From: Sycon ciliatum
Taxonomy: Eukaryota > Porifera > Calcarea > Leucosolenida > Sycettidae
DNA: 64,000 bases
Assembly: GCF_964019385.1 (NCBI RefSeq)
Contig: NC_088645.1
Coordinates: 11,508,492 to 11,572,491, forward strand
Direction: 5' to 3'
In this document: positions 1-64,000 of the stretch, piece by piece
Layout of the letters: each line of letters opens with the position of its first letter
Position numbering within the stretch: position 1 is the first letter of the stretch
Translations under genes and position numbers: made by a program
The notes under the pieces: generated by a model
What the model saw: only the letters and a program-made list of their open reading frames with translations
Told to the model about the DNA's origin: nothing
The model's database searches: none

Positions 1-1159
1 GCTGGGTTTGCGGCCACATCAGACAGGAGTCGACGTGTGCGTTCAGTGTCTGTACATGTAGGTGACGTTGAATGCCGTGACTGCTGTGTACTACCTGTAC
101 TGGCAGTGGTACTGCGGGCCTCAGGGCAGTCCTTGGCAAGGTGCTCTGGCTTGCTACAAATCCGACACGTGGGCTTTTGGCCACTATAATGTACGCGGAA
201 AGTGCCTTTCCCGTCTCTGGATTTCACGTACGAAGGTACGGCTTTATTCGACCCCAGTACAAAGGTTGCAAAACGGACTCCGGTTGCAATAACAACGTTG
301 TCCCGGACCTTAAGGCTGTGTTTACATGAAGCGTTTCAACCCGGGTTGAGTTCAACCCGGGTCAGATTTCAACCCGCCATGTGCACAAAGTGAATGGCGC
401 GTTTACATGACGCATTGCGCTTGACCAGGGTTGAAATTTCGCCCCGGGTTGATTTCAACCCTCCCCCCAAGGGGAGGGTTGAAATCAACCCGGGTCAACA
501 AAATCGTACAAACGTACTTCTGTGCGTATCTCGCGCCAGGTTTGAACGGCACTGCAGATGCAAATTTCGCGCGAACGGATTCACGTGACCATACAGCACT
601 GTAGAAGTGGACTTTTGGCGGCATATCAGTATTTGACCCGGGTCAACTGTCTTCATGTAAACGCTCACCTCTTTTGTCTATCGTACAGACTTTCAACCCG
701 GGCTGAACTCGACCCGGGTTGAAATTTCTCATGTAAACACAGCCTAAGTTTACCGTGGCGGATGGCGCCCTGCACGGTACCGTATGGAGCAAGTGCGGCT
801 GTAATGGCGCCATCCGACACCCACACAGGAACATCGTGAATGTGCAACTGAACATGAGTGTTTTCTGTCAAGGATTTTGGAAGGATATGTTGTCCATTGA
901 TATGGAAGCCATTCTTCACGACTAACTGGGCAAGCTGGATATCTGTGAACGTTAATCTGCATTGGCCTACCGAACTGACCTGGATAGATAGGATGAGCTC
1001 AGCTCCTATTCCGTGTTGCTCGAGGCAGCTCACGTACTCGGCGAGTTTCAAATCCTTTGGAGCTGGAAATAGCACAGTTCGGGCCATCAGGTCCCTGGCG
1101 CTTACTTTCCGCCATGGGTCGACTTCAGCTGGTTCCCGAGATGTATCAGTGGTCTCCAT
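1..1159 (-). pseudogene. Retroelement ORF1-like protein (CCHC knuckle), split by a MITE
   Basis: Reads leftward from an ATG at 1159. The first part is a compact domain with the motif VPVWVSDGAI in its second half, like the RNA-binding domains of LINE ORF1 or ZCCHC3-like proteins (resemblance only). After the 431-bp element at 314-744 the frame resumes and encodes a zinc knuckle of form C-x2-C-x4-H-x4-C (TCRICSKPEHLAKDC), typical of nucleic-acid-binding ORF1 or Gag proteins. It runs off the left edge, so the element type (LINE ORF1 versus Gag) cannot be decided. The MITE breaks the frame, so this copy is dead. A domesticated gene is the alternative but nothing supports it here. Confidence 0.6.
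314..744. mobile_element. MITE with GGCTGTGTTTACATGA termini, TSD TAA
   Basis: Both ends begin GGCTGTGTTTACATGA in inverted orientation. The direct repeat TAA flanks it at 311-313 and 745-747. The interior is rich in self-complementary blocks related to TTCAACCCGGGTTGA. A three-base TWA target fits PIF/Harbinger-type elements, but no transposase is present, so the superfamily is inference. Confidence 0.8.
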
Positions 1160-1207
1160 GATCCCGGAACGGGCATATGTGGGGCTAAAACGCCCAACCA
1201 CGAGATT

Positions 1208-1707
1208 TTTTCAGAGCTAAAAAAAGCTTTACCACACGTCACGGAGACAAAAAAACCTCTCATCATGTCTAGTACAGTGTGTTGACTACACACACCGCTG
1301 GCTATGTGGCACAGATCCACCTTGATATAGTTGAACAACAGCAGCAACAGCAAATCAACTTCTCTTTCGTCCGTAAATATCGAACACTTTTCACCAAACG
1401 AATTATTTTAGTTTAGACCCAACCCCTCCCTCCCTCCCCCTCAGAACGTAAAAAATGTTGACATACATGCATATACAACAGCCATGTACAAGAATCAATG
1501 TTTTCTGAAACGAAATTTGTCAACCCCCTCCCACCCCATAACGAAATTATTTCGTTTTGTGAAAAAAGTTCGATATTTATGGACGACCCCTTATTGGTCA
1601 CAGGCCATCGTGAGAATATAATTATTATACCGCAGTGTTTTGGACGTCAAAAGTGTTTTTACCCATACCTACATGTATGAATAGAATGTGCCACTTGAGA
1701 AGGAATA
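1208..1707. other. Non-coding stretch, nothing recognised
   Basis: Low-complexity C-rich and T-rich patches (1420-1440, 1520-1540) and no convincing coding frame. It lies beyond the 5' end of the ORF1 remnant. No promoter was identified. Confidence 0.4.
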
Positions 1708-1800
1708 CGTGAACCTGTGGCCGAGTAGCTATCTCCTGCGCTGTGCCCAAGAACCGGATGGCCTCGGCTTCCATACCCACCAATTTTCGAAAAAGGAGGG
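1708..1800 (+). repeat. tRNA-derived SINE head (Ser/Leu-like), LL copy
   Basis: GTGGCCGAGTAGCTATC resembles a class II tRNA A box, and about 55 bases downstream GGCTTCCATACCC resembles a decayed B box. The same unit recurs at 40010-40090 and 56780-56855 at equivalent positions, so it was inserted before the cassettes were duplicated. It cannot fold as a functional tRNA acceptor stem. Confidence 0.5.
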
Positions 1801-1939
1801 CCAAAGGTTTTCTAGGTGTCTCGGGGAAAGAAGTTAATTGCATCGGGCAGGAGCAAAGCATAAGGCAAAACATAATTATTATTTTCTCAAAACAACCCAT
1901 GCGTTACTAAGGAACGTATCAAGTCAATTTTTCCCTTTC

Positions 1940-2155
1940 CTTACCCATTGTGCAAGGTCAAGCTGGATACTGATCTATTTCAATCCTTGGTGCTGACCGC
2001 TTTAATGCGCTTCCCGAATCCCTTCGCACAAATCATATCCCCAATTCATTTCGCCAGGAGCTTAACAATTTCATTAATCTTGGGCACCCTGTAAGAAGAC
2101 CTTAGGGTCTGTTGGGAATGCCCAAGTAAAATAATAAAATACAATACAAAAGTAC
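1940..2155 (+). mobile_element. 3' end of a CR1/jockey-like LINE
   Basis: A short translated tail (motif FNALPESLRTN, then INLGHPV) precedes GTTGGGAATGCCCAAGTAAAA and an ATAAAATA-type tail. The same tail structure is seen near 10040-10110 and, reversed, at 20040-20100. It is a 5'-truncated copy with no complete RT. Confidence 0.65.
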
Positions 2156-2179
2156 AAATCACCATCAGGCGTGGTGTCA

Positions 2180-2918
2180 ACAGGGATACCCCTCTTTGGA
2201 GATAATTACTCTTGGGACAAAGGCCTTCGTTATGGTTGGGATGTGCTTGTGTACGCGTAGACAGTAGCGTGTAGTGACGTTCCTGCGCTTCAGCACTGGC
2301 ATCTTCAGTTGTCTCCAGATCAGCATACAGCTAATCTTGGGTGTGTATACCATTAGACGGTGCCTAGGACACCTGTGCATGGACTCAATCCTGCTTCGTG
2401 CCGTCAGTCATGTAGCAAGACTTAGACGTACTCGCGGTGACGTCTGCGTTGGTAGAGTCAATGGCTTCAACCTAGTTGCGCTTAATTCGATGCAGAAGTA
2501 CGAGTAAAATGGGGAGAGTGAGGAGAAGCAAGGGAATACTGAAGCGCGGAGTAAGACCCTTTGCTTGCGCTGTTGCAGGCAAAATAATGATCCTGTCCAC
2601 GGCTGTTGATGGAGAGGGTTTAGCTGCATCAACTGTGTTGTCGTTAGTCCGTAGAGTTGTAACAGCAGACAATATAGCTCTTGTGGAGGTGTTCGAGTAG
2701 CGCCACTTGTTGCTTGAGGTACTATAGAGGTTTTAGCTAGAGGAGAGAGTGTACTTCGTGTAGTGAGGTGCACTGGAGTAGTGGTTGGACAGGTGTAGTA
2801 GTAGATGCAGTAGTACAAAAGCATTATAAGGGAGTTTTACCAGTTACTTCCAGCCCAGGACAGCTTTGGTAGAGCGTCTGGCAGTCGCTACATGCACCAT
2901 GGTCGCACGCATTAGACG
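2180..2918 (-). pseudogene. Cassette LL stalk/TM/tail exon A, decayed
   Basis: A splice acceptor (TTACTGTAG) precedes 2918, and phase 1 gives the stalk ASNACDHGACSDCQTLYQSC shared by the whole family. The frame stops soon after (TAA in place of the residues following GKTP) and carries a 2-base shift relative to exon B. Downstream, a TM-like run (PLLLLTLPILLVLLHRIK) is recognisable, followed by a TAG and further stops in the tail (near MTDGTKQD and before YADLETTEDASAE). Remnant tyrosine motifs include YADL and YTLL. The exon therefore cannot encode a full tail. A corresponding open exon B would lie left of base 1. Without RNA evidence, use as a truncated secreted form cannot be excluded. Confidence 0.75.
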
Positions 2919-2989
2919 CTACAGTAATAAGGTCAGAACATAACACATTACGAAAGATGTTGTGACAACGGCGGTGATTGGTAAAGAAA

Positions 2990-3300
2990 GTGACTTCTCC
3001 GAACGTCATAACTCGCGCTCCCTGCAGTCTGATTTCACACCTGACTGACTCACGACTCACGACCAAGAGCACTAAATGATGCAGTGCTCTCAGCAGAGCA
3101 GAAAATTAATTAGAACACTGTTGATGAGTAGTGAATTCCACGAAACACTGTGCATTGAGTAGGGAGTGGTGCCTTCTTGCAAGTTTGCGGAGTGGAAGGT
3201 TCGTCGGGCTTCTCGTGTGCTCCTGACGCAGTCGTGAGTCACTCAAGCGTCAAGTCAGTCGGCAGGAAGCACTAGCTCCGACGTTCAGAGCAGATCCTTT
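2990..3300 (+). repeat. Ribozyme-bearing repeat, copy 1 (degenerate hammerhead)
   Basis: Near-inverted arms (around CACCTGACTGACTCACGAC on the left and its complement on the right) enclose a decayed hammerhead at about 3112-3159. The core reads UUGAUGA instead of CUGAUGA, CACGAAACAC is kept, but the expected GUGUA is GUGCA and the stem I strand GCUCAA is lost. Same family as 14988-15405 and 39205-39590. Confidence 0.65.
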
Positions 3301-3633
3301 CTTTTAAAAAGTAGCAGATTGTCATAGGAAATACATAATGGGAACAGATTAGGCACTTCACTTTTGTCAAAGAACACAACATGAAAGTTGCAATCCTGAG
3401 GACAGACCCTGCGGCCACCATCATTTTGGTTACCATCTTCAAAGAGATTCACTTTTACCACGAGGTATATTCGTGTCAAAGAGTCAAAGAGTCTATTCGG
3501 AGAAATAAGTTGAACAATGCTTCACAAAAATATGATGCTCCAAACACCCCCACACATCCCTAAAATACCAACGTCATGATATTGTTTATTAACAATGGAA
3601 ATTATTGGCGCTCACCAAATAACTCATGCTTAC
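3301..3633. other. Intron between ectodomain and stalk exons (LL)
   Basis: Non-coding and closely matched by 58546-58867 (cassette R) and 23590-23828 (cassette L), which establishes the common intron ancestry of the cassettes. It begins with donor GTAAGC at 3633 on the minus strand. Confidence 0.65.
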
Positions 3634-4143
3634 CACGGATGGTTATCGCGATGTAAGGCTCCAGAGCAGCACTAAAGGCAAACGGCAGTAAGAGACGTGG
3701 CGAGCTGTCAGGCGGTAAGACCCAAGACACTTCTGACGAGAAAGCTTTAAAGCTCAACGGGCAGTAGGCTTTCATGGTGATCCCGAGGATATATGCCTCA
3801 TTAACACTGCTGTTATCAGATATGTAGTCGTTAACGCTCACCCCAGTCCATGTTGCAATGCCCAACATATGTGGACTAGGTGGAATGGGTTGAGAGGCAA
3901 TCTGATACTTTTTCCCAGCGAATTGCCTCAATAACACCAACTTTGGGTCGCACAATTGTTGAGACACATCTGCAGTTATATCAATCTGGATAAATGGACA
4001 GCCGTTGTAGAAGGATATGTTCGGGAAAGGAATAAATGTTCGTGGCTGGAGAATTGGTCCAGCATAGGGCACACTTGTCAGCTTCATATGATTGCCAATG
4101 GTCAGATTTCCTGGAGTTTGTGACCGTGTGCATGTTGGTGATA
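3634..4143 (-). CDS. Cassette LL receptor, ectodomain exon
   Basis: A 510-base exon, phase 1 at both ends, with acceptor CCACTCCAG and donor GTG|GTAAGC. It encodes 170 residues starting VSPTCTRSQTPGNLTI and ending ITIRG. Four cysteines are conserved in all cassettes (after SPT; in FYNGC; in SQQLC; in KAYC), probably two disulfides. Conserved sites include two N-glycosylation sequons (NLT, NIS), PFPNISFY, IQIDITA and TWTGV. The alternating hydrophobic pattern suggests a beta-rich fold, but I recognise no named domain, and it lacks the cysteine/tryptophan spacing of an Ig V-set. It joins a signal-peptide exon upstream and a stalk exon downstream, so it should be extracellular and is the likely ligand-binding part. 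The local cassette has only a decayed exon A in view. Confidence 0.8.
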
Positions 4144-4254
4144 CTGGAGTGGGAGAGAGACATGTAGCAATATTACCTATTTGGTTATGACGTACACACC
4201 CATCCACAGATACACATGCCCACTTACTCGTACATAACGTTATGTGCACATGCA

Positions 4255-4297
4255 CCCCCCCCCCCCCCCCAAGATGCATACACACACACACACATTC

Positions 4298-4332
<35 letters not shown>

Positions 4333-4412
4333 ACCACGCATACCTACACACACGCACACACACGCACGAACACACACACGAGCAAACACACACACACACA
4401 CACACACACAAC
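4255..4412. repeat. Microsatellite cluster (C)n, (CA)n, (CT)n
   Basis: A homopolymer C tract, then (CA)n, (CT)n and (CA)n tracts. The same composite lies in the first intron of cassettes L (24450-24620) and R (62290-62445) with different lengths. The long His/Thr or Cys/Val frames through it are artefacts. Confidence 0.95.
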
Positions 4413-5321
4413 GTCACGCACTGGCGCAACTATAGATATGCACCCGCACTTCCTCAGTGTCAGAAAAGTGATCGGTTGTGTTTGTGCGATACAGTGTGCA
4501 GATCGCTTCAAGAAAGGGATCTTTAAGGCCAAGTCGTACTCTAAGCAAACGAAGTCTTGAAGCATGTCCGCAACGAGAAATCCTGCGCGAAGCAACCAAT
4601 ACCCTCCAAAGTATAGACTTGAAGCTCCTACAAGATCAGCCCTTCACCTGTTTCGTTGTAGCCCGCGTGCACTTGCGAATTCAAATAAGTAAAAAATATA
4701 CTTACATACGTCGTTTCCCCGTTGTTGGATTTACAGTAAATTCACAGGGTAGGGCACATGGTCAAAGTCGTCTAGTGAATGCACTCGTTATGTAGTGATG
4801 TTGCTATTCGGATACGAAACTTATTATGATGGATTAAGGGGTAAGCAGTGGCATTCGGCACTGTACCGATTTTTATCAACCACCATACCATAACAACGCT
4901 CTCCAGGCGCTGTGAACCTTGTCACGTCCATTTCTGTGCTCTCTCGAAAGCGTCGAAGTTTTCAAAATAGGTCACTTTTTTATCTGTTCACCAATGGTCA
5001 ATCCTTTCTTATTTTGTGTAATATTTTATCTGATCAAATCGTATCCTATAGGTACCTACTGTTCTGCAAGGATGTAAGAAAATGAACTTCTCGACATCAA
5101 ATCGGTCAGTTGCACTCCGTGGTTTCAGTTTTTCAACAGGGTTCATTTTCCCGTAGCTCAAATTTGTCATGTCGCTGACATGTATAAAAGGAGGCGCCAT
5201 CACCTGTTTGTGTTGCGACTTTAAATAAAATTCAACAACCACAACAACTTCACCGAATAGGTAAGGTAAGGCATGTGTTCGCACGTTAGGAAATTCGCGA
5301 CCTGCTTAGGGATAACCTCAC
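4413..5321. other. Cassette LL intron 1 (signal peptide to ectodomain)
   Basis: Runs between donor ACAG|GTGAGG at 5322/5321 and the ectodomain acceptor at 4144, minus strand. The part around 4430-4800 is shared with cassettes L and R, including a plus-strand open frame (EACPQREILREATNTLQSID) kept in all three. No exon borders were found for it. Confidence 0.6.
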
Positions 5322-5403
5322 CTGTTGCTCCAGTTTGCGGTAGCATCACTCCGAACATTCCTACAGCAAACACCACGACCAGTGCCCTGTGAATATACTT
5401 CAT
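5322..5403 (-). CDS. Cassette LL receptor, signal-peptide exon
   Basis: The ATG at 5403 starts MKYIHRALVVVFAVGMFGVM followed by LPQTGAT, a textbook signal peptide: basic n-region, hydrophobic core, small residues at the end. The exon is 82 bases and ends phase 1 at ACAG|GTGAGG. The next acceptor, 1.2 kb downstream, restores the frame with a valine. The in-frame GTG a few codons earlier (reading GTGGAGAAAATG) was not taken because all copies share the ATG. No clear TATA box was found upstream. Confidence 0.8.
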
Positions 5404-6920
5404 TTTCTCCACTTGCTGGTGGCAGTACTAATGTCTATGTATCTATAGTTCAAGACTACAAAGTAAGGTGGAACAGTTTGTTATTGCAGCGTCGAGTATT
5501 ACGCTCGCGCTATCATCAGGCGAAAACCTAGACAATTGCTAGGCAGGTTGTATTGAACGGGCCCTGACTGGAAACGTTCAATAACAGCTACCTCCGTGAC
5601 TTCATCTATCCGAGGAAAGGTCCAGGTTGCCTATTAGAGTATTAGTGATTAACCTCTCTTAGTACAAGCTTTGCAGCGAAGATGTTACGATACGTGCTGA
5701 TTTTTCAGGAAGCCTGCGAATGGCCTGTGTGAACTGGCCGTGTGACCGGAAGTTGGTTGGTTTATTTTAATTCGCACAATAAACGGGAACTAGGCCCAAT
5801 GATATAAAGGCGAAAGTTCATAGTAATAGATGCGGGCAGGTGTCAACCCTAAGCGCTACACATTGAAGGTGCGACCTGATCATTCCCTGGGATGATAAAG
5901 CGATATTGTCTGAAGCTGTAGCATATTTTAGACTTGCCAGACTAGCTAGGGCTTGCTCAATACCCTACTGATGATCTGCTGTAGCTCTTCTTTTCATCTC
6001 GTTAAACGTCTGGCGGCCTGTGGCCAAACATTTCGGTTGCGAGGTCGTTTATGCATGGTCCTGTATTCGTGGCTCGTGCATAGCATAATGCTTCGGCAAG
6101 TAAGCTGAAGCGTGTTACATTTGTTCATAGTCCTGGTTCGACGGCATGGACGAAGAGGACGAAGTTGATTTCCTGCAGTTAATGACGTATATGTACGTTG
6201 GCGTTGAAGAGCAAGGACGTTCATTTCTAGGTGGTATTTAACACAACCCCCTACACATAATCCACACTTTTTTCTCCTCAGTTGAAAGAAGCAGTACTTG
6301 CCCATCTTCCTTGTGATGATGCATTTCATTTCATGGGATACTGGAGATCTGGGAGTTCACTTTTTGGAATGAAATGTTATCAGAATCATCAACGATGGCA
6401 GCCCTTTCCCAAAGATGCCAAAATCTTTCCCATCTTGCTTTTCGCAACCATGCCAAAACAAGTGAAAGCTGCTGAAATCGCATCAATATTTTCAGAAAAA
6501 GCTCAAACATTGCTGATATCGCAACTCTTAATGAGCGAGCTCTTGTGCATAAAATCATAGCAGCATTGCTCAGTGCTGCCACATTATATGTATGTTCGGC
6601 CTCATTTCCTCTGTGCTTGGCTGATGAGTCCACAAAGGGCGAAACAGTTCTGTCCGCAGATTGAGTATAATGTATGTATTATGTATGTGCATATACTCTT
6701 TGTCCAGTGGACAGAGCCAGTAATACATTGATCACACGCCAATGAAGCAAACAAATCTCCTTTCCGACTCCGATACTCGGATATATTCTAGTGAATGCTA
6801 GTCTTGGTCAGGTGCTGTCTGCTGAGTGTTTCACATGAAACTCCGAGTAGCGGCGGAAAAAGGACTTGTTTACTTCATGGCTGTGTTAAGAACTGAGATG
6901 GTGAGCCAAGGACAAAAACA
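5404..6920. other. Conserved 5' flank of cassette LL
   Basis: Highly similar to the flanks of L (25701-27215) and R (63098-64000), so it is part of the duplicated unit and should contain the receptor promoter, which I cannot place. It holds a short plus-strand open frame at 6149-6244 beginning MDEEDEVDFLQ, preserved in all three copies. Nothing else was recognised. Confidence 0.5.
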
Positions 6921-7044
6921 ATTGTAACATGGAAATAGTGGGCACAAGTTTTGTGCTAGATTGTGCACGTCTGACTGTTCAAAATCTGGTTTAGTCGGTG
7001 GACTCGATCGCATAACTTGTGCCCACAATTTCCATGTTACAATT
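6921..7044. mobile_element. MITE, termini ATTGTAACATGGAAA
   Basis: About 31-base inverted ends (ATTGTAACATGGAAATAGTG against CACAATTTCCATGTTACAAT) around a unique centre. A second copy is at the paralogous position 27216-27338, and related fragments lie near 46090, 46760 and 47940. No transposase. Confidence 0.8.
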
Positions 7045-7115
7045 TCATTGCTGTGTGATCATTGCACATGATATTAGATAAACCTTGTTTTGTTGACAGC
7101 ATGTTGTTGGTTGAC

Positions 7116-7289
7116 AGCATGTAACAAGGTGGAGGATCACTGTGTTTGGAAACTGTGACCTTAATACAACCATCCACGGTTGGCTGAACCAGTTCAAATC
7201 GTCGCAAGACCGGGGCTCTGCCAACCGTGGATGGTTGTAGTAAGGTCACTGTTTCCGAACACCGTGGTCCTCCGCTTTCTAACATGCTA
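7116..7289. mobile_element. Foldback MITE with ~75-base arms
   Basis: Long imperfect inverted arms, recognisable from ACAACCATCCACGGTTGGC against GCCAACCGTGGATGGTTGT, with a ~35-base loop. The paralogous copy is at 27464-27636. Confidence 0.8.
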
Positions 7290-7320
7290 TCATGTAAATG
7301 CACATGAATTTTGTACGCAT

Positions 7321-7489
7321 GTCAACAAACAATGGATCACTCGTAGGGTTTTGCTACTTTAGCTTCATGCACTGTGTGAAATCATCATCAGGCAAACAAT
7401 ATTCAATACTTTTTGTACTTAGTATTTTTGTACACAGTGCATGAAACTCAGAATAGCAAAACACTACGAGTGATCCATTGTTTTTTGAC
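7321..7489. mobile_element. MITE, termini GTCAACAAACAATGGATCAC
   Basis: Inverted ends include CAATGGATCACTCGTAG and its complement. The interior repeats the phrase TGCACTGTGT in inverted form. The copy at 27669-28526 is enlarged by a 688-bp insertion. Confidence 0.75.
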
Positions 7490-7964
7490 CTGTGTCATCG
7501 TAAATGCTGCTGTGGTATGATCGCTGAAATGGGTGAAACTTAAAGTTGCAGTGGGCGTCGTAGTGCTCGAGGATGACGAGCCCTACACAATAGAGTGAGA
7601 CGAACCAGAAAACTTGATCATGAAGCTACACTGTTTGCCATTGCTGACACTAACAAACTGCAAGAAATATCTGCCATGATGAGACTGAACAAATGTACAC
7701 GTTTCACTCTTCACTCGGGAGTCGTCAAATACTGACTCCCAGCTTGCACTTGATCGTTGGGGCACACCAAAAACAACTTTCGGCAACACTGCCTGTTTGG
7801 GGAAGTTCTGGTCGAATCATCGGATGGATTTTCTGTCCTCGTACCCGGTCTTTGAAAATTACACCAAAATTCGGAGTGCAAAAGGTCTCTACTATTATTC
7901 GAAGGATTAGCATAAGCAGGGCATTTATACCCATCAGAAATACCTATCATTATCTTCGACGTAT
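7490..7964. other. Duplicated non-coding segment upstream of a LINE insertion
   Basis: Matches 28527-29000. Minus-strand frames with cysteines exist (around RQCC...CP, frame read leftward from 7940), but the two copies differ by frame-shifting indels and no splice borders fix a frame, so no gene is called. Confidence 0.45.
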
Positions 7965-8180
7965 ACTCAATTCCGGTGACTGCATCAGTGCTGTGCGACA
8001 CGACTGTCATCACCCCGTCACCTACATGTAAGTATCTTGGGCTCCACATCGATGAGCACCTGCCCTTCCGACCCCATATCTTCCACCTCTGTGATGACAT
8101 TAATAAGAAGCTAGGTGCTTTTAGGTTAGGCAGAGACAACCTGGACAGTAAGGCCCTCCGAGCGTTCTATCTCGGAGTTA

Positions 8181-9580
8181 GGCCAAGTAAAATAAAATCC
8201 CAGTTTATCGTCCTTTTTTTCACAAAAATCGGGGAGGGAGGGCGGATTTTATTTTTATTTTTTATTTTTTGATGTGCTACAGACTAGTATAGTTCTTGGT
8301 AAACAATGACACATCATGTGCAACAATCTGCAACAGAATAGTGGTAGTGTATGGAATACACAATGCTATAACAGTTATATGTACATAAACAATTACATGG
8401 TATGGTATGGTATGGTATGGTATTGATTTATTTGAATTCGGTATCTCAACAGTACATTGTACAACTTGGGAAGATCCGAATGACATAGATACATAAACAT
8501 AAAAGTGGAGTAGGTGCTACAGCGGATCATTTTATCGCAGGTTGTGGGACTAAACTAATACCAGTATGCAAGTACACAAGAAATAAAAGCTGAATAAATA
8601 CGACTGCATGACATTGGAGAAAAGCACCAATTACAGCAAAACAAAGCGACACATCACTCATCGAAAACATTTTCAAAAAGGAGCTGTTTTAACCGGGTAC
8701 ATTGTGGCCCGTCATTAAGAAGGCAGGCAAGATGGGCGTTAAATGCAGAAGACGTATTGCAAGACTTCATTTCGAAGGGCAGAGCATTCCAAAGTAAAGC
8801 AATCCTACTAGACAATGAGCGATACCCGCATGCAGTCTTATATCGGCATAACGAAAGATTATTTGCAGAAGAGCCGCGAGTGGTGTAAGCAGGTGTACTG
8901 TGCCTACAAAATAGAGAATCTAAACTGGCAACCGGGTGAGCTACTTTACACTGAAAGATAAATTTAATGAACAACTGTAAGAAACGGTGGTCCAGAGGAC
9001 ATAGCTTAAGAGATAGGTAAAGGGGGTCCACGTCAGCACAGTAATGGGCACCACAGGCAGCTCGGATCACACGACGGTGAACAGCAAATAGGCGCCCACG
9101 GTCTTTTGCAGATAAGCAGGGTAAGAACGATTGAAATGCAAATTCTAGATCAGATTGAATTACGCATAGCACATAAAGGCGACAAGCGCACGGGGACAGT
9201 TGACGAAAAGAACGCTGTAGAGCACCAATTTTGCGTGACACCTTGGCAACAAGCTTATCACAATGAGGTGTGAACGAGAGCTTGTTGTCAATTACAACCC
9301 CCAGACAGCGACACGCAAAATCTTTGGATCGACAGATTGTCACTCCACTCATAAGACACAAACCCCAATACTGTTTGGTTCACACAGACCACCAGATAAA
9401 TGATAGAAAGCTGCAGAAGGGAAAGAACCAGTCAGGACAGTTGTGTTTTCAAGCCTTAGCCGACGTAAAAAATCAAGCTTTTTGGCAAAATTCTAGATTT
9501 AAAAAATAAAAATAAATTCCGGGCGGCCTCGAAAAATGGGGCGGGCGGGGACGATAAACTAGGATTTTTTTTACTTGGCC
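8181..9580. mobile_element. Harbinger-like non-autonomous transposon, TSD TTA
   Basis: Ends are inverted copies starting GGCCAAGTAAAA...ATCC followed by AGTTTATCGTCC. The direct repeat TTA lies at 8178-8180 and 9581-9583. A TTA target with GGCC termini fits PIF/Harbinger, though there is no transposase. A minus-strand LINE fragment fills most of the interior. Confidence 0.8.
8397..9470 (-). mobile_element. Jockey/CR1-like LINE 3' half inside the Harbinger-like element
   Basis: An open frame at 9361-8654 encodes the thumb and C-terminal region of a LINE reverse transcriptase (CLGVVIDNKLSFTPHCDKL, then SDLEFAFQSFLPCL, then LWNALPFEM). The catalytic palm is missing, so it is 5' truncated. The 3' end on the minus strand runs to a (CCATA)n tract at 8397-8421, likely the LINE tail. 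The frame has no stop for 235 codons, suggesting recent arrival. Confidence 0.75.
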
Positions 9581-10110
9581 TTATACAGAGCAAATTAGAG
9601 TACGCAAGCACATCATAATGTTCATTCATTACACGCCGCAGAATACGATAAGCTTCTAGGACTGAGCCGCCGAGCTGTTCCTGTTGTAGTTGCCTACCCT
9701 TCCCGTGCTGGCATTGAGCCCATTTTGCGTTGTCGCAAACTCCACCCACTCAGCCTACGCCTCACTCTTTTAGCTTTTCATTTTTACTTTTCGGTGCATC
9801 AGGTCCCTGCAGACCCCTCATCTCCCAAATCTTTACGACCCGAAATGATGCTACCCACACTACCTCCCAAACCAGAGGCCAAACATCCAGTAGTCTCTTT
9901 CTCCCCCCATTCATGTCCCGTCCAGGCTCTACAGTCTCTCATTTTTTGGTGCTGTACGCTTTAATGCACTAACCGCTATCATTCGATCCCAGCGTACTTT
10001 GCCTGCTTTCCGCGCTAGCTGCTCACAATTTCTCCTTGGGCACCCTGTAATAAGGCCATAGGCCTGTTGGGTATACCCAAGAAAAATAATAAATACTACT
10101 ACTACTACTA

Positions 10111-10531
10111 ATTGCCATGGCGTGTTTGTAGTTACAGGGGCAGGTAACATAATCATTTGCCGTGTTACCTAGATACGTGACATAATAGGCTATTGACAGT
10201 TCCATAGGCAAAAACAAAATTTAATTACAAAGCAAAATGGGAAAAAAAGGAATACTGCTCTTGGCCCAGCGTGATTCGTGTACAGGACAGACACCACCAT
10301 ACCTATAATTATAGAAACGGGTGAAGTTGATCTGCCATCAATGTCAAGCCTACAGCGCTGTCCCTAGCAGAACAGTAAAGATCACGTGATATAAGGCAGA
10401 CCAATTATGTGAAGAAGCTGGCTGCTCCAAGTGTAGGAGCTCGCCGCGGCCCGGGGCATCCTTCCAACAGACTTGAAATTTGCCCTTTTCCGAATATTTG
10501 TTTAGTGTACATGTAGGCAGCCCTACCTTAC
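10111..10531. other. Duplicated non-coding segment
   Basis: Matches 29012-29421 closely. No gene recognised apart from the adjoining candidate exon. Confidence 0.5.
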
Positions 10532-10625
10532 CACTTGTGTCATAACAAAGACATAAGCCTCTTTTACCGGCGAACAAAACACAATTTGCCGTGATGGTCT
10601 GGAGAATGGGAACACAGCTCACATA
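10532..10625 (-). other. Candidate 94-base exon with cysteine-rich frame
   Basis: Bounded by TTGTTTTCAG at the 5' side and GTAAGGTAGG at the 3' side on the minus strand. Phase 0 reads YVSCVPILQTITANCVLF, then GKRGLCLCYDTSG. The paralogue at 29515-29422 keeps length, borders and frame. Because both lie in a recent duplication, conservation alone is weak evidence of coding. Its partner exons are unknown. Confidence 0.3.
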
Positions 10626-10814
10626 CTGAAAACAATTGCATGAAAGGTAGTATGCGGTAAGGAATGAGGCCCCACTCAAATGCCACAGATGTATGTGAAG
10701 TGAGTACTTACTGAGATGAAAGGAGAAAGGGGCACTCTTATAGAAGGGACATGCACTATGAGAAGTGACATTATGTCAATGTTGTACGAGTCATACACCT
10801 ACCACTTGTGGACT

Positions 10815-11100
10815 ATCAATGAAATTATTATTATTATTATTATACGCTTGTCCGCGTTGACATCAACAAGCAAGCTTGGCTGGTCTTCGCATAAGCGAAA
10901 TGAACAAAAGAAATGAGGAACGAGCGAGGCCAGTGAACACACGCGTGCAACTGCAGAATATGCAAAAGGAATACACATGTAATAAGACAGTCCTAAAAAC
11001 ACACGAAATGTCAACTATTTACTTCAACAAATAAATCTGGAAACGGATGAATACAAGAATCATGACAGCTGACGGTACATAGTGGCAAAGCGACATAACA
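10815..11100 (-). mobile_element. RTE-like LINE 3' tail
   Basis: The minus strand ends GCTTATGCGAAGACC, then GTCAACGCGGACAAGC and (TAA)n at 10825-10843. The same terminal motif, with TAATAAATAATAAAG, closes the LINE at 59007-60890. It is absent from the paralogous position near 29650. Confidence 0.55.
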
Positions 11101-11470
11101 CGAGTATACTGTACATGAGAGTATAATTCTACTTATAAACTACAGCCGAGAACCACGTAGTCGAAAACTAACAACATAGGTAACTATTTGCACATGCACA
11201 GAAATTTGAAAAAAGGGCTCGAATGTTCAGGAAAAACGATATTACTTGCATGGCACATTGGCAGGATGAGCAAAGCGAATTTCAACATTCTATCATTGAA
11301 AAATTATTGAAAAACAAAAATTTATCACACTGTAATGGAGGGTTCTCGAAATGCGATTCATCGAGGGGTATTTAACTGAACAAAACGTTTTCTTAGACTA
11401 ACTCGTAAAATAATACTGATCGGTTCGGACATCTGGGCAACTGGGGGATCTTGATGGCTTCAGTTGTAGT
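11101..11470 (-). other. 3' flank / probable 3' UTR of cassette L receptor
   Basis: AT-rich. The first ~50 bases past the stop (11470-11420) match 29893-29840, the displaced 3' flank of the cassette M receptor, so this is inherited gene-end sequence. No unambiguous AATAAA signal was assigned. Confidence 0.45.
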
Positions 11471-12816
11471 TCAATCATCCGCATCAACTTTCGGGTAGTC
11501 ATCTTTAGTGAGAGATGTGTACACAGCATGTGTGACGGGCATGAACACCGTGTTGTATTCCTCCGAGTGTGTAGTACTACAGATAACCAAGCCATGACGA
11601 TGGGGGCTGCTGTCAGCAGGAGTTTCCACTCCGCCGGCAGTGTTGCTATGCGGGCCAATGCTTTCGTAAGTGCTAGGTTGCAGTTGTGCACTTGTAGACA
11701 GCGGCATGTAGTGAGATCGTTGTGCATCGGTACTGGTGTTATCAGATGTGTTCACATTAGAATACGTAGAATCGTCGTTCTGTAAGCCAATTGAAGATGC
11801 CATGGGCACATACTCATCGATATGGGTTTGTATTTTGCCGTCGGAACGAGAAAAAGACGTCGGAGTCCTCACAGTATTGGCTGCTCCCTTGTCAGTAGAA
11901 GATTTACCGCTGTGAGTGTCTTTGCTTTGGAGATCAATACGTTGGTACGGGTGAGGTTGTGTTTGCATACTTGTTGACAGTGATGTGTATTGTGGCAGTT
12001 GTTCTTCATCACTAACGTCTGCATGTGTCTCCCGACCAGCCGACAGGGAAACGTGAGTGTGTACGGTATTCAATGAATCCAAGTGCACATACTCATCCCC
12101 ATGGTCCTGGTTTGCAGCGTCAGTGGTGGCAGGCAACCAAGTCGTGCTGGCGGAATTGGGTTCTTCATTCGGAGCTTCAATATCGATATAGTAAGGACTC
12201 TCAGACGAATTTATTAACGCTCTATTGGATGCTTCAGGCCTAGTTGGGAGTGTCCGTGGGACACGACAGTTGCACAGTTGCTCATTCTGCAACCCTGATT
12301 GGCCAGCTGCGGACGGGAAATCACGCTGCTTGATTCGATGTAGAAGTATCACGAATACAGACAGCGTCAGGAGGAGCAAAGGCACAACGATGCCCAGGAT
12401 AATACCTGTTGATGGCGCTGTTTTCACAATGATACGGCGGTCCAAAGTTTTTGTACTGCTAGGCCTTGATGTGGATGGGGAAGATGGTTCAACGAAATCT
12501 TCTTTAGCGGCTGTGTGGTTGGTTGAACTGCTGGGAAGTGCTGAACTTTTCATTTCGAGAGACGATGTAGAAACCATTGTACTCATGGTCGTGGGTAATC
12601 GAACAAAGCCAGTAGTAGTTTGTACAGCAGAGGACAACATCCCCTTACTGCTGTCAGAAACGGTTGGTGGACTGGGAATTGTGGTTGGACACGTGTAGTT
12701 AGATGCAGTACTACAATAGTATTGATAGTGATTTTTACCAGTTGCTCCTATCGCAGGACAGCTTTGGTAGAGCGTCTGGCAGTTGTCACATGCAGCATGG
12801 TCACACGCATCTGATG
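11471..12816 (-). CDS. Cassette L receptor, stalk/TM/tail exon B
   Basis: The acceptor GTTCTGCAG precedes 12816. Phase 1 opens an uninterrupted 447-codon frame. In order: a six-cysteine stalk (ACDHAACDNCQTLYQSC ... YYC ... TCP), a Ser/Thr/Pro-rich segment about 40 residues shorter than in cassette M, a TM helix (ILGIVVPLLLLTLSVFVILL) closed by HRIKQRD, a CNC pair that could be palmitoylated, and a long tail. Tail tyrosine motifs in order are YIDI, YVHL, YTSL, YQRI, YVPM, YSNV, YMPL, YESI, YNTV, YTSL and YPKV. YNTV-x8-YTSL matches ITAM spacing, YVPM fits a PI3K p85 site and YSNV a Grb2-type site (known motif rules). The nearest upstream in-frame exons are the L ectodomain and signal peptide 11 kb away across a TE-filled intron; that linkage is inferred. 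Confidence 0.85.
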
Positions 12817-12886
12817 CTGCAGAACGAAATGAATAAATACCAGGTAGAAGTATCCTTGAACTCGAATGGTGAGCCAATGCGATTAT

Positions 12887-13067
12887 GGTAAAAAAAGGAG
12901 AAGGACAAAATGTTACGAGGTATGACTAACTCAGGTCGACGAATGTCTCAGTACTCCTTCTCAGTTTTGTACCATTTTGTCGCATTCGCTGACTGTATAT
13001 GATCTGGTTACGTTGGTGGACAGTTAGTCATAACTCGTAACATTTTGTCCTTCTCCTTTTTTTTATC
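12887..13067. mobile_element. Intronic MITE, termini AAAGGAGAAGGACAAAATGT
   Basis: Inverted ends (AGGAGAAGGACAAAATGTTA and its complement) with TGACTAACTC/CAGTTAGTCA continuing inward. The same element sits just upstream of exon B in cassette M (37833-38007) and, decayed, in R (56020-56138), so it predates the duplications. Confidence 0.8.
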
Positions 13068-13296
13068 AGAAGTATACTTCGAAGTAGTTCTGTCAAAGCG
13101 AAATTAATCTGTAAACCACAATTTCGAATTTGAAACTTGGCGGGCAAGCTGTGAGGTTATCATTCGTCTTTCTGTATATAGCCCGTAAATCGACTGATAA
13201 CCGTCACAAATATAACAAGAGAACGGTTTGGGACATTATTTTTCTTGCATGATTCATTTTTCAACATTTTGGTTCAGTTCTTCATCATGGTCTAGT

Positions 13297-14480
13297 GACG
13301 TCATATTTGGGTCAGTGCGTGCATTCAGTGTGAAGAAGGATGTTCTACCTACTCTTAGTAAAAGTAACCTTATCTATTTCTTTCAATGCCGACAATGTGC
13401 AGAACGGTATGTAGGTAGACTCCTTCAGCACCTGAGCGCGCGCATTCGTCAACATGTGCTGTTAAGTTGTGTTCCGCCTGATGCGCGCGAGTGTCGTCCT
13501 CGCCGTGGTCGTCCTCCAAAATGTGCTGTCCAGTCCATCGGTGAATCTTCCTCTTCCCGTGAAGATGTGACTGCATGCCCGTCCTCCTCTGCGTGTGTAG
13601 GACAGGGGCCAGCTGAGAACAGTGTGACAGATTGTGAAAGACCGACACGTAAACCACCGAAACTGACAAAGGATTTGTCGTCGTCGGGAAGGGTTACGCG
13701 AAGCCAAGTAAAAATACGGACTGGTGAGGACGCACGTACAGCGACACCGGAAGTGACAACAACAGTCAATATTCGAAAACGGGGTAGACCGCGAAAACTA
13801 ACCCCAATATCGGACACCGGACAAGTTGGAGTAAGAAGCTCAATAAAAATGCGCAATGGAGGAGACGTAGCTGAGGGGACACTGGGCATCGCGCATTCAA
13901 CGGCTAGTGTCAGGAAACGTGGAAGGCCGCGGAAACGCGAAGAGAAGGATAGTGGTGATGCCACGAAGAGGCGAGATGACGGGACATTGGAGGAGACAAC
14001 ACCCAACGGAGCTAAGAATCGCACTTCGTCAATCAAGCAACATCTGTCAGCCCGTACCAATTGTCGTGAGTTGTAAAGTGATAATGTTTTCTCAATATTG
14101 TCACGTGGTAGATGTGCGTTGCATTTGGCTGTGTTAGAAGCTTTGTATATCCGTAATTCAGATCCTGAACTTTGCGTACAGAAAGAAAATGTGTTGTCAC
14201 TACAATTGTTTGGTGTTACTCCTCGTCGAGGTGTTAACAATGTAACCTAATTTGCTCACTATGTTGTTGTCACCATTATTATTTTCCTTCGAGTTTTGTA
14301 TCGTGCTCAACTTGATAATTTTCCACCTTGTCATGAATGTTGTTATCTCATTATCTTTACGCTATATAAGTTTTAGTCTTTCCAACTTGAGCCATTCCCT
14401 TTATATTCCTTGATGAGAAGGGACCGAAAACGTTCGAATACTTTTGACAAGTGTCTTATTTTGACTGGATGTGTGTTTGC
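13297..14480 (+). mobile_element. Penelope-like element, 3' part
   Basis: The left border is inferred from divergence from the paralogous flank at 56316. The coding region (13333-14250) has a GIY-YIG-type endonuclease start (LIYFFQCRQCAERYVG) and the typical Penelope C-terminus (VLEALYIRNSDPELCVQK). Between them lies a ~190-residue insert with three AT-hook-like motifs: RRGRPPK, KRGRPRK and KRGRPRKR. A single TAA at 14074-14076 interrupts the frame just before the C-terminal block. Downstream is TTGATGAGAAGGGACCGAAAACG, like the decayed hammerhead-type tail of these elements. The RT is missing (5' truncated). Confidence 0.75.
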
Positions 14481-14744
14481 GTGGATACTTGCGACCCAAA
14501 ACGTCCCTTCGTTTTTTAAAGTATTATCCGCCTCCGACCTCTTTTAACAATTATTATACCCAGCTCATATTAACCCCCACTAATTCCTGTGATCTATAAC
14601 TGGTGAATATATCTCCTTACCGCCTTCTTAGTATTTGACCCCACTAATTTCCCTGATACCTAAGCGGTCAAATATATCGCGTATTTGACTGCTTAGTCAA
14701 ATACACGATATATTTGACTACTTATATTTGACTCCTTAGAATTT
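14481..14744. repeat. Palindrome-rich AT segment
   Basis: Inverted copies of GTCAAATATATCG and TATTTGACT are nested between 14630 and 14735, as in a foldback MITE. No target-site duplication could be fixed. Confidence 0.5.
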
Positions 14745-14885
14745 CTTGGACTTAGACATTTTCTCTCCAACTTACAAAAAGAAATTTTTGAAGAAAGCAG
14801 AAATACACAAGATGGGATTTGAACCCACAACCCTGTGAATCTCAGTCACTCTTCCTTACCACCCAGTCACTGTGCTACCGATGCT
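14745..14885 (-). repeat. tRNA-derived SINE
   Basis: On the minus strand TAGCACAGTGACTGGGTGG (A-box-like) is followed ~35 bases later by GGTTCAAATCC (B box), then a body ending with GAGAGAAAATGTCTAAGTCC. A sister copy at 19378-19510 shares the tail. Confidence 0.7.
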
Positions 14886-14987
14886 GACCTTAGTTTAAAC
14901 ATTGACCTTGATCCTGCAATGCCATACAATGCGGTATAGGCTATAGTATGAAGTAGTGGTTGCGACTTCGGCGATGATTTTGTAAGA

Positions 14988-15405
14988 AAGGTTTGCTCCC
15001 CACACCGGAGCTCGCGCTATTCCGCCGACTTTACTTGACACTTGACTGACTCACGACTGCCATCCAGAGCACACGAGAAGTCCATCGAACCTTCGACTCG
15101 GCAAACCTGCAAGAAAGCACCACTCCCTGCTCAATACACAGTGTTTCGGGGAATTCACCCCTCATCAGTTGAGCTTGAGTAGGCTGAGGAAGATTGTGCC
15201 TGAAGAGCACCACTTATATAGTGCTCTCCAGGCACAAACATCACCAGGGATACAAACTTACAGAGACGCTCCGCTTCCAGCGCGACAAACACCTCGTGAA
15301 CACCAGATAGCAGCGTGAGTCAGTGTCGCTCCTGGACGGTGAGACAGACGTCGAGGACCCTTGGTCATTCGCAACGCTGTCACCTCCAAACCAACTAGTC
15401 GCCAG
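14988..15405 (-). mobile_element. Ribozyme-bearing repeat (Penelope pLTR or retrozyme-like), intact
   Basis: About 0.4 kb, found in opposite orientation at 39205-39590 and partly at 19805-20035. On the minus strand it contains TATATAAGTGGTGCTCTTC as a possible TATA region ~50 bases upstream of a complete hammerhead. Beyond the ribozyme, the arm CACTTGACTGACTCACGAC is shared by all copies. No coding capacity. Terminal-repeat modules of Penelope-like elements and retrozymes are known to carry such ribozymes; which of these this is remains open. Confidence 0.7.
15129..15174 (-). ncRNA. Hammerhead ribozyme, type I, minimal stem III
   Basis: 5' to 3' on the minus strand: stem I strand GCUCAA, core CUGAUGA, stem II GGGG-UGAAUU-CCCC, core GAAA, stem III CAC-U-GUG, then U-A at the cleavage site, then UUGAGC closing stem I over six perfect pairs. 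All invariant core positions are present. The predicted cut lies after the A at 15135. The very short stem III is typical of hammerheads from Penelope-like elements and retrozymes, which are proposed to act as dimers. Confidence 0.88.
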
Positions 15406-15499
15406 CCCGCGCTGGGCACAACAGTACGAAGTAGTAGGCTATAGTATAGTACTAGAATTACAAGGATATGTCGTATATGAAGAGAAACTATTGCGTGGA

Positions 15500-15775
15500 G
15501 AACACGATAAATAGATTATAGACCTCATAGTTGGTCTATACAGGATATTATAGACCTCGTAAAAGACCGAGGTCCCCCGAGGTCTTTTACTCGGTATATA
15601 TCCTGTATAGACCTCCTAACCGGTCTATAATCTATACATAGACCACCCTTTTCAGGTGATCTACGGATATTTTCCCTAGTTTGAGGGGATTATGGCTCAT
15701 AATCCCCTCAAACGAGGGGATCTCATATCCACAGGAAATCCTGTGGATCCCCTCAGACGGTGGGTCGGACCCAGT
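15500..15775. repeat. Two adjacent nested foldback elements
   Basis: 15513-15635 is a palindrome built from TATAGACCTC and TCTATACAGGATAT with inner arms around GTAAAAGACC. 15655-15760 repeats ATAATCCCCTCAAAC and CACAGGAAATCCTGTG in inverted form. Neither has coding capacity. They share words with the foldback at 17088-17212. Confidence 0.7.
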
Positions 15776-16281
15776 CCTTCTACCAGCATAACCAAGAGAG
15801 CTAGCTCCCTTGGCTGCTGCTTGAATATGCAAGAATGGGCCTTCCAGATAAGGTCTTAAAAGGGGAAGTGGCTATAGTTGTCAAAAGAAAAGCATATTGG
15901 TGAAACAAAACTAGGGAAGTGGCAATCTTTCTATCAGCAACAAACAAGAGCATCTTAATTTGCAACACACTACATGAACCGGGTGTGCCGAACACCGGTA
16001 ACCATAGAGACACACCACACTCTCATATAGATACTGGTTATGAATAGACCGAGTAAGGAAAATAATATAATAGCCTATGGAGAGTAAAAGAAATTGAGTC
16101 AATGACAACAAATGATCGTCCAGCACACGAGTTGTCATAGAAACATTGAACGAAATGACAAAGACGCATAGTAATGAGCATCGCCATTCACTGTAAACTT
16201 TGGTTTCTAGTACAGTATTTGGAAAATTCCTTCTTTCACAGACCTGAAAGATAAATCTGTGCAGCAGTTAGCCTTCTACTA
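15776..16281. other. Intronic/intergenic filler, nothing recognised
   Basis: No conserved frame, repeat border or RNA feature seen. It lies inside the expanded intron of cassette L. Confidence 0.35.
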
Positions 16282-16534
16282 CAGTGCATTTCAAAACTAT
16301 AGACGCGTAGGGTTTTTGAAATATTTCAAATTTGGCTGGAACTTTTTGAGAATAGTTTTCGGAATATTGCTCAGGATCGCTCCACAATTACTCTGATATA
16401 GTTTCTAAAGGATTGGATAACAGACGCCCAATTTGGAAAAATGTATGCACAAAGTGATCACAGATTTTATGTGGTATAGATGCTGGCATAACGGTTTTTG
16501 CCTAGGTACGCGTCTATAGTTTTGAAATGGACTG
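16282..16534. mobile_element. Mariner-type MITE, TSD TA
   Basis: Inverted ends CAGTSCATTTCAAAACTATA (one mismatch) continue into GACGCGTA, flanked by TA at 16280-16281 and 16535-16536. CAGT-starting termini and a TA target fit Tc1/mariner. There is no transposase. Confidence 0.82.
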
Positions 16535-17087
16535 TAGTACTATTTCAATGTCATTGGTTCTACATGTACGTGTAGATGTACCCAATCACGCTCTACTGGT
16601 CTTGTCAAATTTGTTCGACACGATCACAAACAATCCATCTTATTTCGGATACTCTTACAAATATGTGACTAAGCCATGGGACGGACGTCAGTGTCTGACA
16701 ATTCCTCATTGTAGTCTTCGATTTGTAGGGAATAAATCACCTCCACGCCGGTAGGTGACAGACGAACAGAGCACCTCAAATTATTTTCAAATAATTACAA
16801 TATCTACTATTTCGTCGTCTTCACTTGATCGCTATCAGTATCGCTTTTCCCCACGGTCTTGTCAGCTACCAACAAGCAGCGGAGTTCATGAGGCTTCGTC
16901 TTGGGAGACAAACCAAAGAAAGTGTGTGACATTCCGCATTCACCTCAGTCAAACCAATAAGTGGATCAAGACCTGGAGAGGCGACGAACAAATGACTATA
17001 TCAGAACTACTGGTACTTCGCGTTCGGTGTTCCGTTCACAGTGCTCTGGTTCATGCTGCAGCGCTGCTGATCACCCGAAAAGTGTGG
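16535..17087. other. Unassigned segment in the L intron
   Basis: A plus-strand frame of ~185 codons (16755-17312) crosses two unrelated repeats, so it is not a gene. Nothing else recognised. Confidence 0.35.
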
Positions 17088-17212
17088 TGTATACAGGATA
17101 TTGCACAGTGTCCGCGAGGATTATTTTTCATAATCCCCGCGGCGCTGCGCGCCTTGGGGATTTCAAACATAATCCCCTCGGAACCGTGCAATATCCTATA
17201 CATATTCACCAC
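17088..17212. repeat. Foldback MITE
   Basis: Ends TGGTGTATACAGGATATTGC against GCAATATCCTATACATATTCACCA are imperfect inverted repeats. The centre is another palindrome (ATAATCCCC...GGGGATT). Confidence 0.7.
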
Positions 17213-17243
17213 TTTAACTTGGGGTATATACTTTGCTATATTA

Positions 17244-18101
17244 GGCCTCGGTCACACTACGGCAAAAATGCTGCGTCAGCGTCAGAATCATGAGCTTTTC
17301 AATGGCAACTGACGCAACCGCGGGAAGTTTGAGCGTCAGACGCTGCTGTGTCTGACGTGGGGAAATCGGCTGCGTTGCCGCTGATGGGAGTGACGCTTGG
17401 CGGAAAAACAGTGTCTTTCAAGTAAAATAATTTAATTAGTGTAAGACAGTTGCTTGAGTTGAGCAGTCATTCGACATCCGTCTCTTCAAGGTTTGTTTTG
17501 TTTCCTCTTTTTTTCGAGATGAGTCCGTGGACCTACGAGGCCGAGGCTGCTCTGCTCCGAACCTGGCGGAAGAGCGAGGCGTTTTCTGAGAAGAAATGAT
17601 GTCGAGAAAGGAGCAGTTGTTTGAGTGGGTCATCAGCCAACTAGAGCCTGTTGACTTGTGAGTGTTGTGTTGTCGTCAAGAGCCCCAAAAAGGACAACCA
17701 GTATGACGAAGTCAGGAGAAACACAGCTGCGATGCGGACTTTTCTTGCCTGATCCATGACACTACAACTGAAAATGGCTTCAAATTCGGAAAGAAACAAC
17801 AACAATCGTGTACGCGTGGACCTTTCGTCTTCTTGTATTAAATCAAAAATCAATGAAAAATTTGAAAACTTTGTCCGACAATTCGTTTGTATATTAAATA
17901 AATAAGCAAAAGGCCGGTTTCCGTGGGAATCCGTGTCGTCATTGAGTTTCCCTCGTGATTTTGTGACCTAGACAAATGCGTCAGGCCGCGGCAGTCATGA
18001 GCTGCAAGAAAAACAAAACACTGTGTGACCCCGCGTCTCCGTCAAGTGCTGCGACTTGGCGCTGCGTCCAGCTTCAAACTTGCCGTAGTGTGACCGAGGC
18101 C
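17244..18101. mobile_element. DNA transposon remnant, termini GGCCTCGGTCACACTACGGC
   Basis: Perfect ~24-base inverted ends bound 858 bp without a transposase. TA flanks both ends (17242-17243, 18102-18103). The motif GCGTCAGxCGCTG recurs inside. Superfamily undetermined (Harbinger/ISL2EU-like or mariner-like). Confidence 0.75.
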
Positions 18102-18103
18102 TA

Positions 18104-18991
18104 ACCCACAAGCGGAAACTGGCTAGTGACACCAGACTGGCCACAGGAAGAGCTGCCACTGAATTTCTGCTGTCACTCCCGTCGGATCTTCAGCATTGCA
18201 TGAGGCTAGCCAGCGAGAAAGGTGCCTCCTGCTGGCTCACATGTCGCCCCCTGAAGGCGCACGCATTCGCTCTGTCGAAGGGCGAATTTCGAGACGGTCT
18301 GGCACTTCGGTATGGTTGGACTCCATCTCATCTTCCAACACATTGTGCCTGTGGTGAATCCTTCACCATTTGCCATGCTCTGTCATGCTCTCGAGGAGGA
18401 TTTCCTTCGCTCCGGCATAATGAGGTTCGTTATGTGACGGCGTCTCTCCTCAACCGTGTTGCCCACAGTGTCGTGCTTGAGCCACACCTGCAACCTATCA
18501 CTGGCGAATCCTTCAGGCATCGTTTTGCCATCACCAACCCTCAAGCGCGGCTGGATATAGCTGCGAGTGGTGTCTGGGGTGGACGGTTTGATCGCACCTT
18601 TTTTGATGTAAAGGTTTTTAACCCATTTGCGAGCTCAAACCGTACCACTTCAGTCCCCTCCAGCTACCAGCGTCACGAGCGAGAGAAACGGCGTTGCTAT
18701 GAGGAGCGAGTCTGTGAAGTCGAGCATGGCTCCTTCTGCCCCGTCGTTCTCTCCACATCTGGAGGCATGGGGAAGTCAGCGACATCGCTATACAAGCGCA
18801 TTGCTGACATGCTATCGGAAAAGTGCCAGGACCCCTACTCCAGGGTAATGGCATGGATCCGCTGCCGGGTAAGCTTTGCGCTTCTTCGTGCCTGCATTGC
18901 CTGCCTACGTGGAGCTCGTCGTCCCATCTTCACTCCCTCCGTCACAGCTGCTTCGGTAGATCTCGTGGTTGCCGAGGCTAGGCTCCGATAA
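18104..18991 (+). CDS. Retroelement-encoded PD-(D/E)XK-like endonuclease domain, 5' truncated
   Basis: An open frame enters from 18104 directly after the neighbouring DNA element and runs ~295 codons to a stop at 18991. Recognisable blocks: LALRYGW, then a cysteine/histidine cluster (CACGESFTICHALSC), GGFPSLRHNEVR, ARLDIAASGVWGG, RTFFDVKVFNP, EVEHGSFCPVVLSTSGG and WIRCRVSFALLRA. The pair LDI...FDVK fits the D...(D/E)xK signature of restriction-like nucleases (inference from pattern). I have seen this domain widely in marine invertebrate genomes as part of retroelement polyproteins. It has no in-frame stop, so this fragment is young. The upstream RT part is missing. Confidence 0.55.
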   Translation, partial: THKRKLASDTRLATGRAATEFLLSLPSDLQHCMRLASEKGASCWLTCRPLKAHAFALSKGEFRDGLALRYGWTPSHLPTHCACGESFTICHALSCSRGGFPSLRHNEVRYVTASLLNRVAHSVVLEPHLQPITGESFRHRFAITNPQARLDIAASGVWGGRFDRTFFDVKVFNPFASSNRTTSVPSSYQRHEREKRRCYEERVCEVEHGSFCPVVLSTSGGMGKSATSLYKRIADMLSEKCQDPYSRVMAWIRCRVSFALLRACIACLRGARRPIFTPSVTAASVDLVVAEARLR

Positions 18992-19377
18992 CTGAATGAT
19001 CCTCCTTGAACAGACTCCTGCAATGTTATGAGAGTTCTCCCATTAATATTATTACTTTTTCTTTTTTCGTATTATTAGTTTGTTTCTTTTGTTATGATTT
19101 CTTGTGTTTTTCACTCAGCTTTATTATCATTTAACTTATTATTTGGTGCACATTAGCGCTACATGGTTTATAATTTCCGTTTTTCTTGATTTTGTATTTA
19201 GCGCTTTCGGGTGTTATTATTTATTTTTCTTATTTTCGGGTGTGTTTTGGCAATTTTATTCAAATTTCTTTGGTTTCATTGGGCCAACGTGCTAAAATAG
19301 CTCGTGCAGGTTGTCAGTGGTACATCAATTTGAAATCATGCTAAAAAACTTAGAGGTTGTAACTTTTCAACTTTCAA
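18992..19377. other. T-rich 3' trailer after the endonuclease frame
   Basis: Strongly T-rich on the plus strand with no coding signal. Probably the 3' untranslated part of the same retroelement. Confidence 0.4.
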
Positions 19378-19510
19378 GGGACTTAGAAATTTTCTCTCTA
19401 ATTGAAAAAGAAAATTATTGAAGAGAACAAAGAAGTTTCAGCAGGAATCGAACCTGCAACCATTAGATTCCCAAGCACCTATCTTGACCACCCAGCCACC
19501 AGGGTGTTAA
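19378..19510 (-). repeat. tRNA-derived SINE, second copy
   Basis: On the minus strand GGTGGCTGGGTGGTCAAG leads to a perfect B box GGTTCGATTCC, then the same GAGAGAAAATTTCTAAGTCC tail as 14745-14885. No tRNA acceptor stem closes. Confidence 0.75.
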
Positions 19511-19644
19511 TCAAGATGTTGGTTGAAAGCTAGGTCTTATGTCTGGAACACACAATGCTACCTACACATAATAGTATACTATAGTATACTGGGATACTGA
19601 AATAGCTATTTCGGACCAGTATTTCAGGTCAAAAACGAGGCTAG

Positions 19645-19785
19645 GTATAAATAGAATAAACACCTCTGTCTTGTGTTTATGGGAATATAAACACTGTCTA
19701 TAAAAACCTCGGCTACGCCTCGGTTTTTATAGCAGTGTTTATATTCCCATAAACACTACGACATCGGTGTTTATTCTATACTTAC
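19645..19785. repeat. Foldback element
   Basis: Near-perfect inverted repeat: TAGAATAAACACC at the left and GGTGTTTATTCTA at the right. Inner arms GTGTTTATGGGAATATAAAC mirror GTTTATATTCCCATAAACAC. The hairpin tip is at CCTCGGCTACGCCTCGG. Confidence 0.8.
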
Positions 19786-19804
19786 TTTGAAGTATTATTA
19801 TTTG

Positions 19805-20035
19805 TAAGAAAGGGTTTGCTCCCCACACCGGAGCTCGCGCTATTCCGCCGACTTTACTTGACACTTGACTGACTCACGACTGCCATCCAGAACACACGAG
19901 AAGTCCATCGAACCTTCGACTCGGCAAACCTGCAAGAAAGCACCACTCCCTGCTCAATACACAGTGTTTCGGGGAATTCACCCCTCATCAGTTGAGCTTG
20001 AGTAGGCTGAGGAAGATTGTGCCTGAAGGGCACCA
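19805..20035 (-). mobile_element. Ribozyme-bearing repeat, truncated by a LINE
   Basis: Nearly identical to 14988-15220 and in the same orientation. It stops at 20035, where the tail of a minus-strand LINE begins. Confidence 0.7.
19952..19997 (-). ncRNA. Hammerhead ribozyme, second complete copy
   Basis: Identical over all 46 positions to the ribozyme at 15129-15174: GCUCAA/UUGAGC stem I, CUGAUGA, GGGG/CCCC stem II, GAAA, CAC/GUG stem III and U-A before the cut. Confidence 0.88.
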
Positions 20036-20039
20036 TTTA

Positions 20040-20845
20040 TATTATTATATTTTATTTTTTTACTAGGGTGTTTCCCACAGACCTATGATCCTCTTACGGG
20101 AGCCCCTAGAAAGGTTAAGCATGAACGAACAAATGGGCGATAATATGTACAAGAGCGAACAGTGGAAGGTTCCACTGATCAGAACCTATGTAGCCAAGAC
20201 GAGAAAAACCAGCTTTAGTGCGGGCAGAAGGCAAGGCCAGAGAAAAAGAGATTTTGGACCTAGTGACGACAGTAGCATGTGCACTGGAGGAGCGGGTATG
20301 GAAAGTTTCTTTTAGGAGAGAGCTACATGTGCCGCTATGGACAGAGCGAAATACAAGAATAAAAAGCTTCAAATTGACTCGGACGGAAATGTGAGAGAGA
20401 TTGTATAGGCCAAGAATATGAGAGGCACTGGTAAAGTTATCGAAACCAAAAACTATTCTAAGACACCTGTTAAATAGCCGGACATACTTATCGAAATAGT
20501 AAGAACTGAGGGTGTGGACGTAAGCGCTACTTTCATACTCCAATGGCGACTGAATAACACTAAGGTAAAAGCTACGCCGTGCGTGGAATGGCAAGAGATG
20601 TCTTGACATGCGGTAGGCGCCGAGTTTCCTGTCAAGCTGTCTATTTGTGACCCAAAAGTCAGGTGCTCGTCAATGACAATGCCAAGATAGCGTGCGGACT
20701 GCGCTCGAAGAACATGGACGCCGTCAATAACGACACTGGCGGAACCAGGCACTGCTGTTGTCTTTCGGTGAAGGAGGAGGAGCTTCGTCTTTGCTGGGTT
20801 CAGCGTCTTGCGCTTTTCTTTCAGGTAGACAGACAGCATATCTGT
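20040..20845 (-). mobile_element. CR1/jockey-like LINE, 3' part
   Basis: The minus strand encodes an RT C-terminal region (KRKTLNPAKTKLLLLH, ARYLGIVIDEHLTFGSQ, then IQSPLEYESSAYVHTL) with one frame shift near 20600. It ends GTGGGAAACACCCTAGTAAA followed by an AT-rich tail at 20040-20065, the same tail type as 1940-2155. 5' truncated. Confidence 0.75.
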
Positions 20846-20849
20846 TTGG

Positions 20850-23415
20850 TACAGACCTCCACGACAACCAATTGCGCTATTACGAATTTATTTAACGAAC
20901 TCTCTCATATATTCGATGACCACAACTGTGTAATGTTAGGTGATCTCAATGCAATAAATTGTGCATGGAAGGACTCTGACGTCACTGACAGTAGTGGTAG
21001 AGCACTGCAACTGGCATTTGTGCAATATGGATTCACGGTTATCAATGAGGATGGAACACGCCCCAATATTTGCAGTGGTTGCTCTCCTCTACTTGACATC
21101 GTAGCAACTAATATTCCAGATATCATCTCGTCTACCACCACACTCCCACCCCTGTCCGACCATTGTTCTGTTATCGTTTCTCTTACGCTACGTGCACCAA
21201 CACCACAACGGACAACTCTACTGCATCGAACAATTGATTTTAATAGGCATCGTCTCCTGATGGAAAGGGAACCATTCCTTGAGCACCTCTCTATGGTTGT
21301 GAAACTGTTGATGCTTCTTGGAAAGCATGGGAATCCCATTTCTTAGATTTAGTTGAAAGGTCATCAACCTGGGTGCGTAAGCGTGATCTGCGAAATCAGA
21401 CATGGTACACACCTGACCTGCGTCAATTTCAGCGGCGACAGAATAGACTGTACCATTCTTATCTTCGAAATCCACAATCAACTGAAACAAAGGCAGCGTA
21501 CTGTGTGTCCAGGAATATTTATCGTAAGAAAATCCGTGCTGCCAGATCTGCCTTTCTTGATCGCAACGCTGCCAGTATCTCGAAGGGTTGCACGAAAGGT
21601 GGATATGTGTGGTGGAGGAGAGTTAAGGACTTTTGCAACATTTCAACTCGTAAACCATTGATACCAGATTTACAAGATGGCGATCGTCGGACTAACACGC
21701 AATTGGAAAAGGTGAACCTTCTTGCACAGCATTTCGCCAATCAGTGTACGTTAACACAAGAAGCAAATCAATTCCCTTGTTTAGATTCCTCCCTTGACAC
21801 AACCACTCCTCGGTTCCAGTTGCCAACATTTTCACCAGGTCAAGTCCACTATGACCTTACACATCTTTCGTCTCGAAAATCGACTTCAAGTAATCATATT
21901 ATTCCAGTACCCCGGTCCATGGCTGATTTAGTATGCGAGTCCTTTTCTTACTTGTTCAACTCCAGTCTATCCACATCACAATTTCCCACGGCATGGAAAT
22001 CATCAACGGTTATTCCTCTTTTTAAGGGCAAAGGAAGTGCTTCTTTGCCCACGAACTACATGTGCATGTACCGTCCAATTTCACTGCTCCAGCCCATCAG
22101 CCGCCTCTTCGAATCCCGCATAGCCCATCACCTGAACAGCTTTCTTTACCGTAACTTATTTCGCCCAGTCAATTTGCTTACGTTCCACAACGATCAGCTA
22201 CGGATCGACTCATTCTTTTGACCCATCAGATTGCCCGTCTCTCTGATAGAGGCCAGAGATTTGACTGTACATTTCTCGACTTCCAGAAAGCGTTTGATAA
22301 AGTACGTCATCCTACGCTCCTGCGACACATGAATGCATTCATGGCACCAGAGGCACACGCCTGGTTTGGGTCCTGCTTGCATGACCGTAGTCTAAAAGTG
22401 AAGCTGGATGGAACTCATTCTTCTCAATAATTTATATGCTAAACTGTGGTGTTCCCCACGGCTCGTACCTTGCCCCTCCGCTTTTTATTTTGTATATCAA
22501 TTCCCTTTTAAGTTCCTGACATTGTAAACCACACCTCACCCTTTCTCCTTGCTGATGATGTCACTCTTCTAAATGCTCATAATGTATCCCTCTCCTTAGA
22601 AGAGAACATGTCCCACTTCCAGCAGGATCTGGCCAGCTGCCAGAATTGGGCTCCGAATATCCATGGGAAATTTTCTCCAGAAAAAACTTTCATCTTTTCG
22701 AATCATGACATTCCTCCTTTGACTCCTCTTCTGTCTTATTGGACGGCGTTCCTATTGCCTTTGGACGTTCTGCTAAGCATCTCGGCGTACAGCTCAGTGA
22801 TGGTTTGAAGTTCCAGGACCACTACCACACCATCTTCAGACAGTTTCAGCAACGAGTCAACCTGTTATGTTTCATGGGCCGACATTTACCATCGTCCCAT
22901 ATTCTCCTCTTGTATAAGTCTTATGTGCGTCCGGCAATTGAATATGCCATTCCTGTCTGGTCCTTTAGGATCACATCCGCTCAGTTAGAGTCCCTTGATG
23001 TACTCCAGGCTAAGGTTTGCCGGCGACTCCTGAAGTCTGCGAAAATAACATTTGATATCTATGAATCAAAATCCATTTTGAATAGATTGTGTAACTGAGA
23101 ATCTCTGCAATTTTGCCGTGTCTTTATTTCTCTTGTTGTTTTATTTAAGTACATCAATTTCCACCCAGAATATCTCTCTCGCTTTGCGATAACCATATCA
23201 CGTAGTGCCCGTAGGCCCAAAAAGGTTATTCTTAACTCACATGGTCGTATTTTTTCATCCCCTTTCCTACAGAAAACTGCTTCTTTTTGGAATTGTCTTC
23301 CACCCCGAATGAAAACTTTAGATTCCCTATCTGAATTCAAGCGTCATTTACGTATTCACATTCCTAAGTATCAGTTGGACTGCAATGGTACACCTTTGAT
23401 GTGCAATCACTGATT
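20850..23415 (+). mobile_element. CR1/jockey-like LINE, degenerate, EN and RT
   Basis: In order on the plus strand: the C-terminal half of an APE-type endonuclease (MLGDLNAINCAWKD ... LSDHCSVIVSL), a linker, RT finger and palm (SSTVIPLFKGKGS, YRPISLLQPISRLFE, FDCTFLDFQKAFDKV, then a variant of the GxPQG block and LLADDVTLLN with the catalytic DD), and the thumb (HLGVQLSDGLKF, KSYVRPAIEYAIPVW). At least four frame shifts or stops (near 21345, 22220, 22430, 23098) inactivate it. It adjoins the tail-to-tail partner at 20040-20845. Confidence 0.8.
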
Positions 23416-23828
23416 TACATGCTTGTTCTTTTCTTTTCTGTCTTACTTTCTTTCCTTGTGTTTCTTGTTATTTCTTTTTAAATCCAACATTTCACACTCA
23501 CTTTGCGCACTTCCTCTCGCATCCTTAACTATGTAACTAGTACATACATAAAAGGAAATCTCCCAGATAGGCAGTGCGCATTATTATAATTATTATTTTG
23601 GCTACTATCTTCAAAGACTTTTACTCCGAGGTATATTCGAATCTTTCGAATCAAAGAGTCTATTCTGCGTATCGGAGAAAGAAGTTGACAATGCTTCACA
23701 GAAGCACACTATAATTATTACGGGTATGATGCTCCAAACACCCAGCACATCACTAAAATATCAAAGTCATGGTGTCGGTTTAATATTGATAATGGAAATT
23801 ATTAGTGCGCACTAAAACTCATGCTCAC
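23416..23828. other. LINE 3' tail, then surviving intron of cassette L
   Basis: To about 23590 this is LINE trailer. From 23590 the sequence matches 3410-3633 and 58660-58867, the intron after the ectodomain exon. Donor GTGAGC is at 23828. Confidence 0.55.
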
Positions 23829-24338
23829 CACGGATGGTCATGGTGAAACGGGGCTCCACAGGAGCACCAAAGGCAAACTTCAGTAAGACACGTGGTGAGT
23901 TGTCTTGCGGTAAGACCCAAGTGACTTCCGGCAAGACAGCTTTATAGGTCAACCAGCAGTTGGATTTCAGGGTGATTCCAAGAATATAGGATTTAGTACC
24001 ACTGCTGTAATCAGATATGTAGTCATCAAGGCACACCCCAGTCCATGTTGCAACGCCTGCCATATGTTTACCCGGCGGAATGAGTTTAGAGGCATTCTGA
24101 TACTTCCCCCCAGGGAATTCCTTCAATAGCACCAACATCGGATCGCACGACTTTTGAGCCACATCTGCAGTAATATCGATCTGGACAAATGGACAGGTGC
24201 TGTAGAAGGATATGTTCGGGAAAGGAATAATTGTCAATGGCAGGAGAATTGGTCCAGCATAGGGCGCTCTTGTCAGCTTCATATGATTGTCAATGGTCAG
24301 ATTTCCTGGACCTTGTGAGAATGTGCATGGTGCCGAGA
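23829..24338 (-). CDS. Cassette L receptor, ectodomain exon
   Basis: 510 bases, phase 1 both ends, acceptor CCCCTTGCAG and donor GTG|GTGAGC. It encodes VSAPCTFSQGPGNLTID through MTIRG. It retains the four family cysteines, both sequons, PFPNISFYSTCPFVQIDITA and TWTGV, and has one additional cysteine (TGVCLDDY), unpaired in the other cassettes. No stops. Same unrecognised extracellular domain as in LL, M and R. The downstream stalk exon in the same phase is 11 kb away at 12816; exon A seen in other cassettes is missing here, presumably displaced by the TE insertions. Confidence 0.8.
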
Positions 24339-24449
24339 CTGCAAGGGGGAGAGAAACAGGTAGCAACATTACATACCCGGTTATGATGTACACACCCATC
24401 CACAGATACACATGCCCATGTACTCGTTCATAACGTTATGTGCACATGC

Positions 24450-24466
24450 ACCCCCCCCCCCCAGAT

Positions 24467-24524
<58 letters not shown>

Positions 24525-24620
24525 CAACGCGCATACACACATTCCCTTTCTCTCTCTCGCAACCACGCATACCTACACACACGCACACACGCACGAACAC
24601 GCACACACGCAAATACACCT
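24450..24620. repeat. Microsatellite (CA)n with C tract
   Basis: Counterpart of 4255-4412, with a longer uninterrupted (CA)n. Confidence 0.95.
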
Positions 24621-25618
24621 TTGACCTTTGACGCCCATAGCAATGCTACGGCAGAAGCCATAGCAACTTGTGCTGGGATTGCACCATTCAACAGCTTGCA
24701 AGGCTGAATAATTGACCGTCACTATTCAGCCTGGTCTACACCATACAGCTATTTGAAGTGACTTTTTCTGGCCAGTGAATCCCTATTTTTGGTCTTTTTC
24801 TTTTTTCTTTTTTTTCTTTTTTTCCCACACACACATCACACCACATACTCCGGCATGCACTGGCTGTTGGTAACCACCCAGGAGAATGAAAGAAAAGTCA
24901 GGAAGAGTCTGAGAAAGAGAAGAAAGACGTGTGTGACCATAATCGTCGGGAATCGAACCCGCAACCTATCGATTGGAAATCGCTGCACATACCATTGCAC
25001 CATATGGGCACACACGCAAATACACACACACACACAACGTCACGCACTCGCGTAACTATAGATATGCACCCGCATTTCCTCAGTGTCAGAAAAGTGATCG
25101 GTTGTGTTTGTGCGATACAGTGTGCAGATCGCTTCAAGAAAGGGATCATTCAGGCCAAGTCGTACTCTAAGCAAACGAAGTCTTGAAGCATGTCCGCAAC
25201 AAGAAATCCCGCGAGAAGCAACCAATACCCTCCAAAGTATAGACTTGAAGCTCTTACAAGGTCAGCCCTTCACCTGTTTCGTTGTAGCCAGGGTGTACTT
25301 GTCAATTCAAAGTAAGTAAAAAATATACATACATACATCGTTTGATTCGTTTCCCCGTAGTTGGATGTACAGTAAATACACTGGGTAGGGCACACGGTCA
25401 AAGTCGTCTAGTGAATGCACTCTTTATGTAGTGATGTTGCTATTCGGATACGTGAAATTTATTTGGATAGATTAATAAGGGGTATGCCGTGGCATTCGGC
25501 CCTGTACAGATTTTTCATCAACCGCCACCACCACACTACAACTACGCTCTCTAGCCTCATAGGTAATGTATTTGTTCGCACGCTAGGATAATCCTGATCT
25601 TTGTAAGGATAATCTTAC
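24621..25618. other. Cassette L intron 1, with a tRNA-like SINE insertion
   Basis: 24621-25020 is not found in LL or R and ends in the tRNA-like unit at 24935-25015. From 25022 the sequence returns to the shared intron. The plus-strand frame EACPQQEIPREATNTLQSID is retained. Confidence 0.55.
24935..25015 (-). repeat. tRNA-Gly-like SINE head
   Basis: Minus strand: TGGTGCAATGGTATG (A-box-like), a loop with TCC at the anticodon position, and GGTTCGATTCC (perfect B box). The acceptor halves do not pair, so it is a SINE or tRNA pseudogene rather than a working tRNA. Confidence 0.55.
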
Positions 25619-25700
25619 CTGTTGCTCCAGTTTGCGGTAGCATCACTACGAACATTCCTACAGCAAACACCAGGACCAGTACCCTGTGAATATACTTCAT
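25619..25700 (-). CDS. Cassette L receptor, signal-peptide exon
   Basis: 82 bases from the ATG at 25700 to ACAG|GTAAGA, phase 1. It encodes MKYIHRVLVLVFAVGMFVVM followed by LPQTGAT, almost the same as LL and R. It targets the receptor to the secretory pathway. The context before the ATG (GTGGAGAAA) is identical in LL, L and R. Confidence 0.8.
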
Positions 25701-27215
25701 TTTCTCCACTTGCTGGTGGCAGTACTTCTGTCTATGTATCTATAGTTCAATACTACAAAGGAAGGTGGAACAGTTTGTTATTGCAACTTCGAGTATCACG
25801 CTCGTGCTATCATCAGGCGAAAACCTAGACCATTGCTAAGCAGGTTGTATTGAACGGGCCGTGACTGGAAACGTTCAATAACAGCTACCTCCGTGACTTC
25901 ATCTGTCCGAGGAAAAGGTCCAGGTTGCCTATAAGTGAATTAAATTCTCTTAGTGCAGGCTTTGCAGCGAAGATGTTACGATACGTGCTGATTTTCAGGA
26001 TGCCTGCGAATGGCCTGTGTGAACTGGCCGTGTGACCGGAAGTTGGTTGGTTTATTTTAATTCGCACGATAAACGGGAACTAGGCCCAATGATATAACGG
26101 CTAAACGTTCATAGTAATACTGTGCGCAGGTGTCAACCCTAAGCGCTAGGCATTGTATGTGCCACCTGATCATTTCCGGGGATGATAAAGCGTTATTGTC
26201 TGAAGCGATAGCATATTTAGACTTGCCAGACTAGCTAGGGCTTGCTCAATGCCCTACTCGATGATCTGCTGTAGATCTTCTTTTCATCTCGTTAAACGTC
26301 TCGCGGCCAGTGGCCAAACATTTCAGTTGCGAGGTGGTTTAAGCATGAATCCCTTATTTGTGGCTCGTGCATGGCATAATGCTTCTGCAAGTAAGCTGAA
26401 GCGTGTTACATTTGTTCATAGTCCTGGTTCGACGGCATGGACGAAGAGGACGAAGTTGATTTCCTGCAGGAAATGACGTATATGTACGTTGGCGTTGAAG
26501 AGCAAGGACGTTCATTTCTAGGTGGAATTTAGCACAACCACCTACAACATAATCCACACTTTGTTCTCCTCAGTTGTAAAAAGCAGTACTTGTCCATCTT
26601 CCTTGTGATGATAAGCATTTCATTTCATGGGATACTGGAGATCTGAAAGTTCACTTTTGGAATGAAATGTTCTCAGGCTCATCAACGATGGCAGCACCTT
26701 CCCAAAGATGCCAAAGTAACATTATTTCGCAACTTATGATTTTCTCAACCATGCCAAAACAAATGAAGGCCACTGAAATCGCATCCATATTTTCAGAAAA
26801 GCTCAAAAGTAGGTGATAACGCAACTCTAAATGAGCGAGTTCTTGTGCATATTATCATGACAGCATTGCCAGTGCTGCCACATTATATATGTATGGTTGG
26901 CCTCATTTCCTCTGTGCTGCGCTGATAAGTCCACAAAGGGCGAAACAGTACTGTCCGCAGATTGAGTATATGTATGTATTATGTATGTGCATATACTCTA
27001 TGTCCAGTAGACAGAGCCAGTAATACATTGATCACACGGCAATGAAGCAAACAAATCTCTTTTCCGCCGATACTCGGATATGTTCTAGTGAATGCTAGTC
27101 TTGGTCAGGTGCTGTCTGCTGAGTGTTTCCTATGAAACTCCGAGTAGCGGCGGAAAAAGATGTGTTTGCTTCATGGCTGTGTTAAGAACTGAGATGGTGA
27201 GCCATGGACAAAAAA
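25701..27215. other. Conserved 5' flank of cassette L
   Basis: Closely parallels 5404-6920 and 63098-64000. Presumed to include the promoter; no element could be assigned. The short frame MDEEDEVDFLQ is at 26439-26531, plus strand. Confidence 0.5.
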
Positions 27216-27338
27216 ATTGTAACATGGAAACTGTGGGCACAAGTTTTGTGCTAGATTGTGCACATCTGACTGTTCAAAATCTGGTTAAGTCGGTGGACTC
27301 GATCGCATAACTTGTGCCCACAATTTCCATGTTACAAT
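27216..27338. mobile_element. MITE, paralogue of 6921-7044
   Basis: Same inverted ends ATTGTAACATGGAAA; nearly identical to the LL copy. Confidence 0.8.
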
Positions 27339-27463
27339 TTCATTGCTGTGTGATCATTGTATGTACATGTGCATGGTATTAGATAAACATTGTTTTGTTG
27401 ACAGCATCAAGTATTTATTATTTAAAAGATTTCCCAAAGGCATAGTCTATGTTGTTGATTGAC

Positions 27464-27636
27464 AGCATGTTACAAGGTGGAGGACCACTGTGTTTGGAAA
27501 CTGTGACCTTACTACAACCATCCACGGTTGGCTGAACCAGTTCAAATGGTCGCAAGACCGGGGCTCTGCCAACCGTGGATGGTTGTAGTAAGGTCACTGT
27601 TTCCGAACACAGTGGCCCTCCGCCTTCTAACATGCT
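27464..27636. mobile_element. Foldback MITE, paralogue of 7116-7289
   Basis: The arms around ACAACCATCCACGGTTGGC and its complement are retained. Confidence 0.8.
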
Positions 27637-27668
27637 GTCATGTACATGTACATGACTTTTGTTCCCAT

Positions 27669-28526
27669 GTCAACAAACAATGGATTACTCGTAGGGTTTT
27701 GCTACTTTAGTTTCATGCACTGTGTGAAATCATCAGGCAAACAATATTCAATGCTTTTTGCACTTAGCCCGTGCTTCACACAGCCGGACATGTACATGCG
27801 CGTGCATGCGGACCCACACGCATGAACGAGCACACACACAGAAGAGTCTGGTTGAGTTAAATTGGATAGGTGGAGTGCTGGATTCGAACAACTGGTGCAA
27901 TGTCACGCGACTTGGCAAATGAGTCGCAACGCGAAAAGACACCGCTGAGTCGCGAACAGGCAATGACTCTGCAACTGAGTCGCAAGCAAGCAAACAGGGC
28001 AAACCAATTGTGAGCGAACATACGCACTCCCCAATATTTTATTTTACTTGTAAAATAATACTATGTTTTTTTTGGAGAATTGAATATGGCAAGTTAGTTA
28101 CAGCGGATGCAAGTGCAGACCACATAGGCTGCAGAGAATATAGCAACATGTTAACGTAGAGCAACAGCTATAGGGTGGGTGTTGGTGGGGAAGAAGAAGC
28201 TATATGCAAAACCGTGAAAGCCAGGCAACAGCAGCGAACTCTACGTTCGCAAAGGCAACACTCAAAGCAATGCACGTGGGAAAAGGTTGGAGCAGAAGAA
28301 ATACGAGGTGTGAGCTGCATCCTCTCTTGGCGGGGTTTCGGAGCTGCGCTGTAGATTAGCGCCGTGAATCTGCGTGATTGATTAGTGTAATCAAGCTGCC
28401 AGCTGGCAGGTGTTCATGCGGCGCTAACACGCTCTAGCCACTGGCTAGTGCGCCATTAGTATTTTTGTACACAGTGCAACAAACTCAGAGTAGCAAAACA
28501 CTACGAGTGATCCATTGTTTCTTGAC
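27669..28526. mobile_element. MITE enlarged by a 688-bp insertion
   Basis: Paralogue of 7321-7489. The two halves are separated by 27768-28455, flanked by TTAG at 27764-27767 and 28456-28459; the LL copy has a single TTAG. The insert shows no clear inverted ends and no coding frame, so its class is unknown. Confidence 0.7.
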
Positions 28527-29421
28527 ATGTGTCATTATCGTAAATGCTGCTGTGGGATGATCGCTGAAATTGGTGAAACTTAAAGTTGCAGTGGCCGTCG
28601 TAGTTGTGCCAGGGCTCGAGGATGACGAGCCCTACACAATAGAAGGAGACGAACCAGAAAAACTTGATCATGAAGCTACACTGTTTGCCATTGCTGACAC
28701 TAACAAATATCTGCCATGATGAGACTGAACAAATGTTCACGTTTCACTCGGGAGTCGTCAAATACTGACTCCCAGCTTGCACTTGATAGTTGGGGCACAC
28801 CAAAAACAACTGTCGGCAACACTGCCTGTTTGGGGAAGTTCTCGTCGAATCTTCGGATGGATTTGCTGTCCTCGGACCCGGGCTTGGAAAATTACACCGA
28901 AATTCGGACTGCAAAAGGTCTCTTCTATGATTCAAAAGTTCAGCGGAAGCAGGGCATTTATACCCATCAGAAATACCTATCATGAGCTTCGACGTATACT
29001 TTTCATCAATTACCATGGCGTGTTTGTCCTTACAGGGACGGGGAATATATTTGCCGTGTTTCCTAAATTCGTGACATAATAGGCCATTGACAGTTCCATA
29101 GGAAAAAACAAAATTTAATTACAAAGCAAAATTAAAAAAGAGGGAACACTGCTCTTGGCCCAGCGTGATTCATGTACAGGGCAGACACCACCATACCTAT
29201 ACAGAAACGGGTACAGTTGATCTGCCACCAATGTCAAGCCTACCGCGCCGTCCCTAGCAGAACAGTATAGATCACATGATATAAGGCCGACCAATTATGT
29301 GAAGAAGCTGGCTGCTCCAAGTGTAGGAGCTCGCCCCGGCCCGGGGCACCCTTCCAACAGACTTGAAATTTGCCCTTTTCGGAATATTTGTTTAGTGTAC
29401 ATGTAGGCAGCTCTACCTTAC
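28527..29421. other. Duplicated non-coding segment
   Basis: Matches 7490-7964 and then 10111-10531, lacking the LINE that separates them in LL. No gene recognised. Confidence 0.5.
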
Positions 29422-29515
29422 CACTTGTGTCATAACAAAGACATAAGCCTCTTTTACCGGCGAACAAAACACAATTTGCCGTGATGGTCTGGAGAATGGG
29501 AACACAACTCACATA
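29422..29515 (-). other. Candidate 94-base exon, paralogue of 10532-10625
   Basis: Same borders (TTTTCAG before, GTAAGGTAGA after) and same frame YVSCVPILQTITANCVLF. Weak evidence, because the segment is a recent duplicate. Confidence 0.3.
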
Positions 29516-29893
29516 CTGAAAACAATTGCATGAAAGGTAGAATGCGGTAAGTAATGAGGACCCCACTCAAATACAGTAGAGGCATGTGAAGTGAGTATTG
29601 AGATGAACGGAGAAAGGCGTACACTCTCTCATAGAAGGGAAATTCACGATGGGAAGTGACGTTATGCCATCTAGCAATGTTGCACTCCCATCAATTGTGT
29701 TCTATTATTTACAATTGTAACTATCGAAAAACAAACACAATCGTTCCGTAATAGAAGGTTCTCGAAATACGAATATTGGAGGGATAACTAACTGAACAAA
29801 ATGCTATTCTTGGATTAGCTAGTAAAATAATACTGATCGGTTCGGAAACCTGGGCAACTGGGAGATTTTGATGGCTTGAGTTGTGGTTCAATC
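29516..29893 (-). other. Displaced 3' flank of the cassette M receptor
   Basis: 29820-29893 matches the sequence directly after the stop of the cassette L receptor (11420-11477), and ends in the eight bases GTTCAATC that include the complement of the stop codon. It is the original gene-end flank, now 6.4 kb from its coding exon. Confidence 0.65.
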
Positions 29894-29907
29894 CGGGCCT
29901 TGACAGA

Positions 29908-30247
29908 TGTTGTGAACCCTCTAAGATTCTCTAAATTGTCAGGATCGTACGACCACACGGCACGAGGACAACTCTTTTCCTTTAGACAGTATATTTCACT
30001 TCATCGAATAATTAACAATGAACACTAATAACACCAGCTATTTATAGCATGCAAAAACAGCGTACATGCAAAACATAAGCATATAAAACTGGACATAACA
30101 GCGTATACAGCAAAACGCACACAACGCATATAGCGTATGCCATGCAGCAACATCAGCGGTACGGCGGAGTCGAAATACAACATTTCAACGAATACAATGC
30201 CATAAGCGCGAAGGCCTTTCCCTATTGAGAACTGGTGGTTTACAACA
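29908..30247 (-). repeat. BEL/Pao 3' LTR
   Basis: 340 bases, TG...CA. It pairs with the 5' LTR at 35489-35828; the substitutions include A/G near 29982 and clustered A changes near 30168 and 30203. Confidence 0.92.
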
Positions 30248-30295
30248 TTCTCCCCACCAAAGGGCTTCTCACCGCCGTACAACAATGCACACAAG

Positions 30296-31888
30296 TCAAA
30301 AACGATCCGGGGCTCTGACTACGCGCCCAGAACGCGTCATCTCCTGCTGCCGTGGTGGTGGTAACGGTGCTGACGGTTCATACGCTGGCTGCTGAGGGAC
30401 GATAGCAGGTTGAGCGGTATCGGCAAGCCCAGGGGCCACGTCCTGTGACGATACTTCTAATGGCACTAACCTTTGGATCGGCCTCAACAGGGTACTGGTA
30501 CTCAACTTAACCTTGGCAACACGACGCTTACCATCTCGACCAGGGAATAACTCGATGATCCGTCCCAAACGCCAGAACTGTTTGCGCTTGGTATCATCGA
30601 GAACAAAGACAACATCACCCATAGCTAAAGGGCGCGACATGGTCTGTTGGTGCTTGTTCAGCTGACTTAGGTACTCCACCTCCCAACGATTCTTGACATG
30701 CTCCAGTGTCCGACTGAGGTAACGCAATCTCGATGACATCTGCGCAGCGTCCAGGGTACCTGCTGGCTTCTCTGATGACATCCAGATGTTACCCATCATC
30801 ATTTCAGGGGTTACTGGTGGCTCATCCAGGCTATCAGACACATAAGTTAGCGGACGACTATTCACCACTGCTTCAACCTCATACAAGAGGGTCTCAAGCT
30901 CCTGGACCTTCAGAAACGCTGTTCCCATTACCTTTTTCAAGGCACTCTTCACTGTACCAACCATTCGCTCATAGAAGCCTCCATGCCATGGTGCAGCTGG
31001 AGGATTGAACATCCATGGCACACTCAGTTTGTCAGATGCCGCCTTGAACGTTGTAGCGTTGTCAGACCTGATCCGAGACGGCAACCTACGTCTCGCGACA
31101 AACTTCCGAAATGCCATCAAGAATGACTCGGTACTTAAACTATCGACCACCTCCAAGTGAACTGCTCTGGTGGTGGCACACACAAACAATGCTATCCATA
31201 CCTTCGGAGATGACTCACCACGGCGCACGTACAACGGACCAGCATAGTCGATGCCGGTAGTTGCGAACGGCCTCTCGTGAACAACTCGGTCTTCCGGCAG
31301 CGGCGGGCAGACTTCTGAGGCAGCCTTAGCCTTGTAGCGGCGGCATGTAACACATCGCTGAGTAATGTTGCGTAGCGCCCGTCGACCACCGATAATCCAA
31401 ACTTTCTGACGGATGAACGACAAGACTCCTTCTACACCTTGGTGCATCCTTTCAACATGCATTTTCTCCAACAGCAACTCAGTCAGATGATGTTTGCCTA
31501 ACAGGACTGGGTGCTTGGCTCCATACGCCAACTCGCTGTGCTGAAGTCGTCCGCCGGCTCTGAGCACTCCATGCTCATCCAGAAACGGTGCAAGCTGATA
31601 CACCTTCGACCCAGGCTTCACTGGTTGACCTTGCTTGATCAGCTCAAGATCCTCAGCGAAACATGCGGCTTGAACGATGCGGTACAATACGTTGTCTGCT
31701 GCAAAATAGAGTTCAGCACGAGGCTCAGTGTGCTTCCACTGCAACATCCGAGTCACCATGCCCTGTGCCCTCGACCATTTACTGAATCGGAGCCACCATT
31801 CCTTATCAGATTCTCGACTACAGGTGGTGGCTGACACTCGTAATTCTACACTGGACTCATCTGTAGCTGCGGTTGAGGATGCGGTGGG
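30296..31888 (-). pseudogene. BEL/Pao integrase
   Basis: Continues in frame after the TAG. An H-H-C-C zinc domain (HHLTELLLEKMHVERMH ... RCVTCRRYK), the core with TGIDYAGPL, SDNATTF and FYERMVG supplying D, D and E, and a C-terminal GDVVFVLDD block complete the integrase. The end is a basic tail, SGRVVRAPDRF. The integrase part itself has no internal stop (513 codons), so only the upstream stop separates it from RT. Confidence 0.9.
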
Positions 31889-33395
31889 CTAGTCATTGGG
31901 CTCCGTGATCCAGGTTGGTCCGCCCCTCCAGAACGGACTACGGATCTGCTGTGCACTACTCCCACGCGACGGTAAATCTGCTGGGTTGTGAAGGCCCGGG
32001 CAATGGTTCCACACAATGCCGACCTTCTTCGATATCTCTTGGACTTGACTGACGCGGTTAGCCACAAATGTTTTCCATTTGTACGATGGATTACTGATCC
32101 AATGAACGGTAGTGAGACTGTCAGTCCAGCCATAGACTTGCGTGACGGTCACACGCAGCTCCTTCACCACAAACACAGCGTAGCGAGCCGCTAGACATAC
32201 TGCTTGTAACTCAAGGCGGGCTAACGTGGGCGGAGACACAGGTGCCACTTTGGCCTTGGCAAATACCAAGTGCGACTGTCCATTGACGACTGCATACAAA
32301 CAACATCCAAACGCTTTCTCACTGGCATCGGCGAAGGCATGAAGCGCAATCGGCGTGTCAAGATTGCAGCAAATCCAACGTGGTATGTCAATGCTCACCA
32401 CTTCGGCCAACTCTCCCCACCATTGCGCACATGCGGCTGCGATGCCATCAGGCAACATATCATCCCAGTCGCCTCCGACTTTCCAGGCTTGCTGTAGCAG
32501 TATCTTTCCCGGCACAACTGCCGGTGCTGCTAGACCTAGCGGATCAAACACTGATGCAACACACTTGAGGAGGGATCGCCGGGTCCAAACAGACGGCCTA
32601 TCGGACTCGCCTAGCGCTGCTATGCTGAGCAAGTCGTCACTGGTTTTCCATTTCAGACCGAGGACTTTATCTCCGGCCTCTGGATCGCACGGGATTTCGT
32701 TGCCTCACCACTTGCGTAACTCCATGCCAGCATCCGTAAGCACACGCACGCTGAACTCTTGCATCTCCTTGGCTTCCGAGGCATTTGAGACACTAGAGAC
32801 CAAATCGTCAACGTAGAAACTCGTGAGCAAGAGATCAATACGATCTCGCTCTTTGGGTGCAGACAACGCCCGTAGCTCCTTCAAGTGATGCTGAATCACC
32901 GCAGTAAGCATGTACGGCGAGCAGTTCACGCCAAATGGCAGTTTCGTTAGCCTCCAGGTTAACAGTTCATCGCTGTCGCTTCGACCGGGCCACAAGAAAC
33001 GCAGGTACGGACGGTCTTCGGGATTAACCGCGACCATGAAGAAAGCCTTGCGGATGTCCGCTTGCAGCGCGCTCTTATATTCACGGAACCGTAATAGCAT
33101 ACCTGCGAGACTCGGCAATAGCGACGGTCCAGGGTCAACCATGTCGTTCAACGACTTGCCATCTGGAGCCGTCGCCGAGGCATTGAACACCACTCTTAAC
33201 TTCGTGGTTGCAGCGTGCTCGCGGAATACACCATGATGCGGTACATAGTACCCGGCATCGCTCTCACATGGCTCCAGCTCAATTGCTCCAAGCTCACGGT
33301 ACTCCCTGATCAGCACATCATCATAGAGCGCACGCTTCCCATTCCTCTTCAGCTTTTCAAGAAGCCGCGTTGCGATGACTCTAGCTTGAGCAAAG
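31889..33395 (-). pseudogene. BEL/Pao reverse transcriptase and RNase H
   Basis: Reading leftward: VVFNASA and SLNDMVDPGPSLLPSL, the palm motif ALQADIRKAFFMV with catalytic Asp, LPFGVNCSPY, and SFYVDDLVSS with the Y-V-D-D box. A TGA at 32707-32705 follows MELRKW; the same frame then continues through the connection to RNase H (FADASEKAFGCCLY, LARLELQAV, YGWTDSLT: D-E-D residues present). A TAG at 31891-31889 ends this part. The YVDD box and RT blocks are otherwise intact. Confidence 0.88.
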
Positions 33396-33397
33396 TT

Positions 33398-33641
33398 ACT
33401 GTATAGCAGGAAATTTTCGGACGGAATTTATTTTCGTACGATTTCGTACACGCCCTCTTTTGTACTAAAATTAATTCCGTACTAAAATTTGTTCCTGTGA
33501 AGTTATGTACACTATACATGCGTACCGCAAGCAAACACGTGCATTTAGCATGCACCACTGTACGAAAATAAAATCCGTACGAAATGTCGAAATTCGGCTT
33601 TGTCCGAAAATAATTCCGTCCGAAAATTTCCTGCTATACAG
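33398..33641. mobile_element. Mariner-type MITE inside the BEL polyprotein, TSD TA
   Basis: Inverted ends CTGTATAGCAGGAAATTTTC (perfect over 20, continuing GGACGGAATT). TA is at 33396-33397 and 33642-33643. The 244-bp insert puts stops between protease and RT. Confidence 0.9.
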
Positions 33642-35458
33642 TATCCGTTGGGCGACGCTCATTTCGCCACAAGAGACCCACTTGGTACCCGCTGCCCTGG
33701 CGACATAGCGGGAACGATGGCAGGTGCTGATGTTGTTCTGGAGGTTCATCCAACTGCCATAGTTGTTCAATGTGGGCTGTGACACATGACACGATCTCCG
33801 GCTGACTGTTTCGACTTGGTGCAGACGCTGGACCAGATAATACATTACCTATCTCTGTGTTCCACACCGTCTCACCATTAACTTCCTTCTTACTGTGCAG
33901 TACCGCGTTGATATAGTCTGCACCAATCAGCATATGTATTTCGTCTGATGTCCCTTGTTGAGGCTTGTCACTCAGCTCTACTCCCCAACTGTGCCACTGC
34001 GCAATGGTCTGCGGACTTGCGCACTTCAGGTCCAGCTCAAGCGTTGGTTTCACGAACGCGCGTACCCGAATGCTAGCGGAGCTCCCCTGGATCATGATGG
34101 CATACTTATCCATGCGCTGTTGGGTTGGTTCCGCGCCGAACGGCTTCACCTCTACATTTTCGACCCCAACGTGTTCTGCATCGATTGCTGACACCAACGC
34201 TGCAGTCACGAATGACGCCTCAGCACCCGAGTCCAGGAACACGCGAACCTTCGCGTTTCGAGTTCTTCCCTCAACTCGTGCCACTCCGGTCATCAGCCGC
34301 ACACTTGGCGAGTGTAGACAGCACGACCCAACATTCTTCTCCGTAACTATCTCAGTCGGTTTCTCCCGGCTGTAACCTGCCCTATCCAACACATCATGTG
34401 TTAGCAGGTGGTGTTTCCTCTGGCATTTCGTGCATCTCGAGCCTGACCGACATTCTCTGGCCATATGGCCATACTTAAGGCAGTTCCAGCAGAGTCTCTC
34501 TCGCTGCAGAAAACCCTTTCTCCCTTCCTGTGGCAGCGACTTTAGCTGCTTCTCTGCATCTGCGACCGATATCGCCATGCACTGTGCCGACGCCGTTGGC
34601 CTTGGCACGGATCGTTCTACTGGCTTCCTGGCAGTATCACCCTGTCGTCCGTGCGCGACCTGGTAAGACGCGCCGTGCTCCTGTACCTGGCGCAGTGACA
34701 TCCCGTAGCACTGCCGTTCGACCAGGTACGTCTTCATCTCAGGTCCGCATTGCTCCAAGATTACCTGCTTTGCCATTGCTTGCAGCACCGGGGACATTTT
34801 TTCCTATATCGTCGCTATACTTGGTGTCCACATCGCCATCTTCTGTCGTAGCGAGTGTGGCCCACACCTCTACCTCTCGGCAAACACGGACAACGTATTG
34901 ATGAAACGACTCATCTGACCGCTGCTTGCCTGTCAGCAATGTCTTCCACGCTTTATCCGGAGTCTTTCCGAGCGAGGCAAGCAACTCTCGTTTTGCTTCC
35001 TCGTAATTATTGCATCCAATACATATCCTCTCCGCTTTGCTACCCGCTAGCGCGATGCGCAGTCGCAGCAGCCATTCGCTTTCTTCGAACTCGTTCTTGG
35101 AACAGATGTCCTCGAACAGGTCAAGATAACGCTCCAATGGCTGCGTTCCATCATATGAGGGGATTTTCATCAACGGTTGACGCCCAGCGCTGTGACTGGG
35201 AGATTCCTCTGTACCTCCCATGGTGGCTTTACCCTCACCCTCCTGCGCATTGGCGATGCGCTCGTTATTCTCCTTTAGTGTTTTGGCAAACTCGGTGCGG
35301 AGCGCCTCCTCTCGCCGTCTGGCACTGCGCTCCTCACGCTCCGCGTACTGTTGGAGCCTCTGCTCCACATGTACCTTCAACAACTCGCCTTCTAATCCTA
35401 ACCGCTCTCCATTGTCGATAAAGCTGGCTTCCAAATTGTTCCATAGTTCCTCTGCCAT
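33642..35458 (-). pseudogene. BEL/Pao Gag and aspartic protease region
   Basis: Starts MAEELWNNLEASFIDNGERL. The N-terminal half is a charged coiled-coil-like Gag (QQYAEREERSARRREEALR). Near 34800 the reading frame changes by one base at a six-A run, after which Gag continues to a zinc knuckle (C-x2-C-x4-H-x4-C at WNCLKYGHMARECRSG) and a second C-x2-C...H cluster. Then comes a retropepsin-like motif, VFLDSGAEASFV, with the catalytic D-S-G. The frame ends at the MITE junction (33641). A programmed frame shift at the A run is possible but a simple indel is more likely, since Gag itself is cut there. Confidence 0.85.
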
Positions 35459-35488
35459 GCTCGCTCCTATCCTGGCGTGGTCGCCAAA

Positions 35489-35828
35489 TGTTGTGAACCC
35501 TCTAAGATTCTCTAAATTGTCAGGATCGTACGACCACACGGCACGAGGACAACTCTTTTCCTTTGGACAGTATATTTCACTTCATCGAATAATTAACAAT
35601 GAACACTAATAACACCAGCTATTTATAGCATGCAAAAACAGCGTACATGCAAAACATAAGCATATAAAACTGGACATAACAGCGTATACAGCAAAACGCA
35701 CACAACGCATATAGCGTATGCCATGCAGCAACATCAGCGGTACGGCGGAGTAAAAATACAACATTTCAACGAAAAAAATGCCATAAGCGCGAAGGCCTTT
35801 CCCAATTGAGAACTGGTGGTTTACAACA
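35489..35828 (-). repeat. BEL/Pao 5' LTR
   Basis: 340 bases. It should hold the element's promoter; no TATA box was assigned. The gag ATG follows at 35458, minus strand. Confidence 0.92.
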
Positions 35829-36292
35829 ACAGATTATGCTAATACTTTCGTGAAATTATGCTTTTCGCATTGCTGAAAAAATTGCAGAATTATGCTATTG
35901 TTATGCTAAAAGTTATCATATTATGCCGCATTATGCTCACATTATGCTGCTAATGTATAATGGTTCTGTGCAAAATAACAGGGGAATTTTTTTGTAGAGG
36001 GCGTTGTACTGTAGTAGCAAAAGGTCAACGCACCGTCCGACCTAGCTACGACCGTCACTGATTGTAGTGGACTGGACATGTTCTCAAGGGAGTCGTAAAC
36101 CTACGACTTCCTGGTGCATCTACTTGTACTTGTACTTGTAGAACATGTACAACTGTATGGAATTTTATGCAAACAGGCGGATTATTCCAATTTTATGCGA
36201 TTCATATGCAATTTGCCTCGAATTATGCGATTATTCGATTTTGGTAGGAATTATGCGAAATATTCTGCTAGCATAATCTGTCAAGGCCTAGT

Positions 36293-37761
36293 TCAATCAT
36301 CCGCATCAGCTTTCGGGCAGTCACCTTTAGTGAGAGATGAATAAACAGCATGTGTGACGGGCATCAACACAGTGTTGTATTGCTCCGAGTGTGTAGTATT
36401 ACAGATAACCAAGCCATGACGATGGGGGCTGCTGTCAGCAGGAGTTTCCACTCCGCAGGCAGTGTTGCTATGGGGACCAAGGCTCTCGTAAGTGCTGGGT
36501 TGCAGTTGTGCACTTGTAGACAGCGGCATGTAGTGAGATCCTTGTGTATGGGCGCTGGTGTCATCAGATGTGTTCACATTAGAATACGTAGAATCGTTGT
36601 TCTGTAAGCCAATTGAAAATGCCATGGGCACGTACTCATCGATATGAGTTTGCATTTTGCCGTCGGACCGAGAAAAAGATGTCGGTGTCCTCACAGTATT
36701 GGCTGCTCCCTTGTCAGTAGAAGATTTACCGCTGTGAGCGTCTTTGCTTTGGAGATCGATACTTTGGTACGGGTGAGGTTGTGTTTGCATACTTGTTGAC
36801 AGTGGTGTGCATTGTGGCAGTTGTTCTTCATCACTAACGTCTGCATGTGTCTCCCGACCAGCCGACAGGGAAACGTGATTGTGTACGGTATTCAATGAAT
36901 CCATGTGTACATACTCATCCCCATGGTCCTGGTTTGTAGCGTCAGTGATGGCAGGCGACCAAGTCGTGCTGGCGGAATTGTTTTCTTCATTCGGAGCTTC
37001 AATATCGATATAGTAGGGACTCTCAGACGAATTTATAAACGCTCTATTGGCTGCTTCAGGCCTAGTTGGGAGTGTCCGTGGGACACGACAGTTGCACAGT
37101 TGCTCATTCTGCAACCCTGATTGGCCAGCTGCGGACAGGGAATCACGCTGCTTGATTCGATGTAGAAGTATCACGAATACAGACAGCGTCAGGAGGAGCA
37201 AAGGCACAACGACACCCAGGATAATACCTGTTGATGGCCCTGTTTTCACAATGATACGGCTATCCAAAGTTTCTGTACTGCTAGGCTTTGATGTGGATGG
37301 GGAAGATGATTCAACGAAGTCTCCTGTAGCGGCTATGCGTTTGGTTGAACTACTGGGAAATGCTGAACTTTTAATTTCGAGAGATGATGTATAAAACCTT
37401 GTACTCGTGGCTGCTTTAGACGTGGGCAATCGAACAAACCCAGTAGCAGTTTGTGCAGCAGAGGACAATATTACCATACTTCTGTCAGAAATGGTTGGTG
37501 GAATGGAATTTGTAGTAAGTGTCGCTGTAGGTACTTCAGTGGTAACCGCCAGAGAAACAGCAGTAGTTGCGGAAGGCTTTGCATCGGTGCTCCAAATGGC
37601 AGAGGTTGCAGCTTGTGTTGCAGTAGTCGTTGGACATGAGTAGTTAGATGCAGTACTACAATAGTATTGGTAGTGATTTTTACCACTTGCTCCTAATGCA
37701 GGACAGCTTTGATAGAGTGTCTGGCAGTTGTCACATGCAGCTTGGTCGCACCCACCTGATG
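36293..37761 (-). CDS. Cassette M receptor, stalk/TM/tail exon B
   Basis: The acceptor GTTCTGCAG precedes 37761. Phase 1 gives 488 codons to TGA at 36293. Layout: stalk with six cysteines (residues ~5-45), a Thr/Ser/Pro-rich mucin-like stretch (~46-165), TM (~178-200, LGVVVPLLLLTLSVFVILL), basic stop-transfer HRIKQR, CNC, then a ~285-residue tail. Tyrosine motifs: YIDI, YVHM, YQSI, YVPM, YSNV, YMPL, YESL and the terminal pair YNTV-x8-YSSL (ITAM-like). One tyrosine present in L and R is a cysteine here (QCTPL). The tail is nearly identical to those of L and R. A hAT element abuts the stop codon, so the native 3' end now lies at 29893 and transcripts may read into the element. Confidence 0.87.
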
Positions 37762-37832
37762 CTGCAGAACGATAATGAATAAATACCAGGTAGAAGTATA
37801 CTTGAACTCGGGTGGTGAGCCGATTTAATTAT

Positions 37833-38007
37833 GGTAAAAAGGAGGACAAAATATTACGAGTTATGACTAACTCAGGTCGCTGAATGTCTCAGTACTCCTT
37901 GTCAGTGTTGTACCATTTTGTCGCATCCGCTGGCTGTATATGATCTGATTACGTTGGTGGACAGTTAGTCATAACTCGTAACATTTTGTCCTTCTTCTTT
38001 TTTTACC
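37833..38007. mobile_element. Intronic MITE, paralogue of 12887-13067
   Basis: Same inverted ends with GGACAAAATRTTACGAGTTA; it lies ~70 bases upstream of exon B, as in L. Confidence 0.78.
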
Positions 38008-38199
38008 AGAAGTATACTTCGAAGTAGTTCTAGAAATTCTGTCAAAGCGAAATTAATCTGTAAACCACAATTTTGAATTTGAAACTTCGCGGGCAAGCGT
38101 GAGGTTATCATCCGCCTTCCTGTATGCACTTTCTGAACTTCCTGTATGGAGCTCGTAAATCGACCGATGCCCGTTACAAATGTAACAAGAGAACAGTTT

Positions 38200-38725
38200 A
38201 AACTCGGGGATGAGGTGTCTAGTCGAAGCATGTGGCCAAGCATTCTCTACCTAGCAGACTGGATGATTCTGCAGAGTGGTTTGGGGCCAGTGCACTTGTA
38301 CAGTGCTTCATTGCATATTATAAGAGACTCAAGAAAAGAAACTTGACTCGTTCCACCGCCAGCAGTTACTAGCAGTCATAGGGGTCAAATATCCCCATAC
38401 AATACGCAATGAAGCACTGTACCAGCGCACTGGCTCCAAGCCACTCAGCAGAATCATCCAGTCTGCTAGGTGGAGAATGCTTGGCCACATGCTTCGACTA
38501 GACACCTCATCCCCGGTCCAGCAGGCTATGTCAGCATACTTTCAGCCAGGAAGCTCAGGGTTCCGAGGCCGCCCGAGAACAACCCTCCCGCGATCTATCA
38601 ACAACGACCTGAAAAATTCCAATTCCACAAACTCCCTCACATCACACTAGGATCTAGTTGCGCTGAGGCAGCTCGCCCAGGATCGTCGAAAGTGGAAGGA
38701 ACTAATGTGTGCTGTGTGTAGTGGC
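38200..38725 (+). mobile_element. RTE-like LINE fragment with an inverted duplication
   Basis: 38345-38720 encodes the end of the RT ORF (RWRMLGHMLRLDTSSP, then FRGRPRTTLP), homologous to the C-terminus of the frame at 60879-59227. 38206-38305 is an inverted copy of 38408-38515, leaving a ~100-base spacer, as produced by 5' inversion on insertion. Confidence 0.7.
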
Positions 38726-39204
38726 TGAAGTTATACAATTACACTAGATACTCTTAACAATAATAACGGATACAATTACACTAGATACTCTAACACACTA
38801 GATACTCTAACACACTAGATACTCTAGATATTAGAACAAGTTTATCAACAATTACGATAATTACCACATCAAATGCTGCAGAGACCTATCCAGAATCCGA
38901 AATATGCTGGCCCTGGCCTGAAGATCTGCAACTACAATCAGTAGCTACTTTGTAATATTAACGGATTAGTCCCTTTTGTCGATTGATGGATCAATCGGTA
39001 CCAACGCATTCGTAACTCCGATTAGTTGCTTCGGCACTGTTTTTCTTTTCTTTCTTTCTTGTTTTGAATTGTATGTGTTAACTCATTTGATTTCTTTGTA
39101 TTCTGTATCTCGGTATCGTTATCTTTTCCTCTAGCCCTCTCGCTTAGGATGAGCTTTTATTTTATGACAGCTTAAGCGAAGGCTATATACCTGCTTTATG
39201 CACT
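38726..39204. other. LINE trailer and short tandem repeats
   Basis: ACACTAGATACTCTA is repeated in tandem at 38741-38825. The rest resembles LINE 3' UTR (CGCTTAGGATGAGC...). No gene. Confidence 0.45.
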
Positions 39205-39590
39205 AGTTGTTGGAGGTGACAGCGTTGCGAATAGCTATACTGGCTCTCAACGTCTGTTTATCACAACTCCATGAACGACTCTGACTCACGCTGCTACCTG
39301 GAGCTTCACGAGGTGTTTGTCGCGCTGGAAATAAGGCGTCTCTGTAAGTTTGTATCCCTGGTGATGGTTTGGCCTGGAGAGCAGTATATAAGTGGTGCTT
39401 TTCAGGCACAATCTTCCTCAGCCTACTCAAGCTCAACTGATGAGGGGTGAATTCCCCGAAACACCGTGTATTGAGCAGGGAGTGGTGCTTTCTTGCAGGT
39501 TTGCCGAGTGGAAGGTGCGACGTGCTCCTCGTGTGCTCCGGATGGCAGTCGTGAGTCAGTCAAGTGTCAAGTTCGGCAAGAAGCGTGTGT
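39205..39590 (+). mobile_element. Ribozyme-bearing repeat, intact copy in plus orientation
   Basis: Reverse of 14988-15405. It contains AGTATATAAGTGGTGC at 39382-39398 as a possible TATA region, then the hammerhead, then GTGAGTCAGTCAAGTGTCAA. The extra upstream part (GGAGGTGACAGCGTTGCGAA) is shared only with the 15 kb copy, which helps define the full element. Confidence 0.7.
39431..39476 (+). ncRNA. Hammerhead ribozyme, third complete copy
   Basis: GCUCAA, CUGAUGA, GGGG-UGAAUU-CCCC, GAAA, CAC-C-GUG, U-A, UUGAGC. It differs from the other two only at the stem III loop base (C for U), which leaves every pair and core base intact. Predicted cut after 39470. Confidence 0.88.
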
Positions 39591-39704
39591 TCCTAGTTGG
39601 AACAATCAACTTCAAAACTTGCATGGAGTAAATTTATTATTTTATATTTTATGAAAGTGAACATGCCTACGTCAAAATTATTATAGAATAGAAGAGAAGA
39701 ACAC

Positions 39705-39738
39705 CACCACCACCACCTCCACCACCACCACCACCACC

Positions 39739-39799
<61 letters not shown>

Positions 39800-39800
39800 G
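39705..39800. repeat. Trinucleotide microsatellite (CCA)n(CAA)n
   Basis: Tracts of CCA then CAA, ending in CAG. A similar tract is at 56485-56582 in cassette R. Confidence 0.95.
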
Positions 39801-40009
39801 CAGCAGCAGCAAGAGAACGTAGGGGACTACAAAGGGAGTGTAAGTGCTATAAAGCGGTGCCGGTGAAGTGCACTCCCACATCGTCCAATAGTCTAAAAAG
39901 TACTTTTAGTTCTCTGGACGACTGAATACCTCAGTGTTTTGGACGTCAACTTGAAGTGCTTTTACCCATACCTACATGTATGAATGTCCCACTTGAGAAT
40001 GAATACGTG

Positions 40010-40090
40010 AGGGTGCACCTGTGGCCGAGTTGTTATCTCCTGCGCTGTGCCAAAGAACCGGATGGTCTCGGCTTCAATTCCCACCAATTT
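40010..40090 (+). repeat. tRNA-derived SINE head, M copy
   Basis: GTGGCCGAGTTGTTATC then GGCTTCAATTCCCACC: A- and B-box-like. Paralogue of 1708-1800. Confidence 0.5.
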
Positions 40091-40115
40091 TTGAAAAAGG
40101 TGGGCAAATGGTTTT

Positions 40116-40735
40116 CTAGGTGTTTCGGGGAAAGAAGTTTTTAAAGGATTGTATCGGGCATGAGCAAAATGTAATTACTTTCTCCAACAGCCCACACGTT
40201 ACTAAGGAACGTATCACCACCAGGCTTGGTGTCAACAGGGATTTCCCCTCTTTGGAGATCATTGCATTCGTGACCAAGGCTTCGTAACGGTTGAGATGTG
40301 CTTGTGTACCCGTCGATAGTAACATGTAGTGACGTTGCTGCGCTTCAGCATTGGTATTTTCAGGTGTCTCCACATGAGCATACAGCGAATCCTGGGTACG
40401 TTCAATATTAGCTGGTGCCGTGGACAACTGCGCATGGACACAATCCTGCTTTGTGCCGTCGGTCATGGAGCAGGACTTGGGTATGCTCACGGTGATGTTC
40501 GCGTAGGTAGAGTCTATGGCTTCAATTATAGTATGGGCTCTGGGATGTATCATTTGCTACTTGGCGGAATTGTTGGGCGCGGACTATGGTATACGGGGGT
40601 GTTGTTGGAGTATGCAAGATATCCGCTTCTAAATTTTCTCTTCGCGAATGTCCGCTTGCTGAGAGGGATTCGCGCTCAATTCAATACGGCAGTACGAGTA
40701 AAATGGAGAGAGTGAAGAGAAGCAAGATTGAGTAA
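40116..40735 (-). pseudogene. Cassette M exon A, truncated
   Basis: Starts abruptly inside the TM (LLLFTLSILLVLPY) with no stalk, then a TGA, then RESLSASGHSRREN, and a one-base insertion after SQSPYY. The following frame (40553 leftward) is open and rich in tyrosine motifs: YANI, YAHV, YMLL and YEAL. Losing the stalk and half of the TM makes it non-functional as an exon. Confidence 0.75.
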
Positions 40736-40980
40736 AACCTATAGTAATCAGTCAGTCTGAACACTGAAATACATAGTGGACTTTCAGCGACGGCTCCATT
40801 ATTTTGCTAAATTATTCTCTCTTTCCTTTTAATATTCCTCAGTGCTTGTTTCTAAGACGGGAACTGTCTACTTCGAAGTACAATACATGTACATGTACCG
40901 GTGCTGTAAACCATGAGATGTGATGGGTGACAGCAGTTCAAGTAGATGTGATAGAGTGTACGTGAATGCTTGTCACTCAC

Positions 40981-41493
40981 CACGGATTGTCATCATGACA
41001 AAAGGTTCCAGCGCCTCCGGATGGGAATACGTCTGTAAGAAATCTGGTGCACTGCCATTTGGCAAGAACCATGTGACTTCCATAGGTTTAGCTTGTACAC
41101 CGAACCGGCAGTTAGGTCGAAGGGTCACTCCAATGATATAGGCTACAGTAACGCTGCCGAAATCAGATATGATGTAGTCGTCAAGGCGCACTCCAGTCCA
41201 TGATGCTCTGCCCCCCGTATGTTTACTAGGTGGAATTCTTTTAGAGTCAATCTGATACTTTGTACCAGGGAATTCCTTCAATAGCACCAACGTCATGTTG
41301 CAACGAGATGCAAGCCCTTCTGCAGTAATATCAATCTGCACAAATGGACAGCTGTTGTAGAAGGATATCTTCGGGAAAGGGATAATTGTGCGTGGTTCCT
41401 GAAGTGATCCAGCAACAGTCGCCTCTTTCAGCTTATCATGATTATTAATGGTCAGATTTGCTCTAATTTGTGATGATCGGCATGCCGATGACG
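40981..41493 (-). CDS. Cassette M receptor, ectodomain exon
   Basis: 513 bases, phase 1 both ends, acceptor CATATTGCAG and donor GTG|GTGAGT. It encodes ASSACRSSQIRANLTINNH through MTIRG, 171 residues. The four family cysteines and the NLT sequon are kept; the NIS sequon is lost (KIS). TWTGV is SWTGV, and there is one extra residue in the DDYIISD region. It is the most diverged of the four ectodomains, in line with a different flanking sequence, and no stops occur. Same unknown extracellular domain. Confidence 0.8.
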
Positions 41494-41544
41494 CTGCAAT
41501 ATGGAGAAAAACGCATTGCAACATTCCCACCTAAAATACACAGA

Positions 41545-42610
41545 GATATTTGTGCGTGGTTCCTGAAGGTATCCACCAACAGCCGCCTCTTGTAGCTTAT
41601 TACTTCCTTCGTATACAAAAACGTCGTGACTTTTTTTGAAAGCTGCGCACAGCTCTGGAATTGTTCCGTTTGACTCGGAATAACACTCGTGGCATTGTCT
41701 AACCTGTTTACAAGCTATACAAGCAACTCAGACGAATGAGATTGAGTTTTTTCAGAGTCTTCGTCGCTCATGTCATTGTCACCTGACGACGCTGACTCCG
41801 CATCGCCAACAGTCGCTGCTTCCGCTCGCATTTCGTTCAGATTCTTGTCACCTGCAGTGATGATCCGACGCTGGACTTTGGCTACGTCCTCTTCATCTCT
41901 AGAGCTGTGTACGAATCGGTGTCAACTATATTCAGTTGTTCCAACCCGCAACCTCCATTATGCCGTGAAACGAGTCGTACAAGCACATCCACACGCTTCG
42001 CATTTTCTCACCAGGAAAATCATTCTACAATTTTTTTTCTACAATGGCTTCGAGGAGGTCCCTGCGATTCCCCTTGGCGACAAAGGAGGCGTCTGACTGG
42101 AGAGAGGCGAAGAAAGCCAGGCCATCGACATTCTGATCCTGAGTCTGCGCTGGTTGCACGACGACTGAAATGTTTCATCTTGCCGTGCGAGCGAAACAAA
42201 TCGATGTTCTTCCGCTGCGTAGATATGGGGCCGCGCACCGCAAGTACGAGCCTGGCCAGTTTCAGGCCAGCGAGTGACGCGTGACTCCGTGTTCCAGCCA
42301 CGAGCTACACTTCGTCACTGTGTCAGTTTCGAGCAAGTGTTAGTTTTTTTTCATTTGACTTGAGGTTCTGTCGGCAACGTCCTCACACGCATGGCGTACG
42401 TGGAGAATCTGTTCGGGATCAACCAAACTCACCTCGACATGAACGTGGGTTGTCGATGACAGCCTTTGGCGCCGTTCGTTGAGCAGGTTCTTGCTCAACA
42501 ACACCGTGCAAAAAAAGTCACGAAGTTTTTGTATACGGAGGAAGTATGATTATAGATGATCAGATTTGCTCCGATTTGTGATGATCTGCACCCTGGCGAC
42601 ACTGCAATAT
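41545..42610 (-). pseudogene. Second, partial ectodomain exon split by a transposon
   Basis: 41545-41600 and 42547-42600 together match the first ~110 bases of the neighbouring ectodomain exon (e.g. GTGCGTGGTTCCTGAAG, CAGATTTGCTCYRATTTGTG). The remainder is missing. It is a tandem remnant of a duplicated ectodomain exon. Confidence 0.75.
41603..42544. mobile_element. Stowaway/mariner-like element, TSD TA
   Basis: Inverted ends CTTCCTYCGTATACAAAAAC continue NTCGTGACTTTTTTTG, flanked by TA (41601-41602, 42545-42546). 942 bp without a recognisable transposase. Confidence 0.82.
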
Positions 42611-43290
42611 TGATAGATAGACATGGTAACCTCCCCACACCAACAGACACAGAAGCTTTTTATGTATCCAGATCAAAGCGTTCACTCTCCGGCAAACATC
42701 ATCCCCATACTTGACTTGCAAAGTGCGGGAAAGTGGAAAGGCTGTAAGGTAAACTGTAGGTGCGGGATGCTCTAGCTCAAAGGGGTAAGTTTTCTAGTAT
42801 TAGAAGTCGAGACGAAAAATTTGCGATAACGTCTACAATAAAGTGACTATTGGAGTAAGGCAGCACTCCGCAATGTGCTCATGAGCGGAGATAGCAAATG
42901 AATGTGATGTACAATATCTGTCGGACATTAAACATGGGAGTGATTGGACACTTTCTACATAAGTCCTCAAAAAGACCCCAACAGATCACTTCTCCGGGGT
43001 CTGGGCTGTACCTGGACACACAATGTAATATTTCTCTGATAAGTTTGCATGCTTCACACTGTCGTGTAATATTTCTTTCCTTTCTTTGTCATTTTCTGAG
43101 AGCTTAGACAATCCACTTGTCCAGGCAAGAAGGCAGCAATGCCAGTTCATTCTGGCGAAGTATAATAACATGTACCAACAAATCCAACACTCGGTGAGGA
43201 TGTCATTGTCGGCAACAGCAGGACAGGCTTGCAAAAGGTATGATCGCATTGTAAACATTGGGTACACTGGATTATTCATTATCATCTTAC
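42611..43290. other. Cassette M intron 1
   Basis: Between the split pseudo-exon and donor GTAAGA at 43290. No repeat or gene recognised. Confidence 0.5.
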
Positions 43291-43366
43291 CTGCTGCTCC
43301 ACTGTGCCATGGTATTACTCCGAAAATACCTACGATGAATACCACTATCTGCATTCTGCAATTCAT
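43291..43366 (-). CDS. Cassette M receptor, signal-peptide exon
   Basis: ATG at 43366, MNCRMQIVVFIVGIFGVIPW followed by HSGAA, ending phase 1 at GCAG|GTAAGA. 76 bases, two codons shorter than the others. It has a hydrophobic core and small residues before the junction. Sequence clearly diverged from LL, L and R, matching its diverged ectodomain. A second in-frame ATG four codons on would also give a signal peptide. Confidence 0.72.
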
Positions 43367-44334
43367 TTTAGCCACGTGCAGGGGACAGGCCCCGCACCAA
43401 TGAACTTCTCACTCAAGAGTGTGTGAAAGGATAGGAAATTTCACAACCTCCCCCCTGACTTGAGAACGTACCGTGATAACTACCGTCGTGGCTTTCTCTA
43501 TCCAAAGAAATATTTTAGTTCGAGATCGTATCAACAAAACTTACAGTTCACACTGTATTGAAGTTGTGATCGCATGTGCGGACTGGTGCTTAGCCAGAAC
43601 ACAATCAACATAACAACATGGAGGGAGAACGATAGAGGACGCGCATTGCCACACCGAATCTCTCGGTAAATCGAGATCATTAGCCAAGTGATGGCTGGGA
43701 ACAGGCTGGCTGAACGTAAAAAAGGATGTGAAGCGAGAACATGTGGAGAGCAATAGTGCAACCGGGAGCAGGCTAGAGTTCGACAAGCCTGCATGACTGA
43801 GAGCTACACAGTAGCAGGTCTGGCACTATAGCAGGACATTGCTCACAACGCTCAAGCTGGCGGCCGTAAGTGCTAAATATTATTGCGCTCTGGTGTAGAA
43901 GGATATGAAGCTCGAATGATGAGATGAGACGTGCGTGTCTGGCAAGGACTTGCTCACATACTCTACCGGTGATTTGGCAATAGTTAGCTTATGTGTTCCG
44001 AAAAGGCTAAAATGTGGTCAATGTACACTGTACATTGCCAAGTGTTCCGCTGAACATTTCCTCTACACCACTACATTCGAACGCACACAGGACAAGGATA
44101 CCGGATCATTCCATTGTTGCCGTGAACCACATGAAGCACGAAGCAAAAAGAGTAGAGCCACAACTTCCATAGAATGTTTTTTCCAGTCAATGATGATAAA
44201 AAGCGGACAATGGAGGAACTTGTGGCGGGAATTGTTTTTCGTCTGAAACTAAAAGGCTACACGCCGCGCCGGCAAGGGGGTCGGATTTCAGTTGCTAGCA
44301 CTGTAGGAGCATCAATTTCATAAGGCTACTGAAG
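43367..44334. other. 5' flank of cassette M, nothing recognised
   Basis: Does not match the 5' flanks of the other cassettes. No coding frame supported. Confidence 0.4.
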
Positions 44335-44510
44335 TACTTAAGTTATGTTCAACTGATATGGGGTGAATTTCCCGACACTCTTTAAGTTGAGCAGGGAGTG
44401 GCGCTTTCTTGTAGGTTTGCTGAGTGGAAGAAGCAACGGGGTTTTCGTGGTTTCCAGACGCAGTCGCGAGTCAGTCAAGTGTTAATTTAGTCGGCAGGAA
44501 GCGAAAGATG
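44335..44510 (+). repeat. Ribozyme-bearing repeat, degenerate fragment
   Basis: Hammerhead remnant at about 44347-44392: CUGAUAU for CUGAUGA and CGACAC for CGAAAC, with UUGAGC still present. Followed by the family phrase GAGTCAGTCAAGTGT. Confidence 0.6.
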
Positions 44511-45417
44511 CGAGGTTTGAAGCATAGCCTTTTCTCTCCAAAAGAACAGTAGCAGTTACTCCAGTTTTTCCTGGGTTTGCACTTCTTGCGTCCTGCTGCC
44601 AAGCCCTTCCTATGAGAATCAGGGCGCATAAAACTGTAAGCATCAGTATCGGAAGGGTTGCAGAGCACAGGACTTGTCGGTCCATATGCTTGGCAGCACG
44701 GATTGTTCATTCGAAAATCCGTTTTTTGCAGGGAGGCTTAGAATTATGTTAGAGTCTGTACATATCAGAACTTAGGGTGTTCAGTGGAAACCGGCACAAC
44801 TCAATGTCGAGATGCTATCCATTCCACACTTGGAAACATAATATTATTATTCTTTCTTTATTATTCGGTCAGTGTAGTGCAATGTTGTCGCATGAGCTGA
44901 TTGTTGAGTAACTGGTGGTGTTAGTGGACAGTATAGCGTAACTTGTAGTTCCTTGGCCCTTTTTCTTTTGTATAAATTATTTTTTCAAGTTTCACTTTTT
45001 GGCCCGTCATCAGTAACTACGGAATGAGTGGAAGTAGCGTATTCATAACCATCAGAAATACCTATCGGGAGCATCGACGTATGTACTTTTCATCAATTGC
45101 CATGGCGTCTTTTCCCTTGCTGGGGAACATAATTACAGTGATTACGAAATACTTGAACTGCCTGCATTAGGTCATTGACAGTTTCCTATGTACTAGTACT
45201 GTAACCAAGAATATAAAGGAAAATGAAAAGAATTGATGAAGTTCTTGACTCAGGGTGGTTGGTGTACAGGCATACGCTGTAACTGTACCGAACTGGGCGA
45301 AGTGGATTTGCCACCAATGTCAAGTCTACGACGCCATCCGTAGCAGACCAGCATAGATCAAGGGAAATAAGGGAGACTAATAATGATGTATTAATATTCG
45401 ACGAGGAGATAACAATT
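44511..45417. other. Unassigned segment
   Basis: A minus-strand frame from 44685 starts like a signal peptide (TLPILMLTVLCALILIG) but has no splice or homology support. Around 45045-45110 the text resembles the duplicated segment near 28980. No gene called. Confidence 0.35.
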
Positions 45418-45985
45418 TTAATAATGGCAATAAGTAGTACGAGCTGAAGTGACATTTGGATTACTTTACTAAACAACGTAAGCGATGGAGACGATGCAAG
45501 AAACAATCTAATGGGTAAGGAAAAATACATGTAAGAGGAAAAAAGCGATGAAAAAAAAGATGATTCGAGCAAGTTTTCGTACAACACTCTTCAGGAATCA
45601 CCGTTGTACTAAAGAACAAAATGAGAACAAAGGAACTACTTGTCACGCTTAGTTCTTACTTGTATACCCTTGTTTTCTGCACACTTTTGTGAGAAATCGC
45701 ACCTTGATATTTTAGTGCTGTCGTTGTGTCCTGCTACCCTACCTTGATTGCTATACTATTTCCTTTCTTCTCATTTTGTTCTTTAGTACAACGGTGATTC
45801 CTGAAGAGTGTTGTACGAAAACTTGTTCAAATCATCTTTTTTCCATCGCTTTTTTCTTCTTACATGTTTTTTTCCTTACCCTTTAGATTGTTTTTGCATC
45901 GTCTCCATCGCTTTAATACATTGTTTAAAAGTAATCTAAATGTCACTTCAGCTCGTCCTACTTATTGCCATGATTGTTATAAATT
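45418..45985. repeat. Large foldback element, ~200-base arms
   Basis: 45425-45625 reappears inverted at 45775-45980 (e.g. AGCGATGGAGACGATGCAAG against TTGCATCGTCTCCATCGCT). Spacer ~150 bases. No coding content. Confidence 0.8.
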
Positions 45986-47852
45986 ATGCGAAGGAGCTTC
46001 CTGCTCCAAATGTAGGAGCTCGCGCGTCCTGTCAACAAACTTGAAATTTGACCTTTCTACTAACTCAGATGGTGCGCCAAGGTTAAATTTGTAACATGGA
46101 AATTGTGGGCACAAGTTATGCGATCGAGTCCACCAATTAAACCAGATGTTGACCTTTTTCGGAACACGAATTTGAGTTGAATACTCACGAAGTCTTGTAC
46201 ATGCACATCATTATGCGCCGGTGTTGTGGAGTAAGCAGGTACGTCAGTCACCAATCCAGCTTCAGCTCCACGCTCGCTTCAGCAGAATGTTGCCCGCGTT
46301 TGCTTTGCCTCCACACGGATAGACGACCAGCGCAGAGTCCCGCAGCTCCGTGGCCGTAAGGTCTTGATATTCGCCGTTAGCGCCGTCACGGCAAGTCTCA
46401 GTCCACCTCTCACACCAAGCCGCCCTATAAAAATCTTTCTCTCTCCATTGGAGTGCTCCCCAGTTGCGCGAGGAGACTAGAGAAATTCCTCCGGTGAGCG
46501 AGGAAGAAGAGCGGAGTTACCCAACTCAACCCAGTCTCTAAGGAGAGTAAATTATCGTGTCCATTCCCGAAGGGAACTCACGACGGCCGCTAACACCCGG
46601 TAAACCCTAGCGGCATATGCAGCGCATAACGGTGTCTCTAAGAGCCAGTGAATGAATAAAGCCCTCTCCCGAATAGTGCCCCCCCCCCTCCCCTCGGTCT
46701 TGTAACCAAGCGCATATGCAAGGTTGGTGTTCTTTTGGTGGTGAGCCAAGGAAAACAATTGTAACATGGAAATTGTGGGCATGAGTTATGCGATCGAGTT
46801 CACCAACTAAACCAGATTTTTGAACAGCTAGATGTGCTATCACTATAACCTACTCGAAGTATCCATGTTACAATTTTGGTAATGTTCTTGTCCATGTCAT
46901 TACTCTGGTGGTTTCGGGATCCAATTCACAGTTCTTGTTGCTCTTGCTGTTGAGTAATGATAGTTAACAGTAAACGTTGGGCTCTGTTTTTCTTCTCCTT
47001 CTTTGTTTTATGTGGGATGAAGTAAATGTACCAGCAATGAAATAATAGTTGTCTCTTGAATAGTGCCCTCTGTTGAATAGTGCCCCATCCGTGATGGTCC
47101 TGATGGACATTGAAAAAATAGTGCCCTCCCTTGAATAGTGCACTCTCTTGAACAGTGCCCCATCCGTGATGGACATTGAAAAAATAGTGCCCCAGGTGCA
47201 CTAATCGCGCGAGTAAGGTAAATACAAATACAAATCGCGCATTGTGGGGACCACGGATCACGTAGAACTTCCAAATCCAGGATCGAAACACACACGGCTT
47301 CGGGCGCTATGATCTCAGCCATCGAACTGTACACTATTCTCCCTCGTGCACACAATTTCCAGTTTGTTCTCCTTTTTTAAGAGAACAAACTGGAGATGGA
47401 TTGGTAATAGAGCTGAAATGATTGTACTGGTTATCTGAGTGATCGATCACTACAGCAAAACATCACACAATGTGAGTAGAATTTTGCAAATCGACATAAA
47501 AATAAACAAAAATAATGGCGCTGCAAACATTTTCGACATTTCGGCAGCAAATATTTCGGCAAGGGGGGTGCATGTACAGGGTAAACATTAAAGTAGGGAT
47601 CTCAGCGCGTGAACTGCGCAGGTGAGATTTTCGATCCCAAACGCGTCCAGTGCAGAAACCATGGGAGAGATTTTTTTCGAAATAAATCAAGTTGAAGAAG
47701 ACAGAAGAAATGGCTGAATGTTGCGTCCAGGAAAGCACGTTCTACGGCCATCTCCAAGCTACCTATCTCCCAGACACTCTCCCAGAGGAACTATGGAGGG
47801 TCAAAGAGCACAATATTTCACTCTTGGTCGCAGCATGAACACCTCTTCTACT
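45986..47852. repeat. Intergenic MITE fragments and short direct repeats
   Basis: Fragments with TTGTAACATGGAAATTGTGG near 46090 and 46755. A ~57-base direct duplication (CCATCCGTGATGG...ATTGAAAAAATAGTGCCC) lies at 47085-47130 and 47160-47200. A hairpin CCAGTTTGTTCTC/GAGAACAAACTGG is at 47359-47395. No gene supported. Confidence 0.6.
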
Positions 47853-48000
47853 GAGCGCGAAAAAGAGAATACGGCGTAGGAAAGAGCTTTCCTACGGAAA
47901 TCCGTAAAGAGATTTACATTATGAAGGTTGTGGGCACATACTTGTGCCCACAATATCCATGTCAGGGAGATAATGTATGTTTTTATATTCCTCCATGTCT
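47853..48000. repeat. Direct repeat, copy 1
   Basis: ~140 bases nearly identical to 48600-48738, from AGAGAATACGGCGTAGGAAA to TTTATATTCCTCCATG, including the palindrome GTGGGCACATACTTGTGCCCAC. Confidence 0.85.
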
Positions 48001-48599
48001 TCTCTCTGACTGATTATGGCGGCGATGTTCGAGATGGCTGATGCACTGAAAATCGGCAAATTAGAGGAAAATCGACCGGGGCGATATCGCCTTGGCCACG
48101 CTGTCCTGTGATCTTCGGCGGGAATCACAAAGTATGTTCGAACGACGATGAAGATTACGATTCCGCTAGTGTCCACCGCTTCCGCTAGTGTCGAAAATCG
48201 ACCGTCGCCATTTTCTGCTGTGTCCGCGAGCTGCACTCAAAACTCGATGACGCGATATATGAGCAAACACCCTGCGCACTGCACGCGCTGAGATCCATAA
48301 TTAAAGGTCGGTTTATGACCAAAAGTCGGTGTGAAATTTTTCATCAGCGTTTTCATTCCGGCATTTTGGGTCGGTGCCGGAAATAACCGAAATTAAATAG
48401 CATGCATAAGCTTGCACTTGCTCACTGCCATGATTGATCAGGCGAGTCCCAATGCACCACGAACTGAAACCAAGTTTTCCATGTTGTTTCCACGCGGGCA
48501 CATGGTGGGTACCTTGTATATGTATGAGGCTTGTGTTTCGCATGGCTTGAACGTTGCCATGGATAATTTCGGAAAATGCGCAAAAATATTTCAAAACGT
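48001..48599. other. Spacer between direct repeats
   Basis: No ectodomain-like or signal-peptide-like exon for the plus-strand receptor could be found here or further left to 43.4 kb. Confidence 0.4.
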
Positions 48600-48738
48600 C
48601 CCAAAGAGAATACGGCGTAGGAAAAAGCTTTCCTACGGAAATCCGTAAAGAGATTTACATTATGAAGGTTGTGGGCACATACTTGTGCCCACAATATCCA
48701 TGTCAGGGAGATAATGTATGTTTTTATATTCCTCCATG
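48600..48738. repeat. Direct repeat, copy 2, next to the receptor exon
   Basis: See 47853-48000. Ends 40 bases before the splice acceptor of the plus-strand receptor exon. Confidence 0.85.
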
Positions 48739-48778
48739 AAAAAAAACACATTTGCGTGCCTATCCATGTGTTGTGCAG

Positions 48779-50751
48779 CATCCAATGCGTGCAAACAATC
48801 TGAAAGTGGCAACTGCCAAACACTCTATCAAAGCTGTCCTGGGTTCGAAGCAACTGGTAAAATTCCCTTCCAATACTATTGCAGTACTGCATCGCACTAC
48901 GCCTGTCCGGCAACTACTATGGTGCAGTCGACCACAACACAAACTGCACCATCTGCTCTTCCCAGCACGTCCACAGCGACTACAGTTCCTGCTATCAAAC
49001 CTGCAACCACACTGGAAACCAACTCTACCGCAAAGAGCAATGACATTGAAAGGAACAGCACAGAATCTGCCTCAATGACTGTCTCATCACCTACAACATT
49101 GCCACCATCCAAGCAGTCGACATCAGCCGTAGAATCCACAGCAGCGTCTATGCTACATGTGGCAATATCGCAGCCGGCAGTGTACATCGGTGTTGCATCC
49201 GGGGTTCTCCTCATTATCACATGTGTGGTGGTGTTGGTTTGTTACTTGCACTGCAGAAAGAACAAGACAATGTTTAACATGGTGAAACGCAAGCTGCCTT
49301 CAATCGTGTCAGTTGCTGGACTTGGTATGAGACACAGGAGTAGAACGGATATTAACCACTACGAAGCAACTCCATGTCGCAACTCCGAAGGCGGTGAGCG
49401 ATTTGAATCACTCTCCGAACCCAATGAGCAGCCACCTCCAGAACTACCAGAGCTACACAGAACGGATGACACTGTAGACGTAGGGCAAACAGCAAGAAGT
49501 CAGCGATCAAGAAGACTAAAAGCGCTTCACAATATGCCGCGGGTGAGTGAGGACACAGCGACGCCAGACTCCAGTCCGGAGCACGAGATATCAGCAGAGT
49601 GCCCTGGTGAGACCAGAGAACGACTTCTCAAGGCAAAGCCATCCGCGGCGGCTGAAAAGCGTGCAGTGCTTCGCAGTCCACGCTCGGCGTCGATTGAATC
49701 GAACACCGACTATGGTCGGCAACAAGATTTCTGGAGGATCGCAAAAACGGGAAGTGAATTATATTGCACTCCAGAGACCTTAAACTCTGGTGACATGGAG
49801 AGTGCACAGGTACAGCGACGTGCTTCCACCGTTAGTACTGCCACGTGTCCCTCCGTATGTCCAAGCGACTATCTGCTGCCATCGGAGCTGCTGTCCGCTG
49901 TGGATGAAACTCCAGAAAAGCGCATTCCAGTGACCCGCCGCACCAGCATAGAAGTTCGAGAAAAGCTCTTGGAAGCTAATGACTACCTGTGCCCGGCCGA
50001 AGTGGTGGTGAGAGTGCGTACGCCCAGTACCACGGTACCACCTCAAACCAAGCAATCACGACAATCCTCACTCTCTACACCATGTTACGAGCTAGTTACG
50101 GAATTTCCTGCCGACACACGAAAGACACGCAAACCGTCTGCAACGCCATCGCTGACAACGTACGACACACCAGGGGAGATACTTCAGCAAACCAAAACAC
50201 CAGATGTTACACGTGCCAGTTACGAAGATATCTTGCCAGAGCCAGGGAATAGCAAGCCACGACTGTCGCGTTTCGTCGCCAACAAACTCCACTCTAGCAC
50301 AAAATCCCAGCAGCGCTCATTCAAACGTTCCAATCCACCATCTCCACACGCATACGAAATGGTTGAAATAACACCGACAATGTCCCGTGCCACTCAGCCA
50401 CACTCTGGAACCCTGGAGGAACCAACCGCAGCGCAGCAGGCCCAGCTACACGTGCAGCAGAGTTTCGAAGACGACACACCACAGTTCATTGATCTTGGGT
50501 CGGGCATACCAGCCAACGTGATTACCTCATCAACAACAACCAATGACGTCATTGTCAACCCAATTGCCTTTCTGCAAAACGGGAAATCCCTAGAGGGGGA
50601 CAATGAGTACATGAACGTGTCGCTCGATGATTCACTGCTCGCTGCCATGACAAGAGGACCTGACTCGGGAAAGTGGCTAAGCAACCGAAGAAGCAGCCTG
50701 CCTGGTGTACATGAGCCAAAACTCGCTGATAAAAGCGTCTCCAAACTCTAA
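48779..50751 (+). CDS. Plus-strand receptor paralogue, stalk/TM/tail exon C
   Basis: The acceptor TGTTGTGCAG precedes 48779. Phase 1 gives a 656-codon open frame. The stalk (ASNACKQSESGNCQTLYQSC ... QYYC ... ACP) matches the minus-strand genes but keeps five of six cysteines. A Thr/Ser/Pro-rich segment follows, then a TM (VASGVLLIITCVVVLVCYLH) with CRKNK, and a ~495-residue tail unrelated to A and B outside its motifs: YELV, YEDI, YEMV and, near the end, YMNV (Grb2-type Y-x-N). It also contains serine-rich SPRSAS-like phosphosite clusters. No signal-peptide or ectodomain exon is visible on the plus strand upstream; the in-frame ATG at 48718 gives no good signal peptide. Either the 5' exons are distant, or it is an orphan exon. 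Confidence 0.8.
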
Positions 50752-50949
50752 CAGTTCCCTCTCCACGTGTTGGCAGTAATGCCAGTGTGTCGAGTAAACA
50801 TAAAATAAGAACAGTAATCAACTCGGCTATAAACTATAAATGCACAAGATGAGCTCTTTGCTACACTTTGTTGCCTGTCTCCCAGCATTTGAGAAGCATG
50901 CTATTGAACAATGTCTCACTCAATGCATTATTCAGGCCAAGTTACCTTC

Positions 50950-50955
50950 AATAAA
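50950..50955 (+). terminator. Candidate polyadenylation signal AATAAA
   Basis: First canonical AATAAA after the stop of the plus-strand receptor exon, ~200 bases downstream. Position is the only support. Confidence 0.35.
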
Positions 50956-51013
50956 ATGAGAATTGTAGACTCCAGAACCGTAAATATTGCGACAGAGCTT
51001 TCGGCCATATTTT

Positions 51014-51167
51014 CAATTCATTGCATTCCCAACTCATCACAGCCACGCGCTCTTCAGCCGAACCATACAGACACCAGCAAGGACACTTCCGTTGAGTGTC
51101 TGTATGGTTCAGCTGAAGAGCGCGTGGCTGTGATGAGTGTGATGAGTTGGGAATGCAATGAATTGAA
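51014..51167. ncRNA. Long near-perfect hairpin (possible small-RNA precursor)
   Basis: About 65-base arms (e.g. AACTCATCACAGCCACGCGC, complement on the right) with a 22-base loop AGCAAGGACACTTCCGTTGA. One C/T change leaves a G-U pair, and there is a short TGATGAG duplication on the right arm. A recent inverted duplication is equally plausible. Confidence 0.4.
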
Positions 51168-51529
51168 TTGTAGACTCAGCTATAATTTTAAAAAAAATGC
51201 ATCAGTTGAGCTCTTTTCCAACTTTTTTTTACCTTTCCCACAGCATCTGTGAAGCATACAATTGCACAACACCCAGCTCCGTGTATTTTTCTATGAAAAT
51301 TGCCTTTTCACATACATGTACCAGATCACGGACAGGGATCATGCATACATCTAACTCTACTGGATTAGAATTGCCCCAACGATGGACAAAGATATTAAAA
51401 TAGGCCTTGATGATATGGCATTTTTCAGTGTGTATGACATGTTTCTTCAGAATTCCCAAACTCCATTGCAGCGTATTTCTTGCACTTGAAAATACCGCCA
51501 TTCCGGATACAGGCTCTCAGCTGCACCAA

Positions 51530-53671
51530 ACGTAAAAACCACTTGAATGGGCAGAAACATTAGGGATGGTCAGGTCGAGGTATTCATCCTCAGTACATAT
51601 ATCTTCTTCGTGGAGAGCATTTACAGCTTACAACACGGGCGTGGTATCAAGCGCGGAGGTAACGGGCAAAACAGGTGTGTCATCCGCATTTTCATCCATC
51701 AACACTTGAATAGCTAAAAAATCAGGGGTGTTGTGCTGGATTTCCGGAGGCGCAAAGGGAAGAAGAGGCTCATCCTTTTCTTCAAACTCTTCTAAAAGTG
51801 GGATATGAGTCTCCGAGCCGTTATCACAACATTCCGTGCATTCGGAATAAGGGGCACCCAGCGAAGTGTCTGCTTACACCTCATACTCAACAGTTGAACC
51901 CATATCACATTCCCCAGAATGACAATCAGCATCACTCCAAGGCAGAATGGATTCCAACCAACTATCAGCCTTACTTAATTTACTTCTATTATTATCACAA
52001 AGAGACACAAAAGTTGTGTCGACAAGAGATTTGTCATCAGCAGGAACTTCTACATTTTCATCGTTAATTCTACCAAAAGAAGAAGAACCCGCCTCGTGAC
52101 TCAGTTTAAAGGATGCTCATGGAAACGAACATTATGGGAGGGTGGGCCATGAGGCGGGGACCATTCCTATCATCTCTACCATTACGTGGGGGCTGATGGG
52201 AATTATTACGAGGTCCAAAGCCACGGGAAGGAGGATGATATGCTCCTTGAGGGGTCTTACGGGAAGGAGGATAAAACGCTCCCTGATCCTGGGGACGGGA
52301 AGGAGGATAAAACGCTCCCTGATCCTGGGGGCGGGAAGGAGGATAAAACGTTCCTTGTTCCTGGGGACGGGGAGGATAAAACGCTCCCTGTTCATACCCG
52401 TGATGAGGAGGGCCGGCATACATACCCTGGTAAGACTTCCGGGGATGCCCATGATAATGATCCTGCTCAGGGTAGGGTGATGGGGTGGCCTATAGTACGA
52501 ACCCTGGTCAAAATTACGGGGAGGAGGGTCACGATTAAATGATGAAGGGGCCCCTGGACAAAGCTTGGGCGTGGGTTGGAGTCACAAGGACGACCAGAAG
52601 GGGGATTATCATAAGTACCCTCATACTTATTCTTACGATTAGTAAATTTTGACTGCCCTTGATGGTCGGGGTGGTCACTATTGCTACTTTTACTGTTAGT
52701 GGTGGAGTTAGATATGCGGGTTTCTAATTTCTCTACTGCCAAACAGAGATGGGTCAAAGTGTCCGGTTCATCGTTTGCTGCACTGCTTTTAATAGAACCT
52801 CAGCGGTCGTCTCGTACAGAGGACACTGCAACTCTGTACTCATCATGTTTAGCAGAGGCATCCGCAAAAGAGTGAGCCTCCAAATAGAGGGCTCGGCGAA
52901 GAGCATCATGCATGGTCCTGGGCTGACTATCACGGACCCTCATGTGGAGTGATTCCCCCAACGCCTGGATAAAGGATTCCATGGCGTAGTCATCTCACTC
53001 CATTTCACCTGCTCTAGGATAGGCTCGAGCCGTCAAAAGGCGGATGTCATCTGCCAGGGTAGACAGAGACTCCCCATTTTGGTGGCGTCTAGTACGCAGC
53101 TGCGCTCTTCGGACATACTGAGCTTCGGCTGGTATGTACCTTTCAAACAAAACTTGGCGAAGAATATGGTAGTCATTCGTCTCGACCAAGGATAAGCTCA
53201 ATAAAAAGCGTGATGCGCTATCTCGAAGAGAACGTTTTAAAAGGAGCAGCTTGCTATGCGTCTTTTTAGCCATATCACGCCACTCGGCTTCACTAGCCAT
53301 ACCATCACCACCACTAACACCTAAACCTCTAGGACTATCATGAGATCCCTTCCAACTAGAGGTGGGCCTGTACCCTTTCCCTTCCGACTGGAGAACCGGG
53401 TTAGGTATTTCCGGCACAGAGTGCATGGTATTCAGAAAGGGGTTTGCACCCTGCCGAGCAGAATCAGGGGTTGAAAATAACTCAGGTGGCCCATCTGCAG
53501 TGGTCTCCCTTAGGGTAACCGGGATGGCCAAATTGGTCTAGCCAAGGGAGTACTATTGATCCACCCATTGGCATCGCATGCCATATCGAAGTCAAGGAGA
53601 AACGTCTCAAAGTCTTCATTTTCTTTGCCAACGAAAGGGCGGGGACCAATCCAAGCACCCTGGGCCGTCAT
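51530..53671 (-). pseudogene. Ty3/gypsy-like Gag remnant
   Basis: Starts MTAQGAWIGPRPFVGKENED. After a frame change near 53540 it reads a capsid-like block: VLFERYIPAEAQYVRRAQLR, RRHQNGESLSTLADDIRLL, TARAYPRAG. A stop follows at ~52992, then ESFIQALGESLHMRVRD, characteristic of Ty3/gypsy Gag. After another stop a proline-rich part holds an 11-residue repeat (PPSRPQDQGAF) encoded by a 33-base tandem repeat at 52250-52390. The continuation to 51530 is open in pieces, without a recognised protease or RT. LTRs were not identified. Confidence 0.7.
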
Positions 53672-54339
53672 ATTCAGTGCAACCGAAAATTTGAGGAACG
53701 TTGCACCGGCAGATTGAAAAGGACACGGGGAAAGGTACTACCCCGGAAACAACACGTAAAAACAAAGGGCAAGGTACGCTTTAATTGAATTAAGGCAAGG
53801 AGGTACTTAGGACAAGAACAGTAGTAAGGCTGATAGTGATAAATCCGTTAAATTTTTTTGCCAAGGAACGAACACCAATCCCCAAACAAGAGAACGATAC
53901 GAATTCACCCGCTGAATAAGAAAGAAGCCATAGAGACAAACTTAAGCTTGGGTACTTACGCAGGGAAATGGACGGGCGGAGATTCATCAGCTGGGCAGCT
54001 AGTCGGGCAGTACAGTAGGGCAGTACAGTCGGTAGAGCAGCTCAGGGTCGTGGGTTGCTTTTGAGCCAAAAGCCGGGCGACAATTGTGTCAAACCAATGT
54101 TGTCTATATATGGGTAGCTTGCTGGAACTACTGTACTCTACTCAACTACTACTTTATAACACTCTTTTTAGTCTCTCAGACTGCACGCAATTATGGGTTG
54201 TTATAATAGTTATATTAACTAACTTCGAGAAGCACAAAGAGGACTAAAGAACTGGAGAGGAACAAGAAGAACAACTGTGAGAAATACAAGAAGAACCATC
54301 AGCCTGCGCAAGCGCAGCCTTCAGGGTATAACTAAAGCT
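53672..54339. other. Possible Gag-element leader/LTR, undefined
   Basis: Upstream of the Gag start on the minus strand; probably leader or LTR, but no paired repeat is present in the window. Nothing else recognised. Confidence 0.35.
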
Positions 54340-54600
54340 ATGGAGTAAAAAAGGGGTGCATGCAGTAAGTGGCAATAAGGTGAGCGGGAAAAGGGGTGCA
54401 TGCAGCAAAAGGGTGAGCGGGAAAAGGGGTACATGCAGTAAGTGAGACAGAGTGAGCGGGAAAAGGGGTCAGCAGTGCATGCAGTAAGGGAGGCAAAAGG
54501 TCAGCATTGCAAAGGTCAGCGGGGAGTGCATGCATGGGTGTGTGTGCAGGGATGTGGAGATGTGTATGTATATGTGTACGGAAGTGTGTGCATACGGGAA
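54340..54600. repeat. Minisatellite
   Basis: Imperfect ~40-base tandem units containing GTGAGCGGGAAAAGGGGT and GCATGCAGTAAG. It replaces the 3' end of receptor exon B in cassette R. Confidence 0.8.
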
Positions 54601-54620
54601 TGTGTACGGGGCTAAAGCGC

Positions 54621-55951
54621 TCATACAACAGGAATTTCCTCTCCGCCGGCAGTGTTGCTATGGGGACCAAGGCTCTCGTAAGTGCAGGGTTGCAGTTGTG
54701 CGCTTGTAGACAGAGGCATGTAGTGAGATCCTTGTGCATGGGTGCTGGTGACATCAGACGTGTTTACATTAGGATAGGTAGAATCGTTGTTCTGCAAGCC
54801 AATTGAAGATGCCATGGGCCCGTACTCATCGATATGGTGTTGCATTTTGGCGTTGGGTCGAGAACAAGACATCGGTGTCCTCACAGAATTGACTGCTCCG
54901 TTGTAAGTAGAAGATTTACCGTTGTGAGTGTCGTTGCTTTGGAGATCGATACTTTGGTACGGGTGAGGTTGTGTTTGCATACTTGTTGACAGTGATGTGT
55001 ATTGTGGCAGTTTTTCTTCATCACTAACGTCTGCATGTGTCTCCTGACCAGCCGACAGGGAAACGTGATTGTGTACGGTATTCAATGAATCCATGTGCAC
55101 ATACTCATCCCCATGGTCCTGGTTTGCAGCGTCAGTGATGGCAGGCGACCAAGTCGTGCTGGCGGAATCGTTTTCTTCATTCGGAGCTTCAATATCGATA
55201 TAGTAAGGACTCTCAGACGAATTTATAAACGCTCTATTGGATGCTTCAGGCCTAGTTGGGAGTGTCCGTGGGACACGACAGTTGCACAGTTGCTCATTCT
55301 GCAACCCTGATTGGCCAGCTGCGGACAGGGAATCACGCTGCTTGATTCGATGTAGAAGTATCACGAATACAGACAGCGTCAGGAGGAGCAAAGGCACAAC
55401 GATGCCCAGGATAATACCGGTTGATGGCCCTGTTTTCACAATGATGCGGCTATCCAAAAATTCTGTACTGCTAGGCTTTGATGTGGATGGGGAAGTCGAT
55501 TCAGCGAAGTCTCCTGTAGCGGCTGTGTGTTTGGTTAAACTGCTGGTAAGTGCTGCACTCTTAATTGCGAGAGACGATATAGAAACCCTTGTACTTGTGG
55601 CTGCTTCTGACGGGGGCAATCGAACAAACTCAGTAGCAGTTTGTGCAGCAGAGGACAATATGTCCTTACTTCTGTCAGAAATGGTTGGTGGACTGGGATT
55701 TGTAGTAAGTGTCGCTGTAGTTGCTTCAGTGGTAACCACCAGAGAAACAGCAGTAGTTGCGGTAGGCTTTGCATTGGTGCTCGGAAGGGCAGAGGTTGCA
55801 GCTTGTGTTGGAGTAGTGGTTGGACACGTGTGGTTAGATGCAGTACCACAATAGTATTGATAGTGATTTTTACCACTCGCTCCTAATGCAGGACAGCTTT
55901 GATAGAGTGTTTGGCAGTTGCCACATGCAGCTTGTCCGCACGCATCTGATG
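54621..55951 (-). CDS. Cassette R receptor, stalk/TM/tail exon B, C-terminally truncated
   Basis: The acceptor ATTCTGCAG precedes 55951; phase 1, 442 codons. Stalk SDACGQAACGNCQTLYQSCP with six cysteines, a long Thr-rich segment, the TM (LGIVVPLLLLTLSVFVILL) and CNC are as in M. Tail motifs: YIDI, YVHM, YTSL, YQSI, YGPM (valine replaced), YPNV, YMPL and YESL. The frame then diverges at HSNTAGGEEIPVV and stops, where minisatellite sequence begins, so the ITAM-like terminal pair is missing. The rest is intact, so it could still signal through the remaining motifs. Upstream exons in phase are the R ectodomain and signal peptide. Confidence 0.83.
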
Positions 55952-56019
55952 CTGCAGAATGAAAAACATAAATACCAGGTAGAAGTATCATTGAACGCTG
56001 ATGGTGAGCCAATGTGATT

Positions 56020-56138
56020 AGGACAAAAATGTTACGAATGTTACGAACTCAGGGCGACGAATGTCTCAGTACTCGCATTCGCTGACTGTATATGATCTGG
56101 TTACATTTGTGGACAGTTAGTCATAACTTGTAACATCT
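56020..56138. mobile_element. Intronic MITE, decayed paralogue of 12887-13067
   Basis: Part of the left arm (GGACAAAAATGTTACGA) and right arm (GGACAGTTAGTCATAAC) survive. Confidence 0.55.
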
Positions 56139-56484
56139 CGTAAATCACAATTTCGAATTTGAAACTTCGCAGGCACGCGGTGAGGTTATCATCCGTCTTT
56201 CTGTATGTAGCCCGTAAATCGACTGATGACCGTGAAAAATGTAAAAAGAGAACGGTTTCGGACATAATTTCCCTTGCATGATTCATTTCCCAATGTTTTG
56301 ATTCAGCTCTTCACCATGGTGTAGTGATTAGGAATGGTAACCATGGTAACCGAACATGTTGGTCTTCCGTCAAAGAGGATCTGGAAGGTTCTGGACCTTG
56401 AAGAATGTCTAAATATATTGAGCAAGTTTACTTTTATAACATTTATTTTTATGAAAGTACACATGCCTACATAGAACAGAAGAG

Positions 56485-56517
56485 AGTAACAACAACAAAA
56501 ACAACAACAACAACCAG

Positions 56518-56582
<65 letters not shown>
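56485..56582. repeat. Microsatellite (CAA)n
   Basis: About 30 units with minor interruptions. Confidence 0.95.
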
Positions 56583-56584
<2 letters not shown>

Positions 56585-56779
56585 GCAAGAGAAATTAGGG
56601 GACTGCAAAGGGAGTGTAGATGCCATAAAGCTGTGCATGTGAGGTGAGGTGCGCTCCCCCGTCCAATGGTCTAAAAACAGTACTTTTAGTTCTCTGGACG
56701 AGTGAATACCGCAGCGTTTTGGACGTCGTTTTTACCCATACCTACATTTATGAACGTCCCACTTGAGATGAAATTCGTG

Positions 56780-56855
56780 ATGATGCACCTGTGGCCGAGT
56801 AGTTATCTCCTGCGCTGTGCCAAACCGGATGGGCTCGGCCTCAATTCCCACCAAT
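56780..56855 (+). repeat. tRNA-derived SINE head, R copy
   Basis: GTGGCCGAGTAGTTATC then GGCCTCAATTCCCACC. Paralogue of 1708-1800 and 40010-40090. Confidence 0.5.
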
Positions 56856-56999
56856 TTTCGAAAAAAAAGAGGGCCAAAGGTTTTCTAGGTGTCTCGGGGA
56901 AAGAAGTTGAAATGATTGTATCAGGCATGAGCAAAATGTACTTGAAGTAATTACTTTCTCCAAACAGCCCACACGTTACTAAGGAACGTACCACCATCA

Positions 57000-58106
57000 G
57001 GCTTGGTATCTGCAGTAGGATCCGGCGGATTCTGCCTGCAGAAAAATTGGCAGAATTCGGTACTCTTTCTGGTAAGTTTCATGCCTGTTTGGTATGTGGA
57101 TAACAAAATGGAGCAGAATTCGAGAAATTGCCCGCCATAAGGTTTGTATGGTTCTGCCAATTTCACTGCTTTTCGAGCAGAATCTGCCACCTTTTCGAGC
57201 AGAATCCTCGGGTCCCTAATCAGCAGGGATTTCCCCTCTTTGGAGATCGTTGCTATGGGGACCAAGACATTCGTAATGGTTGCCATGTGCTTGTGTGCAC
57301 GTGTATAATAACATGTAGTTTCGTTCCTGCGCTTCAGCACTGGCATGTTCAGCTGTCTCTAGATCAGCATACAGCGAATCTTGTGTTTCTTCAATATTAG
57401 ATAGTGCCATTGACACCTGTGCATGGACACAATCCTGCTTTGTGCCGTCCGTCATGGAGCAGAACGTGAGTGTGTTTTCGGTGATGTTCTCGTTCGTAGA
57501 GTCTATGGATCCAATAAAGTATGGGCTCTGGGATGTATTAGTTGCTACTTAGGCGTATTGAGGGGGGGGAGGGGCGGACTGTGGTATACGGGGTGTGGTT
57601 GGAGTCTGCAAGCTATCAGCTTTTAAATTTTCTCGTCGAGATTGGCCGTTTGCTGAGAGGGATTCGTGCTCAATTCGATACGGAAGTACGAGTAAAATGG
57701 AGAGAGTGAGGAGAAGCAAGGGAATACTGAAGCCTGGAGTAAGACCATTTGCTTGCGCTGTTGGTGGAAGAATAATGATCCTCTCCGCGGCTGTTGATGG
57801 AGAGGGTTTAGCTGCAGCAACTGTGTTGGCGTTAGTCCCTAGAGTAGTAATGGCAGACAATATAGCTCTTGTGGAGGTGTTAGAGTAGCGCGACTTGTTG
57901 CTTGAGGTACTATAGAGGTTTAAAGTAGAGGAGAGAGTGTACTTCGTGTAGTGAGGTGCACTGGAGTAGTCGTTGGACACGTGTAGTAGTAGATGCAGTA
58001 GTACAATAGCAATGGAAGGGAGTTTTACCAGTTACTTCTAGCCCAGGACAGCTTTGATAGAGCGTCTGGCAGTCGCTACATGCACCATGGTCGCACGCAT
58101 TAGACG
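57000..58106 (-). pseudogene. Cassette R stalk/TM/tail exon A, frame-shifted
   Basis: The acceptor TTACTGTAG precedes 58106 and the stalk ASNACDHGACSDCQTLYQSC is intact. The frame then drifts: two extra bases in the segment after the fifth cysteine push the TM (PGFSIPLLLLTLSILLVLPY) into another frame. That frame ends in TAA after PPPPQYA, and a later block is open again with YADL, YMLL and YECL. It is the best preserved exon A, yet cannot give a continuous membrane receptor. Reading from the acceptor it would yield a short secreted stalk peptide. Confidence 0.75.
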
Positions 58107-58189
58107 CTACAGTAATAAGTTCAGAAAGTAACATATTACGAAAGATGTTACAAGGGCGGTGATTAGTAAAGAATGTGTCTTCTCCGAAC

Positions 58190-58545
58190 GTCGGAACTCG
58201 CGCTTTCTGCCGTCTGACTTGACACTTGACTGACTCACGCCTCACAACGAAGAGCACTACCGGGGTACATAATGCACTGTTCTCAGCAGAGCAGAAATTT
58301 CATGAGAACACTCCAGCTCGATTGATGAAGAGGTTGGTGCGACACACAATTCCCAAGCTCAATTGATGAGGGGTGAATTCCCCGAACCACTCTGTATTGA
58401 GAGGGGAGTGGTGCTGTCTTGAAGGTTTGCGGAGTGGAAGGTTAGGCGGGCTTCTCGTGTGCTCCAGACGCAGTCGTGAGACAGTCAAGTGTCAAGTCAG
58501 TCGGCAGGAAGCAAGCGCTCCGACGTTCGGAGCAGATTATTTCTT
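58190..58545 (+). mobile_element. Ribozyme-bearing repeat with inverted arms, degenerate hammerhead
   Basis: Left arm TGACTTGACACTTGACTGAC and its complement on the right, ~60-90 bases each. Hammerhead remnant at about 58357-58402: UUGAUGA for CUGAUGA and GAAC for GAAA, with stem II GGGG/CCCC and GCUCAA kept. Paralogue of 2990-3300. Confidence 0.7.
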
Positions 58546-59006
58546 TACAAAAAGTAGCCGATTGTCATAGGAAATACATAATGTAAACAGATTAGGCACT
58601 TCATTTTTTTCAAAGAACACAACATGAAAGTTCCAATCCTGAGGACAGAGCCTGCGGTCACCATTATTTTGGCTACTATCTTCAAAGAGATTCACTTTTA
58701 CTCCGAGGTATATTCGAATCTTTCGAATTAAAGAGTCTATTCGACGTATCGGAGAAAGAAGTTGAACAAGGCTTCACTGAAACAAAATCTATTATGGTGC
58801 TCCAAACACCCCGCACATTACAAAAATATCAAAGTCATGGTATCGGTTATTGATAATGGAAATTATCTTTTGTTTTCTTGCTTTGCGAGCTGGTTGCCTT
58901 TTTTCTGGACTCCCTCGATTTCATCATTTGTTGAGTCGTACCTGCCTTTCCGTTATGCATCCAAAGAAATCCAACGCCCTCTCGGCAGCGCAGCTGGTAC
59001 CTTTAT

Positions 59007-60890
59007 TATTTATTAGAAGCTTCTCCGCGTTGGCATCAATGCAATGTAAATATACACAGCATGTATAGCTTTCGCATAAGCCGAAGCGACAACAGCCAAA
59101 CAGGATATTGATCGCGATATAAAACATATGCGATATAAAACGCGTGACGAAAATAGAATACAATTAAAACAAGCAAACGAGCAGCTCAACCGAGTTGAAT
59201 TTAAACTTGCTGATCATTATCAGGGTTCATCTGTGAGCAGCAACATATCTCTCCAGGATACGGCCGCTGAGGTAGGTCCACGCCCCGCGATTCTGGGCGA
59301 TGCTCCTCAGCTCCTCAAGATCTGCCGAGGTCTTGAGGGTCCTCCCAACCAGCTCGAGATCGTGTCTGAGCACGACCGGCAGAGTTGTGCGCGGCCTGCC
59401 CCTCCAGGTAGGCTCAGTGGATGGCTTGAAGTAGGAGCACATTGACAGGTTCGCCGGTGCACTCTGGTCCAGCCGCAGCACGTGCCCAAACAGACGCCAG
59501 CGGGCTCCCAGGATCGAGATACCAAGTGGTGTTGAGTTTGTCCTCTTGTACAGGGTGTTATTCTTGATCTTAGCTGGGTACCGTATGCCAATAACTTTCC
59601 GCAGTTGTTGTCTGTGGAACGCATCAACTCTATGCATAGCGGTGGCAGTGAGGCCCCAAGTCCCGTTGTTGTAGCACAGGACCGGTAAGACGAATGCCTT
59701 GTATAGCCGTACTCTCAGCGATTCGTTTACAATGGAACCTCGTATCCATAATGCCCAGAGCCGGTGCAGGGCAGCTGTGGCGAGTTGCATTCTCCGCGCA
59801 GCATCCTCGTGGTCACCAATGAGGGAGCCCAGCTTCCTAGTGAGGCGCCATTCCTCGCACACTCTGTCGTTCAGCCGTGTGATGTTTGTGAGTTCTGTTT
59901 TAGATTCATTGATGTTGAGGTCCCAGGCTTTGAGGCACTTTGCAATGTCGGGCAGGAGCTCTTGAATACGTTTGCAGTCAGACGATAGGAAGTCGACATC
60001 GTCGGCGTACTCTGTATCAGTTGGCAAGCTGAGCCTGACATCTAGGTCGGGTCTTGCGCAGATAATCTGTCTCACCTCCCGAAGCGCTGCCTCCAGGTAG
60101 ATAACGAATAGGACAGGTGATAGTGAGTCACCCTGTGGTGTGCCTCGGGTGGTCTGGAACTGCTCGCTCTTCCCTCCAGGTAGCCGGACCTCAAGGGACG
60201 TGTTCCTGAGTAGGTAGGAGATAATGGTGACCTCATCATTCTCAAGGAAGCTAGCTAATAAAGTGAGCAAACGGTGCCTGGATATTGTGTCGAACGCTTT
60301 CGACATGTCTATGCCGAGCACGCCAAATGATTCCTTCACTCGCTGGCACCGTGCCGCGATCCATCTGTAGGACCAAACAACATCAGCCGTACTCCTACCA
60401 CTGCGGAAGCCACTCTGGTTCGGAGACAGGAACGTGTTGACTGCATGCCTGATGCGATTTAGGGCAATGATGGACAGCACTTTCCGAAGTGCAGTGAGAA
60501 GCACAATGGGCCTCAGGTTAGATGGAGGACCTTTAGGCTTCCCAGGCTTCTGAAGTGGGACGAGAGTTCCATGGCCAACCGACAGCGGATCACCACAGTT
60601 GATGGCACGTGTGTATAGATCGGCAAGGTGACGGTGAAGTGGTGCTGGGCCATATTTTATAAGTTCAGCAGGTAGGTCGTCGGGTCCAATCGCTCTGCCG
60701 TTATTTAGGCGTCGTGCTGCTGACCTGACGTCTACCTCGCTTATCGGTATCCCAAGAGGTTTGTTCTCTTGGTGTAGAGGTGCGCAGGTGGAATCAGCAA
60801 AGGCTGCTGAGAAGTGATTTCTGATTATTGAAGCTGACTCCATCGGGCGAAGGACCAGTTTGTTTGTTTGTACCTCCAAGGTGAAAATCC
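59007..60890 (-). mobile_element. RTE-like LINE, 5' truncated, nested
   Basis: Flanked by a ~28-base near-duplicate (CCCTCTCGGCAGCGCAGCTG at 58976-58995; CCCCCTCGGCAGCGCAGCTG at 60895-60914). The 3' end is GCCAACGCGGAGAAGC then TAATAAATAATAAAG. It lies within the plus-strand block above. Confidence 0.65.
59227..60879 (-). CDS. LINE reverse transcriptase
   Basis: 550 codons without a stop. Motifs in order: NGRAIGPDDLPAELIKYGP, GTLVPLQKPGKPKGP, LRPIVLLTALRKVLS, NQSGFRSGRSTADVV, GVLGIDMSKAFDTIS (catalytic Asp), TTRGTPQGDSLSPVLF, EYADDVDFLS (catalytic D-D), then the thumb (RLYKAFVLPVLCYNNGTWG) and the C-terminal GRPRTTLP. The endonuclease is absent, so this copy is truncated but its RT reads intact. 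Clade (RTE-like) is inferred from the microsatellite-like 3' end and RT style. A second member's C-terminus is at 38345-38720. Confidence 0.88.
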   Translation of the reverse strand: MEVQTNKLVLRPMESASIIRNHFSAAFADSTCAPLHQENKPLGIPISEVDVRSAARRLNNGRAIGPDDLPAELIKYGPAPLHRHLADLYTRAINCGDPLSVGHGTLVPLQKPGKPKGPPSNLRPIVLLTALRKVLSIIALNRIRHAVNTFLSPNQSGFRSGRSTADVVWSYRWIAARCQRVKESFGVLGIDMSKAFDTISRHRLLTLLASFLENDEVTIISYLLRNTSLEVRLPGGKSEQFQTTRGTPQGDSLSPVLFVIYLEAALREVRQIICARPDLDVRLSLPTDTEYADDVDFLSSDCKRIQELLPDIAKCLKAWDLNINESKTELTNITRLNDRVCEEWRLTRKLGSLIGDHEDAARRMQLATAALHRLWALWIRGSIVNESLRVRLYKAFVLPVLCYNNGTWGLTATAMHRVDAFHRQQLRKVIGIRYPAKIKNNTLYKRTNSTPLGISILGARWRLFGHVLRLDQSAPANLSMCSYFKPSTEPTWRGRPRTTLPVVLRHDLELVGRTLKTSADLEELRSIAQNRGAWTYLSGRILERYVAAHR

Positions 60891-61669
60891 AAGGCCCCCT
60901 CGGCAGCGCAGCTGAGCGTGGAGCTCAATTCAATGAGGGAAAAGTTTGAGGCGGAAAAGGAAGAGAGCGCCCTGAGAATCAGGCTCCTCGAGGGACAGCT
61001 GGAACGGGGAAACGAGTCGTCCTCGTCCAAGCGTAAACGTCGTAATGCTTCTGTCTCGCCGTCGTCTTCATCGTCTTCGTCATCATCTTCTTCATCGTCC
61101 TCGTCATCTGATTCGTCTGACTCGTCGGACGACTCAAGCCGGAAGTTTTTGTTTTCTTGCTATGGCTGTCCCCGCAGTTGTTTATTCTGTGATGAGTGTG
61201 TGTGTATGAGTGTGTGTGTGTGTGAGAGAGAGAGAGTGTGTGTGTGTGTAGGTGTGGTGTCGGAGTCCTTCGCGAGGCTTTGCAAGCCAGCGAGTGGAGC
61301 AAACTACCGCACGAAGACGACGACTTGGAACGACTCTGAGCATTGGCTCATGGAATGTTCGCTCTGTTGTGGAGAGTGATGGAACACTTCTAGCGGCAGC
61401 CGTGAGAGGAATCGTTTCCGATGATAAGCCAGATCCATAGCTGCTGAATATGGCTCTCTCGAACATGGTCCCGCTCGTCGTTTTATATTGTCGGCCCCGT
61501 AAGGGGACACGTGACCGTAATGGCAGTGTTTACCAGGACCAGGACCAGGAGGTGTGTGTGTGTGTACCTGTATGTGTGTGAGTATGTGTGCAGTATTGAC
61601 TTGTGAGTGAGAAAAGAACGGTTATTGATAATGGAAATCATTAGTGTGCACCAAATAACTCATGCTTAC

Positions 61670-62179
61670 CACGGATGGTCATGGTGACAGGAGGCTCCAC
61701 AGCAGCACCAAAGGCAAACGTCACTAAGACATGTGGTGAGCTGCCTTGCGGCAAGACCCAAGACACTTCTGACGAGGCAGCTTTATAGGTCATTGAGCAG
61801 CCGGCTTCCATGGTGATCCCGAAGATATATACTTCAGTAACATTGCTGGTACTAGATATGTAGTCCTTAAGGCGCACCCCAGTCCATGTTGCAACGTTCC
61901 CTATATGTTTCCCCAGCGGAATGCGTTCAGAGGCAATCTGATGCTTTCCCCCAGGGAATTCCTTCAATAGCACCAACTTCGGGTTGCACAATTGTTGAGA
62001 CACATATGCAGTAATATCAATCTGGACAAATAGACAGCTGCTGTAGAAGGATATGTTCGGGAAAGGAAGAAATGTCCGTGGCCATAGAATTGATGAAGCA
62101 CCAGGCGCACTTTCCAGCTTCATATGATTGTCAATGGTCAAATTTCCTGGACTTTGTGACCGTGTGCATGTTGGTGATA
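61670..62179 (-). CDS. Cassette R receptor, ectodomain exon
   Basis: 510 bases, phase 1 both ends, acceptor CCACCTCCAG and donor GTG|GTAAGC. It encodes VSPTCTRSQSPGNLTIDNH through MTIRG. Four family cysteines, NLT and NIS sequons, PFPNISFY, VQIDITA, TWTGV and SEVSWVLP are retained. By eye, about 57 of 170 residues differ from the LL copy, although intron and signal-peptide sequences around it are far closer. A serine/threonine-rich loop (ISSTSNVTE) adds a new sequon (NVT). Same unrecognised extracellular domain; no stop. Confidence 0.82.
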
Positions 62180-62289
62180 CTGGAGGTGGGAGAGAGACAT
62201 GTAACAACATTACCTACCCGATTATGATGTACACACCCATCCACAGCTACACATTCCCATGTACTCGTTCATAACGTTATGTGCACATG

Positions 62290-62445
62290 CACCCCCCCCC
62301 CCCAGATGCACACACACACACACACACACACACGCCTACACGCACACGCACCCACATTCCCTTTCTCTCTCTAGCAACCACGCATACCTACACATACGCA
62401 CACACAAGCACGAACACACACACGCGCGCAAACACACACACACAC
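62290..62445. repeat. Microsatellite (C)n(CA)n(CT)n
   Basis: Counterpart of 4255-4412 and 24450-24620. Confidence 0.95.
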
Positions 62446-63015
62446 ACACGTACTCGCGCAACTATAGATATGCACCCGCACTTCTTCAGTGTCAGAAAAG
62501 TGATCGGTTGTGTTTGTGCGATACAGTGTGCAGATGGCGTCAAGAAAGGGATCATTAAGGCCACGTCGTACTCTCAGCAAACGAAGTCTTGAAGCATGTC
62601 CGCAACGAGAAATCATGCGAGAAGCAACCAATACCCTCCAAAGTATAGACTTGAAGCTCCTACAAGGTCGGCCATTCACCTGTTTCGTTGTAGACGGTCT
62701 GCACTTGCCAATTCAAATAAGTAAAAATTATACTTGCGTACATCGTTTCCCCGTAGTTGGATGTACAGTATATATACACTGGGTAGCGCACCTGGTCAAA
62801 AGTCGTCCAGTGAATGCACTCGTTATGTAGTGATGTTGCTATTCAGATATGTGAAACGTATTTGGTTAGATTAATAAGGGGTAAGCAGCGGCATTCGGCC
62901 GTGTACAGATTTTTCATCAACCAACACACCATGAATACGCTCTCCGGCCAATAGGTAAGGTAAGGTATTTGTTCTCACGCTAGGATAATCGTGATCCTTT
63001 TAAGGATAATCTTAC
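62446..63015. other. Cassette R intron 1
   Basis: Shared with LL and L, including the plus-strand frame EACPQREIMREATNTLQSID. No insertion. Confidence 0.6.
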
Positions 63016-63097
63016 CCGTTGCTCCAGTTTGCGGTAGCATCACTACGAACATTCCTACAGCAAACACCACGACCAGTACCCTGTGAATATACTTCAT
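63016..63097 (-). CDS. Cassette R receptor, signal-peptide exon
   Basis: 82 bases from the ATG at 63097 to ACGG|GTAAGA, phase 1. MKYIHRVLVVVFAVGMFVVM followed by LPQTGAT. It differs from the LL exon at 3 of 82 bases. The last intact cassette on the right; transcription would run leftward to 54621. Confidence 0.8.
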
Positions 63098-64000
63098 TTT
63101 CTCCACTTGCTGGTGGCAGTACTTCTGTCTATGTATCTATAGTTCAATACTACAAAGGAAGGTGGAACAGTTTGTTATTGCAGCTTCGAGTATCACGCTC
63201 GTGCTATCATCAGGCAAAAACCTAGACCATTGCTAAGCAGGTTGTATTGAACGGGCCGTGACTGGAAACGTTCAATAACAGCTACCTCCGTGACTTCATC
63301 TGTCCGAGAAAAAGGTCCAGGTTGCCTATAAGTGAATTAAATTCTCTTAGTACAGGCTTTGCAGCGAAGATGTTACGATACGTGCTAAGTTTCAGGATGC
63401 CTGCGAATGGCCTGTGTGAACTGGCCGTGGGACCGGAAGTTGGTTGGTTTATTTTAATTCGCACGATAAACGGGAACTAGGCCCAATTATATAAAGGCGA
63501 AAGTTCATAGGAATACTGTGCGCAGGTGTCAACCCTAAGCGCTAGGCATTGTATGTGCGACCTGATCATTCCCGGGGATGATAAAGCGTTATTGTCTGAA
63601 GCGATAACATATTTAGACTTGCCAGACTAGCTAGGGCTTGCTCAATACCCTACTCGATGATCTGCTGTAGATCTTCTTTTCATCTCGTTAAACGTCTCGC
63701 GGCCAGTGGCCAAACATTTCAGTTGCGAGGTGGTTTAAGCATGGATCCCATATTTGTGGCTCGTGCATGGCATAAGGCTTCTGCAAGTAAGCTGAAGCGT
63801 GTTACATTTGTTCATAGTCCTGGTTCGACGGCATGGACGAAGAGGACGAAGAGGACGAAGAGGACGAAGAGGACGAAGTTGATTTCCTGCAGGAAATGAC
63901 GTACATGTACGTTGGCGTTGAAGAGCAAGGACGTTCATTTCTAGTTGGAATTTAACACAACCACCTACACATAATCCACACTTTTTTTTCCTCAGTTGTA
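63098..64000. other. 5' flank of cassette R
   Basis: Matches the flanks of LL and L to the window edge. A 9-base unit (GAGGACGAA) is expanded to about four copies at 63839-63876, where LL and L have one, within the short plus-strand frame beginning MDEEDE. Confidence 0.55.

Follow-up and report, generated by a model that had tools for sequence, protein, structure and literature searches.

A chromosomal cluster of about 30 predicted cell-surface receptor genes with ITAM-like tails in Sycon ciliatum

The window, that is, the whole stretch of 64,000 nucleotides that was analysed, is one slice of a 0.52-Mb chromosome cluster of about 30 related genes predicted to encode cell-surface receptors. 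We think it probable, at roughly 0.6, that these paralogous genes for type I membrane proteins form a recognition-receptor complex with ITAM-type signalling, serving immunity or allorecognition. We infer that the products are expressed at the surface, signal, and recognise self/non-self or pathogens. The clustered family seems to be undescribed, as it is without a match in the libraries searched.

Results

The window contains four minus-strand genes, A–D, with the tail of gene A just outside (Table 1). The gene plan consists of three coding exons, which encode a signal peptide, an ectodomain of about 170 aa, and, in a single large third exon, a six-cysteine stalk, a Ser/Thr-rich linker, one transmembrane (TM) segment and a tyrosine-rich tail. 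The GC content of the 4-kb blocks of the window is 43–51%. With 14 further genes, those of the window make up 18 modelled genes, and canonical GT/AG phase-1 sites, two donors and two acceptors per gene, fit in all 18, as a preliminary description of this DNA had claimed for the junctions. The splice script sought phase-1 sites at the expected places, and the test is the presence of such a site each time.

The preliminary description had proposed four cassettes. Its starts (63097, 43366, 25700 and 5403) coincide with the ATGs of the signal-peptide exons, and its ends (54621, 36293 and 11471) with the stop codons that close tail exons. In gene A, the tail exon lies outside the window, and the exon at 2928–2190 is a decayed older one. 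The plus-strand orphan T3 exon and the decayed second tail exons had been overlooked. The protein of this T3 exon is 96% identical to that at C3:11,844,564, and no plus-strand ectodomain was found upstream of it within the window.

Table 1. Coding exons and exon remnants of the receptor genes, in positions of the window unless marked C3.
Feature	Position	Strand	Remarks
Gene D exon 1, signal peptide (MKYIHRVLVVVFAVGMFVVMLPQTGAT)	63016..63097	-	donor CGG/GTAAGA, phase 1
Gene D exon 2, ectodomain, 510 nt	61670..62179	-	phase 1-1
Gene D decayed older T2-like stalk/TM/tail exon	57219..58116	-	frameshift after stalk
Gene D exon 3, 6-Cys stalk, Ser/Thr linker, TM, tail	54621..55951	-	two ITAM-like motifs in tail
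Orphan T3 stalk/TM/long-tail exon	48779..50751	+	
Gene C exon 1, signal peptide	43291..43366	-	
Gene C piece of second ectodomain copy	42543..42608	-	about 22 residues
Gene C exon 2, ectodomain, 513 nt	40981..41493	-	phase 1-1
Gene C remnant, decayed T2-like tail exon	40275..40698	-	
Gene C exon 3, stalk/TM/T1 tail	36293..37761	-	
Gene B exon 1, signal peptide	25619..25700	-	
Gene B exon 2, ectodomain	23829..24338	-	
Gene B exon 3, stalk/TM/T1 tail	11471..12816	-	
Gene A exon 1, signal peptide	5322..5403	-	
Gene A exon 2, ectodomain	3634..4143	-	
Gene A decayed T2-like tail exon	2190..2928	-	further stops
Gene A tail exon	C3:11,502,687-11,504,032		about 4.5 kb beyond left edge of window

The search of the same genome (an assembly of 538.4 Mb in 313 sequences) with the ectodomain found at least 35 places, at least 31 of them inside C3:11,309,545-11,834,083, and these counts are lower bounds. 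COX1 was looked for in this assembly and not found, a weak negative given that the positive controls were prokaryotes, and some retroelement ORFs may resemble those of sponges or corals. Since the ectodomain matches 35 genomic places, with 31 clustered, the cassette pattern is not due to chance, and the tandem array that had been described extends across 0.52 Mb. Of the 31 clustered ectodomains, 20 are on the minus and 11 on the plus strand. The tail copies comprise 19 long T1 and four T3 tails.

Four cysteines are invariant in the 33 distinct ectodomain copies, and Pfam gave no family for any of the 33 at E ≤ 1. For the T3 exon and for the stalk/tail exons of genes C and D, Pfam likewise showed no Ig or sushi domain. 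The structure predicted from an alignment of the 33 sequences, which was used with caution (a four-sequence version was poor, pLDDT 49, and was set aside), suggests a β-rich, four-cysteine domain. A fold search with this structure in two structure libraries gave no confident match. Ig, CUB, C-type lectin, SRCR and FN3 chains were not prominent among the 50 structural matches listed on a second look, although nothing can be concluded from their absence in that list. Viral contigs held no relative of the gene D tail or of the four-sequence ectodomain alignment, plasmid contigs no relative of the gene D tail, and prokaryote contigs no relative of the 33-sequence ectodomain alignment. The lack of relatives thus covers Pfam, PDB sequences, two structure libraries, and the viral, plasmid and prokaryote contig collections. 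In a limited collection of literature on allorecognition and immunoreceptor clusters, titles and abstract openings name no such family. The preliminary description had assigned the ectodomain to no recognised family and had set a structure and fold check beforehand; the check gave no clear match to a known family, which agrees with the description as far as these libraries reach.

Three tail types, T1, T2 and T3, occur alongside the one ectodomain family, with T3 paired by position only. The ITAM-like pattern, YxxL/I-x(6-12)-YxxL/I in the cytoplasmic tail, is present in all 13 T1 tails, and a count of this sequence pattern gives two motifs in 11 tails and one in the other two. Against shuffles, p is 0–0.0016 for the 11 two-motif tails and 0.012 and 0.03 for the two single-motif tails, in tests that are not independent since the tails are related. 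The tail of gene A also has two ITAM-like motifs, and the tail of gene D ends about 46 aa short of its longest relatives. Two of three T2 tails have one ITAM-like motif and the third has none, and a pattern search of the T3 tail in the window found no ITAM-like match. The T1 tails contain one or two YxxM motifs, as well as overlapping ITIM-like matches (2–3 per tail, p = 0.004–0.078). Seven of 11 tyrosine positions are retained in all 13 T1 tails, a conservation that barely exceeds the tail-column average of 0.90.

These observations fit a mechanism in which the ectodomain would bind a variable ligand and the T1 tail would, from what is known of such motifs, act through partners of the Src/Syk and PI3K types and perhaps through phosphatases, with Syk-type kinases assumed to be present in the organism. 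Because ITIM-like matches occur in the T1 tails, the output could be activating, inhibitory or mixed. Ectodomains of this one family would also be joined to T2 and T3 tails, an arrangement like that of paired receptors. The resemblance to immune or allorecognition complexes that was noted from the sequence is strengthened by the ITAM-like tails, the divergence of the ectodomains and the size of the array. The genes could instead have another recognition role and use tyrosine signalling in gamete recognition, cell identity or developmental adhesion. Gamete and cell-identity recognition are also served by tandem, fast-evolving membrane families, and YxxM and ITAM-like motifs are not confined to immunity. 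However, doubled ITAM-like motifs and three tail types on one ectodomain family (T3 by position) suit paired immune-type receptors better, and we regard the alternative role as rather unlikely.

The spliced models are open in 17 of the 18 genes; G13 is broken, and the C-terminus is altered in the tails of D and G2. An inverted copy at C3:11,336,986 matches gene D at 99.7% identity over 6.6 kb or more, as far as the edge of the window, and two ectodomains are located on a separate 23-kb contig. Together with the decayed tail exons, the orphan T3 exon, the broken gene, and 7,700 N in the 200-kb stretch examined, this might indicate a mostly decaying or mis-assembled array in which few genes work, made up of fragments, copies from haplotypes and recent duplicates. 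However, the open models and the splice sites that fit throughout argue against this, as do the dN/dS values of 0.43 for the stalk and 0.40 for the TM segment, which are under constraint. Furthermore, the ectodomains of gene D and its inverted copy are identical, but the near-identity stops before the tails, which are 91% identical, unlike a plain whole-gene assembly duplicate. An array of this kind is thus improbable.

In the same 14 genes, mean identity is 67% for the ectodomain, compared with 86% for the tail. The dN/dS of the ectodomain is 0.68 pooled and 0.86 over 189 close pairs, and that of the whole tail, 0.73, shows that it is loosely constrained. We do not assign positive selection to the ectodomain, because dN/dS is 1 or higher in just three of the 21 windows and the test is confounded by recombination. 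In all six comparisons, AU tests reject a tree common to the ectodomain, the stalk and the cytoplasmic part. Exon exchange between genes has evidently occurred by germline recombination, because the ectodomain and tail trees conflict and the recent copy pairs the same ectodomain with differing tails. Diversity would arise from tandem and inverted duplication together with recombination through the phase-1 introns, the latter re-pairing ectodomains with tails.

The extra stalk exon has an identical frameshift in the 10 copies compared, and its acceptor AG is lost in three. Given these defects, we rejected it as an alternative exon for a soluble form. In nine of the 10, however, an open frame of similar length runs on to a stop, and a truncated product may be formed.

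Could exons of different cassettes be combined at the RNA level, by alternative or trans-splicing, to give many isoforms from one locus, as the preliminary description had implied? Mixed exons would join in frame, because the junctions are phase 1 in all 18 genes, and some genes retain an extra stalk exon or an ectodomain fragment. This compatibility in phase stands. However, a signal peptide, an ectodomain and, further downstream, a tail exon belong to each of the 18 modelled genes individually, the ectodomains lie on both strands of the cluster, and the extra stalk exon is defective. Dscam1-type arrays also have repeated exons of equal phase, whereas here each unit is complete from the first coding exon to the last, and none of the 18 units has shared constant exons around an array of alternative exons. 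Exon choice in RNA is unnecessary because each unit is a complete gene, and recombination in DNA accounts for the exchange. We therefore consider splicing between cassettes very improbable.

Discussion

Among known systems, the vertebrate KIR/LILR receptors have one ectodomain family with different tails, and their tandem copies are shuffled by recombination and gene conversion. The present genes resemble them in these respects, but the KIR/LILR domains are Ig folds and the motif layout is different, and there is no evidence for common descent. The ectodomains of Hydractinia Alr are Ig-like, whereas no Ig-like domain was recognised in the present ectodomains. ITAM/ITIM domains are described in Alr (PMC12065747), and tails of this type within one genomic complex are a point of likeness.

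The fester and fester co-receptor (FF/FcoR) genes of Botryllus schlosseri are described as large clusters of type I receptors whose gene content varies between haplotypes, with YxxI/L/V, ITIM or hemITAM motifs in the long FcoR tails (PMC12065747). Each FcoR is accompanied by an FF gene, to which a HECT ligase gene is added in the fuhc locus (PMC12065747). The likeness to FcoR as described there, a type I TM protein with a long tail bearing tyrosine motifs, is one of pattern and plan only. Here, one domain of about 170 aa that has no Pfam match is combined with a six-cysteine stalk in three exons, and no partner gene was identified, the one flanking ORF scanned having no Pfam match. Membership in a described allorecognition family, FF/FcoR or Alr, is most improbable: it would account for the common plan, in which type I receptors whose tyrosine tails are of the immunoreceptor type lie in clusters, but the FcoR ectodomain is described as having one variable Ig domain, one sushi domain and two Ig domains of the C2 type (PMC12065747), none of which Pfam, at the sequence level, finds here.

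The immune or allorecognition reading can be taken further. Possibly, though we propose this only tentatively, the cluster is a supergene for immunity or allorecognition that has not been described before. Within it, an ectodomain of a new type would be combined with three kinds of signalling tail, and recurrent germline recombination at phase-1 introns would reassort recognition specificity and signal output among about 30 neighbours. To our knowledge, ITAM-type signalling is known from few invertebrate receptor complexes. If the proposal is true, this one, whose ectodomain is unrecognised, whose genes are compact with three exons, and in which ectodomains and tails have visibly been reassorted, would be an independent route to receptor diversity, and the matching of the binding and signalling halves would become a directly testable question.

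Results

All four minus-strand cassettes of the preliminary description are present in the window, at 63097-54621, 43366-36293, 25700-11471 and from 5403 to the left edge. The window itself spans C3:11,508,492-11,572,491. Each cassette has a signal-peptide exon, an exon for an ectodomain of about 170 aa with phase-1 splice sites at both ends, and a stalk/TM/tail exon running to the stop. The tail exon of the fourth gene, A, lies about 4.5 kb beyond the left window edge. A search of the assembly (538.4 Mb in 313 contigs) with the ectodomain of gene D gave at least 35 matches, of which at least 31 lie at 11.309-11.834 Mb on contig C3 (20 minus, 11 plus), with two on a 23-kb contig, one on C8 and a partial one on C4; according to the search tool, these counts are lower bounds. 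The gene D tail as query gave 82 pieces in the genome, and 19 of these span at least 356 tail residues without stops. Eighteen genes were modelled from the window, 200 kb mostly inside the cluster and small further stretches, using a script that sought phase-1 sites at the expected places. Canonical donors and acceptors were found in 18/18, and the spliced protein is open in all but G13, which has a stop inside the ectodomain.

The 23-kb contig, C286, carries ectodomains at 1054 and 20437, with 90.7% and 98.1% identity to their closest cluster copies, and it could be another haplotype or a part lacking from the assembled array. Far from the cluster are a solitary full ectodomain copy (C8:33,446,170-33,446,688) and a 50-residue fragment (C4:2,864,981-2,865,130). 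The ectodomain start (first 22-42 residues) is also copied at window 42543-42608 and at C3:11,438,110, 11,399,763, 11,386,808 and 11,463,914, mostly immediately upstream of a full ectodomain exon.

The ectodomains and tails were compared in 14 genes with the main tail type, T1; G6, G7, G8 and G13, with another tail or broken, were left out. Ectodomain identity is 51-100% (mean 67%) and tail identity 78-96% (mean 86%), with a weak correlation between them (r = 0.18, Mantel p = 0.093); ectodomain identity gives r = 0.32 against the stalk part and r = -0.08 against the cytoplasmic part. Genes C and G4 have tails that are 96% identical and ectodomains that are 57% identical, while for C and G10 the ectodomains are 94% and the tails 85% identical. 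In AU tests of the ectodomain, stalk and cytoplasmic part, the tree of the other partition was rejected in 6/6 cases (largest p = 2.3e-4), the cytoplasmic tree being weakly supported. Gene D is 99.7% identical to an inverted copy at C3:11,336,986 across at least 6.6 kb, including the signal peptide, ectodomain and decayed exon, and their tails are 91% identical. The rejected shared trees, together with the differing tail of this inverted copy, indicate that exons have been exchanged in germline DNA. Thus, the exchangeable exons of the preliminary description are upheld as exchange between copies, but at the level of germline DNA.

Ten genes with a second stalk-bearing tail exon between the ectodomain and the T1 tail were compared; G10 and C, where the relic is shorter, were not included. 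These exons align without a frame difference at the stalk end in 10/10, and in the translated copies the TM is in a different frame from the stalk; the acceptor AG is gone in 3/10. They are similar in sequence to the T2 tails, another tail type, which are open in G6, G7 and G8. The simplest reading is that a T2-like exon was replaced by a T1 exon with the intron phase unchanged.

The 19 stalk starts in the window and fetched cluster part comprise 13 T1 exons, 3 T2, 1 T3 and 2 truncated. One more stalk start of the T1 type, at C3:11,430,323-11,430,469 (-), lies upstream of the G10 tail and has a frame of 58 residues. The T1 exons have 437-492 residues counted from the stalk onward (n = 13). By pattern match, YxxL/I-x(6-12)-YxxL/I occurs twice in 11/13 T1 tails and once in the other 2; shuffles keeping each tail's composition give two copies in ≤0.16%, although these p-values are not independent, since the tails are related. 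All 13 have one or two YxxM motifs, for which the shuffles give less support (p = 0.008-0.16), and two or three ITIM-like matches (p = 0.004-0.078), some on tyrosines of other motifs. The tail of gene B can be read as two repeats of one unit, in which an ITAM-like pair comes after a YxxM/L motif. Seven of 11 tail tyrosines are retained in 13/13 T1 tails, but the mean column conservation of the tail is 0.90, so the tyrosines are only slightly above the rest in these young copies.

The third tail type, T3, is long and has other tyrosine contexts, e.g. NEYMNV. No match to a plus-strand ectodomain better than E 2 was found within the window for the window T3 copy, which is 97% identical to the region at 11,844,564 across at least 2.4 kb. 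Both findings make this copy look like a fragment that was moved recently. The reverse transcriptase ORF in gene D is also present in copy G3, at C3:11,340,060.

T3 tail copies and retroelement ORFs
Feature	Position	Strand	Remarks
T3 copy	C3:11,557,263		In window
T3 copy	C3:11,818,628		Downstream of ectodomain 11,816,554; pairing from position alone
T3 copy	C3:11,827,219		Downstream of ectodomain 11,825,891; pairing from position alone
T3 copy	C3:11,844,564		Downstream of ectodomain 11,833,571; pairing from position alone
Retroelement ORFs	window 30299-33427	-	Reverse transcriptase, integrase zinc-binding, integrase core and DUF5641 matches; more ORFs up to 35581; presumably BEL/Pao-like
Reverse transcriptase ORF	window 59230-60924	-	RVT_1; within gene D intron, ectodomain to tail; taken to be LINE-like

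Close to the cluster is a 792-aa ORF (C3:11,291,405-11,293,780, minus strand; locus L009:1405-3780) with a Ser/Thr repeat region rich in glycosylation, a probable TM and a tail rich in tyrosines. It has no Pfam match at E ≤ 0.01 and is perhaps a further receptor gene.

Across 13 tails, the stalk has a dN/dS of 0.43, the linker 0.94, the TM 0.40 and the tail 0.73. For 33 ectodomain copies, dN/dS is 0.68 pooled and 0.86 in 189 close pairs; of 21 ectodomain segments of 15 codons, 3 have dN/dS ≥1 (maximum 1.34). These values show relaxed or locally diversifying evolution, short of proven positive selection, and the tests are weakened because of recombination between exons.

Discussion

KIR/LILR and Dscam serve as comparison systems, and the ectodomains of the Hydractinia allorecognition complex, Alr, are Ig-like. 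The proteins described here would be membrane receptors in which the variable ectodomain, held on a stalk, senses a ligand. The T1 tails would engage ITAM-type and PI3K-type partners, perhaps inhibitory ones too, and the T2 and T3 tails would lead to other outputs.

Our comparison with the fester (FF) and fester co-receptor (FcoR) families of Botryllus schlosseri is based on PMC12065747, where FcoR is defined by Ig and sushi domains. Pfam found neither domain here, and therefore the family is not assigned to FcoR. These receptors may, however, work like Botryllus FcoR.
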